Origin: Micromonospora sp. KC606
GTDB lineage: Bacteria > Actinomycetota > Actinomycetes > Mycobacteriales > Micromonosporaceae
Length of the DNA stretch: 64,000 bases
Assembly (NCBI RefSeq): GCF_004348675.1
Contig: NZ_SMKN01000001.1
Location: 1-64,000, forward strand
Reading direction: 5' to 3'
Below the pieces are notes generated by a model. It worked only from the letters and a program-made list of their open reading frames with translations, was not told the DNA's origin and searched no databases. The position numbers and the translations under genes are program-made. Position 1 is the first letter of the stretch. Each line of letters begins with the position of its first letter. Positions 1 to 64,000 of this stretch are shown here, in pieces.

Positions 1-1
1 G

Positions 2-319
2 CGCCTGTACGCGCTGGTGGTCATGGAGATGTCCACCCGACGAGTCCACCTCCTCGGCATCACCGCGCACCCCACCGGGCAATGGCTCGCCCAGCAGGCC
101 CGTAACCTCGCTATGAAGCTGGGCGAGCGTGCCAACCAGTCCCGGTTTCTCGTCCGCGACCGCGACCGCAAGTACACCGCCGCCTTCGACCACGTCTTCG
201 CCGCCGAAGGCATCACCGTGGTCAAGACCCCACCCCGCACGCCGCGGGCCAACTGCTTCATCGAACGCTGGGGCCGCAGCCTCCACGACGAATGCATCGA
301 CCACGTGTTGATCTACAAC
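2..319 (+). pseudogene. Transposase integrase-core fragment (IS3/IS481-like)
   Basis: The frame is open from the left edge and reads as the second half of an rve/DDE integrase core. It has a D-R-D-R-K-Y block near base 165, which usually holds the second catalytic Asp, and an E-R-W-G block near base 262 with the catalytic Glu. The match stops at about base 319 after a D-H-V-L-I-Y-N stretch. The frame then runs on into unrelated repeat sequence, so the C-terminal tail is lost. The start lies outside the window. The assignment to a DDE transposase is firm, but the exact IS family is not. It marks an old element junction at the window edge. Confidence 0.7.
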
Positions 320-428
320 GTTGCCCCCGACCCCAGCGGCATCCGCTCACCAGGTCCATGCCTCCGCTGGCCCGCGGCCCGCAGCGACGCGCGATCCCGC
401 GGCATGAGAGTGTTCCTGATCTTGAATG

Positions 429-480
429 CACCAGCCACCAGCCACCAGCCACCAGCCACCAGCCACCAGCCACCAGCCAG
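429..480. repeat. Heptanucleotide tandem repeat (CACCAGC)x7
   Basis: Seven exact copies of CACCAGC lie head to tail at 429-477, followed by a partial copy. Being seven bases long, the unit shifts frame with each copy, so it is unlikely to be coding. It lies directly after the truncated transposase and before the small secreted peptide gene. Copy number could vary by replication slippage. Confidence 0.95.
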
Positions 481-690
481 CCTAAACCCGCCCTCCCAGC
501 GGCGTCTTGACATGAAGGGGTGCCATGAGAGTGCGCCGGAGCAGGACTCGCATAAGCGGATTTAGTTGCTGAGCGGTCCGGTAAGCCTTCCTCCCGAGAG
601 TCGGCAGTGTTGCATGAGACCACGGTTTCTCGTTGGAGAGACCGTGGTCTGCGCACGTGCGGTTTTGCCGGTGTCAACCCGTTCGTTCGC

Positions 691-804
691 TTATCCGGCG
701 ATGATGAGCAGGGGCGGTCTGGGCTTGGCTTCCTCAGCGTCACTGATGGAAGCGAAGCTGATGAGCAGGGTGACACTCGCGGCCAGGACCAGCAGGCGTT
801 TCAT
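691..804 (-). CDS. Small secreted peptide, 37 aa, unknown function
   Basis: A short leftward gene of 37 codons starts at ATG 804. A strong ribosome site, GGAGGAG, ends six bases before the start. The peptide has K2 and R3, then a hydrophobic run at about residues 4-20 and a D-A/E-E junction near residues 22-25, as in a Sec signal peptide. The predicted mature part is only about 14 residues, rich in Pro with a Leu-Leu-Ile-Ile tail (EEAKPRPPLLIIAG). A TATGTA at 841-846 (complement) could be a -10 box, but I see no good -35. Function is unknown; a peptide signal or a truncated exported protein are both possible. The start is well supported by the ribosome site, the role is not. Confidence 0.6.
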   Translation of the reverse strand: MKRLLVLAASVTLLISFASISDAEEAKPRPPLLIIAG

Positions 805-1405
805 ACATCTCCTCCGAATCGTTCACGGCGCCACCGACCCTACATAAGGAATCGACGGACGCAACATCGACCGTTCGGACTCGACTGAAGGGCCCTCTCG
901 AATCAGTTGCGCCGCCCCGGCCCGAGCAGCAAGGTCGCCCGCACGCCGATCAGCCGTCCGCACGCTACGCCAACGGTAGCCTGCGGGGGCACCGCGACTC
1001 CGGCAGCAACGTCGCCGTTGCGCGGAATGGCTCAGTGATGCTCGTAGGGCTCGGATCGCGGCATGACAGTGAGCCGGGATGCGCCGTGTCGATCAACCAA
1101 CATGTCCCGCACCGGTAATCTGTCCGGATGAGCCGTGACTTCGCGTTGATCCTGCGTGGTCTCGTGGCAAACCGTCGTCTGACTCCACGAGTGATAAGCC
1201 GTGCCTCTGGCCTCGCTGAATCGACGATCCGGTAACTTCTCAGTGGTGCTATCCCGCCAAGAGTGGAAGTTCTCCAGGACATCTCAGATCGGGCGAACCT
1301 GACAGGAGCGTGCTCGACAGCCGTGACGCACCGAACGCGCGCACGATCGGCGGCATGGCCCATGAAGTTGACGGCGCCACACGCGCACTAATTTCGGAGC
1401 GGCCT
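805..1405. other. About 600 bases without a recognisable gene
   Basis: Apart from the likely promoter of the small peptide at its left end, I see no gene, repeat or hairpin here. Reading frames are short and their codons do not favour G/C in third position. The right part may be the worn-out C-terminal half of the neighbouring LanB pseudogene. Confidence 0.5.
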
Positions 1406-2277
1406 TCAGTTCCTCAGCAACTGCAACTCTTCGCCCCAGCCATCGATTATGGGTTTGAGGACTGGTTCGGCGCGTCCGCTGTCGAACGCGCCGCACAGCG
1501 TTTCGATCCGCTCGGAAGTTGTTCGAATCGCTGAAGGGTCGCCATCCAGGGTGGCCGGCAGCAATGCCAGCAATTCCTCGGCGCGCCAGTGCAGAGACGG
1601 GTGCCGGCGGAGTTCCCATGGGCTGCCAGGCAGTCGGCGCCAGTTGCCGGACGTCATCGGTAGGATCGGGCCGCCACGCTCTGACTGTGGACGTCCACAT
1701 ATGCCCAGCGGGTGACACCGTCCGAGCCGTGGGCCCGCATGACGGTGCCTTCCTCGTCGAGGTCTTCGTAACGCCACCTTCGGGCTTGTCCACCTGCTGC
1801 TCCAGCCGATCGACTACGGCCGTAAGCCATTCGCTGTCGACCCGCGCCACCGCGCGGTGCCGTCGCCCGACCTCCACGCTGCCCGCGCGCGCTCCTGCGT
1901 GCCGTTCTCTGCCGGTCGCTTCCGGTACCAGCGATCGTGACGCCGGCGAACAAACCGAACGGCGTTGCCCGGCGCTGCCACCGCAGCAGATAGCCGGCGA
2001 CGGAGATGACGGCCCGGCGAACAACCTTGGCCGTCGCCGTGTCGGGGCCTGCGCTGATGCGGTCGAGCTGTCCTGCCAAGCTGGGGCTCGCCAGGGCGAG
2101 AGCATCACGGACGTCAGCGCGAGCCCACGTCCTCATCAGCCACGTCAGACCCTCACCCAGCACCGCAGTGTCGCTGGCCTGGCAACGGCCTGATCTTCTG
2201 GTGAACGTCACCGCGAACGTCCCTCGCTCCTGCTGCCAAACGGTGGGCCTCGGAGCCATCTCCGCCGTGAGTCCCAC
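1406..2277 (-). pseudogene. Frameshifted LanB-type lantibiotic dehydratase remnant
   Basis: The leftward reading from GTG 2277 resembles the N-terminus of class I lantibiotic dehydratases (LanB, which use glutamyl-tRNA to dehydrate Ser/Thr in precursor peptides). The run D-A-L-A-L-A-S-P-S-L followed by a helix and R-A-T-P-F-G-L-F-A-G-V at about 1960-2010 is the family hallmark. After this the frame changes. A V-D-S-E-W-L-T-A-V-V-D-R-L-E block continues in a second frame near 1800-1850, and later pieces return to the first or a third frame. Only about 290 residues of a normally 800-1000-residue protein are left. No LanC or transporter is nearby. It is a dead gene unless the frameshifts are sequencing errors. 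Confidence 0.65.
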
Positions 2278-2398
2278 ACACCGTGGAGCGGGCCAGGGGC
2301 CAGGGTGACAAGGTGGAGCGCCCTACCGGACGAACGACCTTGGCACCCTGGCCCCTGGTCTGCTCGGCTCTGCCTGGGACTCATGGTGGAGATGGCGA
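2253..2398. repeat. Imperfect long inverted repeat, ~55-bp arms
   Basis: Bases 2253-2307 and 2344-2398 are inverted copies of each other with a handful of mismatches. The inner 15 bases (2293-2307 and 2344-2358) match perfectly, with a 36-base spacer. The left arm contains the start of the LanB remnant (G-L-T-A-E-M-A-P-R) and the right arm encodes a similar peptide on the plus strand (G-L-M-V-E-M-A-T-R). The repeat therefore looks like an inverted duplication of a coding start rather than a simple terminator. Confidence 0.75.
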
Positions 2399-2512
2399 CC
2401 CGCGCAACCACCGACTACCGCACCGTCCAGACGGGCTTCGCCCCATATCTGTCGTAGATCCCCGCCCGGAGGGCAAACAGCTCTTTGCAGTCCGCCAGCG
2501 TGGCCGGCCGGC

Positions 2513-2533
2513 GCGGCCCGCTTCGCGGGCCGC
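2513..2533. terminator. Perfect 9-bp GC hairpin
   Basis: GCGGCCCGC, a TTC loop and GCGGGCCGC form a perfect stem with a three-base loop. No clear T-run follows. It lies in the gene-free stretch 2399-2762 downstream of the leftward MarR gene and could end its transcript. I see nothing else in that stretch. Confidence 0.5.
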
Positions 2534-2762
2534 CTTGATCCTTAAAGAGGTCAATTCGGCAACGCCACGTGCGTCCCCACCTGACGTTGCCTACGCGGTC
2601 TGGGATGGCTGGGCGTTCGACCACTCGGGCTGGGATCGCGAGCCGGAATGCTGGCGGCTAACACAGACATCGGAGGCCGCCCGCTGGAGCGCGTCAAGAT
2701 CGTGGACCCGTGCTGGTCGCCGTCATCAACGAGTGGCTGTGATCATCGCGCTCGCCACGGGC

Positions 2763-3236
2763 CTAGTCGGCGCTGGGGACCATCTCGGCGAACGAGGTCA
2801 CGAACGCGGTGATGAGGCGGGCGAACGCGGACCGGTCGGCGTCCGACCAGTCCGCCATCACCCGGGCGAAGATCTCCTGCCGAAACCGGTGCGTCCGGTC
2901 GAGCTGTTCCCGCCCGCGGTCGGTCAGGGTGAGCAGCGAGCGCCGGGCGTCGGACGGATCGGTCCGGCGATCCAGCCACCCCTCCTCGACGGCACGGAGC
3001 ACCAGCCTGCTCGCCCTCGGCTGGTCCACGCCGAGCGCGGTGGCGACGTCCGTGACGGCACACGGCTTGTCGCGGTCCTCGATGACGTCCAGCACGCTGA
3101 ACAGCGTGGGGTCGAACGGCTTGCCGCCGTCGGGCGGTGCCAACCGACCCAGCGATCGGCGGGTCTGGCTGCGGCGAATCGCCACCATTGCCCGTTCGAC
3201 GGCAGCGATCGCCTCGTCTTGTTCCCTCTTCAACAT
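2763..3236 (-). CDS. MarR-family transcriptional regulator
   Basis: This 157-residue protein has the winged helix-turn-helix layout of MarR. An N-terminal helix is followed by the D-V-A-T-A-L-G-V-D-Q-P-R-A-S-R-L recognition region (about residues 62-78) and a wing with D-R-R-T-D-P-S-D-A-R-R, typical of the family. MarR proteins act as dimers that usually repress their own and neighbouring genes and release DNA on binding a small aromatic ligand. I chose ATG 3236; a longer reading from 3269 would run through the palindrome at 3255-3270. No good ribosome site precedes 3236. It is divergent from a second MarR-like gene, and both probably answer to the shared palindrome. Confidence 0.85.
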   Translation of the reverse strand: MLKREQDEAIAAVERAMVAIRRSQTRRSLGRLAPPDGGKPFDPTLFSVLDVIEDRDKPCAVTDVATALGVDQPRASRLVLRAVEEGWLDRRTDPSDARRSLLTLTDRGREQLDRTHRFRQEIFARVMADWSDADRSAFARLITAFVTSFAEMVPSAD

Positions 3237-3254
3237 GCATGCTATGTTACACCC

Positions 3255-3270
3255 AATGTAAAAATACATT
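3255..3270. promoter_or_regulatory. Palindrome AATGTA-N4-TACATT between two MarR genes
   Basis: A perfect 6-bp inverted repeat with four A bases between the half-sites lies between the two divergent regulator genes, in an unusually AT-rich patch for this genome. Size and symmetry fit a MarR dimer site that would control both promoters. This is an inference from position and symmetry. Confidence 0.6.
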
Positions 3271-3284
3271 CATTGGAGATTGTC

Positions 3285-3749
3285 GTGACCGACCTGACTC
3301 AGCTACCCAACGTCCGCGAACAGCGGCCGCTCGGCTACTGGTTGAGGTACATCGATGGCGCCATCGAGGAGAGCCTTGGGCGGCTGTTCGCCGCGGACGG
3401 CCTGAACCGGCGGGGGTGGCAGGTGCTGAACACCATCTCGTACGACCCGATTACCATCGCCAAACTCGACGAGACCATGGCGGCATTCCTGTCCGTCGAC
3501 GAGCCGACCATGCGCCCGTACGTCGACCGTTTCGTCGAGTGGGGCTGGGCGCACGTGGCAGACGACGGCGCCGTGGCGCTGACCGACGAGGGCCGACAAG
3601 CACACCAGCGGGTTTCCGAGCAGTCCGGGGCCCTGAGGGTGCGGATGATGGAGTGCCTGTCGTCTGAGGAGCACGAGGCGTTGATGGAGCTGCTCCAGCG
3701 GCTCGCCACCCACCTTGACGCCCTGGCGGCCGAAACACTCCCGCAGTAG
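3285..3749 (+). CDS. MarR-like winged-helix regulator
   Basis: A 154-residue protein starts at GTG 3285, seven bases after GGAG (3275-3278). Residues 40-110 have a winged-helix pattern, with a helix-turn region followed by R-F-V-E-W-G-W and a strand pair ending in A-L-T-D-E-G-R-Q-A-H, the usual MarR wing end. The C-terminal helix L-M-E-L-L-Q-R-L would serve dimerisation. The homology is weaker than for its divergent neighbour. The pair may be two regulators of one response, or this one may have kept the fold for another ligand. No target enzyme or pump lies next to it, since the next gene is an insertion sequence. Confidence 0.7.
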   Translation: MTDLTQLPNVREQRPLGYWLRYIDGAIEESLGRLFAADGLNRRGWQVLNTISYDPITIAKLDETMAAFLSVDEPTMRPYVDRFVEWGWAHVADDGAVALTDEGRQAHQRVSEQSGALRVRMMECLSSEEHEALMELLQRLATHLDALAAETLPQ

Positions 3750-3800
3750 TCGTCGGCGCACTTCTCTCTGCGAGATGGTGGCTATCCACCTGGACAATCA

Positions 3801-4688
3801 CCCTAAGGGACGTCTCGTAACTCGGTGAGTGGTCCATGGTGGATCATGTCGGGGTGCAGGTGATCTCGGCGTCCCGCCAGGAGTGGATCTTCACGTTCAC
3901 CGGGCTGCAGCCCGCCCAGTTCCGCAGGCTGGTCCGTCTGGTCGCCGAGCGTGGCGGGAATGCGATCGCTGACGGCCGGCCGGGCCGGCAGTGGTCTCTC
4001 GACCTCGCCGATCGGGTGTTGCTGGTCGCCGCGTACTGGCGCACGAACCTGACCATGCGGCAGATCGGTCCGCTGTTCGGGGTGTCGCACTCCGCCGCGC
4101 ACCGGGTCATCGACACCCTCGGCCCGATGCTCGCCCTGGCCCCGGTACACCGGCGTCAGGTCGACCAGCTCACGATCGTCGACGGCACCCTGGTCCCGAC
4201 CCGCGACCACCGGCTGGCCGCACCGAGCAAGAACTACCGCTACAGCACGAACCTGCAGGTCGCCATCGACGCCCACACCCGCCTCGTGGTGGCCCTGGGT
4301 GACCCGCAACCCGGCAACCGCAACGACACCATCGTCTACCGCACCAGCGGCACCGACCAGAAACTCGCCGGACGGCCGGTCATGGCCGACGGCGCCTACC
4401 GCGGCAACCCCGACGTCATCATCCCGTACCGCAAACCCACCGACGGCAGCGAACTACCCGACTGGAAAGCCGACCTCAACAAGCAACACCGCAGGGTCCG
4501 AGCCCAGGTCGAACACGCCCTGGCCCGCATGAAAACCGTCAAGATCCTGCGGGCCTACCGGCGAGCCGCCCACACATTGGCCGACACCGCTCCCGGCATC
4601 GCCCACCTCCACAACATCATCCTCGCCGGATGACGCCGACGCCGCTGGAAGGCAACGCCTTCACCGAGTTACGAGACATCCTTTAGGG
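3801..4688 (+). mobile_element. IS5-family insertion sequence, apparently complete
   Basis: Inverted ends of 28 bases at 3801-3828 and 4661-4688 match at 26 positions and enclose a single intact transposase gene. The whole element is about 0.89 kb, a normal size for one-gene IS5 members. I could not decide where the element stops and the target duplication begins, because the outer CCCTAA is itself symmetrical. The lack of lesions makes it the youngest insertion in the left part of the window. Confidence 0.85.
3836..4633 (+). CDS. IS5-family DDE transposase
   Basis: The 265-residue protein has an N-terminal helix-turn-helix (about residues 50-95, with T-M-R-Q-I-G-P-L-F-G-V-S). A DDE nuclease domain follows, with the first Asp in I-V-D-G-T-L (about 117), the second in M-A-D-G-A-Y (about 184) and a C-terminal Glu in V-E-H-A-L-A (about 221). 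The length is normal and the frame is unbroken. It catalyses cut-and-paste movement of the element it sits in. ATG 3836 follows the left end closely with only a weak ribosome site, which is usual for transposases. Confidence 0.9.
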   Translation: MVDHVGVQVISASRQEWIFTFTGLQPAQFRRLVRLVAERGGNAIADGRPGRQWSLDLADRVLLVAAYWRTNLTMRQIGPLFGVSHSAAHRVIDTLGPMLALAPVHRRQVDQLTIVDGTLVPTRDHRLAAPSKNYRYSTNLQVAIDAHTRLVVALGDPQPGNRNDTIVYRTSGTDQKLAGRPVMADGAYRGNPDVIIPYRKPTDGSELPDWKADLNKQHRRVRAQVEHALARMKTVKILRAYRRAAHTLADTAPGIAHLHNIILAG

Positions 4689-4740
4689 TGCTCGTTGCGG
4701 CCGTCCAAAATCGACTGGGACCAGCACTTTCGCAACACTT

Positions 4741-4940
4741 CTAGTTCTTGAGGTCCTGGGCAGCGCGGACGATGAGTCTGCGGGCGTCTTCTCCGGTGAC
4801 GGCTTCGTTCCAGAGTCGTTCGATGGCCTTGGCGTAGGCGGCGGCTTCGTCGTCGCGGTGGGTGGTTTCGCCGACGAGGGTTTCAACGATGGCGACGTCG
4901 TCGTACATCTGGAAGGAGTTCTGCGGTGTGGTGGCGAGTT
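4741..4940 (-). pseudogene. C-terminal scrap of a DUF5753 (Scr1-type) XRE regulator
   Basis: The leftward frame ending at the TAG at 4741-4743 reads S-F-Q-M-Y-D-D-V-A-I-V-E-T-L-V-G-E, followed by an E-A-A-A-Y helix and a final A-R-R-L-I-V-R-A-A helix. This is the typical end of actinomycete helix-turn-helix proteins with a DUF5753 ligand domain. Only about 60 of roughly 280 residues are present, and the sequence upstream of 4940 is unrelated. It lies just right of the IS5 element, so insertion-linked deletion may have removed the rest. Confidence 0.6.
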
Positions 4941-5290
4941 AAGGTACTTGTGGTACGGAACGCACTCGTCCCTCCAGCGTGAAGATCACATCGAGTAGCC
5001 ATGGCACGGACTCGGCAGCGTCGAGGCGACGTTCCAGCGGACGCCCCTCGCGATGGTACTTGAGGGCGCGATAGGCGTAGTTGAGCCAGCCATCAAGTCT
5101 GACATGCCGGACGAGGATCGATTCCGCTTCGTCGGCCGTGACCGTGGCTTGACGACGCAGTGTCGACGCCAGCCGCCCTTCGGTTCGGTCGAACAGCACC
5201 GGGGCCCACGCGAACGCCCGTTCGGAACCACCAACAACGACGAACTGTTCGGGCGGAGCACGTAATTTCCGCCGCCGATCGAGCGAGAGG
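4939..5290 (-). pseudogene. Nucleotidyltransferase C-terminal fragment
   Basis: The leftward frame resembles the helical tail of aminoglycoside-type nucleotidyltransferases. It has a D-R-T-E-G-R-L block, a helix with L-N-Y-A-Y-R-A-L-K-Y-H-R-E-G-R and an ending A-A-E-S-V-P-W-L-L-D-V-I-F-T-L-E-G-R-V-R. The N-terminal catalytic part with the G-S/D-x-D motif is absent, and the last residues are also missing. The identification rests on this tail only. It is broken at both ends and shares its left border with the DUF5753 scrap, so both lost parts may belong to the same deletion. Confidence 0.5.
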
Positions 5291-5529
5291 GGTGAGTGCC
5301 GAGCAGGAAAGTTCTGCAGGGCCGGGTTCGTTCCGGCTATCCTGCCTCGATAGTCGATCCACAGTTGGGAGTTGGCATGCGCCTCCTCAAGGTCACGGTC
5401 ACCGCTTCGCCGCGAGAGCACACCGCGCGTTAGTCGGTCCACCGTCGGGCTCTCGCCCACGGTGTGGTGCTCCTCGCCGCGAAGCGGTCGCTCACGCGAC
5501 GACCGTTTCCCCTTGCTCGAGGAGCTGTT

Positions 5530-6735
5530 TTGCGTGCCCTTGTCTCCGCGCGTCTCGGCGCGAACTTCACCAAACTCTGGACCGCCTCGGCCGTCTCCAA
5601 CATCGGTGACGGAGTCACCATGGCAGCCGGCCCGCTGCTGACCGCCTCCATCACCACCGACCCAGCGCTCATCGGCGGCGCCGTCTTCGTCCAACAACTA
5701 CCCTGGCTACTGTTCTCCCTGATCAGCGGCGCCTACGTCGACCGGCTCGACCGCCGCAACCTGGTTGTCACCGTCAACACACTGCGCGCGGTGACGCTCG
5801 CCGCGTTGACCGTCGCCGTCGCTACCGACACCGTCACGGTCGCTGTGGTCTACGCGGTGTTCTTCCTCCTCGGTACCGGGGAAACCCTGGCCGACACCGC
5901 CTCCGGCGCGTTCCTGCCCGCCATCGTGGCACCGGACCGGCTGGCCACCGCCAACGCCCGGTTGATGGCGACCTTCACCATCGCCAACCAGTTCGTTGCC
6001 AAGCCGCTGGGTGCGTGGCTGTTCGTGATCGCCGCCGCCGTGCCATTCGGCGTCAACGCGCTGACCTTCGCCGTGGCCGCAGCGCTGGTAGCCACGATCA
6101 GACCAATCCCCGCGCTCCCGCCCACACCACGCAGGAGCCTGCACGCGGAGATCGCCGACGGTGTCCGCTGGCTCTGGGAACACCGGCTGCTGCGCACGCT
6201 CGCCGTGAGCATGGGGCTGGCGAACGTCGCGTTCTGCACCGCCTTCGCCACCCTGGTCCTCTACGCCCGGCAACGGCTGGGCCTATCCGACGTCGGCTAC
6301 GGCTTCCTGCTGACCACCTTCGCCGTCGGCGGGCTGCTCGGCACCGCGCTCGCGCCGAGGCTGCAAACGACTTTCGGGGCGGGCACACTGCTCCGCGCCG
6401 GCCTCGTCGTCGAGGTCATCACCCACACCACCCTGGCGATCACCACGACACCGCTCATCGCCGCCGCCATCCTGATCGTCTTCGGGATACACACCATGGT
6501 CTGGGGCGTCATCGTGGTGACCCTGCGCCAACGCGTCGTGCCCCAGAAGCTGCTCGGCCGGGTCGGCAGCGTCTACTCGCTACTCGATCTCGGCGGCGCG
6601 GCCATCGGTTTACTCCTCGGCGGCACCCTCGCCCGCGCCTGGGGGCTCACCACACCATTCTGGATCGCCGCCGCCGTGACGGCACTCATCGCCACCGCCG
6701 CCTGGCGACCGCTGCGTCAGGCATCAACCGGCTGA
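5530..6735 (+). CDS. MFS transporter (TMEffector/MFS_3 type)
   Basis: A 401-residue integral membrane protein with about 11-12 hydrophobic segments. Family features include the opening N-F-T-K-L-W-T-A-S-A-V-S-N-I-G-D-G, a Y-V-D-R-L-D-R-R-N loop after helix 2 and a gap between the halves near residue 200. Proteins of this MFS_3 branch are proton-driven exporters of drugs or other small molecules in the plasma membrane. I chose TTG 5530 because GAGGAG (5519-5524) precedes it by five bases; a longer open frame begins at 5464 without a ribosome site. No regulator sits next to it and the substrate cannot be predicted. Confidence 0.85.
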   Translation: MRALVSARLGANFTKLWTASAVSNIGDGVTMAAGPLLTASITTDPALIGGAVFVQQLPWLLFSLISGAYVDRLDRRNLVVTVNTLRAVTLAALTVAVATDTVTVAVVYAVFFLLGTGETLADTASGAFLPAIVAPDRLATANARLMATFTIANQFVAKPLGAWLFVIAAAVPFGVNALTFAVAAALVATIRPIPALPPTPRRSLHAEIADGVRWLWEHRLLRTLAVSMGLANVAFCTAFATLVLYARQRLGLSDVGYGFLLTTFAVGGLLGTALAPRLQTTFGAGTLLRAGLVVEVITHTTLAITTTPLIAAAILIVFGIHTMVWGVIVVTLRQRVVPQKLLGRVGSVYSLLDLGGAAIGLLLGGTLARAWGLTTPFWIAAAVTALIATAAWRPLRQASTG

Positions 6736-7638
6736 CGCACTCGACGGGTTTCGGCTGGCCGATCGCCTACACGCCGGGCGGAACCCGCGCGGCAATGCGA
6801 TCTGCGCTTCGCACTCATCGACCCATCACGGCGGACAGCCGACGGCTTCGCTGTCGACGCGACCTACCAGACAGGTACACCAATGGCAGACTTCGCGACA
6901 TTGGCGGACCTCATCCGTCATGCACTGCACCGCAACGAACTCCAGCGCGCCGTCCTCAGCGGAGCCGCGCACGGCACACACAGTCTGTGGCGTCGCGTCA
7001 TCGTGCGGAAAGCCGCGCTCCGGCACGCGGCGCTAACGCAGGTCAGTTGGCCGTGACACCGCTACCGACGATGTACCCGCGCTCGCTGTCCACCACGACG
7101 TGAACCACGTACTCGCATCACCGCGCTGTCACCACGACCTACAGCGACAGCTACGGCGTTCCGAACGATGCCTCCGGCCTTCCGCGACCTCACCCGCGAC
7201 GGGATCGTTAAGGAGCAGTTGGGTGGCGTCATCACCGACGCGCTGCGCGCATCGCTGTTGCGGGTCGTCGGCTACACCGCTGACGGATATGGCCCAGCTC
7301 TCGCCCTACCTGACCTCCCAGATCCTCCGGTTCGGCGCCTACGCAACCGACGAACTCCACATCCCGCCGGGCGTGTTCGACCCCGCGCGGGACGAGGTCG
7401 ACTTTCGCGGCGAACAGCCCGCGGCCGCGTAGCAGGGCACGATCACGCAGCAGAGGGTGCCCTCCCCCATGCAGCGCGACACTGGAGAGCCGAGAATTCT
7501 CCATCGCTCACGCAGCGACGTATCCCACGCAAATGTCTGCGGCCGAGCGCTCGTCCGGGATCGGCGCCGGCTCGATGCTGGCGGCAGCGCGACTGGAACC
7601 ATCCCGGCGCTTGATGCCGGCGGGGCATCGGCGATGCT
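6736..7638. other. About 900 bases with no intact gene
   Basis: No intact gene is visible between the MFS gene and the AraC gene. The codon pattern is irregular on both strands. The only recognisable item is a possible Tn3 transposase tail at 7289-7432, listed separately. The stretch looks like worn mobile-element debris. Confidence 0.5.
7289..7432 (+). pseudogene. Possible Tn3-family transposase C-terminal scrap
   Basis: The plus-strand frame L-S-P-Y-L-T-S-Q-I-L-R-F-G-A-Y followed by a P-P-G-V-F-D-P-A-R-D-E-V-D-F ending resembles the last residues of Tn3-family transposases, where a short L-S-P-Y...I.RFG.Y block precedes a Pro-rich tail. Nothing upstream in this frame continues the homology. 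The match is short, so this is tentative. Confidence 0.35.
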
Positions 7639-8484
7639 GTGGGCGTGGAGTACGTGTCCAGAGTGCCGCGACCGCCGCTGGACGGGCTTGTCGACGACCT
7701 TTACTACCTGGAGGGTGCGTCGCCGTACGCCCGGCTGACGCTGCCGCCGATGCCGGGGGCGTTGCTCATCGTCAACCTCGGGGCGCCGTTCCGCATCCGC
7801 GCCGGCACCGACATCGAGTCGGCCGAGTTCGCCGACGGCTGCGTGGTCACCATGCCCACCCGCGCGTTGGAGTTCGGCTACCCACTCCGGACCCGGTCCG
7901 TCGGCGTGCACTTCAAGCCGTGGGGGCTGGCACCGTTCCTGCCGATGCCCGCAGCCGAGCTGTGTGACCGGCCGGTGACGGTGGAGCAGGTCTGGGGCCG
8001 GCCCGCCATTGCTGAGCTGCGAGACCGGCTGGCCACGGCGAACGGACCGCACGAGATGCTGACGCTGCTTGAAAAGGAGCTAACACGACGGCTGTGCGAG
8101 ACCGCTGGCCTGGGACTGGTCCGTCATACGAGCAGCGTCATCGCGGCGACCAGCGGGGCGGTGGCGATCGGCGACCTGAGGGTGGCAGCCGGTGTCAGCA
8201 GCACTCATCTGGCACAGCGGTTCAAGGAGCTCATCGGCGTCACGCCGAAGCGGCTGGCCCGCACCTACCGCTTCGCCGCCACCGTGTTCGCGATCAACCC
8301 CGCCGGACCGATCGACTGGGGCGACCTCGCCGGTCGCGCAGGCTACTTCGACCAGGCCCACTTCGGCCACGAGTTCCGAGCGTTCACCGGGCTCACGCCG
8401 ACCCGGTACGTCGAAGTCCGGCGGCGGTTCCTGCGCGAGCATCCCGGGCACGTGCTGGACAGTTGGCCGCTGCCGGCCGATTGA
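7639..8484 (+). CDS. AraC-family transcriptional regulator
   Basis: A 281-residue protein. The N-terminal half (about 1-150) is a small beta-rich domain as in the DUF6597 group. The C-terminal half holds the two helix-turn-helix units of AraC: L-R-V-A-A-G-V-S-S-T-H-L-A-Q-R-F at about 183-198 and L-A-G-R-A-G-Y-F-D-Q-A-H-F at about 234-246. The latter is followed by the hallmark F-T-G-L-T-P-T-R-Y. It probably acts as a one-component regulator. GTG 7639 is the longest reasonable start; GTG 7645 is possible, and neither has a good ribosome site. The downstream reductase gene, 66 bases on and in the same direction, is the obvious candidate target. Confidence 0.88.
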   Translation: MGVEYVSRVPRPPLDGLVDDLYYLEGASPYARLTLPPMPGALLIVNLGAPFRIRAGTDIESAEFADGCVVTMPTRALEFGYPLRTRSVGVHFKPWGLAPFLPMPAAELCDRPVTVEQVWGRPAIAELRDRLATANGPHEMLTLLEKELTRRLCETAGLGLVRHTSSVIAATSGAVAIGDLRVAAGVSSTHLAQRFKELIGVTPKRLARTYRFAATVFAINPAGPIDWGDLAGRAGYFDQAHFGHEFRAFTGLTPTRYVEVRRRFLREHPGHVLDSWPLPAD

Positions 8485-8550
8485 TTTCTTACAAGAGCGA
8501 CAGCTCACGACACACTAATTTGGGGGCATCCCAAAGCAGAGGAGCGCCCC

Positions 8551-9132
8551 ATGGGCAAGGTGGTCATGTACAGCTCGGTGTCGGTGGACGGCTTTGTCGC
8601 GGACGAAGATGACCAGCCCGGACCTCTGTTCGACTGGTTGTCCAGCGGTGACGTCCCGTTGGACGAGAGCGGCGAGGTAAAGGTGTCGCAGACGTCCTAC
8701 GACTACACCCGGACGTACTGGGACCAGATCGGGGCGACAATCGTCGGCCGCCACGTCTTCGACATGACGGACGGCTGGGGCGGAAAGCCTCCGGGCGGGG
8801 TCGACCACGTGGTCGTCGTGACGCACCGGCCGGAGCCTGAGGGCTGGGACCCCGAGGCGCCGTTCCACTTCGTCGACGGCGTCGAGGCAGCCGTGGCCAA
8901 GGCGCAGGAGCTTGCGGGTGACCGCATCGTCGAGGTCGCCGCTGGCGAGGTCGGTGGCCAGGTGCTTGCCGCAGGCCTGGTCGACGAGGTGCGCATGGAC
9001 GTCGTACCCGTCGTGTTCGGGTCCGGCAAGCGCTACTTCGGGTCCGTCCACGCGCAGCACCTGTTGGAGGATCCTAACGTGGTGATTCAGGGCAACCGGG
9101 TGCTTCACCTGCGCTATCGGGTGCGCCGCTGA
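8551..9132 (+). CDS. DHFR/RibD C-terminal-family reductase
   Basis: A 193-residue protein of the RibD_C/dihydrofolate-reductase superfamily. It opens with V-M-Y-S-S-V-S-V-D-G-F-V-A, then has the T-I-V-G-R-H-V-F-D block (about 64-72), a G-G-V-D-H-V-V-V-V-T-H strand and a late R-M-D-V-V-P-V-V-F-G-S-G-K-R-Y-F turn. These NADPH-binding folds include riboflavin reductases, but stand-alone actinobacterial members mostly have unknown substrates. ATG 8551 follows GAGGAG (8538-8543) at seven bases. It lies just downstream of the AraC gene and may be co-expressed with or controlled by it. Confidence 0.85.
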   Translation: MGKVVMYSSVSVDGFVADEDDQPGPLFDWLSSGDVPLDESGEVKVSQTSYDYTRTYWDQIGATIVGRHVFDMTDGWGGKPPGGVDHVVVVTHRPEPEGWDPEAPFHFVDGVEAAVAKAQELAGDRIVEVAAGEVGGQVLAAGLVDEVRMDVVPVVFGSGKRYFGSVHAQHLLEDPNVVIQGNRVLHLRYRVRR

Positions 9133-9504
9133 CCGATCCGAGCGGGTACGCGAAGAAGTCCACGACGATCGGTGACACAAGATCGGGCCTCGGGCTGCGT
9201 CTCCGCCTCGCTGTCCCTGGTCGGGCCGCCGACGCCGATTCGCCCCAGCACCTCACCTGCGGCAACTTGCCCTCGGGCACCCTTAGGAAAGCAATCGCGG
9301 GGCCCCGATGATCTGTGTCGACGATGAACGCGTTATCGGGCTTCTCGAAGCCAGATTTTTTGCCATAGCCGAGGGCCAGCGTCCAGAAAGCAGCGCTTCG
9401 CTGCGGATCCTAGGCATCGCGTCCAAGGTCTTAAAAGTCGCCCTGACGCCTACGTTCGGGGGGCTGCGGCCCGCAGTCGTCGGCGAAGCCGTGAGCGTCG
9501 GCAA

Positions 9505-9621
9505 TGTCCCGAAGGCCATGTACGCGGCGAGGATGTAGTTGGGGTGCCGGTCGAGGTTCTTGCGGGCGCGGTCGTAGCGCATGGTGGTTCGCGGGTCGGC
9601 GTGGCGGGCGGCAATTTTGCA
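9505..9621 (-). pseudogene. Tyrosine recombinase (integrase) C-terminal tail
   Basis: Leftward frame with A-A-R-H-A-D-P-R-T-T-M-R-Y-D-R-A-R-K-N-L-D. This is the last catalytic segment of tyrosine integrases: the conserved H near H-A-D-P and the nucleophile Tyr in M-R-Y-D. An A-A-Y-M tail follows. Only 39 residues remain and no stop follows at the natural end. It abuts, head to head, a serine-recombinase fragment starting at about 9623, so two recombinase scraps of different families meet here. Confidence 0.65.
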
Positions 9622-9622
9622 T

Positions 9623-9970
9623 GTCACGAAGGCTGAGGCCAGCGCGCCGGTCGCTGCGACACCGACCACGCTGGGCATCGACACCGACGCGATGGAGGGC
9701 CGCGCGGTGTTCGGCATGCTGTCGGTCCTGTCCGAGCTGCAGCGCGAGCTGACAGCGGCCAACACGATGGACGACTTGGCCTCCGCCCGCGCCCGCGGCC
9801 GGGTCGGCGGAAGCCGGCCCAAGCTCACCGCCGACCAGGCCGCCCTCGCCCAGCAGCTGGACGACACGCGTGACAAGACCGTCCAGCAGATCGCGGACTT
9901 GTTCGGGTTGCCGCACTCGACGGTGTACGGGCATCTGAAGGGCGAAACTGTGCCCTGCCAGCCAAAAAAA
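9623..9970 (+). pseudogene. Serine resolvase/invertase C-terminal fragment
   Basis: The frame reads G-I-D-T-D-A-M-E-G-R-A-V-F-G-M-L-S-V-L-S-E-L-Q-R-E-L, the end of the catalytic domain of resolvase/invertases. Then come A-R-A-R-G-R-V-G-G and a C-terminal helix-turn-helix (V-Q-Q-I-A-D-L-F-G-L-P-H-S-T-V-Y-G-H-L). The N-terminal third, with the nucleophile Ser, is gone. There is no stop at the natural end, and the frame runs without interruption into the methyltransferase gene downstream. If a start upstream were used it could make a chimera, but I consider the gene dead. Confidence 0.7.
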
Positions 9971-10015
9971 CCCTGGAAAGGGCGTAGTCGGGACGGGGCC
10001 GAAGTTTTGTTTGTC

Positions 10016-10657
10016 GTGGTCGACGTACCGGCCTCAACGCAGCGAGACCCGGAGGAGGAATCCGTCCACCGCGCACTGGAGGGCTACTACCGCACCGGCA
10101 AGCCACCGTGGGACACCGGCGTGACGCCGCCCGAGCTGGTCGACCTGGTAGAGGGGCACGGCGCGCTGCCGCCCGGCCGCGTCCTCGAACTCGGCTGCGG
10201 CACGGGGACCAACGCCACCTACCTCGCACGGCACGGCTGGGAGGTGGCGGCCGTCGACCTGATCGACCGCGCCGTCGACCAGGCCAGGAAGAAGGCGGCG
10301 GCGGCGGGAGTGGCGGTACGGCTGCTGCACGGAGACGCCACCCGCCTCGACGAGCTGGATGTGCCGGGTCCCTTCGACCTGTTCTTCGACCTGAGCTGCT
10401 ACTGCGGGGTCCCGCTGCACCGCCGCGACGCCTACGCCGCCGGGCTCACCCACCGCGCCGCTCCCGGAGCACGGTTGCTGATGTTCGGATACGGCCCCGA
10501 GCCGCTCGGCAATCCGATCCCCGAGGTCACGTCGTGGGCGGCGGGCGTCACAGCCGACGAGCTCCGCGCCAGGTTCCCCGGCTGGGAACTACTCGACGTC
10601 ACACCGGGCACCAACTCGGTGCCGACCTTCTGGTTCACGCTGCGCCGCGATGCCTAA
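10016..10657 (+). CDS. Class I SAM-dependent methyltransferase
   Basis: A 213-residue Rossmann methyltransferase. The glycine motif E-L-G-C-G-T-G-T-N at about residues 61-69 binds SAM. The acidic end of strand 2 is V-D-L-I-D (about 83-87), and G-D-A-T (about 108-111) lines the adenine pocket. The W-D-T-G-V-T-P-P-E-L opening resembles thiopurine/TehB-type methyltransferases, which act on small, often toxic molecules. I chose GTG 10016, but the ribosome site is weak and the frame is open upstream through the resolvase fragment, so the true start is uncertain. Its downstream neighbour, 149 bases on, is a TrmO-like protein. Confidence 0.82.
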   Translation: MVDVPASTQRDPEEESVHRALEGYYRTGKPPWDTGVTPPELVDLVEGHGALPPGRVLELGCGTGTNATYLARHGWEVAAVDLIDRAVDQARKKAAAAGVAVRLLHGDATRLDELDVPGPFDLFFDLSCYCGVPLHRRDAYAAGLTHRAAPGARLLMFGYGPEPLGNPIPEVTSWAAGVTADELRARFPGWELLDVTPGTNSVPTFWFTLRRDA

Positions 10658-10805
10658 CAATCTCCCGGTCGCGGTTTTCGCGGCCGGGGCTCCAGCGGCT
10701 GAACCCCGAATCACCTGAACGGCGAATCCGTGCTGTTCAACCGGCTCGAACACCCTCGCCAAACACCGCGGTGCCCTCGGGAGCTACTAGAACGTGGAGA
10801 TCACC

Positions 10806-11276
10806 ATGACAACCGACACCGTGACCCTGCGACCAGTCGGCCGGGTGGTGGGCGGTCGCAGCGAGATACTCGAAGACGACTGGCACGACGTTCGAGCCGT
10901 GATCCGGCTGGACGGTGATACTTTCACCGCCTCAGCCGTGCTCGGCCTGGAGGGCTTCTCCCACCTGGAGGTCGTCTTCCTTTTCGATCGGATCGACCCA
11001 GCCAAGGCACCCACCGATCCCCGTCCCCCACGAGGGAACCCGAGCGCGGCCCCGTTAGGGATCTTCGCCCACCGGGGGCCATACCGTCCCAACCGAATTG
11101 GTGTCTCCCGCTGCCGACTCCTCGCCGTGGACGGCCTGGACCTGCACGTCGCCGACCTCGACGCGCTGTCATGCACCCCCATCCTGGACATCAAGCCGTA
11201 CCTGATCGAGTTCGCCCCCCGCCATCCGGTCACCCAACCGACCAGGGCCACCGAGCTCATGAGCTCCTACTACTGA
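10806..11276 (+). CDS. TrmO/TsaA-like (UPF0066) methyltransferase
   Basis: A 156-residue protein of the UPF0066 beta-barrel family. In Enterobacteria TrmO uses SAM to N6-methylate t6A37 of tRNA-Thr. The family core is visible: L-E-G-F-S-H-L-E-V-V-F-L-F at about 46-58, R-G-P-Y-R-P-N-R-I-G-V-S at about 92-103, and C-T-P-I-L-D-I-K-P-Y-L near 124-134. The R-P-N-R-I-G motif marks the SAM pocket. ATG 10806 is preceded by GTGGAG at about 8 bases. It may modify tRNA, or have a different substrate as in many actinobacterial paralogues. Confidence 0.85.
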   Translation: MTTDTVTLRPVGRVVGGRSEILEDDWHDVRAVIRLDGDTFTASAVLGLEGFSHLEVVFLFDRIDPAKAPTDPRPPRGNPSAAPLGIFAHRGPYRPNRIGVSRCRLLAVDGLDLHVADLDALSCTPILDIKPYLIEFAPRHPVTQPTRATELMSSYY

Positions 11277-11324
11277 GGTTGTGGTGACGCGCACGGTCGG
11301 CGGCTAGAAGAGGATGTCCGCGGG

Positions 11325-11849
11325 TTAGTTGCGGCTGGCGTACAGGTACACCGTGACCACGTCGGGTGCGTCGAGGTTGAACAGGACCGACCGGCCCGTG
11401 CCGTCGGCGGTGGGTTGCTCCTCGACGACGCCGGAGACGGTCCAGGCGGCTTCGGGGTCCCACAGGTTGCCGCCGCCGACGTTGTGTCTCGCATCGACTG
11501 CCCGAACCCCTGGTGCCGGAGCCGCCGTGAACTTTGCCTCGGCGATGAAGGCGTCGAGCGCAGTACGGGGGATGCGGAATTTCGCCGAAAGCTGGGTTTC
11601 CAGGCCGTTGCTGTAGGCGGCGGACAGCAGCACGGTTCCGGGAGGCAGGGTCACGTGAGCGACGGCTTCCACCTGAGCCGCGCTGGCGACCTGCGGCCCG
11701 GACTGCACCGGCAGCGGATCTAGCTCGTTGCCGAATACCAGCCCGGCCACACCGCACGCGATCACCGACAGCACCAAGCTGACGCACGCCAGTACGAATA
11801 CGCTGTTGCTGCGCCGATTGCGGGTCGTCCGCGCAGCAGTCTCGATCAT
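11325..11849 (-). CDS. Single-pass membrane-anchored protein, unknown function
   Basis: A 174-residue protein with a basic start (R-T-T-R-N-R-R-S), one hydrophobic segment at about residues 17-41 and an extracytoplasmic part of about 130 residues. The segment is a plain anchor without a signal-peptidase site. The soluble part ends in alternating beta strands. I recognise no domain. ATG 11849 was chosen; an upstream start is open for nine more codons. No ribosome site is evident, and a short AT-rich patch just upstream suggests a possible leaderless transcript. It is convergent with the TrmO-like gene and its neighbour is a pseudogene. Confidence 0.7.
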   Translation of the reverse strand: MIETAARTTRNRRSNSVFVLACVSLVLSVIACGVAGLVFGNELDPLPVQSGPQVASAAQVEAVAHVTLPPGTVLLSAAYSNGLETQLSAKFRIPRTALDAFIAEAKFTAAPAPGVRAVDARHNVGGGNLWDPEAAWTVSGVVEEQPTADGTGRSVLFNLDAPDVVTVYLYASRN

Positions 11850-11940
11850 GGTCAACACGATAGGGTGCGCACGCACGTCGGCCGAGTGGGCTCATCGTTG
11901 CGGCACGTAGCGCGCGGATCGCCGCCGACCGGGAGGTCAG

Positions 11941-12616
11941 ACGCACGCCTTCGGCCAGCTCGGGCAATGCTCCCCCTGGCTCACCGAAACCGGGTCGTGG
12001 ACCGGCTCACCGACCTCGGCGAGACGATGACCCACATCGGGGTCGCCAGCCTGCTCAAGGCCGGCGGAAACCCGTCCCCCGGCCTCGCGCTGGCCCGGCT
12101 CGTGAACCGCGACGCCGGCGACGACCATCCCGGCGACCCCGTCGCCGACCGGCCGGCCCGGCGCCGCATCACCTTGCTGGCACGCGGCGCCGGTCACACG
12201 GTCCCACAGCCGACCGGCCGGCGCCGACCGCGCTGGTGAAATCCGCGCGGTGGCTCGCCGGGCATGCCGCCTTCACTGCCACCGCCACGAGTTTGCTGGT
12301 CGACCTCGGACGGCTGGACAACCTCGACGAGATCGCCGACTTGTGTGCGGGCCGGCCCGTCCTCGCGGTCCGCACCGCCGAGCACGTCGCCGACCGGCTG
12401 CGCAGCCTCCGTGAGTGGCCCGCCCCGGCCGTCCTGACCGCCACCATCGCCCGGCTGGCGCACCACGGCGACCTCGCCGGCGGGCTCTTCGCCGTGGCGC
12501 TGATCCGAACGGAGCCCGGCTTCTGGAAGACACCGTGGCGGGACCTGCTGATCGGGCTACGCCGGCACTCCGTCCCCGACGTACGCGACGAGGCTTACAC
12601 CATCGACATGAGCTGA
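11941..12616 (+). pseudogene. Frameshifted HEAT-like hypothetical protein
   Basis: Coding signal moves between two frames. Residues such as H-R-N-R-V-V-D-R-L-T-D-L-G-E-T-M (about 11978-12130) lie in one frame. The rest (V-K-S-A-R-W-L-A-G-H-A-A-F through W-R-D-L-L-I-G-L-R-R-H, 12236-12616) lies in another, with a shift between about 12150 and 12236. The second part is helical with a repeated L-x-x-L pattern like HEAT repeats. No family was recognised. Its 3' end overlaps the convergent pseudogene on the other strand. Confidence 0.4.
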
Positions 12617-13682
12617 ACGCCTCGCTGACGACCGGACGTCCACCGGCGAGCCTGCCTGATTGCGATGCCCGGCATCGCCGTCGCCCGGCCAACGGTCGTC
12701 GAGTGGATCCCAGTGGTGGGCGTAGCGCAGCAGGGATTGCGCCAGGTGGGGATGACTGGCCGCCCATCTCGTATCGAACAGGTACCACTGCTGGTAGCCG
12801 AATGACTCGCCGCAGTGCATCGCCATCTGTGCCAGGTGCCCGGTGACACGCAGCAGCGAGGCATCCGATTGGCGGCGGTCGGTGAATTGGGCGGCATCGA
12901 CCCGTTGGACAGCCTCGCGGTGGGCGGCGGCGTGCTCGTCGGGTAAGTCGGGCCAGGGAAGCCGGGCCATCGGTTGCAGCGGCCCAATGCCGGTCCGATG
13001 CTGTCCTCGCCGGAGGCGCTGAGCGCTCGCAGGACCCGAAGCTCGGGCGGCCACTGCCCGTCGGCGTCGGGTTGTGCGCCGCGCAGGTGTTGGGCGAGCG
13101 CGGGCAGGCCGACGCCGGGGAAACGCCAGTGTCGGCGCGACGGCCAGGCTCTGCCCATCGTAGAACGTGAGGAACACGGCGAACGTGGTGAACGTATCGG
13201 GTCCCGGTTCGGTCACCACGTTCACCGGCGCCTCGACAGCGAACGCCGCGCGGTGATCGGTTTCTTCCGGCAGTGGCCATGACGGATGCAGCAGGTACGT
13301 CAGCCGCTGCGGCGCCGCGGCCACGATGTGGTCGTCGAGGAAGAAGTAGGCCAGCTCCACCTCATCGTCGTCGGTGCGTACCCGCAGGCTGTGCTCATCG
13401 AGCCGGATGGAGTCTTCGTCGCCCTCGACGTAGAGATGCTCGTGCAGCAGCACGCGAAGCTGATCGGCCGTCTCGGGGCGGGGCAGCCGCTCCCGGCGGG
13501 CGGCTTCGAAGATCGAGTCCAGCCCGTACACGTCGCACCCGAGTTCGGTGGTGACCCACTCTGCGGGTTCGACATGGGCTGCCCAACCGCGCTGGAACCA
13601 GGCGAAGCACCGTCTGGTTCGGCAGCCGGACGACGTGCTTGCTCAGCAGGCCCTCGTAGTGGGAGCGGTACACGAAACGCAT
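12557..13682 (-). pseudogene. Hypothetical protein gene with three frameshifts
   Basis: From ATG 13682 a protein starts M-R-F-V-Y-R-S-H-Y-E-G-L-L. The frame shifts by one base at about 13611 (run CGCCTGG) and continues with W-F-Q-R-G-W. It shifts again at a C-run near 13120 (A-F-P to G-V-G-L-P) and returns to the second frame near 12960. Joined together, the pieces make a coherent protein of about 330 residues with many acidic strands (V-E-G-D-E-D-S-I-R-L) and a helical C-terminal half. I recognise no family. Compensating shifts close to short homopolymers suggest either sequence errors or a gene under weak selection. Confidence 0.5.
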
Positions 13683-13842
13683 CCCCGCGACGGTACGGCA
13701 TCGCTCTGCCCAGCCAGCCACCTCACGCACGCACCGACAGCTTGTCCGCTGCCCGCGCAAGCATCGGACGCCACGGCAACCGACCGGCGCGAAAGCGTTC
13801 TGCTCCGAAGATATGCGCTGATGGGCCGTGCGCGGACGCGGG

Positions 13843-14124
13843 TCAGTCTGGCTGGCCGTCGGTCAGTTGGATGTGCTGGAAGCCGGGGCCGAAGGTGGCG
13901 ACGTGGTCCGCGGTGCCGTGGTGCGGCTTTGGCGGCGTGAGGCGGCCTTCGCTGACCGCAATGTCGTAGGCACCTCCGTAGGAGTACTCGGCGAGGATGC
14001 CGGTCACACGGTGCTGTTCCGCCCAGGCGAGTGCGGCCTGCGGCGTGTCGAACACCGCGGAGGAGAGTCCAAGTTGGTGCCGCTGCGTGATGGGTGTTTG
14101 CTGAGCCAGTTGTTCCCTCGGCAT
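13843..14124 (-). CDS. Small conserved-looking protein, 93 aa
   Basis: A leftward gene from ATG 14124. After a polar start, the stretch F-D-T-P-Q-A-A-L-A-W-A-E-Q-H (about 25-38) forms a helix. It is followed by G-I-L-A-E-Y-S-Y-G-G-A-Y-D-I-A and a C-terminal F-G-P-G-F-Q-H-I-Q-L, like small actinomycete proteins of unknown function (DUF7710-like). The first 19 residues are encoded by a segment that recurs, diverged, at 30753-30807. No clear ribosome site. Function unknown. Confidence 0.45.
   Translation of the reverse strand: MPREQLAQQTPITQRHQLGLSSAVFDTPQAALAWAEQHRVTGILAEYSYGGAYDIAVSEGRLTPPKPHHGTADHVATFGPGFQHIQLTDGQPD
14068..14123 (-). repeat. Diverged repeat, copy 1 (partner 30753-30807)
   Basis: These 56 bases match 30753-30807 in the same orientation, with about 10 differences and one gap. 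Both copies encode, on the minus strand, a peptide like P-R-E-x-x-L-A-x-x-T-P-x-x-Q-R-H-Q-L-G-L. Conservation is at protein as well as DNA level, which suggests two relatives of one gene rather than recent duplication. Confidence 0.7.
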
Positions 14125-14394
14125 GCGGATTTGCCGAAGAGTGCGCACCCTCGTGCTGTCGGCCGGAGTTGATCGGCTGCGACGGATCTCTGACGACGTC
14201 ATGGGTCGGGTGAGCCGTTGCGACAGGAGGACCCTGCGCGGCCGCCTTGTACTCTCCGGCCGGTCGACGCTGATCTGACGCTTCTGATGACTGGTCTGCA
14301 GCGAGGCCACGGGGGCATCCGGCCGTGCCGCGGGCGGGGGCCGTGAACCAGATCGGTCTCCCAGGCGACTGTCATTGTGCGGCAGGTCGACCGG

Positions 14395-14940
14395 ATGGGA
14401 GGCGACGTGGATCGGGTCGGACGTGATGCGCTGCTGGTGGTGCGCGCGCAGCTCGGAGACCGGAGGGCGCTGGCCGAACTGGTCGGGCATTGGCACGACC
14501 CGGTGTGGCGGTATGTGCGGCGCATGCTCGACGGGCCGGGCCAGGCAGACGACGTGAGCCAGGACGTGTGGGCGGGTGCGCTGAAGGCGCTGCCACGTCT
14601 GCAACAGCCGGAGCGGTTCGCCCCGTGGCTGTTCACCATCGCCCGGCGTTCGGTGATGGACCACCTGCGGGAGAAGTACAGCCAGGCGGACCCAGTCGAC
14701 GGCGACGGGGCCGGCGACGACGATGTTTCGGCCGTATTGAACCGGGCGCAGGTGGCCGAGGGCCTGGCTGGGTTGCCGGTCCGAGAACGCGAAGTGCTGA
14801 TCTTGTTTTATCTCCATGACCTGGCATTGGAGGAGTGCGCGCAGGTGCTGCAGATTCCGCCGGGAACGGTCAAGTCCCGGTTGTTTCGGGCACGGCGACT
14901 GTTGCGTGACTCCCTGCTCGAGAAGGGGTACTCGTCATGA
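14395..14940 (+). CDS. ECF-type RNA polymerase sigma factor
   Basis: A 181-residue group 4 sigma factor. Region 2 spans about residues 12-85 with D-D-V-S-Q-D-V-W (core/-10 binding) and F-A-P-W-L-F-T-I-A-R-R. Region 4 spans about 115-170 with R-E-R-E-V-L-I-L-F-Y and the -35-reading helix G-T-V-K-S-R-L-F-R-A-R-R. ATG 14395 is taken as the start; GTG 14407, four bases after GGGAGG (14397-14402), is a serious alternative. The stop overlaps the next gene by ATGA, so sigma factor and the four-helix membrane protein are translationally coupled. That protein could be the membrane anchor that holds the sigma factor inactive. Confidence 0.9.
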   Translation: MGGDVDRVGRDALLVVRAQLGDRRALAELVGHWHDPVWRYVRRMLDGPGQADDVSQDVWAGALKALPRLQQPERFAPWLFTIARRSVMDHLREKYSQADPVDGDGAGDDDVSAVLNRAQVAEGLAGLPVREREVLILFYLHDLALEECAQVLQIPPGTVKSRLFRARRLLRDSLLEKGYSS

Positions 14941-15407
14941 CCGAACGACCTGGATACACCCCGGACCAAGTCGTACGCGCGATGTCACTGCCGCGCCGCG
15001 TCGGTGTCCTCGTGGCCGGACTGGGCGGCCTGGCCGGGTCCACCACCATCGGCCTGTTGTGGGCCACCGAGCCCAAGGCGTTGCCGGCGGGGACCCAGCT
15101 CGCCTTCGCTGCGATGATCCTCATTGGCGTGACCTGGGCGGGCTTCGCTGGTTGGGCGCTGGTCCGCCGCCCACTGTTCGCGGTGGATCGGGTGATCACA
15201 GGCTGGCTCGCGGCCATCTTCAGCACACTCACGACCGTCGGCACGGTCGCGATCGCAGTCACCCGCACGAGCACCGCCGGTGTCCTGGCCGCTGGGGGCC
15301 TGGGCCTGATCCTGATCGTCGTCTCGAGCACGATGCTGATCCGCGCCCGCGCCTACCGCGCGGCCCTGCTCGCCCGCAAGCGCGAACTGGAAGGCCACCA
15401 GTCGTAA
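14937..15407 (+). CDS. Four-helix membrane protein, likely sigma-factor partner
   Basis: A 156-residue protein with hydrophobic segments at about 21-43, 54-74, 81-105 and 112-132 and a basic C-terminal tail. It starts inside the sigma gene stop (ATGA), the usual arrangement for ECF sigma/anti-sigma pairs. However, it lacks a zinc-binding HxxxCxxC motif, so it is not a standard zinc anti-sigma factor. The N-terminal 18 residues facing the cytoplasm could bind the sigma factor. The partner role is inferred only from the coupling. Confidence 0.75.
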   Translation: MTERPGYTPDQVVRAMSLPRRVGVLVAGLGGLAGSTTIGLLWATEPKALPAGTQLAFAAMILIGVTWAGFAGWALVRRPLFAVDRVITGWLAAIFSTLTTVGTVAIAVTRTSTAGVLAAGGLGLILIVVSSTMLIRARAYRAALLARKRELEGHQS

Positions 15408-15472
15408 GCGAGCACGCCATCGATGCTCAGCCAAGCCAGATCACAACTCACCACACCGCAGAGGGAGAAACC

Positions 15473-15619
15473 ATGAACGCACGCAAGCCCGCCCCCATCG
15501 GCCCGCTGGCCCTGGCCCTGCGCCATCTTCGACCCGAGTCCGCCGGCCGCCATGTCGCCGTACTCGCCGCGGTCTTCGCCGTGGCCCTGCTGGCCGGTAT
15601 CGCCCTACTCCTACGCTGA
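15473..15619 (+). CDS. Small single-helix membrane protein, 48 aa
   Basis: ATG 15473 follows GAGGGAG (15460-15467) closely, a clear ribosome site. The peptide has a basic N-terminal half (about 24 residues, several Arg and Lys) and one hydrophobic helix at about residues 26-47, ending in L-L-L-R. It lies 65 bases after the four-helix protein, in the same direction, and is probably the third gene of the sigma operon. Small membrane proteins in such operons often modulate the larger membrane partner, but no function can be read from this sequence. Confidence 0.65.
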   Translation: MNARKPAPIGPLALALRHLRPESAGRHVAVLAAVFAVALLAGIALLLR

Positions 15620-15926
15620 TCACTGGCGGACAGCCACCAACTCAACGGTAGCGGCCATCTCCGACAACGACTCACTGGAGTGTCGTCGGGACGTCACCAC
15701 TCGTCAGTGCCACGCTCGGAGCGTCACGATCCACGGCATCCGCATCTGCCGCAGACCGAGCGGTTGAGGTGCGCGGCTGGATCGCGGGCGTAGCCGGCTC
15801 GTACGGCGTCTGGCCGTCAGATCCTGCCCCGACGGTTCGCCGAGCGATCGGCTTCCCCGCAGTCCGGCGAGTCGGTCTGGGCCCACCGGCAGAGGCTGCG
15901 GCAACGGCGCGCGATAGCCTGCCCCC

Positions 15927-16532
15927 ATGGCGAGCGTCGATCTGGATGAGTTGATCGTCGCAGACGTCGACGCGCTTCGCGCATGGTTGGCAGCCAACCA
16001 CGCTACGTCGCCCGGCGTCTGGCTCGCCCTGACCAAGAAGGGCGGCACAGTTACCACCCTGACGTGGCAGCAGGCGGTCGACGAGGCCCTGTGCTTCGGC
16101 TGGATCGACGGGCAGGCCCGTAAACGGGATCAGGAAACCTCCTGGATTCGGTTCACCCCTCGCCGGCCCCGCAGTTCCTGGTCACAACGCAACGTCGCCC
16201 ACGTGGCCCGGTTGGAGGCACAGGGACGAATGCTGCCCCCAGGTCGCGCCGCGGTGGAAGCCGCGAAGGCGGACGGGCGGTGGGCGGCGGCCTACGCCCC
16301 GCCGTCGGAAGCCGAGGTACCGGCCGACCTCCTTGCCGCCATCGCCGCCAATCCCGCCGCCCAGGCCATGTTCGACGTACTCACCAAGACCAACCGGTTC
16401 GCCCTCATCCACCGACTCAATGCCGTCAAACGGGCGCAGACCCGCGAGCGGAAGATCGGCGAGTTCGTCGCCATGCTGGCCCGCCACGAGACGATCTACC
16501 CGCAGAAGGTCAGGCCTCCGAATTCACTCTAA
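15927..16532 (+). CDS. YdeI/OmpD-associated family protein
   Basis: A 201-residue soluble protein. The family opening is visible: W-L-A-A-N-H-A-T-S-P-G-V-W-L-A-L-T-K-K-G at about 20-39, then D-E-A-L-C-F-G-W-I-D-G-Q-A-R at about 52-65 and R-F-T-P-R-R-P-R-S-S-W-S at about 76-87. A helical C-terminal part has A-A-I-A-A-N-P-A-A-Q-A-M-F. Members are called bacteriocin-protection proteins after E. coli YdeI, but their biochemical function is unknown. ATG 15927 fits the family N-terminus. The gene stands alone, and its downstream end touches an IS3 remnant end. Confidence 0.85.
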   Translation: MASVDLDELIVADVDALRAWLAANHATSPGVWLALTKKGGTVTTLTWQQAVDEALCFGWIDGQARKRDQETSWIRFTPRRPRSSWSQRNVAHVARLEAQGRMLPPGRAAVEAAKADGRWAAAYAPPSEAEVPADLLAAIAANPAAQAMFDVLTKTNRFALIHRLNAVKRAQTRERKIGEFVAMLARHETIYPQKVRPPNSL

Positions 16533-16541
16533 TCGCCATCT

Positions 16542-17287
16542 TGAACCGCCCCGGGTTCCGTGGAGACTCTGATGTTCCCCGGGTTTCTCGGAGCCGTGTT
16601 GGTTGGCGTCAGGCTGCGGACAGGGCGATCGGGTGGAGCCTTTCATACTCGATCGGGGTGAGCATGCCGAGCGAGCTGTGGCGGCGTTGCCGGTTGTGGA
16701 AGATCTCCAGGTACTCGAAGATCGCGTTGGCCAGTTCGATGCGGGTGCGCCAGCGCCTGCGTTTGAGCAGTTCGGTCTGCATCCGGCCCCAGAAGGACTC
16801 GATCATGCCGTTGTCGTAGCAGTCGCCGATCGTTCCCATCGATGGGGCCAGGCCGGCTCGTCCAGCACGACCGCGCAGTACACCTTGCCTTCTCGGGTCG
16901 GGTGCTCGGTGATGTCGGTGACCCGCAACTGGTTCGCCGACGATCTGGCGAAGTCGCGGTTGACCAGATCACTGGCGGTCGGCTTCTGGTGCCCTGGCCG
17001 GGGCGGCGACTGCCCGGAAGGCCGCGGATGCCGGCACGGCGCATCAGCATCTCCACCGCGTGATAGCCCACGACAAGGCCGCGGCCCAGCCGCAGTTCGG
17101 CGTGCACCCGGCGAGAACCGTACGTGCCGCGAGACGCCTGATGCACCCCGCGGATCTGTTCGGTCGACCACGCGTGACGCAGCGCCCGCTGCGAGAGCGG
17201 CCGGTTGCGCCAGGCGTGGTACCCGGACGCCGGACCGTCGAGGACACGGCAACAGACCTCGACAGGAAGCCCCTCAGCGGCCATGTG
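16542..17287 (-). mobile_element. Degenerate IS3-family element (OrfB pieces, one end)
   Basis: The right terminal repeat type TGAACCGCCCCGGGTT is seen at about 16542. A leftward OrfB transposase starts within a chimeric frame at about 17287 (V-E-V-C-C-R-V-L-D-G, then a helix-turn-helix region R-G-T-Y-G-S-R-R-V-H-A-E-L). The frame shifts near 17000. After V-Y-C-A-V-V-L-D a deletion of roughly 60-80 codons jumps to G-D-C-Y-D-N-G-M-I-E-S-F-W-G, which holds the catalytic Glu, ending at 16609. OrfA and the other terminal repeat are missing. The element is dead but marks how the GNAT gene to its right was cut. Confidence 0.75.
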
Positions 17288-17479
17288 CTCGGCCAGAAGG
17301 CACCGTACGCGCGGCGACGGGGAGAACATGGCCCTGGTGAGCCGGGTGGCGAGGTCGTCCGGGACGGGGTCGGCGCGTTCGAAGGTGGCGTGTTCGGCGC
17401 ACAGCCGCGCGAGGGCGGGCATATCGGACGCGGCTGCGGGGCGAATGGTGCCGCCCGCATCCTGAGGGTTACTCAGCAT
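17288..17479 (-). pseudogene. GNAT acetyltransferase, N-terminal fragment
   Basis: ATG 17479 overlaps the rhodanese stop by seven bases (ATGCTGA), a coupled start. The first 64 residues read as the opening of a GNAT domain, with I-R-P-A-A-A-S-D-M-P-A-L-A-R-L and an E-H-A-T-F-E-R-A-D-P helix. Then the frame passes without a stop into IS3 transposase sequence. The acetyl-CoA binding motif (R/Q-x-x-G-x-G/A) is gone, so no enzyme can form. Rhodanese and GNAT evidently were one operon before the insertion. Confidence 0.7.
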
Positions 17480-17955
17480 GCGCAGGAGATGGAGTCGACC
17501 GGTGCCGTGAGGCGGTCAGCGGGCTGCTTCTCGATTCCGTGATCCGTTTCGATCGGCAGCCCTTCCCGAATCCAGTACTCGATGCCACCGATCATTTCCT
17601 TGACTCGATAGCCGAGTTGAGCCAGGGCCAGGGCGGCACGCGTCGCTCCGTCGCAACCGGGACCCCAGCAGTAGGTGACCACCGGTACGGACGGGTCAAG
17701 CAGGCCCGCCGCCTGGGCGGGGATGGCCGATGTGGGCAGGTGGATCGCCCCGGGCACGCGCCCTTGTCGCCAGCCCGCCGGGCCCCGCGAGTCGACCACG
17801 ACGAAGCCGGGGCTCGCCAATCGCAAGGACGCAAACACGTCGGATACATCGGTCTGGAACCTCAGGCGTGCGGTGAAGAATGCGGCGGACTCCGCCGGTG
17901 GAGCCGGTGGTACCTGCAGCACCGGGCTGGTATCAGTGATCGTCATAACGGACAC
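17473..17955 (-). CDS. Rhodanese-domain sulfurtransferase
   Basis: A 160-residue single-domain rhodanese. The domain covers about 30-145: V-V-D-S-R-G-P-A-G-W-R-Q-G-R-V-P-G-A-I-H-L-P at about 53-74, and the active-site loop with the catalytic Cys in Y-C-W-G-P-G-C near residue 95. Such proteins carry persulfide sulfur on that Cys. GTG 17955 or ATG 17946 could be the start; neither has a ribosome site. It lies divergent from an Lrp/AsnC gene 85 bases away, which probably regulates it. Confidence 0.85.
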   Translation of the reverse strand: MSVMTITDTSPVLQVPPAPPAESAAFFTARLRFQTDVSDVFASLRLASPGFVVVDSRGPAGWRQGRVPGAIHLPTSAIPAQAAGLLDPSVPVVTYCWGPGCDGATRAALALAQLGYRVKEMIGGIEYWIREGLPIETDHGIEKQPADRLTAPVDSISCAC

Positions 17956-18039
17956 GCTATGCGGCAGGTTGCCAACGCGGAACCGACGACCGCGCGTGAG
18001 GGCCTTGATTTGCCGGGGGATTCCCTGTATTCAGCGTCC

Positions 18040-18513
18040 ATGACCGTGGAACCCCCGGACGAGGTCGACATGCGCATCCTCGAAGTCCTCCAACATGACG
18101 GACGGACCACCTTCGCTGACCTGGCACGCGCGGTGTCCATGTCCGCCAGCGCCGTCTCCGAACGCGTGCGCCGACTCGAAGACACCGGCGTCATCACCGG
18201 TTACGCCGCACGCGTGGACGCCGAACGACTCGGCCTGACCATCCTCGCGTTCGTCCGGCTGCGTTATCCGCTAAGCAACTACAAGCCCGTCCACGACCTC
18301 CTCAACACCACCCCGGAGATCCTGGAAGCGCACCACGTCACCGGTGAGGACTGCTTCATCCTCAAGGTCGTCGCCAAGTCGATGCGCCACCTGGAACAGG
18401 TCACCGGCCGTATCGCCGGACTCGGCGCCGTGACCACCACCATCGCCTACTCCAGCCCGTTGCAGACCCGCGCCATCACCATCGACGCCGTGACCAACAA
18501 CGCAAGCCTCTGA
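18040..18513 (+). CDS. Lrp/AsnC-family transcriptional regulator
   Basis: A 157-residue protein. The N-terminal helix-turn-helix lies at about residues 10-60 (D-M-R-I-L-E-V-L-Q-H-D-G-R-T-T-F-A-D-L-A and S-A-S-A-V-S-E-R-V-R-R-L-E). A RAM ligand/assembly domain covers about 65-150, with E-A-H-H-V-T-G-E-D-C-F-I-L-K-V typical of the family. Lrp proteins form octamers, often sensing amino acids. It is transcribed away from the rhodanese gene and is likely to control that operon and itself. ATG 18040 is the natural start. Confidence 0.9.
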   Translation: MTVEPPDEVDMRILEVLQHDGRTTFADLARAVSMSASAVSERVRRLEDTGVITGYAARVDAERLGLTILAFVRLRYPLSNYKPVHDLLNTTPEILEAHHVTGEDCFILKVVAKSMRHLEQVTGRIAGLGAVTTTIAYSSPLQTRAITIDAVTNNASL

Positions 18514-18667
18514 ACTAATCGATGGTTTTCGCTGGAGGCTACGGCCGGGCCCACCACGAACGCGCCGGAGGTCAACACTGACGAAGGTGAAGGGCAGGGG
18601 CTGTCTCGCCAACGACTCTGTCCCATATTCGGTGGTGACCGAAGGCAGTCGATGTCGTTGAGGTCAT

Positions 18668-18870
18668 GTGTGCAAGATCGGTCTCCTTACGAAGATGGTG
18701 TTCTCGGGGCTGCTGCCGCTGGTGATCGACGATGTGACGGACGAGGGCGAACGGATTCTGGTGCGGGCTCGGACTCCCGGAGGGTTGGTGGTGTGTCCGG
18801 GCTGCGCGGTCGTGTCGGGCCGGGCGCACGGGCATCACCAGCGAACTGTCGCGGACGTGCCGGTCGGTGC
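18668..18870 (+). pseudogene. ISL3-family transposase N-terminal fragment
   Basis: The frame opens with F-S-G-L-L-P-L-V-I-D-D-V, followed by a zinc-ribbon start V-V-C-P-G-C-A and the H-G-H-H-Q-R-T-V-A-D-V-P block typical of the ISL3 N-terminus. It ends at about 18870 where a different coding unit starts. Only about 65 of 400 or more residues remain. By chance the same frame is open through to 20257, where an unrelated membrane protein is encoded. Confidence 0.6.
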
Positions 18871-19052
18871 CCGGCCCGGTGGTGGTCCGTGTGACCTGCC
18901 CGTACGAGGTGCTCTGCCCGACCTGCCACGCCCTGCCGAATCAGCCGTGCACCCGGCCCAGCGGGCACAATCTGGCCGAGAACTTCGTCGGCATGCACAA
19001 GACCCACGGCAGAGCCGGCAACGTGTCCACGGCGTATTCACATCCTTCGTGA
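18867..19052 (+). CDS. Small zinc-finger-like protein, 61 aa
   Basis: The short frame carries C-P-T-C-H-A-L-P-N-Q-P-C, then a Ser-Gly turn and H-K-T-H further on. This Cys/His pattern matches the small zinc-finger proteins common in actinomycete phages and mobile elements (C-P-x-C-x-A-x-x-x-x-P-C). The start is uncertain (GTG 18867 or a later GTG), and it begins inside the ISL3 scrap. It may be a real small gene or a detached domain. From 19053 to 19468 I see no convincing gene; a 72-codon frame at 19078-19293 has no recognisable feature. Confidence 0.4.
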   Translation: MPGPVVVRVTCPYEVLCPTCHALPNQPCTRPSGHNLAENFVGMHKTHGRAGNVSTAYSHPS

Positions 19053-19468
19053 CAACCTCAAGAACGCTGCCGGCTCGATGTGCCGCAAGCCAAGCCCGCG
19101 GGTGCGTGGCAGATCGTCCAGCCTCGACGGCGGCACCGAGGAGGGCGTACGCGCCAACTTCGTCCGCGGCCCGGACGGGACGGTCCAGTGGTTCCGTTTC
19201 GGCGGCCGCCTCTCCCGCCGCGGCGCGCCTTCCGCCGCCGCCCGTGGCGGACGGCGGGCCACCACCTTCAAACCGTGGTCGCTCCTGTCCTAGCTTGGCG
19301 GGGCTGCCTGGATGGGGGGCCACGGTCGCATCGTTCAGTGTCGCGGCCATCCGGCACCCTCCTCACCGGGCACATCGCCCGGCGGGTCAGGCCGGAAACA
19401 CCGTTCGATCCACACACCCGGTCTGCGACGTTGTCCGCCACACGTACCATGCCGGCGTGCGACAGCTT

Positions 19469-20257
19469 ATGAACGTCGTGTCTGGTGCCGGCGCCCTCGG
19501 GGTACGACTGGGGCTCCTGGTGCTGGCGATCGCCGCGATCATGTTCCTGGTCGCGGCGCACCGCCAGGCATTGTCAAAGGCGCTGGCCAGCACGATGGTC
19601 AGTGGGTGCGGCGAACTGGCTTCGGCGCGGAGTTTACCGAAGCGGGTGATTGTCGCGGGCCGGGCACGACCGCACCCGGCTAACGCGTTGATAGCGCCCA
19701 TCTCCGGCAAGGCGTGCGTCTGGTACCGCGTCGTCGTGTGGCACGGCGGCCCGGGACACAGCCCCAGGAGCCGCTATGTGTACAGCACGTCCGATCCGTT
19801 CAGTGTCGAGGACGACACGGGCACGGTCCACGTCTCGGGCCGGCTGGTCTCCCGATTCCTGCACGACGATGACATCTACAACGGGGTCGCTGCCGACCTG
19901 GTGGAGATAACCGCGCTCGCCGCCGGTCGGCACGCGGACGCATTGGAACGGTTGGAGCGTGCGGGCGTCTTCTCCTTCAACCACCGTCGGGACGTCTACC
20001 AGATCACCGAGTACCGGTTGGAGCAGAACCGGGCGATCACCGTGCTCGCCCGGCCACAACGGGGCCGGCTCGGTGTCATGCTTACCGCGGGTGTCGGCGT
20101 CTGCGGCGTCGCGGGCCCGCCGCTCGACGAGCTTCTTACCGACGCCCGATATCAGGCGAAGGGCACCCGCTCGATGACCCGCGGCCTCACCTACGGCGGC
20201 GGCGCGCTCCTCGCCGTCGGACTGCTGCTCCAGGTGCCGACCTGGATTGCCGGTTGA
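19469..20257 (+). CDS. GIDE-domain (E3-ligase-like fold) membrane protein
   Basis: A 262-residue protein with a hydrophobic helix at about residues 8-30, a central soluble domain and a second pair of hydrophobic segments at about 200-222 and 240-259. The middle part, with G-K-A-C-V-W-Y-R-V-V-V near 80, S-D-P-F-S-V-E-D-D-T-G-T-V-H-V near 110 and Y-R-L-E-Q-N-R-A-I-T-V-L near 185, matches the bacterial GIDE domain. That domain is named after the mitochondrial E3 ligase MULAN but lacks the RING finger in bacteria; its function is unknown. ATG 19469 is preferred, GTG 19457 possible. The gene stands alone. Confidence 0.7.
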   Translation: MNVVSGAGALGVRLGLLVLAIAAIMFLVAAHRQALSKALASTMVSGCGELASARSLPKRVIVAGRARPHPANALIAPISGKACVWYRVVVWHGGPGHSPRSRYVYSTSDPFSVEDDTGTVHVSGRLVSRFLHDDDIYNGVAADLVEITALAAGRHADALERLERAGVFSFNHRRDVYQITEYRLEQNRAITVLARPQRGRLGVMLTAGVGVCGVAGPPLDELLTDARYQAKGTRSMTRGLTYGGGALLAVGLLLQVPTWIAG

Positions 20258-20521
20258 GGTCGAGAAGCCGGGAGGAGGCTCGCCTCCGTGCTTTCACAGG
20301 TCTGTGACGTAACAGGCTCCGTTACCCCAGCCCTTGTCAGCGTGTTGTCGGTAGTCGCTATCGCTCGACTACCCCGCAGCAGCGGATCAAGCGTGCCACT
20401 TCGCAGTTGGCCGGCCGCACGGGATCGATGTTGAGGCGCTACCGGACGAGGGCTCGCTGCCCGGTATGAGGGCGGCGCCACGGGGACAGCCGAGATGGTC
20501 GTACTCTGCTAAGACTTCCTC

Positions 20522-22141
20522 ATGTCGACCATCATTGCGCGCCGATTCACCCATGCGGCGTTGGCGCTCGTCGTCACGGTTGCCGCGACCGTGCTCGGCG
20601 GAGTAGTCGCCCACGCCGCAGCGCCGCGACTCGCTCTTGCCGCTCTCTCCTTCGAGCAGCCCACGGTGGATGCCACGGAGGGGTATGTCGCCAACAAGCT
20701 CACATGGACCGTGACCAACACCGACCCGGATGCGCGGTCGGTCCACGGCACGGTGACCATGCGCATGCGCAGCTCGGTCACCGGCCAACTGGTCGGCCAC
20801 GACTGGGTTGTGCGCTACGAGTTCGAACAGACCTGCTGTGGTGACGCCAGCTACGAGTCTGGAACACCGCAGGAATCCACCTACACCTACCATCTCCCGG
20901 TCCGCAGGTACGCGGACGCGGCGACCGCGGCCTGGGAGGTCACCAGGGTGACGATCACCGCCGGCGGCACCACGGCGACCGTCTCGGGCACGCGGCTGCA
21001 GTCGTTCGGTTATCGCTTTACGGCACAGACAATGATCGATTCTACCGGGCCGACCATTGATTACATCAGCCTGGCCCCGTCGCGAAGGCCCTACGTCTAC
21101 GTCGGCGCCGGCCCGGTCACGGTGGCCTACGACTTCACCGTGCAGGACGGCGAGTCCGGCTTCTGGAAGGGCACGATCCGCCTGAACGGCCCGGGCGGAC
21201 AGAGCGTCACCACCCCGTTCAGCTGGGAACGTGAGGTCTACAGCACCGGCTTCCGCTGCGGCGCGGTCAGCGGCGGTGAGCAGGACGGCCGGTACATGCC
21301 GTGCTCCATCGGGATCACCCTGCCGGCCGGTGCGGCGCCCGGCAGCTGGCGGATCGCCCGTCTGGTACTGCGGAACAACGCCGGCGGCACCACCACGTAC
21401 CAGAACCCGAGGGCGCCATCGCTCACCGTGACGTCGAACACGACGGTCCAGGCGAGCGGTTTCGCGGTCAGCCCGAACCCGGTCGACAACTGGCGCGGTG
21501 CGGTGCAGACGGAACTCAGCATGTCGGTCACCGGCGCGACCAAGGGCGTCTCGGCGGTCCACGTCGACTTCGACAGCGGCTGCCAGCAGTGGGGCGGCCC
21601 GACCGCCAAGGCGGACGGCCGGATCGTCGTACCGGTGATGGTCTATCAGCAGACCCAGAGCTGCCGGGTCGAGGGCATCGCGGTGATCGACGGTGCCGGC
21701 AAGGCGGCCCTGTACGGCGACGCGTACGGGGCACCCGATCCCGAGCTGACGATCACGCGGGTGCCGAGCACCAACCCGCCGGTGGCCCTGGGCGCGACCC
21801 TGGACCCGTCGTCGCTGCCGGCGAGTGAGGTGAACCAACGCTCGATCCAGCTCACCATTCAGGCGCAGGTGCAGGTGGCACCGATTGTCGGCCTCGGCGT
21901 CTACCTGTACGACAGCGACGGCACGGTGGTTTACCAGTCGTTTGGCGGCACCAGTCAGGCCACCAACGGCACCGTGACGACCTGGTTGCACCTCTGGGAG
22001 CCGCTGGAACCGGGCGACTACACCGTCGGCTTCGCGCTCGACGACGCGGGCCGCCTGGGCAGCCGGTGGAACATGCCGGACAGCGCGGACAGCCAGACCC
22101 TGCCGGGTGGGCCGCTGGTGCTCACCGTCACCGCGGGCTGA
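20522..22141 (+). CDS. Secreted multidomain beta-sandwich protein
   Basis: A 539-residue exported protein. Residues 1-32 form a Sec signal peptide (R-R-F-T-H then a hydrophobic run ending A-H-A-A-A). The rest is beta-rich and Thr/Gly-rich with immunoglobulin-like strand patterns and at least three repeats of about 130 residues. Cys pairs are seen at C-C-G (about 97-98), C-G-A and C-S-I (about 244 and 260) and two more near 360-380. No catalytic motif is visible. It is likely an extracellular or wall-bound adhesive/structural protein. A perfect hairpin follows at 22151-22185. A gap of 264 bases before it holds no gene. Confidence 0.75.
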   Translation: MSTIIARRFTHAALALVVTVAATVLGGVVAHAAAPRLALAALSFEQPTVDATEGYVANKLTWTVTNTDPDARSVHGTVTMRMRSSVTGQLVGHDWVVRYEFEQTCCGDASYESGTPQESTYTYHLPVRRYADAATAAWEVTRVTITAGGTTATVSGTRLQSFGYRFTAQTMIDSTGPTIDYISLAPSRRPYVYVGAGPVTVAYDFTVQDGESGFWKGTIRLNGPGGQSVTTPFSWEREVYSTGFRCGAVSGGEQDGRYMPCSIGITLPAGAAPGSWRIARLVLRNNAGGTTTYQNPRAPSLTVTSNTTVQASGFAVSPNPVDNWRGAVQTELSMSVTGATKGVSAVHVDFDSGCQQWGGPTAKADGRIVVPVMVYQQTQSCRVEGIAVIDGAGKAALYGDAYGAPDPELTITRVPSTNPPVALGATLDPSSLPASEVNQRSIQLTIQAQVQVAPIVGLGVYLYDSDGTVVYQSFGGTSQATNGTVTTWLHLWEPLEPGDYTVGFALDDAGRLGSRWNMPDSADSQTLPGGPLVLTVTAG

Positions 22142-22150
22142 GGCAGCACG

Positions 22151-22185
22151 AGAGGGCGAGCCGGCCGACCGCCGGCTCGCCCTCT
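22151..22185 (+). terminator. Terminator-like hairpin, 15-bp perfect stem
   Basis: AGAGGGCGAGCCGGC, a five-base loop and the exact complement form a long GC-rich stem ten bases after the secreted-protein stop. No T-run follows, as is common for actinomycete terminators. The rest of the stretch to 22598 shows no gene. Confidence 0.85.
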
Positions 22186-22598
22186 GCTGTTCAGCGCCAG
22201 CGGGCGGGCCCGCCCCGCCTCCGCGCCCGCGCCCGTCGCCGGACCGGCCACCGCTTGAGAGAACGGAACGCGGGTCGAGGCCGGCCCGGAGCAAGCACTC
22301 CCCTGGCGGACCGATCACGTGCGCCACGGCCAAATTTCTTACCGCTGAGCGGAATCTGCCGCTGCGCCAGGAGCCGGAGGGCATACCGCTCGATGAGCCG
22401 GCGGTGGCAGGCCGGGGATCGCCCGGTAGCGGCATGAACTGGACGTACGCGGGCCCGGCACCAGCGAGCGACAGGCCGCGAGGCGATGGAGTTGGCCGCC
22501 GCGACGTACGCCTCGGCGTTTCACGGCACAGACGCGAGCGGTGTCCGGCCGCCTCACTCGCGCTGAACGCCCGTCGCCGAGCCACTACGATCGGTTAG

Positions 22599-23123
22599 GT
22601 GACGCGTTTTCTCCTCGTGCCAGGCCGAGGTATCCCCGGGCCGGAGCACTGGTCACGACGGTGGGCCGACGCTCATCCGGCGTACCGCTGGGCGCCTGAG
22701 CCGCCAGGCCCACCGCTGATCCTCCGAGAACGTGTCGGCGCGCTACACGCGGCGGTCAGCGAGTCGGATGAAGCCGCAGTGCTCATCGCGCACAGTGCCG
22801 GCTGCATCACCACGGCCGCGTGGGCGGCCAACCACACGGGCCCGGTACGCGCCGCTCTGCTGGTCACACCCCCACGTATCGACGGCTTCAAGCCGGACGA
22901 TCCTTCGGACATCCCCTGGGTGACACCTCGAGGCAAGCTGCCGTTCCGCGCCGTGCTGGTCGCCAGCCGCACGGACCCGTACACGACCTTCGAACAGTTC
23001 GAGCAACTCGCTGAGGACTGGGGCGCGGAGCTGGTCGATGCGGGCGACGTCGGCCACCTCGACACTGCCACCGGCTTCGGTCCCTGGCCGCAAGGCGAGC
23101 GCCTGCTCAACGAGCTGCGGTGA
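22599..23123 (+). CDS. RBBP9/YdeN-family serine hydrolase
   Basis: A 174-residue alpha/beta hydrolase. It begins F-L-L-V-P-G-R-G-I-P-G-P-E-H-W, and the nucleophile elbow I-A-H-S-A-G-C puts Ser at about 67. The Asp in A-S-R-T-D-P-Y lies at about 130, and the His in G-D-V-G-H-L-D at about 153. The triad is complete and the length is normal for the family, whose members hydrolyse small esters or have unknown substrates. GTG 22599 is the start. It is convergent with the AfsR gene. The 300 bases between them (23124-23423) show no gene and no clear terminator. Confidence 0.85.
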   Translation: MTRFLLVPGRGIPGPEHWSRRWADAHPAYRWAPEPPGPPLILRERVGALHAAVSESDEAAVLIAHSAGCITTAAWAANHTGPVRAALLVTPPRIDGFKPDDPSDIPWVTPRGKLPFRAVLVASRTDPYTTFEQFEQLAEDWGAELVDAGDVGHLDTATGFGPWPQGERLLNELR

Positions 23124-23423
23124 GTTCCACGCGGGCATCCTGCGGGCGCAGCTGGATGTGCACGGAACCTGTATCCCGGGCAGGTACGTCCGGACCAGTC
23201 TGCGGCCGCCGCCGCGTCGCGACCAGCCGGATCGGCAAGCCCGGGTTCAGCCTGCCGGGCAGCGGCCGTAGTCGCGGCCGAGGCTCCGGATCGGCCGTCG
23301 CCGCTCCTTCCAGGCAGCGGCGGTGGCTGCTTCGAGGAGTCGTCAGGTGATGCCGAGGGGCCAGGGGCGGGTGCCACGCCGACCTGAGCCGCTTCCTCCG
23401 CGCGCTTGCGGCGGGACAGTTGC

Positions 23424-26400
23424 TCAGACCAGCTCGGCTCGCTGAGCCGAAACCAGCAGTTTGCGCGCCTCGCCGCGCTCGGGTGCACCGAATTCCGTGA
23501 ATCGGGTCTGAGCTTGTCGCCAGCGGGCTCGTGCCGACCGGAGGTTACCGAGACGGTGGTACGCGTGCCCCATGGTGAGCAGGGTTTGCGCGTACGCGAG
23601 CCGTTGACCGTAGCGTTGTTGGGCCTTTTGCGCTTGACGGCAGTGTGCGAGGCACGCGGTCAGGTCGCCGATGCCGAGGCTGGCGGTGGCGAGTTGGCTG
23701 TGTGCCTGCGCGATCGCCAACGCGTACCCGGAGGTGCGGGCCTGGTCCATCGCCGCGGTCGCGTGCTGCGACGCGCCGTGGTGATCGCCCTGTGCGTTGT
23801 GCAGTTCGGCGCGGGTCAGCACCGCCTCGACCTTGCCGGGTCGATGTCCGGTCCGGTCGGCGATGTCCATGGCGAACTCGAGCGACACCGCCGCGTCCGC
23901 GAACCGGCCCTGTCGGATCTCGACGCTCGCGAGGCCGGTGTGTGCGAAGCCTTCCACCCTGGTGTCGAAGCCTCGCCGCGCGAGGTCCAGGCTCGTGGTG
24001 AGCGCGTCAGTGGCTTCGTCGTACCGGCCCGCGTCGCGATGCACCAGGCCCAGTGTGTGCAACGCGGAGGCCTCCTCGCGGTACGCGCCGATCGCCCTAC
24101 TGATGGCCAGGGACCTGTTGAGCGCGGCGAGGGCATCGTCGAGGTGGTACTGCTGCCGCCGGACCATGGCGAGGTTCTCATGGGCGATGGCCTCACCCTG
24201 GTGCTGGCCGATCTCGGCCAGTATGGTCACGGCGAGTTCGGCGCACTCGGCCGCGGTGGCCAGGTTACCGACCTGCTCATAGGCCGCGGCGAGATTGTTC
24301 AACATGGTGCCTTCGCCGATCCGGTCACCGGTCTTACGGTCGATGGCCAGCGACCGGTTGAACCGGCGGATCGCGGACCAGGTCTGCCCGAGCTGGATCA
24401 GTGCGATACCGCTGTTGGCGAGGCCCGCCGCTTCACCCTTCGCCCACTGCACACGCCGAGCCAGCGCAGTGACCCGATCGCCCTCTTCGATCATGGCCGG
24501 GTAGTCGGCCATGCGCCAGCGCAGGTACCCGAGGCTGTGCCGCATCGCGGCCTCACCGAACACGTCGCCGGCCGTTCGGGCGGCGGCGAGACCGGTCTCC
24601 ACGATTCGCAGCGCCTGGGCCGGCGGCGCCTGCATCTGCATGAAGCCGCGCAGGGCGTCGGCGAGCTGCCAAACAAGGCGATGGCGCTTGAGTTCGACGG
24701 CATGGTCCAGCGCGGCGATGAGGTTGGTCCACTCGGCGGCGACCCATTCCCGCGCGTCGCTTTGCTCGACGAACTCCACCGCGGTGACACCTGCTGGTGC
24801 GCAGTCAAGTGACGGCTGCAACCTCGTGCGTCCGATCAGGACGTTCGCGGCACGGTTGGCGGTGTGTAGGTAGAAGTGCAGCAAGCGAACCGTGGCGGCG
24901 TCTCGTTCAGCGGGTTCGTCGGTTTCGGCGGCGAGTTCAGCGGCGTATTGCAGCAGCAGATCGTGGCAGAAAACCCGCCCGGTCGCGGTGACCTTCACCA
25001 GGTGCAGGCGGGCCAACGCGTCGATCAATGATTCGACCGCGTGTACCGGCAGACCGGTCAGCGCGGCCGCAGCCGTGGTGACGAGCCCGGCCGGCGCGGG
25101 CACCAGGCTGACCAACCGGAACACCCGCCGCGCTTCTGACGACAATGCCTGGTACGACAGCTCCAACGCGCCTCGCACCGTGGCGGTGCCGCCGCCGTCC
25201 ACGCGCAGCCCGGCGATCCGGCCCTGCGTCGCCAGCTCCGTGACATGCCGCCGCAGGTCCAGGTCCGGCCGGTCCGCGAGCTGGGCCGCAGCGATCCGCA
25301 GCGCCAACGGCAGATGTCCACACAGCTTTGCCAACTCGGCGACGGCGGTCGGATCGGCCTGCACACGTGCGGAACCTGCGGAGCGGGCGAGCACAGCGAT
25401 CGCGTCGGTCGGTGGTAGCCCCTCCAGGGTGATCCGGTGGGCGCTGTCCAACGCCACGAGCGTGCTGAGCCGGTCTCGACTGGTCACCACGACCAGACAG
25501 CCGGAATCGCCCGGCAGCAACGGCCGCACCTGATCGACATGGGCGACGTTGTCCAGCACCAGAAGCACCCGCCGACCGGCTAGCACAGAGCGATAGAGAG
25601 CGGCCTGCGCATCCATGCTGACCGGCACCTGGTCGGCGGCCCACCCCAATGCCGTCAGCAGTAGGGGCAACGCTTCGGCGGCCGGCATCGCTGGCCCGGT
25701 ATGGAATCCCCGCATGTCGACGAACAGTTGCCCGTCCGGGAACCGGTCCCGGACCAGATGCCCGAACCGCACCGCCAGGGACGTTTTTCCGACTCCGGCC
25801 GCACCGGTCAGAACGCAGACGGTCACCGTCGCAGGCGGGGCGGTTTCGGCCCGCGACAACGCCTGCAGCGCCGCGAGTTCGGACGCACGCCCGGTGAACC
25901 CGGCGCTGTCGGCCGGCAACTGTCGAGGCACTGGAGTGGCTGGCGTCCGCTGTGCGCCGTCCACGCCGAGTCCGACTGTGTCCGCGATGACAGACGCGTG
26001 TACCGCTTGGAGTTGCGGCCCCGGTTCCAGCCCGAGCTCGGCGAGCAACACCCCGCGGGCTCTGCGGTACACCTCGAGCGCGTCGCCGCGACGGCCGCTT
26101 CGGTAGAGGGCGACCATGAGTTGGCCGTAGAGCCGCTCCCGTAGCGGGTGTTCGTCGGTGAGCCTGGACAGTTCGGCGATCACGCCCTCGTGCCGGCCCG
26201 CGTCGAGTTCCGCGTCGATACGGTCCGAGTTCGCCGCGAACCGCAGCTCCTCCAAGCCTCCGCACAGCCGTTGCCGCACCACACCCGTCGCGGCGTCGGC
26301 CAACGCCGGCCCCCGCCACAGCTCCAGTGCCGAGGCCAGGCGTGTGGACCGCAACGTCGGCTCCGTAGCCGCACGCGCCTGCTGGACCAGCCGGGCGAAC

Positions 26401-26717
26401 CGGTGTACGTCCACCTGGGTCGGTTCGACGCGCAGCAGGTACCCGCCGCCACGGGCCACCAACGATGGCGGTTCGCTGCCGTCGGTTACCGACGCCAGCG
26501 CAGCCCGGACCCGGGACATCAGGGCCGGCAGCGCGGACCGTGCCGCCGACGACGGAGGTTGTTCCCACAGCAGGTCGACGAGCCGTTCAGCGGTGACCAC
26601 CCGTTCAGGCTCCAGCAACAGCACGGCCAGTGCGAGGCGTTCCTGGCGACGCCGCAGCCGGACCGTTTCGCCGGTGCCGCTATGAATCTCGACCGGGCCC
26701 AGCACGCGGAACTCCAC
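23424..26717 (-). CDS. AfsR/SARP-type NB-ARC-TPR transcriptional regulator
   Basis: A 1097-residue regulator. An OmpR-like DNA-binding domain at 1-95 opens V-E-F-R-V-L-G-P-V-E-I, and a BTAD domain lies at about 96-245. An NB-ARC ATPase follows at about 270-560, with Walker A G-A-A-G-V-G-K-T-S at about 303-311, Walker B V-L-L-V-L-D-N-V and the sensor T-S-R-D-R-L. TPR repeats cover about 690-1090, one of them N-N-L-A-A-A-Y-E-Q-V-G. AfsR-like proteins activate antibiotic genes after ATP-driven assembly. GTG 26717 is chosen because the SARP domain starts there; the frame is open to 27320 but that extension is antisense to another gene. No ribosome site is visible. Confidence 0.93.
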   Translation of the reverse strand: MEFRVLGPVEIHSGTGETVRLRRRQERLALAVLLLEPERVVTAERLVDLLWEQPPSSAARSALPALMSRVRAALASVTDGSEPPSLVARGGGYLLRVEPTQVDVHRFARLVQQARAATEPTLRSTRLASALELWRGPALADAATGVVRQRLCGGLEELRFAANSDRIDAELDAGRHEGVIAELSRLTDEHPLRERLYGQLMVALYRSGRRGDALEVYRRARGVLLAELGLEPGPQLQAVHASVIADTVGLGVDGAQRTPATPVPRQLPADSAGFTGRASELAALQALSRAETAPPATVTVCVLTGAAGVGKTSLAVRFGHLVRDRFPDGQLFVDMRGFHTGPAMPAAEALPLLLTALGWAADQVPVSMDAQAALYRSVLAGRRVLLVLDNVAHVDQVRPLLPGDSGCLVVVTSRDRLSTLVALDSAHRITLEGLPPTDAIAVLARSAGSARVQADPTAVAELAKLCGHLPLALRIAAAQLADRPDLDLRRHVTELATQGRIAGLRVDGGGTATVRGALELSYQALSSEARRVFRLVSLVPAPAGLVTTAAAALTGLPVHAVESLIDALARLHLVKVTATGRVFCHDLLLQYAAELAAETDEPAERDAATVRLLHFYLHTANRAANVLIGRTRLQPSLDCAPAGVTAVEFVEQSDAREWVAAEWTNLIAALDHAVELKRHRLVWQLADALRGFMQMQAPPAQALRIVETGLAAARTAGDVFGEAAMRHSLGYLRWRMADYPAMIEEGDRVTALARRVQWAKGEAAGLANSGIALIQLGQTWSAIRRFNRSLAIDRKTGDRIGEGTMLNNLAAAYEQVGNLATAAECAELAVTILAEIGQHQGEAIAHENLAMVRRQQYHLDDALAALNRSLAISRAIGAYREEASALHTLGLVHRDAGRYDEATDALTTSLDLARRGFDTRVEGFAHTGLASVEIRQGRFADAAVSLEFAMDIADRTGHRPGKVEAVLTRAELHNAQGDHHGASQHATAAMDQARTSGYALAIAQAHSQLATASLGIGDLTACLAHCRQAQKAQQRYGQRLAYAQTLLTMGHAYHRLGNLRSARARWRQAQTRFTEFGAPERGEARKLLVSAQRAELV

Positions 26718-26801
26718 ACGCGAGACGTTAGCGCCGTCGCCCGGCGAGCGGCCATCCACGTGGCAAACAACTGGCAACCTTGATCGGCGAACCTGGTCGC
26801 C

Positions 26802-27323
26802 ATGAGATCCGTACGTCTCCGGCGGCTCGCGCGTGCCGCACTGCCCGGCGTCGTTGCCGTCAGGGCCAGCGCACTGCTCGCCCCTGGCGACGGGCGGGCA
26901 CAGCCGGCCGACGCCGGTGTGCCGGCCGCAAGCGACGACTCCGGCGCCGCGAAGGCGGTGACCGACGCGGGCGCGACCGCCGAACAGGTCGCCGACAGCA
27001 CCGCTCGGCTCCAGGCGGTCGTCGGCGAGTTCGATCGCGTAGCCGGCATCCCCCACACCGCCTGGGGTGTGGACGTGGTGAACCGCCAAGTGATGGCCGA
27101 GGTGGGCAGCGGGGCCGGCCAGGCCGATCTGGCGAAGCTGCGGGCCATCGCCGTGACCCATCGAACGCTCGTGCGGATCGCTCGATTCGGCGGCACGATC
27201 GCACTCGGCGTCAACGGCGCAGACCACATCGAGTTGCGGGACGGCAAGAGACGTCCGGCCGACTCCAACGTCCCTGACAAAGGTAACCGCCACGGCCGAT
27301 TCCTTGTCAGCGCGGTCCACTGA
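26802..27323 (+). CDS. Secreted protein resembling a protease prodomain only
   Basis: A 173-residue protein with a signal-like N-terminus: basic R-S-V-R-L-R-R, then hydrophobic to about residue 27. The region 60-140 resembles the prodomain of streptogrisin/alpha-lytic S1 proteases: T-A-W-G-V-D-V-V-N-R-Q-V, then a helix A-D-L-A-K-L-R-A-I-A-V-T. The protease domain that should follow is absent, with no catalytic His, Asp or Ser motif before the stop or in the next frames. It may be a truncated zymogen or a stand-alone prodomain-type chaperone or inhibitor. It is divergent from the AfsR gene, only 84 bases away. Confidence 0.5.
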   Translation: MRSVRLRRLARAALPGVVAVRASALLAPGDGRAQPADAGVPAASDDSGAAKAVTDAGATAEQVADSTARLQAVVGEFDRVAGIPHTAWGVDVVNRQVMAEVGSGAGQADLAKLRAIAVTHRTLVRIARFGGTIALGVNGADHIELRDGKRRPADSNVPDKGNRHGRFLVSAVH

Positions 27324-27455
27324 ACTCAGTACACCGGCGACTGGTTCAACTCACCGCGACCGGGCCCGGATCACCCCAGAGCCGGCAACCCTTCCCGCAG
27401 CAGAGACTCACGCCAGCAGCGTGAACAGTGCACCAGAAACAGGTAGGAGTAACAC

Positions 27456-27944
27456 ATGCGACGAATCCTGGCAATGGCCTTCGCGGCGCTCGTTGCCACC
27501 ACCGGGGTCGTGGTGACGAGTGCCGGCCCGGCAAGCGCGGTCAACGTGCGCTACCGGGCGGCGCAGTCCTGCACCGTCAACGGCAAGTCGTTCCACGCCG
27601 ACATTCACACCTACGGCAAGCCGACGCCGGAAGGGGCTCCCGCCTACACCGAAGTCCAGCTCTGGGGCTTCTACTTCGAGGCGGGCGCGCAGCCCAGGCG
27701 CGTCGAAGCCCGCAAGGCGGTCTGGCGGGATGGCTCCTGGCAGGACGCCGGACCGCTCGGCTACGAAACGGACGTGGTCTCCGGCGGATGGCGAGCGGGC
27801 AACATCGACACCAAGCAATCAATTGGCTACATCACGCGCACCATGCCGACCGCCATCCTGATCCGCGGCTTCGCGGGGCCCCTACACAACATCGACATGT
27901 GTCGCGTCATCCTGCGGCCGTACGACCTGTACTGGGTAGGCTGA
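27456..27944 (+). CDS. Secreted protein, 162 aa, unknown function
   Basis: The gene has a clear ribosome site (AGGAG about 9 bases before ATG 27456). Signal peptide residues 1-28 run M-R-R-I-L then a hydrophobic run ending P-A-S-A. The mature part of about 134 residues is beta-rich and has two Cys (in Q-S-C-T and D-M-C-R), near its two ends, that could form a disulfide. The aromatic-rich strands (L-W-G-F-Y-F-E, Y-D-L-Y-W) suggest a small beta-barrel. I recognise no family. A strong hairpin follows, so it is a single-gene unit. Confidence 0.8.
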   Translation: MRRILAMAFAALVATTGVVVTSAGPASAVNVRYRAAQSCTVNGKSFHADIHTYGKPTPEGAPAYTEVQLWGFYFEAGAQPRRVEARKAVWRDGSWQDAGPLGYETDVVSGGWRAGNIDTKQSIGYITRTMPTAILIRGFAGPLHNIDMCRVILRPYDLYWVG

Positions 27945-27969
27945 CCTTACCTCGGGAGACTGGAACGTT

Positions 27970-28001
27970 CGAGCGTGCCCGCCAACGTGCGGGCACGCTC
28001 G
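27970..28001 (+). terminator. Terminator-like hairpin, 13-bp perfect stem
   Basis: CGAGCGTGCCCGC, a six-base loop and GCGGGCACGCTCG lie 26 bases after the secreted-protein stop. The stretch from here to 28348 contains no recognisable gene, only a short A-run near 28175. Confidence 0.85.
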
Positions 28002-28348
28002 CCAGCGTCGGCCCCCACGCCGTACCTGGTCGCGACCATCGTGCGCGCTCGACGAACGGCCCGGCTTCTGTGCATCGTGTGATGATGCGCGCCGCCACCC
28101 CCACGCGTGGCCGGGGTCGCCGACACTGCAACGGCTGCGGCGACGGGCCCGGGAGGACGCCAGGGAACGTCTAAAAAAACTCCAGCGTGACCAGCTCACA
28201 TCCCCATGCCGGCTCTTCGGAGAAATCACTTCCCGGACCCGCCAAACCCCAACCTAGAACCCCACTTCCGACGGCGGCTCTACACACAGAGGAAAGCCAA
28301 TAGAGTGCATCTGATCTTGTCGGTCCGGACGGTTGAAGTCGCGGCCGA

Positions 28349-28917
28349 TTAGTCGCCCGCGATCTCGGCGAGTCTGCCGAGCACCGCACCGGCTTGGGCT
28401 TGGCCCCAACGGTCACCGACCCGTTGGAACAGGGTGCGGCTTTTTCGGCGTCCTCGGCGGACCCGCTCATGTCGCCGCGGACGTGGCGTTGTAGGGCGCG
28501 GACGCTGAGGGCGGCGGCGAGGCCCCATCGGTCGCCGATGTCCTCGAACGCGGCCAGCGCGGCATGGACGAGTGTCTCACCGACCGGCATGTCGCCGAAC
28601 CTGGTCGCGGCGTAGCCGAGGAACCAGCCAGCCATCGCGCGTTCGCGAGGGTCGGTGACGGCGTCGTGCAGACGCAGCGCGGCGGTGCTGTCCGTGGGCT
28701 CGCCGGTGAGAAGCCGGAATCCGGCGTGCCAGGCCGCGAGCGTGGTACTGCCTGCGACTGCCGTCGCTCGCCGTGCCTCGGTGAGCCGCCCACTCAGGAA
28801 CCAGTACCACACCAGCGCACGCGTCAGGCGAGGCGCGCAGCGGTCGTCGCCGAGCGCGCGGCGCAGGTTGCTGCTCTCGGTGTCGAGATGGCGCAGCCAG
28901 CGCTGCTGGTCTGACCC
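28349..28917 (-). pseudogene. AfsR/BTAD-type regulator, C-terminal TPR fragment
   Basis: The leftward frame from about 28917 (R-W-L-R-H-L-D-T-E-S-S-N-L-R-R-A-L) through Y-W-F-L-S-G-R-L and paired helices (W-F-L-G-Y-A-A-T-R-F-G, R-W-G-L-A-A-A-L-S-V-R-A-L) is the helical repeat region of large SARP/LuxR regulators. A single extra base near 28432 shifts the frame. With it removed the gene would end F-Q-R-V-G-D-R-W-G-Q-A-Q-A with a stop at 28349. The DNA-binding and ATPase parts are gone; the sequence meets an IS110 fragment at about 28915. Confidence 0.65.
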
Positions 28918-29389
28918 GCAAATCGTGCGCGTCTCGCCGAAACTGATGGCGCACGCCCGGGATGGCGCACGCAGCTACGGCGAGTCCGACCCGATCGACG
29001 CCCTGGCCGTCGCCCGCGCCGCCCTACGCAAACCGGGCTGCGCCACCCTCACCGTCGCGAAGGTCCTCGGGCGAGACCGCTGACATCCCCCGCTTCCGCT
29101 CCCGACACGCCTACGCCTGCCACAACAGCACCACCGCTGTCGGTGTGGTCCGGTAACCCTGACCGACATCGCCTATCTCGAACGGGAAACCGGCAGCTCA
29201 ATGCCGCCCTACACCTCATTGTCCCTCACCCAGGCCCACTACCACCCCAACGCCCGCGCCCATCTACAGCAACGCCGCACCATCAAGGAGTCCCTCCGAG
29301 CATTCGTGCGCCGCCTGTCCGACGTCGTCTACCGAGCCCAGCTTGCCGATATCACCCGCCTACCAACCCTGACTCCTCAAGCTGTTTGA
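28915..29389 (+). pseudogene. IS110-family transposase remnant
   Basis: The first piece reads R-V-S-P-K-L-M-A-H-A-R-D-G-A-R-S-Y-G-E-S-D-P-I-D-A-L-A (28935-29025), the DEDD-type N-domain. After a large internal deletion come R-F-R-S-R-H-A-Y-A-C-H-N, then in another frame N-R-Q-L-N-A-A-L-H, and finally A-H-Y-H-P-N-A-R-A with R-R-L-S-D-V-V-Y-R (to 29389). These are the transposase_20 C-terminal blocks in order, with two frameshifts. The element cannot move. From 29390 to 29699 I find nothing recognisable. Confidence 0.75.
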
Positions 29390-29699
29390 CATAGGAGCAA
29401 GGGGACATGCCCACCGTGGGCGACGCGGCTGCGGCGCAGCACGAGCCTGGGAAGAAAAGGTCCAGCCCTCTGGTGCGCCGTTCGGTCGGTTCGCTTGCCC
29501 GAAACGCTACGGCCGCTCGCCGGACTGAACGGACCGGACGGCGCGGCTCGTCGAACGCCCATGCGCCGGCGGCTTGGTCACGGTCGAGGAGCTGGACTGT
29601 CGAAGAATTTCGGTTCACGGTTGCCCGCTAGCCACTGCCACGCCGAACGACACCCCTATACATCGAGGTGCCACTATCTTCGATGCTCGGGAGGCACCC

Positions 29700-30359
29700 A
29701 TGGCCCGTACCTTGCGCTGGACCGCCGCGCTGCTGGCCGCTGTCACCGCCGTCACCACCCTGACCGCCGCTCCCGCCTACGCCGAGACCTACTCCGCCGA
29801 CCTGCGCACCGCGGTGGCAGACCTGCCCGTCGCCGCCGAGGTCCGTACCGGCTACAGCCGAGACCTCTTCCCCCACTGGAAAGACGCCGACGGCGACGGC
29901 TGCAACACCCGATACGAAGTCCTCATCGCCGAAGCCACCACCACACCGACCATCGGCTCCGGCTGCACCCTCTCCGGCGGACGCTGGTACTCCTACTACG
30001 ACAACACCTACTGGACCCAGCCCGCCGACCTCGACATCGACCACCTGGTCCCCCTCGCCGAAGCCTGGGACTCCGGCGCCCGCACCTGGACCACCAGCCG
30101 CCGCCAGTCCTACGCCAACGACCTCGGCGACAACCGCCCCCTGGTCGCCGTCACCGACAACGTCAACCAAGCCAAAGGAGACCAGGACCCCGCCACCTGG
30201 ATGCCCTCCCACAGCCCCGCCCACTGCCGCTACATCACCGAATGGGTCGCGGTGAAGATCCGCTGGCACCTCACCGTCGACACCACCGAGAAGAACACCC
30301 TCACCAACTGGGCCAACACCTGCTCCAACGTCACCATCACCGTCGTCCACGCTTTCTGA
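29700..30359 (+). CDS. Secreted HNH-type nuclease (DUF1524/GmrSD-C-like)
   Basis: A 219-residue exported protein. The signal peptide is about residues 1-28, ending A-P-A-Y-A. The catalytic His motif D-I-D-H-L-V-P-L-A-E-A-W lies at about 112-123. The metal-helix Asn pair sits in D-N-R-P-L-V-A-V and N-V-N-Q-A-K-G-D-Q-D-P-A, and a late Cys pair completes the fold. Such secreted nucleases are common in actinomycetes and scavenge or attack DNA outside the cell. ATG 29700 follows GGGAGG (29689-29694) by five bases. A strong hairpin follows the gene. No immunity gene is seen, so a toxin role is not supported. Confidence 0.88.
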   Translation: MARTLRWTAALLAAVTAVTTLTAAPAYAETYSADLRTAVADLPVAAEVRTGYSRDLFPHWKDADGDGCNTRYEVLIAEATTTPTIGSGCTLSGGRWYSYYDNTYWTQPADLDIDHLVPLAEAWDSGARTWTTSRRQSYANDLGDNRPLVAVTDNVNQAKGDQDPATWMPSHSPAHCRYITEWVAVKIRWHLTVDTTEKNTLTNWANTCSNVTITVVHAF

Positions 30360-30427
30360 CAGCCCCCCCTTGCACGCTGGTTCGACAACCCCAAGCGCGC
30401 AGAGACGAGCTGAGACGGACGGGCCGA

Positions 30428-30464
30428 GACCGGTCCCCGCGCCGCATCGGCGCGGGGACCGGTC
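30428..30464 (+). terminator. Terminator-like hairpin, 16-bp perfect stem
   Basis: GACCGGTCCCCGCGCC, a five-base loop and its exact complement lie about 70 bases after the nuclease stop. Between here and 30898 there is no intact gene, only the diverged repeat at 30753-30807. Confidence 0.85.
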
Positions 30465-30752
30465 GCCGTTGGCCTGCGGCCGACGCTGCTCCACCTGCAC
30501 ATAGCCTGGCCAGCAGCCCAGCGGCGACCCCGCGACCTGCTCAGATTCGCCGGCAACCCACCGCACCCGCCACCTCCCCGCGATGAGCTGTGGACAACTG
30601 TGGTGGATGTGGATAGCCCCCTGATCATGGCCGGTTGTGGTAGCAACCTCAGTGTCGGCGTACAGGTTCCGAGTGCAGAGGTAGGTACGGCTGCAGCTGC
30701 ACACCGCGCCGAGTTCGGTCTACTCCGGCGACTCGCCGCCTGACAGCGGCAA

Positions 30753-30807
30753 TCCAAGTTGGTGACGCTGCGAGACGGGTGTTGCTAAGTCAGGCGTTCC
30801 CTCGGCA
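30753..30807 (-). repeat. Diverged repeat, copy 2 (partner 14068-14123)
   Basis: This is the second copy of the segment seen at 14068-14123. On the minus strand it lies in a frame that ends in S-Q-R-H-Q-L-G-L-P-L-S and stops at 30720. The gene it once belonged to is otherwise unrecognisable here, so it is probably a remnant of the same family as the 93-residue protein. Confidence 0.65.
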
Positions 30808-30898
30808 AGTAGCCGAGCCGCTGGCCGTGGATTAGGTGCCGGCGGGACCACCGCTGTCGGTCGACGCGCCCCGGGCCTAGTGGCCGTCCGGCTGGCTA

Positions 30899-31312
30899 CT
30901 AGACGGAGCTGAGGTGGTGGGCGGCGCGAGCGAACGATCGGACGAGTTCGGTCTCGTTGCCGGTGCGCCAGATCAGGCCCCATCGAGCCGGCGGGGCGTC
31001 CCGGATCGGCACATAGGCGATGTCTGGCCGCGCGTAGTAGCGGGCGGCCTGGGCGTGGACGGGCGATACGGCTTCGCCGGTGGCGAGGATCGGGATCATC
31101 TTTTGGAAGCTGGACACGGACGGGCCGACTCGGATCAGATGTCCACCTGGGGTGCGTATGGGCACCAGGATTTGGCGCCAGTAGTCAGGCCGGACCTCGC
31201 CCATGACCGTCTGGTCCGCCGGATCCTCGCAGCAGACCGACTCACGGCTGGCGCGCAGCCGGGCATCATGATCTGCCGCGAGTCGCGTGCCGCGCCCTGG
31301 TCGCCATGTCAC
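30899..31312 (-). pseudogene. LysR-type regulator, C-terminal fragment
   Basis: The leftward frame ending at 30899 carries V-G-P-S-V-S-S-F-Q-K-M-I, A-T-G-E-A-V-S-P-V-H-A-Q-A-A-R-Y-Y and I-A-Y-V-P-I-R-D-A-P-P-A-R-W-G-L-I-W-R. These are the last third of a LysR substrate-binding domain. The DNA-binding domain is missing, and the upstream part (C-C-E-D-P-A-D) is unrelated. It lies divergent to the PLP enzyme gene, which it may once have regulated. Confidence 0.6.
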
Positions 31313-31463
31313 CCTCCGTGACTTCGGTCAGCTCTGCTATGGCGCACGCTCGTGCCGAGATGAGGGCGCTCGGTCCATCCTGGAAGTGGGTCAACGGGTG
31401 CTCGCCCGAGTCCGTACGCTGAGTTCTGGCCGCGCATCGATTTCACCATGACCGAGGGGTGCC

Positions 31464-32564
31464 GTGAGTGATCTTGACGACCGGACGCAGGCTGGCGCAC
31501 GCCGATGGGCGCGGCAGGCGCTGACACGGCTACGTTCCGAGGCCGCCGCCGAGCAACCCGTTCCGTTGCGCCGCTACCCGTTGCCGGAGCGGTGGCGCGT
31601 CTCGCTGTTCTTTCGGGACGAGTCCCGGCGTCCGACTGGAAGCCTGAAGCACCACTTGGTCCGGCGACTCATGGAAGATGCGGTCGCCCGAGGGGATATT
31701 CGGCAGGGCACCACCGTGATCGAAGCCACCGCCGGTAACACCGCGATCGCTACCGCCTACTTTGCGCAGATGATCGGCGTGCCTTTCATTGCCGTGGTGC
31801 CGGGCAAGACCTCGCCGGCGAAACGGGAACGGATCGAGCGATACGGCGGACGCTGCCATACGTTCGATCCGCCAGCGGCTATCTATGAGGAAGCCGCCCG
31901 TCTCGCCGCCGAACTCGACGGCCACTACCTCGACCACCTCGTCTGCGCGGTGCACGCTGAGGACTGGCGTGGCCCAGACAGTGTCGGTGCGGCTATGTTG
32001 GCACAGGTCATGGCCCAGGAAGGCTGCCCGCCTGCCTGGGCGGTCGTAGGCGCCGGCACAGGATCAACCAGCGCGGCACTGGGACGGCACATCCGTTACC
32101 ACGGCTATCCCACCAACCTCGTGGTGGTAGATCCCGAGAACTCGGCTTATTGGCCCAGTTGGGTCACCGACTACACCGGCTACGGAACCGGAATGCCGTC
32201 CCGGATCGAAGGTATCGGGCGGCCTCGTGTAGAGCCAGCATTCCTGCCCTCAGTCATCGATCTCGCAATGCCGGTACCGGATGCGGCCAGTATCGCCGCC
32301 ATGCGCTATCTCTCGATGGCCACCGGCTGGTCGATCGGTCCATCTACCGGCAGCAACTTCTGGGGTGCCCTGCGCATCGCTCACCGGATGCGGGAGGACA
32401 GTGAAATAGGCAGTATCGCCACGCTGATCTGCGACGGCGCCGACGCATACCGCGGTACCTACTATGACGACAACTGGATCCGCGCGAAGCACCTCGACCC
32501 AGGCCCATACACCGAGACGATCGACCGGTTCCTCACCGACGGCCAGTGGACCGAGCCCTCTTGA
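31464..32564 (+). CDS. Cysteine-synthase-family PLP enzyme (Cds1-like)
   Basis: A 366-residue fold type II PLP enzyme. The cofactor Lys is in P-T-G-S-L-K-H-H-L (about residue 58). The E-A-T-A-G-N-T-A-I-A loop at about 87-96 binds substrate, and the phosphate-binding Gly-rich loop is G-A-G-T-G-S-T-S at about 196-203. A C-terminal G-P-S-T-G-S-N loop lies near 294-300. The long form with W-R-G-P-D-S resembles mycobacterial Cds1, an L-cysteine desulfhydrase, rather than the shorter CysK; both activities are possible. GTG 31464 follows GAGGGG by about five bases. The gene stands alone. Confidence 0.82.
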   Translation: MSDLDDRTQAGARRWARQALTRLRSEAAAEQPVPLRRYPLPERWRVSLFFRDESRRPTGSLKHHLVRRLMEDAVARGDIRQGTTVIEATAGNTAIATAYFAQMIGVPFIAVVPGKTSPAKRERIERYGGRCHTFDPPAAIYEEAARLAAELDGHYLDHLVCAVHAEDWRGPDSVGAAMLAQVMAQEGCPPAWAVVGAGTGSTSAALGRHIRYHGYPTNLVVVDPENSAYWPSWVTDYTGYGTGMPSRIEGIGRPRVEPAFLPSVIDLAMPVPDAASIAAMRYLSMATGWSIGPSTGSNFWGALRIAHRMREDSEIGSIATLICDGADAYRGTYYDDNWIRAKHLDPGPYTETIDRFLTDGQWTEPS

Positions 32565-32891
32565 CATGTGCTCGGTGCACGGATCTTCCGCAGATCGTGC
32601 GAGTGCTCGCCCGGCGCGAATCGTGGATCGATGGCGGGAAGTCAGGCGTCAAAAGCCTGCCATGGCCGAGCGAGCGGCAACGATGGTCGAGATCCCCATG
32701 GTCATGGCCGGCGCCGCCGGCGTACAGCACCTCCCACCCAGCCTGGAGGCGGCCTATCAGGTCGGAAACCGACCTGGCCCGCTTCTGCATGGAGCTGAAA
32801 GACTCCCTGAAGCTGGCCCGGACCGCGACCCCTCCTGGGTGTGCTTCCCCGCCATGACCCGGGGCCTGACGGGGTCGGACATCATCGAGGC
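32565..32891. other. About 330 bases without a clear gene
   Basis: The stretch between the PLP enzyme and the membrane protein has no reading frame with a recognisable domain. A short frame near 32662 (M-A-E-R-A-A-T-M-V-E-I-P) does not extend to anything known. It may hold promoter elements for the downstream gene. Confidence 0.5.
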
Positions 32892-33659
32892 ATGGACGAC
32901 CTTTTGATCAATCTGCTGGCAAGCGTCATCGCCGGGACGGCCGTCTGGCTCGCGGGGTTCCTGCTGCGTCGGCGCAAGCTGAACCGGGCACGCGCCTTCT
33001 TCGGGCTCACCGCCGGGGCGAGCTGTCTCCTGGTGGCATCCCGGCACGCGTCGTCGCCGCGCGAAGCCAGCGTCCACCGCCGCGACGTCGCCGCGCTGGT
33101 GGAGCTGGCGACCATCGCCCGGGAATGCGGCGCGTACGCGGACCGGGTCGGCGAGAACCAGCCGACCGGGGAGATTGGCCGGCTGACCGAGTTCTGTGTC
33201 GGCGGCCCCGGCGGCGCGAGCCCGCGCAGCGCCACACATGTACGCGCGATCCTCCGTGGTGTGACGTACGAGGTCTTCGACGAGGAGAAGCGCCGGATGT
33301 CGTTCACGGTCGGCGGCACCGAGTACGTCTTCAGCCCGGAGACCAGCTACGTCCTGCTCGCCCGGTTCTGGGGGCCGGCCGGCGGGCGCCCGGTGTTCTT
33401 CATTGGCGGCCTGAGCGCGGGCAGCAACCTCGCCGGTGCCCGCTACCTGTCCAGGCACCACTTCGAACTCGCCCGTACGTTCGGTGCCGACCGGCCGTTC
33501 GCGCTGGTGCTGAGAATCGTCGAGCCAGCCGCGTACGGCACCGACTTCACCGAGCTGGTCGCCGACGTGACCGACGTCGCGTTCCAGCCGCTTCCGCAGC
33601 CGGACGACGGGTCGACCTCCCAGCCACCTGAAATGCTAAACACACGCGCCCGCAGCTGA
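32892..33659 (+). CDS. Membrane-anchored protein, 255 aa, unknown
   Basis: ATG 32892 starts a protein with one hydrophobic helix at about residues 4-24, a basic stop-transfer (L-R-R-R-K-L-N-R), a second weaker hydrophobic patch at about 33-50 and a soluble domain of about 200 residues. The soluble part has alternating beta/alpha segments with R-P-V-F-F-I-G-G-L-S-A-G-S-N-L-A-G-A near 170-185, a Gly/Ser-rich loop that could bind a nucleotide or phosphate. I recognise no family. GAGG lies close before the start. It stands alone between a PLP enzyme and an ATP-grasp remnant. Confidence 0.6.
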   Translation: MDDLLINLLASVIAGTAVWLAGFLLRRRKLNRARAFFGLTAGASCLLVASRHASSPREASVHRRDVAALVELATIARECGAYADRVGENQPTGEIGRLTEFCVGGPGGASPRSATHVRAILRGVTYEVFDEEKRRMSFTVGGTEYVFSPETSYVLLARFWGPAGGRPVFFIGGLSAGSNLAGARYLSRHHFELARTFGADRPFALVLRIVEPAAYGTDFTELVADVTDVAFQPLPQPDDGSTSQPPEMLNTRARS

Positions 33660-33779
33660 GCCCTCTTCCAGGACGGAACGACAAAGGCAGCGCGGAGTTG
33701 GGCGTCCTGATCTCCGCTGAGGGCATGAGGTTGGAATACCGTTGGAGGTCATGCCGCCGGGTCGGGCAGCATCGGGCGC

Positions 33780-34194
33780 ATGATGCTGCTCGTTTTCTGC
33801 GACCCGCTGCGGCCGCGCCGTCCGGATGAGCATTTCGTGTCGGAGGCGCGAGCGGCTTGGGAAGCGGGCTTGGTCTTTGCTGTGGTTGACCACGACGCGC
33901 TGGCCCGAGGCGACGAGGCAGAGCGGGCGGTGGCGGCCGCGCCCAGCGGCGGCACGGCCATCTATCGAGGCTGGATGCTGCGCAGCGAACGGTACGCCCG
34001 CTTCACGGACGTGCTCGCCAAGCGGAGCGTTATGGTCCGCACGACTGCCGACCAGTATCGGCGGGCGCACGAGTTGCCCCGGCTGGTATCCCGCGCTGGC
34101 GGCGGTCACGCCACGCACGGCTTGGACTAGGGGCCCTCCCCTCGGGTCCATGCGATGCGCCCCAGAGTGGATCAGGTCTCTGGCGGCCTCTTGA
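33780..34194 (+). pseudogene. ATP-grasp (DUF4343-type) N-terminal remnant
   Basis: The frame from ATG 33780 (L-L-V-F-C-D-P-L-R-P-R-R-P-D, then Y-R-G-W-M-L and T-T-A-D-Q-Y-R-R-A-H-E-L-P) matches the pre-ATP-grasp part of DUF4343-type enzymes. At about 34083 the frame shifts. The family's W-Y-P-A-L-A-A-V-T-P-R-T-A-W continues in the next frame for about 14 residues before homology ends. The ATP-binding and catalytic parts are missing, so the gene is dead. Confidence 0.55.
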
Positions 34195-34252
34195 CCGAGC
34201 GCAAGGGATGCGCGGCTGTGCCGTCGACGAGGCGGTGCGCGACGATCAACCA

Positions 34253-34627
34253 ATGCAGCGGTTCGACAGCGTCGGCCGTGACCTGGCAATGGGCACCGCC
34301 GTCCGCGCGACGATCATCAGCCATGAGCGTTGGGGAGTCATGGCCCAGGTTGTCGGGCACGAAACGGTGGGGGCGTCGGTCGACGCCGGCGTCATCGACA
34401 GCCCGTCAGGCTCACCTCGGGCACTGCCTGCGGAGTACCCGCCAGTCGGCAAGCAGGTCGACGCGGTCGTTCAGGAAATCAGCCGGTACCACCCACCTGC
34501 CTGGATACGCCTCACGATGCGGGCGGCGGACCTGCGTCGGGTTCAGCTGGCCGTGCGGATGCTGCGGCCAGCTCACGATTCTCAGCCCTGGCGGCGACGG
34601 CGTCACCGTCGATGTGCGCAGCAGTGA
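34253..34627 (+). CDS. Small protein with S1-like beta-barrel, 124 aa
   Basis: After a short lead, G-T-A-V-R-A-T-I-I-S-H-E-R-W-G-V-M-A-Q-V (about 30-49), followed by V-G-A-S-V-D and V-G-K-Q-V-D-A-V-V-Q-E-I, gives the strand order of an S1/OB RNA-binding barrel. The family core I-x-x-H-x-x-W-G-V is clear. Such small actinomycete proteins are of unknown function. ATG 34253 is chosen, but an upstream start at 34208 is possible. The last 15 residues are Arg-rich and may lie beyond the original end. Confidence 0.5.
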   Translation: MQRFDSVGRDLAMGTAVRATIISHERWGVMAQVVGHETVGASVDAGVIDSPSGSPRALPAEYPPVGKQVDAVVQEISRYHPPAWIRLTMRAADLRRVQLAVRMLRPAHDSQPWRRRRHRRCAQQ

Positions 34628-35098
34628 GGGACCGGGATGTGCGTCTTTTGCCGCGCACCGGTCCTGTCTGGTTGGCCGCCTCAATCCGGACTTCGACGGC
34701 GACCGGGCACGCGTCGAGGCCGTGGGACGCGACCAACCGCCACCTCCAGTGATCGGAGATCAATCGCCCTGTCAGCAGCACCAACCGCCCGGATGAACCC
34801 TCGCAGACGCACGAGATCGAGTACACGCACATGCCGCCGATCGTGCGTGCCGACAACGTTCGAGGTGTCTGGGCCTGGTGCGGGCGAGTGCGGACGCGGT
34901 GGCGAGAGGTCGGCCGAGCCGGCGGGCTGTCGGCCGCCGAAGCCGCAGGTTCGACGAGGGGGGGTCTAGCTTGGGCTGCGGCCAACGCACGGTCAACGCA
35001 GGGGTGCGAGCAGATCAAGGTCGCTTCCCGTGGCTGTTTGCGTTATGGGACGGTTGTCGTGGCGCGAACGAGCGCAGTCCGGGATAGCCTAGGCGTAT
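34628..35098. other. About 470 bases without a recognisable gene
   Basis: No reading frame on either strand shows domain features or a good ribosome site. Codon bias is mixed. A TAGCCT near 35085 could be a -10 box for the gene at 35099, which would then be leaderless or nearly so. Confidence 0.5.
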
Positions 35099-35386
35099 AT
35101 GGCTACCTATCGCAGCGCCTCAGTGCTTCTTTCCTCGGACGGCACCAGGACTCCTGGCACCGCCGCGCTCTTCGCCGAGCCTGCTCGCAAGGGTGGGACC
35201 CCGCCGTGGGCAGGTGACTTCCGACCCGCCAACAGTGCCGGCAGCGGTCCCAAGAACGCGGTCGGGCAGACCTTTACGTTGGAGCTGCCCGACGGCAGCA
35301 CCGGCAAGGTCGTGGTCCAGAGTCTCAAGCGCGGGAAGGGCGGCGTCGTGCTGGCGTTGATGGGCGAGGACGCACCCCCCTTCTGA
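35099..35386 (+). CDS. Small hypothetical protein, 95 aa
   Basis: ATG 35099 starts a protein with a consistent high-GC codon pattern. The N-terminal part is Ser/Gly/Pro-rich and probably flexible (S-D-G-T-R-T-P-G-T-A). The C-terminal half, from about residue 55, has strands F-T-L-E-L-P-D-G-S, K-V-V-V-Q-S-L and V-V-L-A-L-M like a small beta-barrel. There is no ribosome site, and a -10-like TAGCCT nine bases upstream suggests a leaderless message. Function unknown. Confidence 0.55.
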   Translation: MATYRSASVLLSSDGTRTPGTAALFAEPARKGGTPPWAGDFRPANSAGSGPKNAVGQTFTLELPDGSTGKVVVQSLKRGKGGVVLALMGEDAPPF

Positions 35387-35838
35387 TCAGGAACCTGATC
35401 GCGGCCGACGCCACCGGTTGGAGACGACCGGTGTGCGACCCTGCCGATGTCGATGCGTTCGGGTAGCTGCCGGGCGCATTGCCTCACCCGTGGCTGGGCG
35501 TCGACGAAGGTCAGATGTACCGATCTGCCGCCGACCGGGCGCGCCAGACGCGCGTCGCCCCTCACTGCGGGCGATCGGCGCTTCGCGACGCTCAGGCATC
35601 CTGAACTGCTGATGAGCGGTCACCCGGATTGTGTCCAGTAGGCGTTTCAAGTATGCCGAGGGCCCAGCGTTGTACGGCTGCGCCGATCAGCGGTGGATCC
35701 TGGCCCGGTGTCGGACCTGGCGTGGGCGACGCTGTTGGCGCAGACGATCGAGCACTCGACCCATGTGCGGGAAACGCTTCATGCGGTCGGGCGCGCCTCG
35801 GATTTGCAACGCATCGACTGACACACACCCAGGACGGG
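35387..35838. other. About 450 bases of remnants, no intact gene
   Basis: The only stretch with coding character is plus-strand 35706-35821 (V-S-D-L-A-W-A-T-L-L-A-Q-T-I-E-H, then V-R-E-T-L-H-A-V). It is about 38 residues of a helical C-terminus ending in a stop at 35819. I cannot assign it to a family. The rest shows nothing. Confidence 0.4.
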
Positions 35839-36914
35839 CGTCACGTAACGCGGTTGGTCTGGTAGGCCCACATGGCTAGTTCGACGCGGTTCCGGGCTCC
35901 GAGCTTGGTCATGAGACCGGTGAGATAAAACTTGACCGTACTCATGCTGATGTGCAGGTCCCGCGCGATCTCGGCGTTCGTCCTGCCCCGCGCGACCCTA
36001 CCCATCTTCATCCCGGTCGGTCAGGGCGTCGACCGGCTGGGCCGGAGTGGTGGCACGGCCGCTGGCGGCGAACGTGGCGAGCAGCCGGCCGGTGATGGCC
36101 GGGTCGATGAGCGCGTCACCCTGCACGGCGGCGTGGATTGCCTGGATCAGCTGGTCCGGTTCGGCGCCCTTGAGCAGGAAGCCGCGGGCGCCCGCCTTGA
36201 GGGCTACGTCGATGTACTCGTCGGTGTCGAACGTGGTGATCACGACGACGGCGATCGGATTGGGGATTTCCTGTCCGGCGAGCAGACGGGTGGCCTCGAT
36301 GCCGTCCAGGACGGGCATCCGGATGTCGAACAGGCACACATCCGGCCGCAGGTGGCAGGCGAGCGCGACGGCCGCACGTCCGTCGGCCGCCTGCCCGACC
36401 ACCTCGATGCCGGGCTGGCCGTTGAGGATCGTCGACAGGTGTCGTGCAACTCCCGAGCCAGCTGTTCGCGTTCCTGAAGCTTGGTCTGCACGATCAGCTG
36501 TCCGCGGGCGATGGTCCGGTAGCGCACGGACGCCCCGAGGGCAGCGGCCAACAGCACCATGGCGATCCCGGCGGTCGTCTCGGCGAACCCGGGGAAGTCG
36601 ACGCTGAAAATGGCGGTCAGTCCCACCGCCATGACCGCCACCCCGACGGCCACATCGCGGCCGGCACGCCAAGGCAAGAGCGAGTAGGCCAGCACGAACA
36701 CCACTTATCCGCTGTGCAGGACCACGGGTTCGGTGCCCACGACGAACGTGGCGACGTCGAGGACCGCGAACCCTCCGAAGGCGAACACCACCGCGGACAG
36801 CGGATAGACCCGCCGGACCAGGACCGCGAGCGCCCGCGTGCCACGCGACCGGGCCGGCACGTTCGACAGGTTGGCGGCACACTGCCGGTAAGCATTTGGC
36901 GATCGGCGACACAT
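35839..36914 (-). pseudogene. Two-component system collapsed into one broken gene
   Basis: Leftward from about 36914, a membrane sensor kinase begins (hydrophobic segments A-V-V-F-A-F-G-G-F-A-V and V-A-V-M-A-V-G-L-T-A), interrupted by a TAA near 36708. It reaches the phospho-His box R-E-Q-L-A-R-E-L-H-D-T near 36450. There it joins directly to the receiver domain of a NarL-type regulator (T-I-L-N-G-Q-P-G-I-E-V-V, with the phospho-Asp region V-C-L-F-D-I-R-M-P). A frameshift near 35995 separates this from the LuxR helix-turn-helix (N-A-E-I-A-R-D-L-H-I-S-M-S-T-V-K). The kinase ATPase and the regulator's first residues were deleted. Confidence 0.75.
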
Positions 36915-36952
36915 AAGGAGGTGAGGGAACCCCGACGAGTGGTGGGAGATTC

Positions 36953-39900
36953 ATGCGTTTCAGGACAAGGCTGGGTGGCTGCCTTATGGCGGTCGCTCTC
37001 GGGCTGCCGTTAGGTTGGGCGGTTCAGCCGGCTTCGGCCACATTGTTGCCGTCTGCTGCGGTGAGCACTGCGGGCTCGGCGCGTGTGGTGACGCTTGTGA
37101 CCGGCGACAGGGTTACGGTCTCCGGTGGCGGGCGCGTGACGGTCGAGCCGGGGCGTGGCCGGGCCAAGATGCGGTTCGTCACACGGTCGGCCGGGGGGCG
37201 TCAGAGGGTGATTCCGCCGATGCGTTGCCGCTGGTGGCATCGGGTCGGTTGGATCCTCGGCTGTTCGATGTGACAACGCTGATGGAGTTCGGGTACGACG
37301 ATCGCCGTAACGACCTTCCACTGATCGTTGGTTATGGGGGCGGGTCGGTGGTGTCGGCGCGGGGTGCTGTGACCGCAGCACGCGGCCGGTTGGTGCGGGA
37401 GCTGCCGGGGGCCCGCGGTGTGGCGGTGCGTTCGGCTCGGAACGGCGGCTTGTGGACCAGGCTCACCAAGGCACATGCGGGGAAGCGGGTTCTGGTTCCG
37501 GGCGTCGCCAAGGTGTGGCTCGATGGTGTGCGTAAGCCGCTGCTTGCCGAGAGTGTTCCGCAGGTCGGAGCGCCGGTGGCGTGGCAGGCCGGCTACGACG
37601 GGTCGGGCGTCACGGTGGCGGTGTTGGACACCGGTGTGGATGTCACTCATCCCGACCTCTCGGGTCGGGTCACCTCCAGCGCTAATTTCACCGAGGGGTT
37701 CGAGGATGACCGGGATCATGTCGGACATGGCACCCATGTAGCGTCGACGATCGCCGGCACCGGTGCGGCCTCCGGCGGGCGGCACCGCGGTGTGGCGCCA
37801 GCGGCTCGACTGCTCAACGGCAAGATTTGTGTGGAATTCGGCTGCCCGGAGTCGTGGATCCTGGCGGGGATGCAGCGGGCTGCTGAGCAGGGCGCTGATG
37901 TGGTGAACATGAGTCTTGGCGCGGCTGATGCACCTGGTGCCGACCCGCTTGAGGAAGCCGTTGAGCGGCTCACCGCTCAGTACGGCACCCTGTTTGTCGT
38001 GTCGGCGGGTAACAGTGGCGCCGACGCGTCGGTCGAAAGCCCGGCCAGCGCGGATGCCGCTTTGGCGGTAGGCGCCGTGGACAAGGCGGACGCTATCGCC
38101 AGCTTCTCCAGTCGCGGGCCGCGGGTCGGGGATGTCGCTGTCAAACCCGACATCACCGCTCCGGGTGTGAACATCACCGCCGCGCGTGGCGGCGACGCCG
38201 GTATCGGTGAACCGGGCCAACCCTACGTGGCGCTCCGCGGCACCTCGATGGCGGCGCCACATGTGGCGGGCGCGGCGGCGATCCTCGCGCAGCGCCATCC
38301 GGACTGGTCACCCGCCCAACTCAAGGCCGCTCTGATGGGCTCGGCGAGACCGAACCCGGGGCTGTCTGTGTTCGCCCAAGGCGCGGGCCGCCTCGATGTC
38401 GGGCGCGCCGTCAACACCCGTGTCATCGCCGACCCGCCAAGTGTCAGTTTCGGCCAACAGCTCTGGCCCCACCACGACGACACCCGAATTACCAAAAAGA
38501 TCAGCCTGCACAACCACGGATCGATAGATGCCACCTTGCCGCTGCGACTGCGGGCTGCCGCGCCGGACGGCAACCCGGCACCCGCGGGAATGTTCTCAAT
38601 ATCGACGGCGAGTGTCACCGTGGCGGCCGGCAGCCGCGCCGATGTCACCGTCACCGCGGACACCCGCGTGGACGGCCCCGACGGGCGCTACAGCGGGCAG
38701 GTCATCGCCGAGCAGGGCGGTATCCCCATCACCATCCCATTCGGGCTGGACCGTGAGCCGGAAAGCTACAACCTCACACTCCTACACATGAACCGGACCG
38801 GGGAGCCCACGGACCTCTATGCCACGTCGGTGTGGCGGCCAGACCTCTTCGATGTTCAAGACCCGTACGATCCTGACGGCTCGGTGACCCTGCGGCTACC
38901 CAAGGCGTCATACATCATCACCAGCACCGTCGCCGACGTGTCATCCGAAGATGACCCTGTAGAAACAGCGATTACCCTGCTAGCCCATCCGCGATTGGAG
39001 CTGACGGAGAACCGGACCGTCGCGGTGGATGCGCGGCGCGGCGGGCCGGTTACACTGACCGTGCCGCGGGCTGACGCTACCGGCAGATTTCTCGACCTCG
39101 CGGCGGTTTTCAACACGTCGTTCAGGACCATTTCAAAGAGTGTTCTCGGCTTTCAGGTGGACGGCTTTTACGCAGGACAGCTAGGCCCAGACCAAGTCGT
39201 CGACGGCTTCGGGACAAGTATCCAAGCAACCTGGGCCACGACCGCCCCGGACGGCCGCTAATTGAACAGCCCCTACGCTTATCGCGGGGGCTGGTACGTC
39301 CCGGGGCGCCTGACCAACGGGTTTGCACGGCGAGTCACCGAACGAGACCTGGCGATCGTCCGTTCCAGCTACGCCAGGCAGGGAGCCACCATACTTGGAA
39401 ACAAAACTGCATTCCCGGTGCTCGATGCGCATCCGGACGCCGGTGGTGTAGCGTTCAACCTCCCGCTTGAATTGCCTTTCACCCGCACCGAGTACTACAT
39501 CGGAGAGGGCGTACGGTGGATCGGAGAACATTCCGAGCAGGAGTACGACGATGAAGGCTTCCCGCTCGTGGCCGGGAGAAGCGAGTCCCCTCCGTTGACG
39601 TATGAGCCGGGCCGCACCTACACCGAACGCTGGAACCAGGGCGTGTTCGGCCCCGCGTTCGGTCAGCCCCGGCACCTTCTCCCGAATGAGTTCGTCACTC
39701 GGCTTGGCAACACCATCACCGTCGCGCCCGCCCTCTACGGCGACGGCAACGGCCGAAGCGGCTGGGACGATACAGCCAACACTCGAATCAGTCTGTTCCG
39801 TGACGGCACCAAGATCGGCGAAGTCGTGGCGTCGAAGGCTAGTTTCCAAGTGCCAGATACGGCCGCAACGTACCGGCTAGCAGTCCGAGGTCAGCGGGAG

Positions 39901-40323
39901 GCGGACGACCTGTCTACAGAAATCGACGCAGTATGGACCTTCCGGTCCAGCCACGTCGCTGGAGACAAACCGGTACGGCTGCCGCTCTCCGCCGCCACAT
40001 TCAGTCCCCCACTCGACGAGTACAACCGGGCACCATCCGGTCCACTCGCCGTTCCCATCAGTATCGGAGCACAACCAGATTCCAACGCGGGTAGCGTCGA
40101 ACACCTCAACGTCACGGTTTCCTTCGACGACGGCCGGACCTGGCGCGACACGCCCGTGATATCCACGAATGGAAAGCGCTTCGCCAAGGTCATTCACCCA
40201 GCAGGGCATGGCCATGTCTCACTACGCGTCCAACTGCGCGACAGCAAAGGAAATAGTGCCCGGCATACGATTATCCGCGGCTACCGCTTCGGAGGTGGAG
40301 AGGTTGCCCCGCGACGCCCCTGA
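36953..40323 (+). pseudogene. S8 subtilisin-type secreted protease with two lesions
   Basis: ATG 36953 gives a signal peptide (about 29 residues, ending P-A-S-A). At the six-G run 37194-37199 one G is missing and the frame shifts. In the next frame a complete S8 domain follows: Asp in V-L-D-T-G-V-D (about 37627), His in G-H-G-T-H-V-A-S (about 37727), the oxyanion Asn in S-A-G-N-S-G and Ser in G-T-S-M-A-A-P-H (about 38247). At 39259-39261 a TAA interrupts the C-terminal beta-domains, which continue in frame to 40323. The full protein would be about 1120 residues. It is either a recent pseudogene or carries two sequence errors. Confidence 0.8.
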
Positions 40324-40395
40324 GCGAGCCCGCTCCGAAAGGGCGGCAACCAGCCATACGCTTCGGATCGGCTGCCCGCTGCTATCTCGGTAGGT

Positions 40396-40830
40396 TCAGC
40401 GATTGGCGCGGGTGAGGCCGACGACGATGCCGACGCCGGCGTCGCGGACCGGAGCACTGTTGCTTTGCAGGGGCGACCACGCGGCTCCGTCCACGACGTA
40501 GCCGCGTGGTCCTCCTGGGCGGTTTCGGGCGATCTCCCGCGTGCTGCGTAGGGTGTCGCGAGTCCAGTCGACGACGGGGTCAGAGGAGGCCGGCTTCGTG
40601 TACCAGGATTGCTGCCTGCACTCGAGCCGCTGCCCGACAGCTTCGAGGACGAGCTCGTCGAGCCGGCAGAACGTGGTCAGGGCAGGGCAGGCGAAGCCTG
40701 CATGAGGGGTAACGTCAGGCACGTCGGGGTCTTCCGGATGGACGACGAAGGACGTGGCGAGGTCACACGCCGGGAGAAGTTCCACGCTCCCCCATTGCAG
40801 CAGGCCCGTCGAGGGATCGCCGGAATCCAT
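40396..40830 (-). pseudogene. Chimeric frame with an ISL3-like transposase start
   Basis: The leftward frame has F-A-C-P-A-L-T-T-F-C-R-L-D-E-L-V-L-E-A-V-G-Q-R-L-E near 40630-40705, the first conserved block of one ISL3 transposase subgroup. Downstream the frame reads W-T-R-D-T-L-R-S-T-R-E-I-A-R-N-R-P-G-G and G-Y-V-V-D, which is unrelated and resembles the tail of some other enzyme. The expected zinc ribbon (C-R-x-C-x-C) is absent. I read it as two scraps joined. Confidence 0.4.
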
Positions 40831-40851
40831 CGACGGGCCCGGTCGCGAGGC

Positions 40852-41310
40852 TCAGCCCCAGGTCTGGCCGGCCGGTTCCTTGATGGTGCGGTTGATCCGG
40901 TTGAAGAAGTTGGTCAGTGCGATCTCCAGGCTGATCGCGCCGATCTGCTCCTCAGTGAAATGGGCGTTGACCTCTTCCCAGATTTCGTCGGTGACTCCCT
41001 GCGCGCCGTCCTGCAGCCGGGTGGCGGCCTCGGCCAGCGCCAGTGCCGCGCGCTCCGCGTCGGTGTAGAACGGCGCCTCACGCCACGCCGCTACGTTGTG
41101 CAGCCGCTCGTCGGTGTCACCGGCCTTCTTCCCCCCGGCGACACTGGCGTAGACGCACGCCGAGCAGCTGTTGATCTGGCTGGCGCGCAGATGAACCAGC
41201 GCGAGCAGCTTCGGGTCGACGCTCCCAGCGGCGATCGCCTTCTGCAGGTGCCCGATCGCCTTCCACACGTCGGGGTTGTTGGTGTTCTTGTTCTTCAGTC
41301 GGTTCTGCAT
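40852..41310 (-). CDS. AhpD-like carboxymuconolactone-decarboxylase-family protein
   Basis: A 152-residue all-helical protein. The redox/active motif is N-S-C-S-A-C-V-Y-A-S at about residues 48-57, with the C-x-x-C and downstream residues of AhpD-type alkylhydroperoxidases. A second helical half carries E-E-V-N-A-H-F-T-E-E-Q-I-G-A-I. Genes of this family are the standard partners and targets of ECF41 sigma factors, and indeed the divergent neighbour is one. ATG 41310 is preceded by GAGGAGAG at about 9 bases. It probably reduces peroxides or related electrophiles. Confidence 0.9.
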   Translation of the reverse strand: MQNRLKNKNTNNPDVWKAIGHLQKAIAAGSVDPKLLALVHLRASQINSCSACVYASVAGGKKAGDTDERLHNVAAWREAPFYTDAERAALALAEAATRLQDGAQGVTDEIWEEVNAHFTEEQIGAISLEIALTNFFNRINRTIKEPAGQTWG

Positions 41311-41368
41311 GCCAGGGTGCTCTCCTCGGTCGGGGTTACCTTGCGGAGCTGGTGCCCGTCACCCCTAT

Positions 41369-41395
41369 GACGGAGCAGCTTCCAGGGAGGTAACA
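41369..41395 (-). promoter_or_regulatory. Candidate ECF41 promoter for the AhpD-like gene
   Basis: Reading leftward, TGTTACC (complement of 41389-41395) and CGTC (complement of 41369-41372) are spaced by 16 bases. ECF41 promoters are described as TGTCACA-type -35 and CGTC -10 elements, so the fit is fair (five of seven and four of four). The start would lie some 50 bases before the gene. The -35 overlaps the ribosome site of the divergent sigma gene. Confidence 0.5.
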
Positions 41396-41397
41396 CC

Positions 41398-42273
41398 ATG
41401 TCCGGCGCCCATCCAGCCGATCCGATCGCCGAGGCCTTCGAGGCGCACCGAGACCGGCTCACAGCCGTTGCCTACCGCGTGCTCGGCTCGCACGCTGACG
41501 CGGACGACGCGGTCCAGGAGGCGTGGCTGCGTCTGTCCCGCCAGGACACCGACACCATCGACAATCTCGGCGGCTGGCTGACCACCGTGGTCGGCCGCAT
41601 CAGCCTCGATTTCCTACGCTCGGGTCGCACGCGCCTGACAGTCCCACTCGACGACCAGCTGCCCGAACTCACCGTGACCCTCGACGAGGGTCCGGCTCCG
41701 GAAGAGCTTGTGGCGCTGGGCGACTCGGTGGGCCTGGCGCTGTTGACGGTCCTGGACACGCTGCGCCCCGACGAACGCCTGGCGTTCGTGCTGCACGACG
41801 TGTTCGCCGTTTCCCACGGGGAGATCGGCACCATCCTCGGCAGGTCCGCCGACGCGACCAAGATGCTCACCAGCCGCGCCCGCCGGAAGGTGCAGGCCGC
41901 CCGGCATTCGGCAAGCGACCGACAGCGGCACCGCGAGGTGGTCGGGGCGTTCTTGGCCGCGGCCCGCGAGGGTCAGTTCGAGCGTCTGCTGGAAGTTCTC
42001 CACCCCGAAGTGACGTTCACCGTCCACACCCCGAACGGTCAGTTCGTCACAATCGGAGCCACCCAAGTCGCCACCCGCGCCCGACTGGCCGGCAGCGCAG
42101 CACGAGGACACGCGGCGACTGTCAACGGCCGCCCCGGCGTCATCTCCTGGAACGAGGACGGCACCCCACTGTCCCTGCTCGCCTTCACCGTCGCCAACGG
42201 CCGCATCACCGAGATCACCGCTGTGATCGACCCAGCCAAGCTCGCGCTCATCGACCTGCCAGACCCAGTGTGA
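41398..42273 (+). CDS. ECF41-type sigma factor with SnoaL-like domain
   Basis: A 291-residue sigma factor. Region 2 (about 10-80) carries D-A-D-D-A-V-Q-E-A-W-L-R and W-L-T-T-V-V-G-R-I. Region 4 (about 110-165) carries R-P-D-E-R-L-A-F-V-L-H-D-V-F and D-A-T-K-M-L-T-S-R-A-R-R. A C-terminal SnoaL/NTF2-like domain of about 115 residues follows, from F-L-A-A-A-R-E-G-Q-F. In ECF41 this extension replaces an anti-sigma factor and tunes activity. ATG 41398 follows GGGAGG by about seven bases. It pairs with the divergent AhpD-like gene. Confidence 0.92.
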   Translation: MSGAHPADPIAEAFEAHRDRLTAVAYRVLGSHADADDAVQEAWLRLSRQDTDTIDNLGGWLTTVVGRISLDFLRSGRTRLTVPLDDQLPELTVTLDEGPAPEELVALGDSVGLALLTVLDTLRPDERLAFVLHDVFAVSHGEIGTILGRSADATKMLTSRARRKVQAARHSASDRQRHREVVGAFLAAAREGQFERLLEVLHPEVTFTVHTPNGQFVTIGATQVATRARLAGSAARGHAATVNGRPGVISWNEDGTPLSLLAFTVANGRITEITAVIDPAKLALIDLPDPV

Positions 42274-42539
42274 ACCGCCAATGCCCCGCGCCACGCCCTA
42301 CACCCTCAACTGCGAAGCGCCCCATTGACGCGGTCGCCGGCCTGGTGTCCGGCCGCATGATCACCTGATAACCGATCCACCTCACGGCAGTCCAAAAGCC
42401 CTGGCAATTGCGAACTATGGGTCACTCACGTTCCCGGTGAGTTTTCCCGGGATGTTCTTCGGCCCGAAATCGATCGGCCACGTGCTGTCGGGGTTGGTTC
42501 TGCGCCGTCCTGATGTGCTCGGCCACCGCGCTGTGGGCC

Positions 42540-42851
42540 CTACTGCTGGTGCGGTTCGCGTGGCTGTGCCCGGCGGGCCTTGGCGGCCAGAAGCGCGCCG
42601 CGCAGGCCGGGCGCTCGGGCGGCGAGAACATCGATGCCCTCGTGTAGGTAGTCGTAGCCGGTGGAGGTGCTGATCTGGTTGTCGGTCGCCAGTTGCGTGA
42701 TCCGGGTGCCGTCGCAGAACCAGCGCAGCACCACAATCGCCTGGTCACGGCAGGACAGCGCGCGGTGCCCCGGCGTGCCCGTTAACGGTTGAGCAGGTCG
42801 GCCAGGTAACGGTCTCCTCGCGTACCGGCAGCACTGGTGTATGAAACTCAT
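42540..42851 (-). pseudogene. IS5-like transposase N-terminal fragment
   Basis: The leftward frame has R-D-Q-A-I-V-V-L-R-W-F-C-D-G-T-R-I-T-Q-L-A, then S-T-S-T-G-Y-D-Y-L-H-E-G-I-D-V-L-A and A-P-G-L-R-G-A-L-L-A-A-K. This is the N-terminal helix-turn-helix of a common actinomycete IS5-type transposase. The DDE domain is missing. A small palindrome, ACTCAC-N7-GTGAGT near 42424-42442, might be an element end. From 42274 to 42539 and from 42852 to 43231 no other gene is visible. Confidence 0.65.
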
Positions 42852-43231
42852 GTCGACGCAGGACCTCTATGAAGTTGATCTGTTGCAGGACCACCTTCAT
42901 ATCGAGGTCCTCCGTCGTTTCGACGCCGCCACGTCCCTGGTGCGTCGGCGCGATCCGGACAAGCCGGGCGCTTACCTACCGCACATGCCTCTTGTGCGGA
43001 ATGGCTCGACTGTTGGAATGCGGAGATTCAGCCGGCCAACAAGTTCCTGGTAACTTCACCAGCCTGACGGGTAGCCCGTCGGCCGCGCCCGCGGCAAATC
43101 CGTCGATCCACGCGCTGCTTTTCGTTAGGGTGTCCGCTCATGGCGACCGAGACGAAAGCGGTGGAGCACGGACACGCCAGTCGCGGCGAGCCGGACCGGC
43201 GGATTCCGCCCTTGGCGCAGGCGACGCTGCC

Positions 43232-43993
43232 ATGACCACCGGCGAACCACGAAACTTCGACGCGCCCTCTGGATCCAACGGGGAGTTCTGCTGGATGGAC
43301 TTCAAGACCCGTGACGTCTCCGGGACCGCGGACTTCTTCTCCGCGGTCCTGGGTTGGCGGTTCGCGGTGGATGAGGACGACTGGCGCCGCGCCACCGTCA
43401 TCACCGTCGGCGACTACCGCATCGGCACGGTCAGCGACCTGGCGGCACCGATCTACCCTCCGGACACACCGCCACACGTGGCCTTCTACCTCGCCGTCGA
43501 CGATGTCAACCAACGCGCGGCGGCCGCCGCCGCTCATGGCGCACAGATTCTCGTCACCGCGTTCGACGCTGGTGACCAGGGGCGCATCGCCACCCTGATC
43601 GACCCGCTCGGGGCAGTCGTCTCCCTCTGGCAGCGAGCACCCGGCTACGGGTGGCGGCACCCTGTCGGTCTACTCAACGCGCCGCACCGGATGACGCTGC
43701 ACTGTGCAAATCCGAATCTGGCGCGCCGCTTCTACCGCGAGACGCTCGGGGCCGACCTGCGTCACGCCGACTTCCTATCCGTCGAGCACACCACGGGCAC
43801 GGCCGGCCAATGGCAACTCATGACGACCGTCGCCGACCTCGACCAGCTCGCCAAGCGTGCCGGCCGGTTCGATCACTACGACAAGCAACCTCCGCCGCAG
43901 CTCGGATCGGAGACTCTGTCCGTACGCACCCGCGAGGGAATCACCATCTACGCCACTACAAGGAGCACAACCGATGGTGAGCCGGCTCGATGA
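43232..43993 (+). CDS. Two-domain VOC/glyoxalase-family protein
   Basis: A 253-residue protein with two vicinal-oxygen-chelate modules. The first, about 14-128, has F-C-W-M-D-F-K-T-R-D and I-D-P-L-G-A-V-V-S-L-W. The second, about 140-245, starts R-M-T-L-H-C-A-N-P-N-L-A-R-R-F-Y and is weaker. Paired modules form one metal site in enzymes such as glyoxalase, dioxygenases and antibiotic-binding proteins, but the metal ligands are not all evident here, so it could be a binding protein. ATG 43232 lacks a good ribosome site. The gene stands alone. Confidence 0.8.
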   Translation: MTTGEPRNFDAPSGSNGEFCWMDFKTRDVSGTADFFSAVLGWRFAVDEDDWRRATVITVGDYRIGTVSDLAAPIYPPDTPPHVAFYLAVDDVNQRAAAAAAHGAQILVTAFDAGDQGRIATLIDPLGAVVSLWQRAPGYGWRHPVGLLNAPHRMTLHCANPNLARRFYRETLGADLRHADFLSVEHTTGTAGQWQLMTTVADLDQLAKRAGRFDHYDKQPPPQLGSETLSVRTREGITIYATTRSTTDGEPAR

Positions 43994-44152
43994 AAACCAG
44001 CGTGCCGCGCCACATCAGCGGTTGAATTGACGGCTCGGCAGCGGCTGTCCTGGCCGGACCCGGCCGATCCTGTCGGCCCTGGCCCGCCGCCTGCTGCCCC
44101 GCCGGATCATGACCCCGGGCGACGTTGCTGGCCTCGCGCCCCGGCTGCCTGC

Positions 44153-45048
44153 CTACGCACCGGACCCTGCGTCGTTGGCGTGGCTGTCGAGGAGGGCGAG
44201 GAAGGCGTTTGCCGCGGGGGTGCGGTCGAACTGGTTCCAGATGACGTACTCGACGCGGGCCGGCGCGTCCGTGACCTTGATCGTGGTCACGCAGGTGAGC
44301 TGCGGCGCGTAGGCGGACGGGAGCATGGCCACGGCGAGTCCCTGCTCGACCAGCCGGGACATGAGGTAGGCGGTGGTGACCTCGAAGGCGACATCGCGGG
44401 TGAGGTTGGCGGCCGCGAAGGCCTGATCGGACTGGATCCGCCCGGCGGTTTTGGCGGATAGGTCCACGAACACCTCGGAGGAGAGCCGACGCAGGCTGAC
44501 CGCTTGCTCGGCAGCGAGGGAATGGTCCGGGGCGACCACGGCGACAAGTCGGTCGCGGGCGAGTTCGCGGGCGTTGACGCCCTTGGGCCGCGCGGTGGTG
44601 GGCACAGCCCGAGGAAGGCCACCTCGATGGCGCCCTGCTTGACCTGTTCGACGAGGTCCTCGCTGGCGCCCACGCGGAGGTTGATGCGTACGGACGGGTA
44701 CCGCTGGCGGAAGTCCCGCAGGAAGCCGGCGAGGTCGACCGCGGCGACGGTGGGGATCAGGCCGACCGCGAGCCGTCCACGCACCTCACCGACGGCTGCG
44801 GCGACCTCGGCGGCCGCGCGCTCCGCGGCGTCCAGGCACTGACGGGCGGCGGGCAGGAACGCGGCGCCGGCCGGGGTCAGCCGGATACGCCGGCTGGTGC
44901 GCTCGAAGAGCTTCGCGCCGAGTTCCCGTTCCAGGCGCGCGATCTGGTGGCTGAGCGCGGATTGCACCACCAGGCACTGCTCGGCGGCCCGGGTGAAGCT
45001 GTTCGTCTCGGCGACCGCGATGACGTAGCGCATCTGCTGGAGTTCCAT
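44153..45048 (-). pseudogene. LysR-family regulator with one frameshift
   Basis: ATG 45048 gives a full LysR helix-turn-helix (residues 1-60: M-E-L-Q-Q-M-R-Y-V-I-A-V-A-E-T-N-S-F-T-R-A-A and Q-S-A-L-S-H-Q-I). The first half of the substrate domain extends to I-E-V-A-F-L-G-L near 44605. There the frame shifts by one base and continues A-R-E-L-A-R-D-R-L-V-A-V-V through V-T-T-I-K-V-T-D to the stop at 44153. Joined, the protein is about 298 residues, normal for the family. The single shift in an otherwise intact gene makes sequence error as likely as decay. It is divergent from the DsbA-like gene. Confidence 0.8.
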
Positions 45049-45253
45049 AGATCAATCGTGGTTCACGATCGATGGGATGACAAACGTGTGTTGGACTCAT
45101 TGATCAATTCCGGGTGAAACTTCGAACAAGACCGGTAACTCACAGCCGCTGTCCGGGCCGGAACCCACGTCGAGCGGCCATTCGCGGAACCTCGCCATCG
45201 ACGACCGTGGGCACCCGACGGCAGCACATCTCATTCGAGAGGACGAATTGACC

Positions 45254-45898
45254 ATGAACGTCACTGCACCCGAGCGGCCGGCGGAGACCGTCGCCGACGT
45301 CTGGGTCGACCCCCGCTGCCCCTGGGCGTGGATCGCCTCCCGCTGGCTGTTCGAGGTCGAACAGGTCCGATCCGTCGAGGCGCGCTTCCACGTGATGAGC
45401 CTCTCGGTGCTCAACGAGGGCCGCGAGGTGCCGGAGAAATACCGCAAGCCAATGGTCGAAGGCTGGGCCTCGGTGCGTGTCTGCATCGCCGTCGAGCAGC
45501 AGCACGGCCCCGAGGCCCTGCGGGCCCTCTACATCGCGATGGCCACCCGGATTCACCACCGCAGGGCCGGCCTGGGCCGGGACATGATCCTCGCCTCGCT
45601 CGCCGACGTCGACCTGCCGGCGGAACTCGCCAACGCGGCGAACACGACCGACTATGACAAGGCGCTGCGGGACAGTCATCACGCCGGCATGAACCCGGTC
45701 GGCTCCGAGGTCGGCACCCCCGTCATCCACGTTCCCGGGCCCAGCCGCGAACGCATCGCGTTCTTCGGTCCGGTGATGTCCCCGGCACCGCGCGGCGAGG
45801 CCGCCGGCCGGCTTTGGGACGCCGTCCTCGCCCTGGCCGGCACCGACGGCTTCTTCGAGCTCAAGCGGACTCGTGACCGCGATGCCCTCTTCGACTAG
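45254..45898 (+). CDS. DsbA-family mycothiol-dependent reductase (Rv2466c-like)
   Basis: A 214-residue thioredoxin-fold protein with an inserted helical domain. It begins V-W-V-D-P-R-C-P-W-A-W-I-A-S-R-W and has M-S-L-S-V-L-N-E-G, S-H-H-A-G-M-N-P-V-G and G-T-P-V-I-H-V, the same block order as mycobacterial Rv2466c, a mycothiol-dependent nitroreductase. The active Cys is at about residue 22; the second CxxC Cys is replaced by Ala, so it must work with one Cys and mycothiol. ATG 45254 follows GAGG at about 9 bases. The divergent LysR gene probably regulated it. Confidence 0.85.
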   Translation: MNVTAPERPAETVADVWVDPRCPWAWIASRWLFEVEQVRSVEARFHVMSLSVLNEGREVPEKYRKPMVEGWASVRVCIAVEQQHGPEALRALYIAMATRIHHRRAGLGRDMILASLADVDLPAELANAANTTDYDKALRDSHHAGMNPVGSEVGTPVIHVPGPSRERIAFFGPVMSPAPRGEAAGRLWDAVLALAGTDGFFELKRTRDRDALFD

Positions 45899-45973
45899 AA
45901 GCAGGCCGAACGTCAACCCCTACGTGGTGTCCGACGTCGGCGCCGGAAATCCTGAAAAGGGAGGCGGTGCGGC

Positions 45974-46924
45974 ATGAAGGGCGGCCATCGACTCCTCCCC
46001 GCAGGTGTCACGGCCCTGGCGCCGGCGATCTGGGGAAGCACATACCTGGTGACCACCGAATGGTTGCCACCCGACCGGCCACTGCTGGCCACCACCGCTC
46101 GGGCGCTTCCCGGAGGGCTGATCCTGCTGGCCCTCACCCGCCTGCTGCCGACCGGGACGTGGTGGTGGCGGTCGTCGGTGCTCGGCACGCTCAACATCGG
46201 CGCGTTCAACGTCCTGCTGTTCGTCGCGGCCTACCGCCTGCCCGGTGGCATCGCGGCGATGATCATGGCCGTACAGCCGATGATCGTCCTGATCCTGGCG
46301 GCGCTGCTCATCGGCGACAAGATCCGGGGCACGCACATGCTGGCCTGTCTCCTGGGCACGGCCGGTGTCGCGATGCTGGTCTACAGGGAGACAGCGGCCC
46401 TTGACACCGTGGGCGTGGTCGCGGCGCTCGCCGCAGCAGCCTGCATGGCCGTCGGCATCACGCTTACCAAACGGTGGGGACGCCCGGATCGGGTAGGACT
46501 ACTGCCCTTCACCGGATGGCAGCTGATCGCCGGCGGACTCGTATCCCTGCCGTTGACCCTGATCCTCGAAGGGCTGCCGGCCACCCTCACCGGGTCCAAC
46601 ATCATCGGGTTCGCCTATCTCACCTCCGCCGGCGCCGTCCTCAGCTACGCGCTGTGGTTCCGCGGGATCGAGCGCTTGCCCGCACTGGCGGTCTCCTTCC
46701 TCGCCCTGGGCAGCCCGATCGTCGCGACCCTCCTCGGATACCTCTTTTTGCGCCAGACGCTCTCGATCGTCCAAATGGTCGGCGTCATCGCGATCATCGT
46801 CGCCGTGCTGCTCGCGCAACCACGGCCACCTAGGTCACGGCGGCGTCCCGACGACTCCCCGGACAACGACAACCCGGCGTCTGGACCGACTTCGCCGCCG
46901 ACGGTCGGCGCACGCCGCCGATGA
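45974..46924 (+). CDS. EamA/DMT-family metabolite exporter
   Basis: A 316-residue membrane protein with ten hydrophobic segments in two EamA repeats. The first spans about 8-140 and starts A-P-A-I-W-G-S-T-Y-L-V-T, and the second about 150-285. A 30-residue charged C-terminal tail follows. ATG 45974 has GGGAGG about 9 bases upstream. Such proteins export amino acids, drugs or other metabolites. The stop overlaps the open frame leading into the next gene, and the truncated MFS gene starts 48 bases on, so both exporters probably were one unit with the DsbA-like gene. Confidence 0.88.
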   Translation: MKGGHRLLPAGVTALAPAIWGSTYLVTTEWLPPDRPLLATTARALPGGLILLALTRLLPTGTWWWRSSVLGTLNIGAFNVLLFVAAYRLPGGIAAMIMAVQPMIVLILAALLIGDKIRGTHMLACLLGTAGVAMLVYRETAALDTVGVVAALAAAACMAVGITLTKRWGRPDRVGLLPFTGWQLIAGGLVSLPLTLILEGLPATLTGSNIIGFAYLTSAGAVLSYALWFRGIERLPALAVSFLALGSPIVATLLGYLFLRQTLSIVQMVGVIAIIVAVLLAQPRPPRSRRRPDDSPDNDNPASGPTSPPTVGARRR

Positions 46925-46971
46925 CACGGGCGCCATCGCCGACCTCACGCCCCTCCGACAAGAGAGAAGAC

Positions 46972-47697
46972 ATGGTCACAACAGATGCGCACCCATACTC
47001 GACCCGGAGGTCGTGGCTGGGTGTCGCCGTCATCACCGCCAGTCTGTTCACCTTCGTCACCACCGAGCTGATGCCCGTGGGCCTACTCACCCCGGTGAGC
47101 GCGAACCTGGGTGTATCCGCGGGCGTCGCCGGGTTGATGGTCACGCTGTACGGCATCTCTGCCGGGCTCGGCGTGCCGTTCATCGTCGCGTGGACCAGGC
47201 GCATCAACCGGCGCGTCCTGCTGTCCGTGCTCCTGGCGATCCTGGCCCTGGGGAACCTGCTCACCGCCGTCTCGCCGAACTTCGCGCTGATCCTCACGAC
47301 CCGGCTCGTCATGGGATTCGCCAACGGCGTCTTCTGGGCAATCGGCGTGAGCATGGCAATGCGCCTCGTACCGGGACGCCTCGCCCCCCGGGCATCAGCG
47401 ATCGCGTTGTCCGGCATCTCGATCGCCGCAGTGGTGGGCATTCCGCTCGGTACGTTCCTGGAAAGCCTCACCAACTGGCGCGCCACCTTCCTCATCTGGG
47501 CCGGCCTCAGCCTGCTGGTGTTCCTCGCGGTCACCGTGGTCATTCCCTCGCTGCCCTCGGAGAACGTCGTCCCAGTCCGGGAGGTCTTCCGACTCCCGCT
47601 CCAACACGCGCAACTGCGCCGAGTGATGGTCGCCGTGACGCTGTACGTGCTCGGCCACTTCGGCGCGTACACCTTCATCCGGCCCTTCGCGGAGGAG
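46972..47697 (+). pseudogene. MFS transporter truncated by an IS630 remnant
   Basis: ATG 46972, after GAGAGAAG, starts an AraJ/sugar-efflux-type MFS protein (F-V-T-T-E-L-M-P-V-G-L-L near residue 25, then G-V-P-F-I-V-A-W-T-R-R-I-N-R-R). The first seven hydrophobic segments are intact. At 47698, after Y-T-F-I-R-P-F-A-E-E, the gene meets IS630 transposase sequence and ends 11 codons later. The C-terminal half (about 160 residues) is missing. Confidence 0.8.
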
Positions 47698-47698
47698 C

Positions 47699-47791
47699 GA
47701 CCCCAAGCCCTTCGTGTGGACCGAAACGGCTGACGACGTCCTCGAAACAATCGCCGCATACTGCCAACGAATCAACGACCCAGGACACTAG
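47699..47791 (+). pseudogene. IS630 transposase C-terminal tail
   Basis: Thirty residues in one frame, D-P-K-P-F-V-W-T-E-T-A-D-D-V and A-A-Y-C-Q-R-I-N-D-P-G-H, are the exact end of a common actinomycete IS630 transposase. The TAG at 47789-47791 shares a CTAG palindrome with the stop of the leftward gene next door. It marks the left border of the biosynthetic operon. Confidence 0.8.
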
Positions 47792-48669
47792 CTGTCGTGG
47801 TCGGTGGTCACCAGCCGCAGGGTGTCCTCCAGGTACCGGCGGCCGGCGGTGAGCCGGGGGTGCGGGTCGCCGTCACCGCAGTACTCCACACCCACCTCCG
47901 TCACCGCCGGTATCCGGGCGAGCCGCGCCAGCCACCGGTAGTTGTCGACGACTCCGGCGGCCGCGTCGACCGTGAAATCGGCGGCGCCGCCCCGGATCAG
48001 GCAGTTCTTCAGGTGGAAGTACGCCACCCGACCGGCCACCAGATCGATCACCGCCGGGTCGCGGTCGTCGGCGCCGAGCGCGACGGCGTTGGCGGGGTCG
48101 AGGGTGACGACCAGGTTGTCGTGGTCGGCGAGGTCGAGGAGGCGGGCGGTGGCGGCCACCGTGTCGTGGACCGTGTTGGGGTGCACCTCGACCGCCACGC
48201 GTACGCCTCGCTCGGCCGCGTACGCGGCGACCCGCCGATAGCAGTCGGCGACCCACTTCAGATGTACGTCGGACGCCAACGCGCTGCCGTTGCCCGTCCA
48301 GTCACGGTCCCAGTCCTGCCCGTCGCGCACCAGCCACCCGCCGGCGCCGTTGACGAGCGCGATGCCGTTGGCGGCGCAGGCGTCGACGACGGTACAGACC
48401 TTCTCCACCCACATCGCGCGCTCCGCCTCGTCGGCGGCGGTGAAGACCGCCCAGTAGTCGGCGCAGAACACCTCCACGCCGTACCGGCGACCGGTCCGCA
48501 CGGCGGCGGCGATGCCACTGCGGACGTTTTCGGCGTCGAACTCCGGATCGAAGTGCCACGACGACAGCTCGATCGCCGGCCACGCGTCGGCGGCGGCGAC
48601 CCGCAGCACGTGCCCCAATGGGTAGTCGCGCAGCGCGTAACTGTGCAGGACCGGGCGCACGCCGCTCAC
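47788..48669 (-). CDS. TIM-barrel sugar phosphate isomerase/epimerase
   Basis: A 293-residue AP-endonuclease-2-type TIM barrel. Metal-binding residues are apparent: Glu in V-A-V-E-V-H-P-N-T (about 167), Asp in V-T-L-D-P-A-N-A (about 200), His in Y-F-H-L-K-N (about 228) and Glu in V-G-V-E-Y-C-G-D-G (about 267). The family includes xylose isomerase, IolE/IolI of inositol breakdown and tagatose epimerases; it works on keto-sugars or keto-cyclitols. GTG 48669 overlaps the stop of the upstream oxidoreductase gene by four bases (GTGA). It is the last gene of the ten-gene operon, and together with that enzyme it could oxidise and then epimerise or dehydrate the ring. Confidence 0.85.
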   Translation of the reverse strand: MSGVRPVLHSYALRDYPLGHVLRVAAADAWPAIELSSWHFDPEFDAENVRSGIAAAVRTGRRYGVEVFCADYWAVFTAADEAERAMWVEKVCTVVDACAANGIALVNGAGGWLVRDGQDWDRDWTGNGSALASDVHLKWVADCYRRVAAYAAERGVRVAVEVHPNTVHDTVAATARLLDLADHDNLVVTLDPANAVALGADDRDPAVIDLVAGRVAYFHLKNCLIRGGAADFTVDAAAGVVDNYRWLARLARIPAVTEVGVEYCGDGDPHPRLTAGRRYLEDTLRLVTTDHDS

Positions 48670-49706
48670 CGGACTTCGGCCAGCGGTGCGCCGCCGGACA
48701 CCTGCACGGCGCCGGCGCCTGCCCTCGCGGCGGCGGTGTCCGCGATCACGTACAGGATCTCCAGGTCACGCAGCCCGCGCTCCAGGCTTACCTCGCCGGG
48801 CACCGGCTCGCCGGCCGCGCAGCGGGCAAGCAGCTCGTACTGGCTGCGGTACGGATCGACCGGCGTCAAGGCAGCGGCTGGGCGCCAACCCGAGGTGTCG
48901 CACATCTGCAACGCGCCGGTGCCGTCCATCTGCCAGGCCCCCGTGACCTGGATGATGCCGGCGTCGCCGACCACGGTGTAGCTCGCCACCTCGGCAGATG
49001 CGGGCTGCTCATGGAACGTGGCCGCGGTCTCGAAGTGCAGGTACCGGCGGTCGTCGAACCAGAGCGTGGCTTGCGCGTAGAGATCCGTTCGAGTCGGGTC
49101 GCCCACCGGCCAGGCGGCGGCCTGGCAGCGCACCGGGTCGGCGCCGAAAATGTCGATCGCGGTGAGCACCGGGTAGATGCCGAGGTCGGCGAGGCAGCCC
49201 AGACCGCTCTCGGCCGGCCTGCTGCGCCAGTCGTCCTTGCGCCATCCGAGGCGGGCCGCGACCATCGCTTGCGGCGTACCGATGGCGCCCGCGGCGACCA
49301 ACCGGCGTGCCTCCCGGTTGTAGACGTTGTGCTTCGACATGTACCCGACGATGGCGGGAGCTGCGGCGCCGGCCCCGGCGGTCACGATGTTTCGTCCGGA
49401 TGCGACGGTGTGCGCCAGCGGCTTGTCCACCACGACGGCGAGGCCGCGTTCCAGGGCGCGGATGGTGAAGCGCTCATGCAGGTGGTTGGGCGTGGCCACG
49501 TGTACCGCGTCCATGACGACGTCGAAGAAGGCGTCTTTGTCGGTGGTGAGAAAGGCGTCCGGGCAGTCCGGGGCCGCCATGGCAAGGGCCTGCGGGTCCG
49601 GGTCCAGCACCGCCGCGAGGCGGCCGCCGGGCATGTCCCGCAGTGCCGGGATCAGGGAGTGCCGGGTGAGGAAGCCGGCTCCGACGATACCGACGCGGTA
49701 GGTCAT
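48666..49706 (-). CDS. Gfo/Idh/MocA-family oxidoreductase
   Basis: A 346-residue NAD(P)-dependent dehydrogenase. The Rossmann domain starts R-V-G-I-V-G-A-G-F-L (about 4-13). The catalytic Lys is in V-V-D-K-P-L-A-H-T (about 91-99, the family E/D-K-P motif). A C-terminal beta-sheet domain follows from about 125. Homologues oxidise hydroxyls of sugars and cyclitols, for example IolG with inositol. ATG 49706 is chosen because GGAG lies seven bases upstream; a TTG in the same frame at 49718 is less likely. It follows the GT2 gene by 12 bases and is coupled to the isomerase gene. Confidence 0.88.
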   Translation of the reverse strand: MTYRVGIVGAGFLTRHSLIPALRDMPGGRLAAVLDPDPQALAMAAPDCPDAFLTTDKDAFFDVVMDAVHVATPNHLHERFTIRALERGLAVVVDKPLAHTVASGRNIVTAGAGAAAPAIVGYMSKHNVYNREARRLVAAGAIGTPQAMVAARLGWRKDDWRSRPAESGLGCLADLGIYPVLTAIDIFGADPVRCQAAAWPVGDPTRTDLYAQATLWFDDRRYLHFETAATFHEQPASAEVASYTVVGDAGIIQVTGAWQMDGTGALQMCDTSGWRPAAALTPVDPYRSQYELLARCAAGEPVPGEVSLERGLRDLEILYVIADTAAARAGAGAVQVSGGAPLAEVR

Positions 49707-49718
49707 GTCGTACTCCAA

Positions 49719-51143
49719 TCAGGATGGTGGGGCGACCGCCGGCTGCCGGGCGCCATAGAGGAAGAACGGCCCGTGGTCGAGGCTGCCGACTACGTTGCCG
49801 GCCAGGTGACCGACCAGGGCGTCCATGCCGTCGCGCAGGCCGGCCCAGTCCCTGCCGGCCCTCGGCGGGAGGTCCGGGCGCGGCCGGCACGACGCCGCGC
49901 CGGCGCTCGCGTGCCAGCGCCGCAACACCCTGCCCAGAGCGTGAGTGCCGGCACGCACCCGGCCGGCGTCCACGCCGAACATCGCCCCCGCAACCTCCTG
50001 GTCCGCGGTGATCGCGCGCAGCATGCGGTACCCCAGGCGCAGTTCGGCCGGATTGATGAGAAACCCGGCGTGCGGGCCCCAGTCCGCGAAGCGGTACTCA
50101 ACCCAACCGGTGTCCCGCCAGGCGAGCGCGTTCACCCCGGGCGGGATCGCGCCGGCCTCGGCCAGGGCGCGAGCCAGCCAGGCGTGGTCGTACCCCCAGG
50201 CGAACTGCTGGGCTCGGGTCGCGCCGGGGGTTTTGCGCGCCTCGTCGACGACCTCGGCGGCCGGCACCGCCCACAACTCGCCGAGGCGGGACAGCAACGC
50301 CATCGCGAGCATGTCCTCGGAACTGCCGTAGGGAGTGCCCTCGTAGAACAGCGGGCCACGGTGGCGGATCCACCACAGCACCGGGTCCTGCCGGACGAGC
50401 AGCCCGACAGTGCGGCCGGTGATTAGGCTGCCGTGGGAGGTGACCGACAGCAGGTCGTACCCGTCGCCGTTCAGTGCGCCGGGCAGCCGCCGCGATGCGG
50501 TGGCGGGGGCGTGCCCGGTTGTCCCGGGCACGCCGTGAGTGAGCGTCGTCGCGCCGCCCGGCCGGCGCCTCAGCCAGCCGTCGAGGTCCGGCACGGGAAC
50601 GACTCGGGGGCACGCAGCGATGGCGCGCGGGTTTGTGTCCAAGGTGGCCTGCAGCCGCGCCAACGCGCCCGGCGCCAGCGCGGTGTCATCGTCCAGGAAG
50701 AGCAGCAGCCGGCGCCGCAGCGCCGACCCGTCCGTGTGCGCGAGGAACGCGAGCCCGGCGTTGCGCGCCTGCGCCGCGGTGTAACGCGTGCCGGACGCCC
50801 GCGGCGCGGCGATGATGCGGTGTTCGCGGCCGGTGCCGCGCAGCAGTTCCCCGACCACCCGGGCGTCCGGCACCGAAAGTCCGTTGTCCACCACCAGTAG
50901 GGCGGCGCCCGGCACAGCGGCGAGCACGGTGGACAGACACAGCCACAGGCTTACGGTGCGCCCGCCGCCGGGCGGGCTGTAGGTGGGAATGAGCACGGTT
51001 ACGCCGGGAGCCGAAACGTCGCCGTCGAACGACCGCGGCGCGCCGGTCTCCGCGCCCGGCGCGAACCGAGCGAGGTACCCCGGCGCGGTCGCGCGCGTCG
51101 TCGTGACGGTCGGCATCGCTGTGGTCGTCGACATCGCCGTCAC
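49719..51143 (-). CDS. GT2-family glycosyltransferase
   Basis: A 474-residue GT-A glycosyltransferase. It opens V-T-V-L-I-P-T-Y at about 50-57, with a first Asp cluster in L-L-V-V-D-N-G (about 90) and the metal-binding L-F-L-D-D-D-T-A (about 150). A W-W-I-R-H-R-G stretch near 255 recalls galactosyl- and rhamnosyl-transferases. No signal peptide or membrane helix, so it acts in the cytoplasm. GTG 51143 lies seven bases after the permease stop, with GAGGG between; ATG 51134 is possible. It probably attaches a sugar to the cyclitol or to an intermediate before export. Confidence 0.85.
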   Translation of the reverse strand: MTAMSTTTAMPTVTTTRATAPGYLARFAPGAETGAPRSFDGDVSAPGVTVLIPTYSPPGGGRTVSLWLCLSTVLAAVPGAALLVVDNGLSVPDARVVGELLRGTGREHRIIAAPRASGTRYTAAQARNAGLAFLAHTDGSALRRRLLLFLDDDTALAPGALARLQATLDTNPRAIAACPRVVPVPDLDGWLRRRPGGATTLTHGVPGTTGHAPATASRRLPGALNGDGYDLLSVTSHGSLITGRTVGLLVRQDPVLWWIRHRGPLFYEGTPYGSSEDMLAMALLSRLGELWAVPAAEVVDEARKTPGATRAQQFAWGYDHAWLARALAEAGAIPPGVNALAWRDTGWVEYRFADWGPHAGFLINPAELRLGYRMLRAITADQEVAGAMFGVDAGRVRAGTHALGRVLRRWHASAGAASCRPRPDLPPRAGRDWAGLRDGMDALVGHLAGNVVGSLDHGPFFLYGARQPAVAPPS

Positions 51144-51149
51144 CGGCCC

Positions 51150-51974
51150 TCACTGGTAGCGGCTAACGAAGCCGCGCCGCTGGAACACCTGTAGCGAGAA
51201 CGTCGCGAACGCGAACGCTGCCACCATCAACGCGGCCGTGGCCAGCGCGGCCACGCCGATCTCGCCCCAGGGCGACGGGTCGCCGGTCGCCACCGCGCGG
51301 GCCGCGCTGAAGGTGTATGTCGTCGGCAACACGGCCGAGACCGGCCGGATCGCCTCCGGCAGCACCGACACCGGGTAGAACGCGCCGGACAGAGGCAGCA
51401 CGATGAAGAGCAGCGTGAAGGCGAGCGTCTCGGTGCCCGAGCCGAGAAACATCACCACGCCCATCACGATCAGCGCGACCGCCCAGCCGGTCAGCAGCAG
51501 CAGCGCCATCACCGGGACGATGGCGCCGCCCGAGTCGGTGAGGTCGAAGCTGAACAGGACGGCCGCCGCCACGGTCACCGCGGCTATCCCCACGCCGACG
51601 CGGATCAGTCCCTGTAGGGCCGCGCCGGCCACCCACTCGACCGGGCGCAGCGGCGTGGTGAGCAGGCTCGGCAACTGGCGCGCGTAGATCTCCTCGAAGA
51701 AGCTGGCCGAAACGGCGATCTGGGACTGGTACATGACGTGCCACATGACGATGCCGGCCACCACGGAGAGCGCGGTACGGGTCGCGGCGTCGCCGCCCGC
51801 CTGGCGCACGTACATCGCGATCGAGCCGTACAGGAGCATGTCGAAGACCGGCCAGACCGCGACGTCGACGAAGCGGTACGGGCTGCGCCGGGTCACGTAC
51901 CAGTGCCGGACCACCACGGCGGCGATCCGCCGCGGCGCGCTGCCCGCCGCGGCGGTCATCCTGGCGGCGCTCAT
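51150..51974 (-). CDS. ABC-2-type transporter permease
   Basis: A 274-residue membrane protein with six hydrophobic segments. It has the ABC-2 layout of antibiotic exporters such as DrrB: a cytoplasmic N-terminal helix (R-R-S-P-Y-R-F-V-D), an amphipathic F-F-E-E-I-Y-A-R-Q-L-P-S-L-L-T-T-P between helices 2 and 3, and a final V-F-Q-R-R-G-F. ATG 51974 overlaps the ATPase stop by ATGA; a longer frame to 52196 would lie inside the ATPase gene and is rejected. It would form the membrane channel with the ATPase. Confidence 0.9.
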   Translation of the reverse strand: MSAARMTAAAGSAPRRIAAVVVRHWYVTRRSPYRFVDVAVWPVFDMLLYGSIAMYVRQAGGDAATRTALSVVAGIVMWHVMYQSQIAVSASFFEEIYARQLPSLLTTPLRPVEWVAGAALQGLIRVGVGIAAVTVAAAVLFSFDLTDSGGAIVPVMALLLLTGWAVALIVMGVVMFLGSGTETLAFTLLFIVLPLSGAFYPVSVLPEAIRPVSAVLPTTYTFSAARAVATGDPSPWGEIGVAALATAALMVAAFAFATFSLQVFQRRGFVSRYQ

Positions 51975-52738
51975 GACGACGCTCCCGCGTTGGCGGCCTC
52001 GTCGTCCGCGGTGGCCTCCCGTAGGCGCAGGTACACGTCCTCCAGGCTGGACTGCCCGAGTTGCGCGGCGATCGTTTCCAGCGGCCCGTCGACCAGCACC
52101 CGCCCGGCCGCCAGGAAGATCACTCGCTGCGCCAACCGCTCCACCTCCACCATGTTGTGGCTTGTGATCAGCAGTGCGGTGCCCTGCCGGCGACACAAAT
52201 CGAGCAGGCGGCTGCGTACCCGCAGCGCGACGTCCGGGTCGAGCGAGGCGGTGGGCTCGTCGAGCACCAGCAACGCGGGCGCGTGCATGGTCGCCTTGAC
52301 CACACCGATCATGGTCCGCTGCCCGCTGGACAGGTCGCCGCCCCAGCGGTCCGCCAGGCCGTCCACATCAAACAGGCGGAGCCCCGCTCGGGCCTGTTCG
52401 CGTGGGCTTGTCGAGCCGTACAGCCGGGCGTACAGCGTCAAGAACTCCAAGACCCGCAGGTGCGGCGGGAGCGGTAGGTAGCCGGAGGCGAACCCCACCC
52501 GGGCCAGTGCCGAGCGGCGGGCCCGGCGGCTGCGCTGTCCCAACAGTTCCACCGTGCCGCCGTCCGGCTGGACGGCTCCGAGACAGCTCATCAGCGTGGT
52601 GGTCTTGCCGGCACCGTTGGGCCCGACGAGGGCCACCCGCTCGCCGGCGGCGATACTGACGTCCACCCCGTCCACGGCTGTCACCTGCCGGTATCGCTTG
52701 CGCAGGCCGCGTATTCGCAACACCGTGTCGCCAGTCAT
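51971..52738 (-). CDS. ABC transporter ATP-binding protein
   Basis: A 255-residue ATPase. Walker A is G-P-N-G-A-G-K-T-T at about 39-47, the Q-loop region follows, and the signature L-S-S-G-Q lies at about 136-140. Walker B is L-L-V-L-D-E-P-T at about 155-162 and the H-loop T-S-H-N at about 192. All are present. It belongs to the DrrA/CcmA drug-export branch. ATG 52738 overlaps the HAD stop (ATGA). With the permease it would export the product and may give self-resistance. Confidence 0.93.
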   Translation of the reverse strand: MTGDTVLRIRGLRKRYRQVTAVDGVDVSIAAGERVALVGPNGAGKTTTLMSCLGAVQPDGGTVELLGQRSRRARRSALARVGFASGYLPLPPHLRVLEFLTLYARLYGSTSPREQARAGLRLFDVDGLADRWGGDLSSGQRTMIGVVKATMHAPALLVLDEPTASLDPDVALRVRSRLLDLCRRQGTALLITSHNMVEVERLAQRVIFLAAGRVLVDGPLETIAAQLGQSSLEDVYLRLREATADDEAANAGASS

Positions 52739-53376
52739 CTGTCAACCCCCTCGTCCCGTGCCCTCCACAGCAGATCGCGCACCGCCGCGAGCGTCGGCGC
52801 ACACGCGTCGGCCTCGGCAAGCTGCGCCGGCGTGTGCGTAGTGGTGACCGCGAACACCGCGCATCCGGCGCTTTTCGCCGCCCGTACTCCGTCGGGCGCG
52901 TCCTCGATTACGACGCAGCGGTCCGGGGTCACACCCAGCCGACGGGCCGCGGTGACGTACCCCTCCGGAGCGGGCTTGCCGTGCCGGACGTCCTCGTCGT
53001 ACACGGCCACCGCGGGCAGCGGCAGTCCGGTCGACCGGAAGCACTCACCCACGAACCACCGGCTACCGGAGGTCACGATGGCCCAGGGGAGGCGCCGGCA
53101 GGCCCGCAGCAGCGGCGCGGCACCCGAAACCGGGCGCACCTCGGCCATCCGTTCCCGGGTCAGGGCGTCCAGGGCCTGCCGTTCGACCGCGGGATCGAGA
53201 TGTGGGGCGACCTCGTCCAACACGTCGGCCGTGCGGCGGCCGGACGTGCGTGCGAGCACGCGGCCCGGATCAAGCCCATGGCCGGCCGCCCAGCGGCTCC
53301 ACACTCCCCGGAACAGGTCACCGGTATCCAGCAACACGCCGTCGACGTCGAAGAGCACGGCCGCGGGAGCGCGCAC
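52735..53376 (-). CDS. HAD-family phosphatase or phosphosugar mutase
   Basis: A 213-residue HAD protein. Motif I is L-F-D-V-D-G-V-L-L-D (about 7-16), with the nucleophile Asp and the D+2 acid. Motif II is I-V-T-S-G-S (about 98-103), motif III is the Lys in K-P-A-P-E-G-Y, and motif IV is I-E-D-A-P-D-G-V. A helical cap lies between I and II, as in beta-phosphoglucomutase and sugar-phosphate phosphatases. GTG 53376 was chosen since GGGAGG ends eight bases before; an in-frame GTG at 53385 overlaps the ribosome site. It could remove or move the phosphate put on by the ROK kinase. Confidence 0.85.
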   Translation of the reverse strand: MRAPAAVLFDVDGVLLDTGDLFRGVWSRWAAGHGLDPGRVLARTSGRRTADVLDEVAPHLDPAVERQALDALTRERMAEVRPVSGAAPLLRACRRLPWAIVTSGSRWFVGECFRSTGLPLPAVAVYDEDVRHGKPAPEGYVTAARRLGVTPDRCVVIEDAPDGVRAAKSAGCAVFAVTTTHTPAQLAEADACAPTLAAVRDLLWRARDEGVDR

Positions 53377-53377
53377 G

Positions 53378-54862
53378 TCACCCACCTCCCGTGAGTACTG
53401 TGGGGAACTCGGCCCGGTCCGCCGTGGCCAACGGCACCAGCAGGCTGCGGCCCGGCAGTGACCGGTGGGTGGCGGCGGCGATCCGGCGCAGCGTCCGGGC
53501 GGCGGCGCGGTCCGGCGGGGCAGCGCCGACGTCGGTTTCGGCGCCGCGGGTGACGATCAGCACCGCTACCGTCGGATCGGGGTACACGGCCTGGAAGGAG
53601 TGGTGGTTCCAGGCACTGCCCTCGTGCACCTCGCACGGGCGCCCGGTGGCTGCGGCGAATTGGCCGGCGGGCGGGATGTTCCGCTCGGCGTCCGACCAGT
53701 ACCCGACGACGTGCAGCCGCGCCAACTCCGGTCGGGATGCCAGCCAGGCCGAGGCGGCACCGGGCAGGTCGGCCGCGGCGACCGGCGGGCAGGACGGGTC
53801 GTCGGGGTCGGGGTGTGCCAGGCGCTCCTTGTACACGCGCACGTTCGCGTGGTCGGCGACGCCGAGGCCCGCGCGCAGGCCGACGCTCGCCACGAACACC
53901 CCGGCGGCGTACAGCCCGTCGAGCAGCGCTGGCAGGTCGCGACGCAGACCGCCGAGGTCGAGGACGACGTCGGGTGGATCGGCGTCGACACCGGCGGGCG
54001 CGACCTCCACCGTGGACTGAAGCTCCACCGTGGGTCGAAAGCCGCCGGGCTTGCCGCCGAGCACCTGCCGACCGAGCTGCAGCAGCCAGCGCCGCAGTCC
54101 CGGCCCGGCCCAGGGCGGCACCACGAACCGCAGGCGCGGGGTGCCCTCCGGCGGCACCGCGACGGCGTGCCGGGCCGCCGCAGCGCCGATCCGGTGGTGC
54201 CGGGCCAGGAATCGCGGGTACGCGGCGGCGAGCGCGGCACCGTCCACGACGGCAGCGGCGGCCAGAAACGCGGTGGACAGCGGGGCGCCGAGCATCGCCA
54301 CCTGGTCGGGGCCGCCACGCGGGGACAGCGGAAACGTGTCGGGCGGTGCCCCTTCGTCGCGCAGCCACACGAGCCGGCCGCCACCGCGTGGGGGTACCGC
54401 CTCGGCCAGCCGTCGGGTCTCCAGCGTCGCGCCGGAGCCGGATACCGCGAGGACCCCTCGCGACGCCCCGGCACCCGCGGCCAGTACCTGCTCGATCGCG
54501 GCGGGGTCGAGGCTGTCCAGCGTTGTCAGGCCAGCGCTGCCGCCGGTCGTCTCGATCAGCGCCCGCACGGCGAAACACCAGCCGCCGGTACCCAGCAGCA
54601 CCACCTCGGCCCCGGCCGGCACGTTGAGGGCGGCCTGGACGGCGGCGACGCTCTGCCGAACCGCGCTCCACGGTGGCGGCGAGGCCCAGCCCAGCCGCGC
54701 CGAACCAGCGGTCGTGCACTGCTCGGCCACGACGCCCGCCGCGCCCGCGCGGGAGCCGGCCGCGGCGGAGAGTACCGCGGACCACAGCGCGTCGGAGTCG
54801 AGCGCGGCGAGGCGGGTCATGCCGCCGCGCGCTGGTCCGGCCGCGTGCGAGCGTCCGGTCAT
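53378..54862 (-). CDS. Glucose-6-phosphate-isomerase-like protein
   Basis: A 494-residue SIS-fold protein. A first SIS half at about 85-200 has V-V-L-L-G-T-G-G-W-C-F-A-V-R at about 87-100. A phosphate-binding loop S-G-S-G-A-T-L-E-T lies at about 141-149, like the S-K-T-x-x-T-x-E-T of true phosphoglucose isomerases. A second half follows, with N-H-H-S-F-Q at about 419-424 resembling the catalytic N-G-Q-H-S-F block. Overall similarity to housekeeping enzymes is low. ATG 54862 overlaps the upstream stop (ATGA); ATG 54820 is an alternative. It may isomerise a phosphorylated aldose/ketose or cyclitol in the pathway. Confidence 0.72.
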   Translation of the reverse strand: MTGRSHAAGPARGGMTRLAALDSDALWSAVLSAAAGSRAGAAGVVAEQCTTAGSARLGWASPPPWSAVRQSVAAVQAALNVPAGAEVVLLGTGGWCFAVRALIETTGGSAGLTTLDSLDPAAIEQVLAAGAGASRGVLAVSGSGATLETRRLAEAVPPRGGGRLVWLRDEGAPPDTFPLSPRGGPDQVAMLGAPLSTAFLAAAAVVDGAALAAAYPRFLARHHRIGAAAARHAVAVPPEGTPRLRFVVPPWAGPGLRRWLLQLGRQVLGGKPGGFRPTVELQSTVEVAPAGVDADPPDVVLDLGGLRRDLPALLDGLYAAGVFVASVGLRAGLGVADHANVRVYKERLAHPDPDDPSCPPVAAADLPGAASAWLASRPELARLHVVGYWSDAERNIPPAGQFAAATGRPCEVHEGSAWNHHSFQAVYPDPTVAVLIVTRGAETDVGAAPPDRAAARTLRRIAAATHRSLPGRSLLVPLATADRAEFPTVLTGGG

Positions 54863-57039
54863 GACGGCGCTCGCAACTGGGGTAGCGCGGTGCCGTCGAC
54901 CGCACGTACCAACCGGCCCGGCAGCGTCAGGTCGACCACCACGCGCAGCGCCGGATCGCCGTTCACGCGTCCGGTAGCCGCGAGGTCGTCCAGGACGGCC
55001 GGTGCGGCGTCGAGCGACACCACGTGGCTGACCAGTGGGCCCAGCCGCAGTCCGTGGGGGCCCGCGCAGAGGTCGAGCGCCTCGCGGTACTCGTCGGCCG
55101 AGGCACCACGCGAGCCGAGCAGAATGCCGGCGCGGCCGTCCGGCAGTCGCACCGTCCGCCGCTCTCCGCACCGGATCGGGTGGGTCTGCACCGCGTCGCC
55201 GCCGGGCACGCGCACGGTGTCCCCGGGCAGGAAGCCCCCGAACAGGTGGACCGTGGCACCGTCCGCCAACGCGGGCCACAGGTCCGCCAGGATGTCGGGT
55301 CCGGCGCCGGAGACGCACACCACGACCGCGTCGACGCCGGCGCCGCCGGTGGCGTCCAGCACGGCCGCAGCGAGGCCGGCGGAGATCGGCAGGCAGTCCT
55401 GGTCGGACACCACACCGCGGGCCACCGCCAGGCGCAGGCGGTCGCCGCCGCGGTTGGCGAGGAGCACCCGCTCCGCTCCCCACCGGCGGGCCAGCAGCAC
55501 GTGCAGCAGGCCGGAGATTCCACCGCCGACCACCAGGACCCGCCGACCGCGGCCGGAGTCGCGGGCCAGCCGCAGGGAGCGCACCGCGCACGCGAGCGGC
55601 TCCAGCAGCACCCACTCGGCCCGCCCCTCATCGGGTAGTCGCACCGCCTGGCCGCGCTCGGCGAGGGCACCGTCCCAGATCGCGATTTCGCGGAGGACCC
55701 CGGGCTGGTTGTGGCCGATCTTGTCGTGGTCGTCGTGGGGATGGTTGGGGTTGACCCCGATCACGTGGCCGGGGGCGACGGCGTGCACGGCCGCGCCCAC
55801 CTCGACGACCTGGGCGACGCACTCGTGGCCGAGCACGCCGGGCTCGCAGCCGCGCTCGCCGCGCAGCATCTGCAGGTCCGTGCCGCAGATGCCGGCGTAC
55901 GCGACGCGGGCCAGGAACTGCTCCCGGCCGCAGCGTGGCCGGGGCCGGAGGCGCACCGTGGCGGTCGGTTCACCCACCGGCTTGTGCAGCTCGCGGTACT
56001 GGCCGCGGCGGGCGGCCAGGAACTCCGCCATGCCGAGGAGGCTGCCGTCGCCGTCGCATGACGGGCGCACCAGCGCGTCCAGGTCGTCCGCGGTCCATCC
56101 GGTGAACCAGCCGCCCTGCGGCAGCAGCTCGCCCAGGTTGGCGCGCAGCGCGGCGTACCACGGCGCGCCGACGCCGTTGGCGAACCCGCCCATGACCACG
56201 AACCGCCGCAGCCCGAGCAGCGCCGACATGTGCAGCAGTTGCGCGGCGAGCGGACGGGTGGACACCCGCAGCACCGCGGCGGCGAACTCGTCGGCGGTGC
56301 TGGCTACCTGGGCGAGGTCGCGACTGGTCAGGCGCTCCGGCACGCCTTCGGCGAGTACGTGCAGCTTCGAATCGCGCCAGCGTCGCGGCCACGCCGTGGC
56401 GAGCAGCGCCACGAGCCGCACTGTCGCCGGCCCCGACACGTACGAGCAGAGGTCGCTGGTGTTGCCGCACTCGCACCACGGCGTGCCGGCGCCGTCGAGC
56501 TCGGCCGGTGGGTCGACACGGACGTGGCCGACTTCGCCGCCCAGCCCGTCGGCGTCGAGGAGCAGCTTGCGGTCGAACGGCAGGGCGTCGTCGAAAACCT
56601 TGACCGCGACGCCGGTACTGACCGTGACCAGGCCGAACCGGCCCAGCGACCGGTACCGCCAGGCCGCGGCGGCAATATCGTTGGCGACCGTGATGCTGGC
56701 CCACGGCAGTCGGGCCGCCATCGCCGCGGCGAGGTCGAAGCCCTCGCTCGGCTCGTGCCACAGCATGGACGCGTTGCGGATCCGGCCCGTGGCGTCGACG
56801 GTGGCACCCACCGCGAGCCCGACCTCGCGCGCCCGCCCTGGCGTCTCCGACCGCACGCGGGCCACGGCGTCGGCTATCCGGTCCAGGTGCTCCGCTCGGA
56901 TCGAGCCGCCCGGGGGCGGCTTGGGGGTGGCGAACCGCACCGGACCGGGCAGCAGGCGCCCGCCGACGCAGACCCCGATCCGCGTGGTGGTGCCGCCCAT
57001 GTCGACGCAGATCGACGCGGCATCAGTCAACGACGTCAC
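54859..57039 (-). CDS. Fusion: ROK sugar/cyclitol kinase + zinc alcohol dehydrogenase
   Basis: A single 726-residue protein. Residues 1-350 are a ROK kinase: ATP loop D-M-G-G-T-T-T-R at 13-20, catalytic Asp in V-A-N-D at about 121 and G-H at 171-172. The zinc knot C-E-C-G-x-x-x-x-x-C is at 189-198. Residues 355-726 are a medium-chain dehydrogenase: catalytic zinc ligands Cys385 in G-I-C-G-T-D and His405-Glu406, and NAD loop V-G-G-G-I-S-G at about 504-510. The four structural-zinc cysteines are absent. ROK kinases phosphorylate C7-cyclitols in acarbose-type pathways. GTG 57039 has AAAGGAG 8 bases upstream. The linker region is continuous with no stop. Confidence 0.85.
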   Translation of the reverse strand: MTSLTDAASICVDMGGTTTRIGVCVGGRLLPGPVRFATPKPPPGGSIRAEHLDRIADAVARVRSETPGRAREVGLAVGATVDATGRIRNASMLWHEPSEGFDLAAAMAARLPWASITVANDIAAAAWRYRSLGRFGLVTVSTGVAVKVFDDALPFDRKLLLDADGLGGEVGHVRVDPPAELDGAGTPWCECGNTSDLCSYVSGPATVRLVALLATAWPRRWRDSKLHVLAEGVPERLTSRDLAQVASTADEFAAAVLRVSTRPLAAQLLHMSALLGLRRFVVMGGFANGVGAPWYAALRANLGELLPQGGWFTGWTADDLDALVRPSCDGDGSLLGMAEFLAARRGQYRELHKPVGEPTATVRLRPRPRCGREQFLARVAYAGICGTDLQMLRGERGCEPGVLGHECVAQVVEVGAAVHAVAPGHVIGVNPNHPHDDHDKIGHNQPGVLREIAIWDGALAERGQAVRLPDEGRAEWVLLEPLACAVRSLRLARDSGRGRRVLVVGGGISGLLHVLLARRWGAERVLLANRGGDRLRLAVARGVVSDQDCLPISAGLAAAVLDATGGAGVDAVVVCVSGAGPDILADLWPALADGATVHLFGGFLPGDTVRVPGGDAVQTHPIRCGERRTVRLPDGRAGILLGSRGASADEYREALDLCAGPHGLRLGPLVSHVVSLDAAPAVLDDLAATGRVNGDPALRVVVDLTLPGRLVRAVDGTALPQLRAPS

Positions 57040-57067
57040 CGTCACCTCTCCTTTCGGCCGGGGCCCG

Positions 57068-59365
57068 TCAGCGGCCAGGACCGTGTGTCCGGGCCGCGAG
57101 TTCCGCGCAGGCGTCCGCCACCAGGTCGGCACTGATCTCGTCGATTGAGTCGATGAAGTCGCCGACGCCGATGCGGCGGGGCACCACGAGGTGCAGCCAC
57201 CCGGCCTTGTGCGGCACCACCTCCCCCTGCAGCCGGCGCCAGAGCGCGGCCGGGTCGCACACCGGGTTCCACAGTGCGAGGCCGGTCCGCCGCAGCAGCG
57301 CCAGCAGCCGGTCGAGGTCGGTGCGCCCCAGGTATCCGGTGCGGAAGGCCAGGTACGACGAGAGCGCCATGCCGATCGCGACCGCCTCGCCGTGGCGCAG
57401 CCGGTATCCGGACATGGACTCCAGGGCGTGGCCGAACTCATGACCGAAGTCGGGCAACCGGCGGAGGTTCTCTTCGATCGGGTTGGCGGAGAGCTGGCGG
57501 AGCATCGCCCCGATCGCGCGGTCGAGGATCTCCCGCACCTGCGGGGTGTCCCGGGCTGCCAGCACGTCGGCGTGATGCCGCTCGACCAGGGCGAACAGCT
57601 CGGCGTCGCAGACCACCGCCATCTTGATCACTTCGGCCAGCCCGCAGCGCAACTCCGCTGGCGCCAGGGTGCGCAGGAACGCCGTGTCGCACAGGCAGGC
57701 GAGCGGCGGATGGTACGCGCCGAGCAGGTTCTTGTGGCCGTTGAGGTTGACGCCGACCTTGAGACCGACACCGGCGTCGACCATGCCGACGAGCGTGGTG
57801 GGCACCCGGATGTACGGGGTGTCGCCGCGGTAGAGGTAGGCCGCGTACCCGACGACGTCCATCAGGGTGCCGCCGCCGACCACGAGTAACCGGTCGTCCC
57901 CGCCCAGTCCGAGCCCCTCGGCGACCCGCAGCACAGTGGCCACCTGGGTCAGGTTCTTGGTGTGCTCGGTCGCGGTGATCGGCAGTACGGTGAATCGGGC
58001 GAGATACCCCCGGTTCCGGCACCCGGACAGCAGCCGATGCACCCGGTCGACCTGGTCCGGCGCGTACGGGTCGACCACCGCCAGCACCTGGCAGCGCTCG
58101 GGCAGCAGATCGGCGAGGGCGGCGCCGTGTGGGGCGAGCACCTCGTCGGTGAAGCGCACCGGGAAGTTGGCCGGAACGTCGACCCGGAGCTGGGTGCCCA
58201 TGACCATCCCGGTGCCCCGGCTCGGCAACCCTGCCACCGCCGTCAGGTCCGCGTCGGACAGAGCGCCGCGAGTAGCCCTTCCCGGCCGGCTCGACCCGCC
58301 GGAGAGGTCCGCCTGATCGCTGAGTGCCCGCGCCAGCGCGGCCCTGTCCACCGTTACCGGCTCGCCGGCACTGTCCGCGGTAGGCAGCGTCAGCGTGACC
58401 GTGCCGTCGCCGGACGCCGCGTTGGCCACCCAGCGTTGCGCGGTCGCGGCGTCGACCGCCGCGGCGGGGCGTAGAGCCAGTCTTTCGGCCAGCCCGTCGA
58501 GCGCGCGTACGGCCTGTGCCGGCAGCCGGCCGAGCCGGTGCGCGACCCGGGCGGCGGTCAGCAGGGACCAGGCCCGCCGCTCCGGTTCGGCCAGTGCGGT
58601 GGGGGCCAGTGGCAGCCACGCCTCGCCGTTCCGCCACGCCGGGTGGCCCGGGCCGAGCCGCTGGCACAGCCGGAGGACCGCCGAGAGCGCGTCGGCCTGA
58701 CAGCCGTCCACATCTGATCGGTCCAGCCGGTCGAGCAACTGCGGGTCGAGCACGGCCAGCGACAGCAGCGCGACCCGCTCCGCCGGGCGGGCCAGCACGC
58801 CCTCCTCGTCGACGATCACGTGGGTGCGGCGGGCCAGCGCGGTGATCCCTTCCTCGTCGAGAGCGGCGCGGAGTCCGTCCCGAAGGCAACCGACCACGGC
58901 CGCGAGGTCACGGTGGACGCGGACCGCCGCGGTGTGCCGCCGAAACGAGGCCGCGGCCACCGCCACCACCCGGCCGGTGCGCTCACCGCCGAACGCGACC
59001 ACCGCGTCGCGCCGCCCGAGCTGGGCCTTCACGGCCGCCTCGACGACGTAGCCGCACGCGCCCACCCCGGCTACCCGGGGTTCGTCGCCGGCGGCCCCGG
59101 CGTCCGCGTCGACGCAGTAGAAATCGTCCAGATCGCCGCGGCGCTGCGCGGCGCGCAGGTAACCGATCAGCGGTTCGCTGCGTTCGGCGGCCATGTCGTC
59201 GCGGACCACGAGCAGCCGCCGGGCCGGGCCCCAGGCGTCCGCCAGCACCGGGTTGTCCGGCGCGAACAGGTCTCGGACCACGTCGAGCCGGAACCCTGCG
59301 GTAATGGTGGCTCGCAGTGTCGCCCCCGCCGGCGCGGACGGGACCCTTGTTACCACGTCAGGCAT
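57068..59365 (-). CDS. Tandem sugar phosphate cyclase (degenerate + active domain)
   Basis: A 765-residue protein made of two cyclase domains. The C-terminal one (about 390-755) is complete: NAD loop V-V-G-G-G-T-L-M-D-V-V-G-Y at about 495-507, V-P-T-T-L-V-G-M-V-D-A-G-V-G at about 521-534, G-V-N-L-N-G-H-K-N near 538-546, and zinc ligands E577, H642/H646 (G-H-E-F-G-H) and H658 (H-G-E). The pattern fits sedoheptulose-7-phosphate cyclases (EEVS type) better than dehydroquinate synthase. The N-terminal domain (about 15-360) follows the same order, but F-G-G-E-R-T replaces the NAD loop, the P-T-T-L and zinc-His motifs are gone, and H-G-E is N-G-E. ATG 59365 follows GAGGAA. Confidence 0.85.
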   Translation of the reverse strand: MPDVVTRVPSAPAGATLRATITAGFRLDVVRDLFAPDNPVLADAWGPARRLLVVRDDMAAERSEPLIGYLRAAQRRGDLDDFYCVDADAGAAGDEPRVAGVGACGYVVEAAVKAQLGRRDAVVAFGGERTGRVVAVAAASFRRHTAAVRVHRDLAAVVGCLRDGLRAALDEEGITALARRTHVIVDEEGVLARPAERVALLSLAVLDPQLLDRLDRSDVDGCQADALSAVLRLCQRLGPGHPAWRNGEAWLPLAPTALAEPERRAWSLLTAARVAHRLGRLPAQAVRALDGLAERLALRPAAAVDAATAQRWVANAASGDGTVTLTLPTADSAGEPVTVDRAALARALSDQADLSGGSSRPGRATRGALSDADLTAVAGLPSRGTGMVMGTQLRVDVPANFPVRFTDEVLAPHGAALADLLPERCQVLAVVDPYAPDQVDRVHRLLSGCRNRGYLARFTVLPITATEHTKNLTQVATVLRVAEGLGLGGDDRLLVVGGGTLMDVVGYAAYLYRGDTPYIRVPTTLVGMVDAGVGLKVGVNLNGHKNLLGAYHPPLACLCDTAFLRTLAPAELRCGLAEVIKMAVVCDAELFALVERHHADVLAARDTPQVREILDRAIGAMLRQLSANPIEENLRRLPDFGHEFGHALESMSGYRLRHGEAVAIGMALSSYLAFRTGYLGRTDLDRLLALLRRTGLALWNPVCDPAALWRRLQGEVVPHKAGWLHLVVPRRIGVGDFIDSIDEISADLVADACAELAARTHGPGR

Positions 59366-59398
59366 CGCAAGGCCCGCTTCCTCGCGTCCTGGTCCTGA

Positions 59399-60865
59399 TC
59401 AGGCTGGGACAACGGCGGGGTGCTGGCGGCGTGCCGCGATGTCGCGCCGCAGCAGGTCGACCAGCGGCTGCCAGGGCTGGCAGTTCTCCAGTCGGAACGA
59501 GCGCATCATCTGGTCGATGTCGTCCTCGCCCATGCCGCGGAAGAGCTCGCCGAACTGCGGCAACAGCGCCTCCGAGAAGAGGATCTGCAGGACCGTCCGG
59601 CAGACCATGAACTCGCTTCCCCACGGGTACGGGTTCCAGTCGGGGCACTCTTGCGCGAGGGTCTTGTGGATCGGGCCGAGCACGTGACCCATCTTCCGGC
59701 GGTCGCCGCCCCAGAGGTCCACCGCCAGGCGTGCCTTCTTCTCGAGAATCGGCCGGATCCGCTCCAGGTACGGGCCGTTCGCGGCGAGGCGAAGCGGCGC
59801 CGCGACCCCGACATCCTTGTACGACCAGTAGGTCCAGCTCGCGTTGTACTTGCGGAACACGTCGAGCTGGTCGCCGAGCAGCCGCAGGCGTTCCTCCTCC
59901 ACGTCCGGCCACACGGCGTTGAACTCACCCACGACGATGGGCGTGCCCGTTTCCCGCATGTAGACGGTGCGGTGCAGGAAGCTCCGCTCCACCTCGTCCT
60001 TGTCCCAGTACGCCTCGTCCTCCGACTCGGCCGCCGGGCCGCCGCCAGCGTCGAGCACGTGGATGGGTCGGTGCCGGCCCGGGTAGCGGCTGCCCGGTGT
60101 GTACCCCGGCGCCGGGTAGTCGTGCGGGCAGTAGACGGTGTTGGGCCACGGCTCGCCGAAGAAGTCGAAGTCGAGCGCGTACCGGTTGCCGTCCAGGAAC
60201 AGAATGTGGTTTTGGTCGATCTCCCGGATCGCCTCGACCAGGCGCTGGTAGAACGGGCCCACCTTCTCGGCGCTCGGATCTGCCGGCTCGTTGATCGGGT
60301 TGTAGCCGGCGACCCACGGGTTGTCCTTGTACCGGGACGCGATCGCCCGCCACAGGTGTACCACCCGGTCCTGGAACGTTCGGTGCACCCAGAATTGCGA
60401 GGTGTGCGTGGGGTTGTCGCAGTGCCAGTCCTGGTGTTGCCAGCCGGGAACGGTGTGCAGGTCGAGTACCGTGCGGATGCCCTGCGCGCCGCAGAGCTCG
60501 ATCACCCGGTCGAGATAGCGAAAGCCGTTCTCGTTGATCTCAAACGGCGCGTCGTCACTTTCGAGATACTTGTAGCTGAACGGCAGGCGGACCATGTTGA
60601 TGCCGAGGGAGGCGAGGTACGCCGCGTCATCGGCGGTGAAGAAGTGCTCGAGAAATCGGTCGAAGAAGAAATCCCGCAATCCTGGCCCCAGCACCTGCCC
60701 GACCGCTGCCCGCTGGCCCTCCTCGTATCCCGGAAAACCAGTTATCCAGTTCTCCATGTTGAGCCAGCCGGCGACTCCGATGCCGAACAATGTGACCGGC
60801 GTGCCGTCGGAGTCGACGAGGTCTGAGCCACTCACCCGAAGAAACGACGCATTGTTGGTGGACAC
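59399..60865 (-). CDS. GH5-type glycoside hydrolase without signal peptide
   Basis: A 488-residue (beta/alpha)8 hydrolase. It starts near a W-L-N-M-E-N-W-I-T-G-F-P-G segment and has N-M-V-R-L-P-F-S-Y. The acid/base Glu lies in Y-N-P-I-N-E-P and the nucleophile Glu in V-V-G-E-F-N-A-V-W, and a W-S-Y-K-D loop follows. This is the clan A layout of exo-glucanase-like GH5 enzymes, which cleave beta-glucosides. GTG 60865 follows GGAGG (60873-60877) by seven bases, and the start is polar with no hydrophobic run, so the enzyme should stay inside the cell. As first gene of the operon it may trim a glycosylated precursor or work on the product. Confidence 0.87.
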   Translation of the reverse strand: MSTNNASFLRVSGSDLVDSDGTPVTLFGIGVAGWLNMENWITGFPGYEEGQRAAVGQVLGPGLRDFFFDRFLEHFFTADDAAYLASLGINMVRLPFSYKYLESDDAPFEINENGFRYLDRVIELCGAQGIRTVLDLHTVPGWQHQDWHCDNPTHTSQFWVHRTFQDRVVHLWRAIASRYKDNPWVAGYNPINEPADPSAEKVGPFYQRLVEAIREIDQNHILFLDGNRYALDFDFFGEPWPNTVYCPHDYPAPGYTPGSRYPGRHRPIHVLDAGGGPAAESEDEAYWDKDEVERSFLHRTVYMRETGTPIVVGEFNAVWPDVEEERLRLLGDQLDVFRKYNASWTYWSYKDVGVAAPLRLAANGPYLERIRPILEKKARLAVDLWGGDRRKMGHVLGPIHKTLAQECPDWNPYPWGSEFMVCRTVLQILFSEALLPQFGELFRGMGEDDIDQMMRSFRLENCQPWQPLVDLLRRDIAARRQHPAVVPA

Positions 60866-61362
60866 CCGAACACCTCCGCCATTTGTGCCCTCACTGCGGG
60901 ACTGACCAGAACAGTAGCGACCTACGGAGACAGGCACCAATATACGAAAGTCGTAGCCGCCTCTACGACCAAAGCCGTACCCGTCGGATTCATCCCCGTA
61001 CTATGCGCGGTTCGTCCGCGGCGCCTCGCCGTACCCCGGGTGAAACCGTGCGGAATCGGAAACGCGCAACGGTCATAGGCAGGAGCACCAAAATCGCCCA
61101 TGCTGGAGGACGGACATTGTATGCGGTATCTTCAATGGGAGCGCTTCCAGCTTGTTTGATAAATTGCACAGCTTTCCGTCAGGAGACCACGGATGTCGGA
61201 AATTTCCCAGGAAGTTCTGGATGCCCGAAGAAGTCGCCTCTCGTGTGAGAGCAATGTGCTATTGAGAAGTACTCGAGCTGGTGGAAAATTTGAGCGGCAA
61301 GCGGCCGATGTACGCAAAGACATGTTGTTGCGTTCCGGAGCGCCGCTGCCGGGTGGACAGGT
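60866..61362. other. 497-base divergent control region
   Basis: This stretch separates the leftward ten-gene operon from the rightward response regulator. It is less GC-rich than its surroundings and contains the dyad at 60950-60969. It must hold the promoters of both units. I find no reading frame with coding character; short frames on either strand lack domains. A half-site-like GTACTA lies at 60998-61003. Confidence 0.6.
60950..60969. promoter_or_regulatory. 20-bp dyad GTCGTAG-N6-CTACGAC
   Basis: A perfect 7-bp inverted repeat with a six-base spacer lies about 85 bases upstream of the operon start at 60865. Its size suits a dimeric LuxR/NarL-type regulator, such as the one encoded at 61363. 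A related dyad of the same spacing occurs at 63007-63026. Confidence 0.55.
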
Positions 61363-62037
61363 ATGAGGCCGGCCAGCGCGGAGGTCACCGTGGCGCTCGC
61401 CGACGACCAGACCCTCTTTCGCGACGGGGTCCGCGAGATGCTCGCCGCCGATCCGTACCTCCGGGTCGTCGGCGAGGCGGCACACGGCGAGGCGGCCATC
61501 GCGCTCTGTGTCGAACGGCAGCCCGACGTGCTCCTGCTCGACGTGGAGATGCCTGGCCCGGGCGCCGCCGTGGTGCTGCGGCAGCTTCGCCGGTTGTGCC
61601 CGCGTACCCGAGCCGTCGTGCTGACCATGCATGACGACGCCGACATCGTGCACGAGGTGCTCGAATGCGGGGCCGTCGCGTACCTGGTCAAGACCATCCA
61701 CCGGGCCGAGCTGGTCGCGGCGGTGATCGCGGCGGCCGGCGAGTCGGCGACCGTCCGGCTGTCGGTGTCCCGGCGGACCCTCGAGCGTTTGGTCAAACAG
61801 CGGCGCACCACGCCCGAGGGTGCGCTGACCGAGCGGGAGCTGGAGGTCTTACGCCTGACGGCACAGGCACTGAGCAACGCTCAGATCGCCAGCCGGCTAC
61901 GCATCACCGAGGCGACGGTCAAGCGCCACCTGACGAACATCTACGGGAAGCTGCAGGCTGTCTCTCGGGTCGACGCGGTCCGTAAGGCGGCAGCCGCCTA
62001 CCTGATCGAGGGTAATCAGGGCAGATCCACCAAATGA
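61363..62037 (+). CDS. NarL/LuxR-family response regulator (orphan)
   Basis: A 224-residue regulator. The receiver domain (about 8-125) has the acidic pair A-D-D-Q, the phospho-Asp in V-L-L-L-D-V-E-M-P at about 60, the conserved Thr in V-L-T-M-H-D and Lys in Y-L-V-K-T. The LuxR helix-turn-helix (about 155-215) has L-T-E-R-E-L-E-V-L-R and I-A-S-R-L-R-I-T-E-A-T-V-K-R-H. No kinase gene is nearby, so phosphorylation would come from a distant partner or not at all. It is the likely pathway-specific regulator. Its last 22 bases overlap the convergent glycosyltransferase gene. Confidence 0.9.
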   Translation: MRPASAEVTVALADDQTLFRDGVREMLAADPYLRVVGEAAHGEAAIALCVERQPDVLLLDVEMPGPGAAVVLRQLRRLCPRTRAVVLTMHDDADIVHEVLECGAVAYLVKTIHRAELVAAVIAAAGESATVRLSVSRRTLERLVKQRRTTPEGALTERELEVLRLTAQALSNAQIASRLRITEATVKRHLTNIYGKLQAVSRVDAVRKAAAAYLIEGNQGRSTK

Positions 62038-62909
62038 TCCTCGGCGTTGCCCAGGTGCCGGTAGTAGCTCCACAGGTCGTTGTGCGGCAGTTCGACACGT
62101 TCGCCCCGCTCGAGCTCCCACCACACGCCCGCCCAGTGCACCAGGAAGATCGGCGGCGACCAGTCCGTCACCAGCCGGCCATCGCGCACCGCGCCGAGCG
62201 GGTCGCCGGCCCACCGCTCCTGCGGGATGTCGCCCGGCGGCGGCTGACCCTCGCCGACCGCCCCGGCCAGCACCCGCAGGCTGGTGTACGGCCGGCCTGA
62301 CGTCACCATCAGATAATTCAGCAGCGGCATCTCCAGGGTCACCAGCGCCATGTGCCTCGCAAGCGCCAGTGCGGCGTCCAACCGCGGGCTCACTTCGGCG
62401 AACCGCAGGCACTCCTTGCGCGAGGCGATGAACTGGGTGCCGGCCGCATACGCGACCTGGTCGGGCGTCAACACCTCGGCGTCGTGGATGGACTCGTGCC
62501 ACACCCACCGAAAGAGGGCCGGATGGTCTGAGACTGTCGTGACAAAAGCGAACTTGTCGAGAAAGTCGTAGGCGAAGCTCATATCCCGCAGCACGATCGT
62601 GTCCGTGTCCACGTAGATGAACTCGTCGTACTCACCCTCCCAGGCGGCCAGCTTGCGGTAATGTCCCTTGACCTCTCCGTGAAATGCTCGGCTGATGTCG
62701 TCACAAGCCGCCAGGATGGCCGGGTCGCCGGACCAGATCGTAAAGTCGAAACGCGACTGCAGTCGCAGCAGGTCGTCAATATTGTCCGCAAACGGAATCA
62801 AGCACAGCGGCAACGATTTGTGGTAGGTCCGAAAACTGTTCAAGAATGCAATGGCCCGATCCAACACGTAATCATTGGCCAGAAAGTACACTCCGCGCCG
62901 AGGAGCCAT
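62016..62909 (-). CDS. GT-A-fold glycosyltransferase (GT8-like)
   Basis: A 297-residue protein. It opens G-V-Y-F-L-A-N-D-Y-V-L-D-R-A-I-A-F-L-N-S-F and carries a D-x-D metal site in F-I-Y-V-D-T-D-T-I-V-L at about 95-105. A late conserved block F-L-V-H-W-A-G-V-W lies at about 259-267, and there are no membrane helices. This is the layout of nucleotide-diphospho-sugar transferases related to GT8. ATG 62909 is favoured because the domain starts there, with GAGAGG about 12 bases upstream; the frame is open to 62966. A dyad similar to that of the main operon lies about 100 bases upstream, so it may share control and add a sugar to the same product. Confidence 0.8.
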   Translation of the reverse strand: MAPRRGVYFLANDYVLDRAIAFLNSFRTYHKSLPLCLIPFADNIDDLLRLQSRFDFTIWSGDPAILAACDDISRAFHGEVKGHYRKLAAWEGEYDEFIYVDTDTIVLRDMSFAYDFLDKFAFVTTVSDHPALFRWVWHESIHDAEVLTPDQVAYAAGTQFIASRKECLRFAEVSPRLDAALALARHMALVTLEMPLLNYLMVTSGRPYTSLRVLAGAVGEGQPPPGDIPQERWAGDPLGAVRDGRLVTDWSPPIFLVHWAGVWWELERGERVELPHNDLWSYYRHLGNAEDHLVDLP

Positions 62910-63006
62910 TTCGGAACACCCGCCTCTCCCGAAGACCGGCATCAAACTATCAGAACGGAGACGCATAGCTCAGGTAGCGAATCGGTGCAGCCCGGATGGG
63001 TATTAG

Positions 63007-63026
63007 GTCGTACGCCGACGTACTAC
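63007..63026. promoter_or_regulatory. 20-bp dyad GTCGTAC-N6-GTACTAC
   Basis: An inverted repeat with one mismatch and a six-base spacer lies about 100 bases upstream of the GT8-like gene. Its half-sites match those of the dyad at 60950-60969 in five or six of seven positions. A further half-site GTACTAC occurs at 63054-63060. Confidence 0.5.
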
Positions 63027-63074
63027 TTGGAGAGGGTGTAGGTCAGGACCCCGGTACTACAACCCGGATCTTGA

Positions 63075-63250
63075 AGCCTTGAAACCTGCTTCATGATCGT
63101 TTGCCGGTGATGCTGGCGTATGCCAGCCGGCACGGGCACGCGTTCATCGACCGGGGGTTTTCACCTGCCGGCGAGGAGGGTTGCCGGGAGATTGAACTTC
63201 GCTCCGCGCCTGATCCCCGGGTCACTCGTCACGGCATCCCAGTCCAGGTG
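63075..63250 (+). pseudogene. Possible IS701-type transposase scrap
   Basis: The frame V-M-L-A-Y-A-S-R-H-G-H-A-F-I-D-R-G resembles the core of IS701/IS4-type transposases, where an A-Y-A-S...G-H-A-F-I-D-R block precedes L-Y-L-P. The frame shifts straight after, and the next recognisable residues (F-H-L-P-A) lie in another frame. The rest of 62910-63454 has no gene. Tentative. Confidence 0.4.
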
Positions 63251-63466
63251 GATGCGCAGACGTCGTCAACCGCGGCCACGCAAGTCTTGCTCTGGCGAGT
63301 CTTCCTCGGTCCGACATCGTCGGAACGTCATCATCGCCTGCCAGCCGGCGCAGCATCGCGTCTCCACCGGTCCCGTTGCTGCCGGCCTCTTCGACGCGAC
63401 GCAGTACTCCGGCGCGCAGGCCGCCGCGTTCGACCAGGCGTAGCAGTCGGCTGATCCGCAACCGCG

Positions 63467-64000
63467 TTGGCAGGGCGTGGAGCCCCGCTGCCGGTCACGG
63501 CCGACCGTGACCCTCGGGACCGGTGGTACGTGGGCCTGCTCATCGGGGTAGCTACATCGATCGCGGCGAGCGTCCTGCTGTACGGACTACGGCGCGTGCT
63601 CGGCGACTGGTACGTGCCCCACGACGCCGGCAAACTGACAGCGTCAGCCCGGCCGTTGCACATCCGCAGGCATGATCGGTCCGGTACGGGTACTCGCCCC
63701 TGGGGCAGAGGCGTTCAGCTGCGTCCGGCGACCTCTACGAGGGTCTCCGGGGCGAGGGCAATGTCTGTTCACGTCGAGTGGGATCACCGAGACTGCCCGA
63801 TCGGCGTCTCCGATCACCGAGGCAGGAACGACAAACACTCCAGAGTGAACCTCCGCGCGCACCTGGTTCGGCGACCCGACCGCGACGGCCGCCTCGCCAG
63901 CGGTGGACAGCTGGCCCACCAGAGCATCGAGGACCTCGCTCACGCTGTGCTGGCCTCTGGCACCCGCTGCACCGACGGCAGCCTGGTGCCGAACATCTAC
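63467..64000 (+). CDS. Possible membrane protein running off the right edge
   Basis: A plus-strand frame is open from 63455 to the window end. Its first part reads D-R-W-Y-V-G-L-L-I-G-V-A, S-I-A-A-S-V-L-L-Y-G-L-R-R-V-L, one clear hydrophobic helix followed by Arg-rich sequence. TTG 63467 or GTG 63530 could be the start; neither has a ribosome site. The later part is Arg/His-rich and less convincing. On the other strand 63644-63943 has a more natural composition (V-F-V-V-P-A-S-V-I-G-D-A-D), so only one can be right there. The coordinates include the incomplete 3' end. Confidence 0.3.
   Translation, partial: MAGRGAPLPVTADRDPRDRWYVGLLIGVATSIAASVLLYGLRRVLGDWYVPHDAGKLTASARPLHIRRHDRSGTGTRPWGRGVQLRPATSTRVSGARAMSVHVEWDHRDCPIGVSDHRGRNDKHSRVNLRAHLVRRPDRDGRLASGGQLAHQSIEDLAHAVLASGTRCTDGSLVPNIY

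Follow-up and report, generated by a model that had tools for sequence, protein, structure and literature searches.

What product could a compact run of ten genes make in this 64,000-nucleotide stretch of Micromonospora sp. KC606 (the window, in which all positions are counted)? Acarbose and validamycin are products of C7-cyclitol pathways, and a preliminary description of the window had proposed a related pathway here whose product need not contain nitrogen. Our analysis indicates that the operon probably directs C7-cyclitol (carbasugar) biosynthesis around a sugar phosphate cyclase of a new kind, and that its complete form would also export the product. The genes form a contiguous leftward run from 60865 to 47788 on the minus strand, with all open reading frames present and, for the chosen starts, intergenic gaps of -4, 12, 6, -4, -4, -8, -4, 22 and 33 bases, in agreement with the overlaps or gaps of at most 33 bases described earlier (range -8 to +33). 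The ten genes, in this order, and a divergent regulator are as follows:

59399 to 60865, minus strand: GH5 glycoside hydrolase, 488 aa (Pfam Cellulase, 2.1e-35; best PDB match 9ku5 GE32, 1.1e-93)
57068 to 59365, minus strand: tandem cyclase, 765 aa (Pfam DHQ_synthase and DHQS_C; structure model)
58211 to 59365, minus strand: N-terminal half of the cyclase, an apparently degenerate sugar-phosphate-cyclase copy (hhalign to the C-half)
57068 to 58210, minus strand: C-terminal half of the cyclase, an active-looking sugar phosphate cyclase (phmmer, structure comparison, fingerprint)
56041 to 57045, minus strand: ROK-family kinase domain of a fusion, candidate cyclitol 7-kinase (Pfam ROK, 5.3e-14)
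54859 to 56040, minus strand: MDR dehydrogenase domain of the fusion, AcbL-like candidate cyclitol dehydrogenase/dehydratase (Pfam ADH_N, 9.9e-11; ADH_zinc_N below cut-off)
53378 to 54862, minus strand: PGI-fold protein, 494 aa, candidate phospho-cyclitol isomerase/epimerase (hmmsearch, Foldseek, VIA, hhalign)
52735 to 53385, minus strand: HAD protein, sugar phosphatase-like (Pfam Hydrolase, 4e-22; PRK11587 117 bits, below the cut-off of 282)
51971 to 52738, minus strand: ABC ATPase, NodI/DrrA-like (Pfam/NCBIfam; NodI/DrrA models below cut-off)
51150 to 51974, minus strand: ABC-2 permease, DrrB-like (Pfam/NCBIfam; DrrB model below cut-off)
49719 to 51143, minus strand: GT2-like glycosyltransferase, weakly assigned (Pfam, 23.9 bits against a cut-off of 23.3)
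48666 to 49706, minus strand: Gfo/Idh/MocA oxidoreductase (Pfam, 2.7e-17; best PDB match 5a02, aldose-aldose oxidoreductase, 5.5e-24)
47788 to 48669, minus strand: xylose-isomerase-like TIM barrel (Pfam AP_endonuc_2, 4.4e-20; AsbF 3dx5, 3.1e-6)
61363 to 62037, plus strand: LuxR-type response regulator, candidate cluster regulator (Pfam Response_reg and GerE)

Comparison with 13 related loci showed that the ten-gene operon is real and conserved, in a few actinomycetes and partly in one cyanobacterium. The complete order recurred at three loci (L003, L095 and L096), five more (L006, L008, L092, L093 and L094) held the GH5, cyclase, ROK/MDR, PGI, Gfo/Idh and TIM-barrel subset, and the Nostoc calcicola locus had the cyclase, ROK/MDR and PGI genes; identical gene order across other genera is far beyond chance. 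The cyclase, ROK and MDR trio was found together in the window and at 11 of the 13 loci, the exceptions being L010, which ends at a contig edge, and L007, which lacks the ROK-MDR gene and GH5. GT2 and ABC export lie outside the conserved core. The genome search also gave a match at 3.6e-11 in genome G1232.

Homologues of the regulator were present at 8 of the 13 loci, with 58–60% identity in L095 and L096 and 31–34% in the other six. For so large a family, the lower values are weak evidence. The second glycosyltransferase that the preliminary description had placed in the cluster (62016-62909) does not belong to it, since it recurred at none of the 13 loci and its sole match, Npun_R2821/R2822, reached 119 bits where the cut-off is 250. 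Base composition was likewise rejected as evidence for a foreign origin: the G+C content of the operon (72.8%) is close to that of the piece carrying the genome's own DHQS gene (73.9%), and it is the flanks that deviate, being lower.

The cyclase was examined as two halves. Above the Pfam cut-off, the cyclase signature of the 765-residue protein is confined to the C-terminal half. As read from the structure model (built from 9 sequences; pLDDT 78.4, pTM 0.79), helices and strands follow a matching order in both halves, and hhalign aligned the two with a probability of 98.2–98.3% (340 columns at 98.3%), the top N-half alignment having been made with a relaxed setting (mact 0.1). The N-half profile scored 104.9 against the C-half, compared with at most 16.5 for 30 shuffled profiles, and neither of the controls, a reversed N-half profile and the other cluster proteins, matched the C-half. 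Searched alone, the N-half matched Pfam DHQ_synthase below the cut-off (0.0016 in the window, 2.4e-4 in L003); together with the profile match, this rules out an unrelated extension. Lacking the metal-ligand and catalytic motifs of the C-half, the N-half is apparently a dead copy of the cyclase fold. The C-half looks active and is a predicted sugar phosphate cyclase. Its closest solved structure is ValA (4p53), both by sequence (phmmer 2.2e-65) and by model (VIA Z 45.0, 39% identity), and it retains E578, H642, H658, K536 and K581, which we take to be metal-ligand/catalytic positions; the metal and catalytic residues were kept in 14 of 14 C-halves.

In an unrooted tree with no 2-epi-valiolone synthase (EVS) reference among its rows, and from which L048 was dropped for its unreadable reading frame, the C-halves formed their own clade (support 100/99) between DHQS/DOIS and EEVS+DDGS, divided from the former by a 100/100 branch and closer to the latter. 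The grouping with dehydroquinate synthases that the preliminary description had named as grounds for abandoning a cyclitol pathway thus did not occur, because the cyclase sits outside DHQS, nearer EEVS and DDGS. Residue 639, Asn in DHQS, is Asp in 14/14 C-halves, and NCBIfam aroB scored 210 bits on the tandem cyclase against a cut-off of 305. Asp639 and His725, both shared with ValA, and His646 are each present in all 14 C-halves; elsewhere on the EEVS/DDGS side of the tree, which has 29 further rows, position 646 is Pro in 28 and Ser in one. The C-half therefore carries a mosaic fingerprint of EEVS-like Asp639 and DHQS-like His646 (14/14).

This Asp/His fingerprint is not unique to the tandem family, as EboD of the ebo operon has both residues. 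In a quick-search version of the tree, from which L048, L041, L016 and L047 were dropped (the last three being long branches), EboD falls immediately outside tandem+EEVS+DDGS, with a long branch and an unsure placement. It differs from the tandem cyclase in having a single domain and TatD and UbiA neighbours, and on PRK06203, whose cut-off is 333 bits, Nostoc EboD (L090) reached 600 bits and the window's protein 225.

An ordinary EEVS pathway would be a narrower form of our reading, yielding 2-epi-5-epi-valiolone and a rearranged valienol/streptol-type route with the tandem half and PGI-like protein as lineage decoration. It draws on the ValA match at Asp639 and His725, on the AU test, which did not reject one clade of the tandem C-halves with 17 EEVS-type rows (p-AU 0.161), and on ROK and MDR partners like those of Agrobacterium vitis and Streptomyces clavuligerus. 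Set against these are His646 in place of the EEVS/DDGS Pro in 14/14, the distinct clade (100/99) and the absence of a VOC epimerase from the ten genes, and we regard this route as a serious contender that falls short of being probable. The original assignment as an EEVS-type cyclase thus stands as regards proximity to EEVS/DDGS rather than DHQS, and is strained by the separate clade, yet the AU test leaves room for it. The cyclase might instead act on another heptulose or hexulose phosphate and form something other than a valiolone-type C7-cyclitol, as its mosaic fingerprint and EboD could suggest, the latter having the same Asp/His pair and, in the portion of PMC5133447 available, no known substrate. 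We consider this unlikely, given a cyclase that is closer to EEVS/DDGS than to DHQS and is accompanied by cyclitol-type ROK and MDR domains. As part of the C7-cyclitol reading, the tandem cyclase is probably a sugar phosphate cyclase of a new kind, in a separate clade outside the characterised EEVS/DDGS rows.

The ROK-MDR frame is unbroken in the window and in 11/11 loci holding both domains. When the cyclase-linked ROK and MDR proteins of A. vitis were used as queries against the window's genome, each had the fusion as its top match (ROK 3.6e-18, runner-up 6.2e-6; MDR 8.5e-19, runner-up 2.7e-4), supporting the earlier proposal of a kinase-dehydrogenase of C7-cyclitol pathway type. The cyclitol kinases AcbM and ValC are ROK-like, according to an excerpt of PMC9200736, and AcbL dehydrates 5-epi-valiolone 7-phosphate, according to one of PMC7081202. 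The A. vitis plasmid locus (L057; cyclase, ROK, MDR and SDR) has the window's cyclase-ROK-MDR order but as separate genes, its cyclase has Pro, and its 6.5 kb examined held no PGI, GH5, Gfo/Idh or TIM-barrel match. The S. clavuligerus plasmid locus (L055), also with separate genes, resembles the window in grouping ROK, cyclase, MDR-type and HAD genes and differs in its DegT aminotransferase, GNAT and ribulose-phosphate 3-epimerase and in a cyclase with Pro. For S. lincolnensis, the accessible part of PMC10717218 describes a cluster, predicted to be of C7-cyclitol type, whose genes include the HAD gene SLCG_5038 and the SalM/AcbL-like SLCG_5041; four carbasugars are cited there for strain DSM 40355. 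In S. lincolnensis L4, the cyclase query found the tandem cyclase and one DHQS-type gene, two matches in all at 1e-10; an AcbL-type MDR query gave a single match, the ROK-MDR fusion; and no HAD match was found in the stretch examined, where the contig runs out 1.1 kb past the PGI-like gene.

The window thus holds the C7-cyclitol core of cyclase, ROK kinase and MDR dehydrogenase, and shares with validamycin and acarbose a ValA-like cyclase half, the ROK kinase, a cyclitol dehydrogenase/dehydratase type and a HAD-type phosphatase. Unlike those pathways, it has a tandem cyclase with His646 and a fused kinase-dehydrogenase, adds PGI-fold, Gfo/Idh, TIM-barrel and GH5 proteins, and has no Pfam/NCBIfam match among the ten genes to a VOC epimerase or pseudoglycosyltransferase, nor to the aminotransferase and cyclitol nucleotidyltransferase of C7N aminocyclitol pathways, the last two absences being as first described. 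Streptol contains no nitrogen. As it is already known as a C7-cyclitol (PMC8599487, in the section available), the suggestion of distinct nitrogen-free chemistry agrees with the lack of amination and nucleotidylation genes and is weakened as a claim of novelty.

The PGI-like protein matched no Pfam family at E 0.01, in contrast to phosphoglucose isomerases (Tal/PGI type), with which it has in common the overall fold, SIS motifs and one loop that carries a His in both. It matched PGI 1zzg by hmmsearch (1.7e-7) and presumed actinobacterial PGIs by hhalign (98.9%; L099 and L102 left out of the set), and its model gave a VIA Z of 22.3 with rmsd 4.4–4.7 over 309–325 residues, several top matches stopping near residue 354 of 494. 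VIA and hhalign thus support a PGI fold, with a Foldseek TM of only 0.41–0.49 at best ranks (7nss, 1.3e-6, rmsd 9.1). The catalytic PGI Glu, presumably that of the AESTGK motif, is replaced: Gln266 aligns with its position, with Gln in 12/12 covered rows (L004, matched only over residues 13-203, is too short). The protein may stand in for the absent VOC epimerase; given the Gln, the TM values and the VIA matches ending near residue 354, it may also not be an isomerase. A search for it returned 26 genomes, 25 of them at E 3.7e-17 or weaker, so that only Actinoallomurus was counted, and the neighbourhood of the best weak match (G1585, L113) held no cluster protein match at 1e-4. Our literature search found no paper pairing valiolone with phosphoglucose isomerase, cyclophellitol with a biosynthetic gene cluster, or Plantactinospora with a cyclitol.

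GH5, Gfo/Idh and TIM-barrel enzymes are frequent in glycoside catabolism. With the ROK kinase and PGI-like protein they could form an operon degrading a glycoside or cyclitol, in keeping with a GH5 that looks intracellular, no signal peptide having been noticed by eye. A ring-forming cyclase with metal and catalytic residues kept in 14/14, an ABC-2 type pump and the lack of any substrate-binding protein among the ten genes (Pfam/NCBIfam) make this very improbable. The NEP and GEF motifs of GH5, which we take to be catalytic, were retained in 9/9 aligned rows, L096 being excluded because its GH5 is in two pieces. The GE32 of the literature appears to be a different enzyme from that of 9ku5. The TIM barrel keeps four candidate metal ligands (E, D, H, E) across an 11-row alignment of relatives. 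The earlier term TIM-barrel isomerase is right about the barrel, whereas the closest annotated relatives are the dehydratase AsbF and, at 24 bits, the model of the IolE dehydratase. The GT2 had no credible PDB match (only antibody chains, E 0.015), and a glycosylated product, as first proposed, would fit the GT2-bearing variant (the window and 4/13 loci) and not the others.

From the observed genes, their order and conservation, the predicted folds, the fusion and the fingerprint, we infer each substrate, product, step and dimer role in the following route. The C-half of the tandem cyclase would convert sedoheptulose 7-phosphate to a keto-cyclitol of valiolone type, with the dead N-half most likely taking the place of the second subunit in the usual cyclase dimer. 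The ROK domain would place a phosphate on the C7 hydroxyl, the PGI-fold protein would move or invert the ketone/hydroxyl at C1/C2, the AcbO step of acarbose, and the fused MDR domain would reduce or dehydrate the ring. IolG and IolE/IolI act on inositols as an oxidise-then-eliminate/isomerise pair, and the Gfo/Idh and TIM-barrel enzymes may work similarly. The HAD protein would remove the phosphate, and in the full version GT2 would attach a sugar and the ABC-2 pump export the product. GH5 would trim a beta-glycoside of it for maturation or self-protection. A bolder version, which we find rather doubtful, holds that the cyclase has a new activity giving a keto-cyclitol unlike EEVS, EVS or DDGS products, that the pseudoenzyme half completes or regulates the active site, that a phospho-cyclitol isomerase has been re-invented in a PGI-fold protein lacking the PGI glutamate, and that the product belongs to a class of nitrogen-free carbasugars from which no member has yet been isolated.

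The cluster offers a separate cyclase clade and a kinase-dehydrogenase fusion, and, being small, compact and found in named actinomycete strains, it allows the product to be sought directly. The PGI-fold protein may substitute for an unrelated epimerase in a C7-cyclitol route, and the tandem cyclase, a candidate natural pseudo-dimer, could show the loss of one active site in a sugar phosphate cyclase.

From 60865 to 47788 the window carries ten leftward genes, encoding a GH5 protein, a tandem sugar phosphate cyclase, a ROK-MDR fusion, a PGI-like protein, a HAD protein, an ABC pair, a GT2 glycosyltransferase, a Gfo/Idh protein and a TIM-barrel enzyme. With the starts chosen, each gene either overlaps the next, by 4 or 8 bases, or is separated from it by a gap of 6-33 bases, and given this tight spacing we read the ten as one transcript. 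The G+C content of the operon (72.8%) is close to that of the piece carrying the genome's own DHQS gene (73.9%) and the flanks are lower (67.8% in 1-47787, 64.8% in 60866-64000), so that the flanks rather than the operon deviate. The operon has transposase or recombinase genes to either side, none of them near: at 3836-4633, 43 kb off, and at 1663-5987 of L053, a stretch on the GH5 side, starting ~4.8 kb from the GH5 start. A LysR regulator (44153-45048, minus strand) is seemingly divided over two frames, its DNA-binding part at 44287-45048 and the remainder of its substrate domain at 44153-44605. An MFS transporter (46921-47733, plus strand), stopping 55 bases short of the operon end, looks truncated, matching just 7-227 of the 347 Pfam profile positions.

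The cyclase consists of two halves. Above-cut-off Pfam cyclase domains cover residues 463-704, and the closest PDB match to the C-half is ValA, an EEVS (4p53; 5.3e-65, and 2.2e-65 with the half alone). The N-half alone matched Pfam DHQ_synthase below the cut-off (0.0016 in the window, 2.4e-4 in the Actinoallomurus soli locus, L003). In all eight other loci compared, 180-387 residues precede the C-half for the chosen starts. A profile of eight actinobacterial N-halves matched the C-half profile at 98.2% with a score of 104.9, against at most 16.5 for 30 column shuffles, 13.5 for the reversed profile and at most 25.8 for other cluster proteins as single sequences; the window N-half as a single sequence scored 71.5. 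With a profile of the four longest N-halves, residues 12-359 aligned to C-half residues 3-379 (340 columns, 98.3%). The Nostoc N-half matched the later part of the C-half (92.2%) and gave no match to the actinobacterial N-half profile (0.2%). In an AlphaFold2 model built from nine sequences (pLDDT 78.4, pTM 0.79), the order of strands and helices, as read from the model, is alike in both halves, and the modelled C-half aligns to ValA over 356 residues (Z 45.0). In the alignment to the C-half, the N-half has no GHEFGH motif, RHGEA motif or metal-binding Glu. We infer that it is a pseudoenzyme half and a candidate stand-in for the partner subunit found in the normal dimer.

Phylogenetic analysis set the tandem cyclases apart. 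In an unrooted tree of 61 rows, most of them unnamed genes typed by fingerprint, with ValA, one DDGS and three DHQS from solved structures, nine tandem C-halves formed one clade (100/99). One branch (100/100) separated 23 DHQS and DOIS rows from the remaining 38, and another (100/86) separated 29 EEVS- or DDGS-side rows from tandem and DHQS rows. The tandem C-halves lie between DHQS/DOIS and EEVS/DDGS, closer to the latter by branch length in this unrooted tree. Forcing tandem and EEVS-type rows together cost 15.8 log units and was not rejected (p-AU 0.161). In a quick tree with five more tandem members and Nostoc EboD, DDGS and DHQS, where adjacent TatD and UbiA genes identified the EboD and adjacent methyltransferase and ATP-grasp genes the DDGS, all 14 tandem members grouped together (SH-aLRT 99); EboD branched just outside the tandem/EEVS/DDGS group, on a long branch whose placement is unsure. 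The fingerprint, compared using residue numbers and roles that we assume for ValA and DHQS, is mixed: Asp639, His646, Lys720 and His725 occur in 14/14 tandem cyclases, Asp639 being as in EEVS whereas DHQS has Asn and DDGS Ala, and His646 being as in DHQS, DOIS and EboD whereas EEVS and DDGS have Pro, once Ser. The tandem cyclase scores below the cut-offs of the NCBIfam AroB and PRK06203 models, as do the cyclases of Agrobacterium vitis and Streptomyces clavuligerus. The S. clavuligerus plasmid carries a cyclitol-type cluster (L055, 6954-15983) with cyclase, ROK, MDR-type, DegT aminotransferase, ribulose-phosphate 3-epimerase, HAD, GNAT and GHMP-kinase genes. A further Streptomyces plasmid (L056, 5926-13065) holds another cyclase variant, long-branched, with a cupin, an aminotransferase and three ABC genes.

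Thirteen related loci were compared, L003-L010 found via the cyclase and L092-L096 via the PGI-like protein; because each was found through one or the other, the presence of these two genes is partly by construction. All ten genes occur in L003, L095 and L096, the GH5 of L096 (14984-16410) being split into two pieces that overlap in different frames, by gene decay or sequencing error. Five loci (L006, L008, L092, L093, L094) have GH5, cyclase, ROK-MDR, PGI-like, Gfo/Idh and TIM-barrel genes without HAD, ABC-2 permease or GT2. L004 of Plantactinospora alkalitolerans has the same six plus GT2, with HAD on the opposite strand and the PGI-like match restricted to residues 13-203. Cyclase, PGI-like, Gfo/Idh and TIM-barrel genes are found in L007, and cyclase, ROK-MDR and PGI-like genes in L009 (Nostoc calcicola) and L005 (Streptomyces lincolnensis L4), the contig of the latter ending 1.1 kb past the PGI-like gene; in L010 the contig end falls inside ROK. 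Given this variation, we regard glycosylation and ABC export as optional and the six-gene core as the likely pathway.

Several variants have features of their own. P. alkalitolerans has two separate cyclase loci (L004, L007) of unlike gene content, and a carbamoyltransferase, HAD and MFS pump adjoin the former (4670-8417), suggesting a carbamoylated product there. In N. calcicola (L009, 13723-17677), a PhyH-type dioxygenase lies between the ROK-MDR and PGI-like genes, and a glucokinase follows. Just two genes of S. lincolnensis L4 match the cyclase family at 1e-10, the tandem cyclase and one of DHQS type; PMC10717218 cites carbasugars from this species.

Strong matches to the PGI-like profile (2.8e-94 or better per genome) occurred in 8/249 genomes of the Plantactinospora family, 3 of them already known, in 1/250 of the Actinoallomurus family and in 1/192 of the Nostoc family; among 397 genomes of the window's order and 396 of its phylum, the window's own was alone. 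The cyclase query matched from residue 1 in the window's own genome alone, with no other match starting before residue 293 among 61 relatives and none before residue 211 among the matches listed for 394 genomes of the class. This patchy distribution fits horizontal transfer or repeated loss.

Kinase and dehydrogenase share a single frame in the window and in 11/11 loci holding both, whereas A. vitis has ROK and MDR as separate genes after a single-domain cyclase. Against the window's genome, the A. vitis ROK and MDR each found the fusion first (3.6e-18, next 6.2e-6; 8.5e-19, next 2.7e-4), and against S. lincolnensis L4 the MDR found it as the sole match at 1e-10. No Pfam family matches the PGI-like protein, whose top matches are PGI structures (profile 1.7e-7, Foldseek 1.3e-6, VIA Z 22.3), the first Foldseek row having TM-scores of just 0.41 and 0.49 and an rmsd of 9.1. 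Aligned to twelve presumed actinobacterial PGIs (98.9%, 376 columns), it retains the SIS motifs and, in the NHHS loop, a single His, and all 12 rows covering the PGI glutamate position, which we take to be catalytic, have Gln. The TIM-barrel enzyme, with AsbF as its sole PDB match at 0.01, has Glu, Asp, His and Glu at the likely metal site in 11/11 rows, and GH5 retains both glutamates in 9/9 rows, L096 excluded. The LuxR-type regulator shares 58-60% identity with its homologues in L095 and L096, both of which follow a histidine kinase gene. In the window, the interval from GH5 to the regulator (60866-61362) contains no kinase, which makes the regulator look like an orphan here.

In the open-access literature searched we found no description of such a tandem cyclase or of a valiolone pathway that includes a PGI-like protein; an earlier description elsewhere is possible. 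AcbM and ValC are given as ROK-like cyclitol kinases in PMC9200736, and dehydration of 5-epi-valiolone 7-phosphate by AcbL in PMC7081202. The gene set of the operon is compatible with a phosphorylated C7 keto-cyclitol, which would be rearranged, reduced or dehydrated, and dephosphorylated, and in some variants may be glycosylated and exported.
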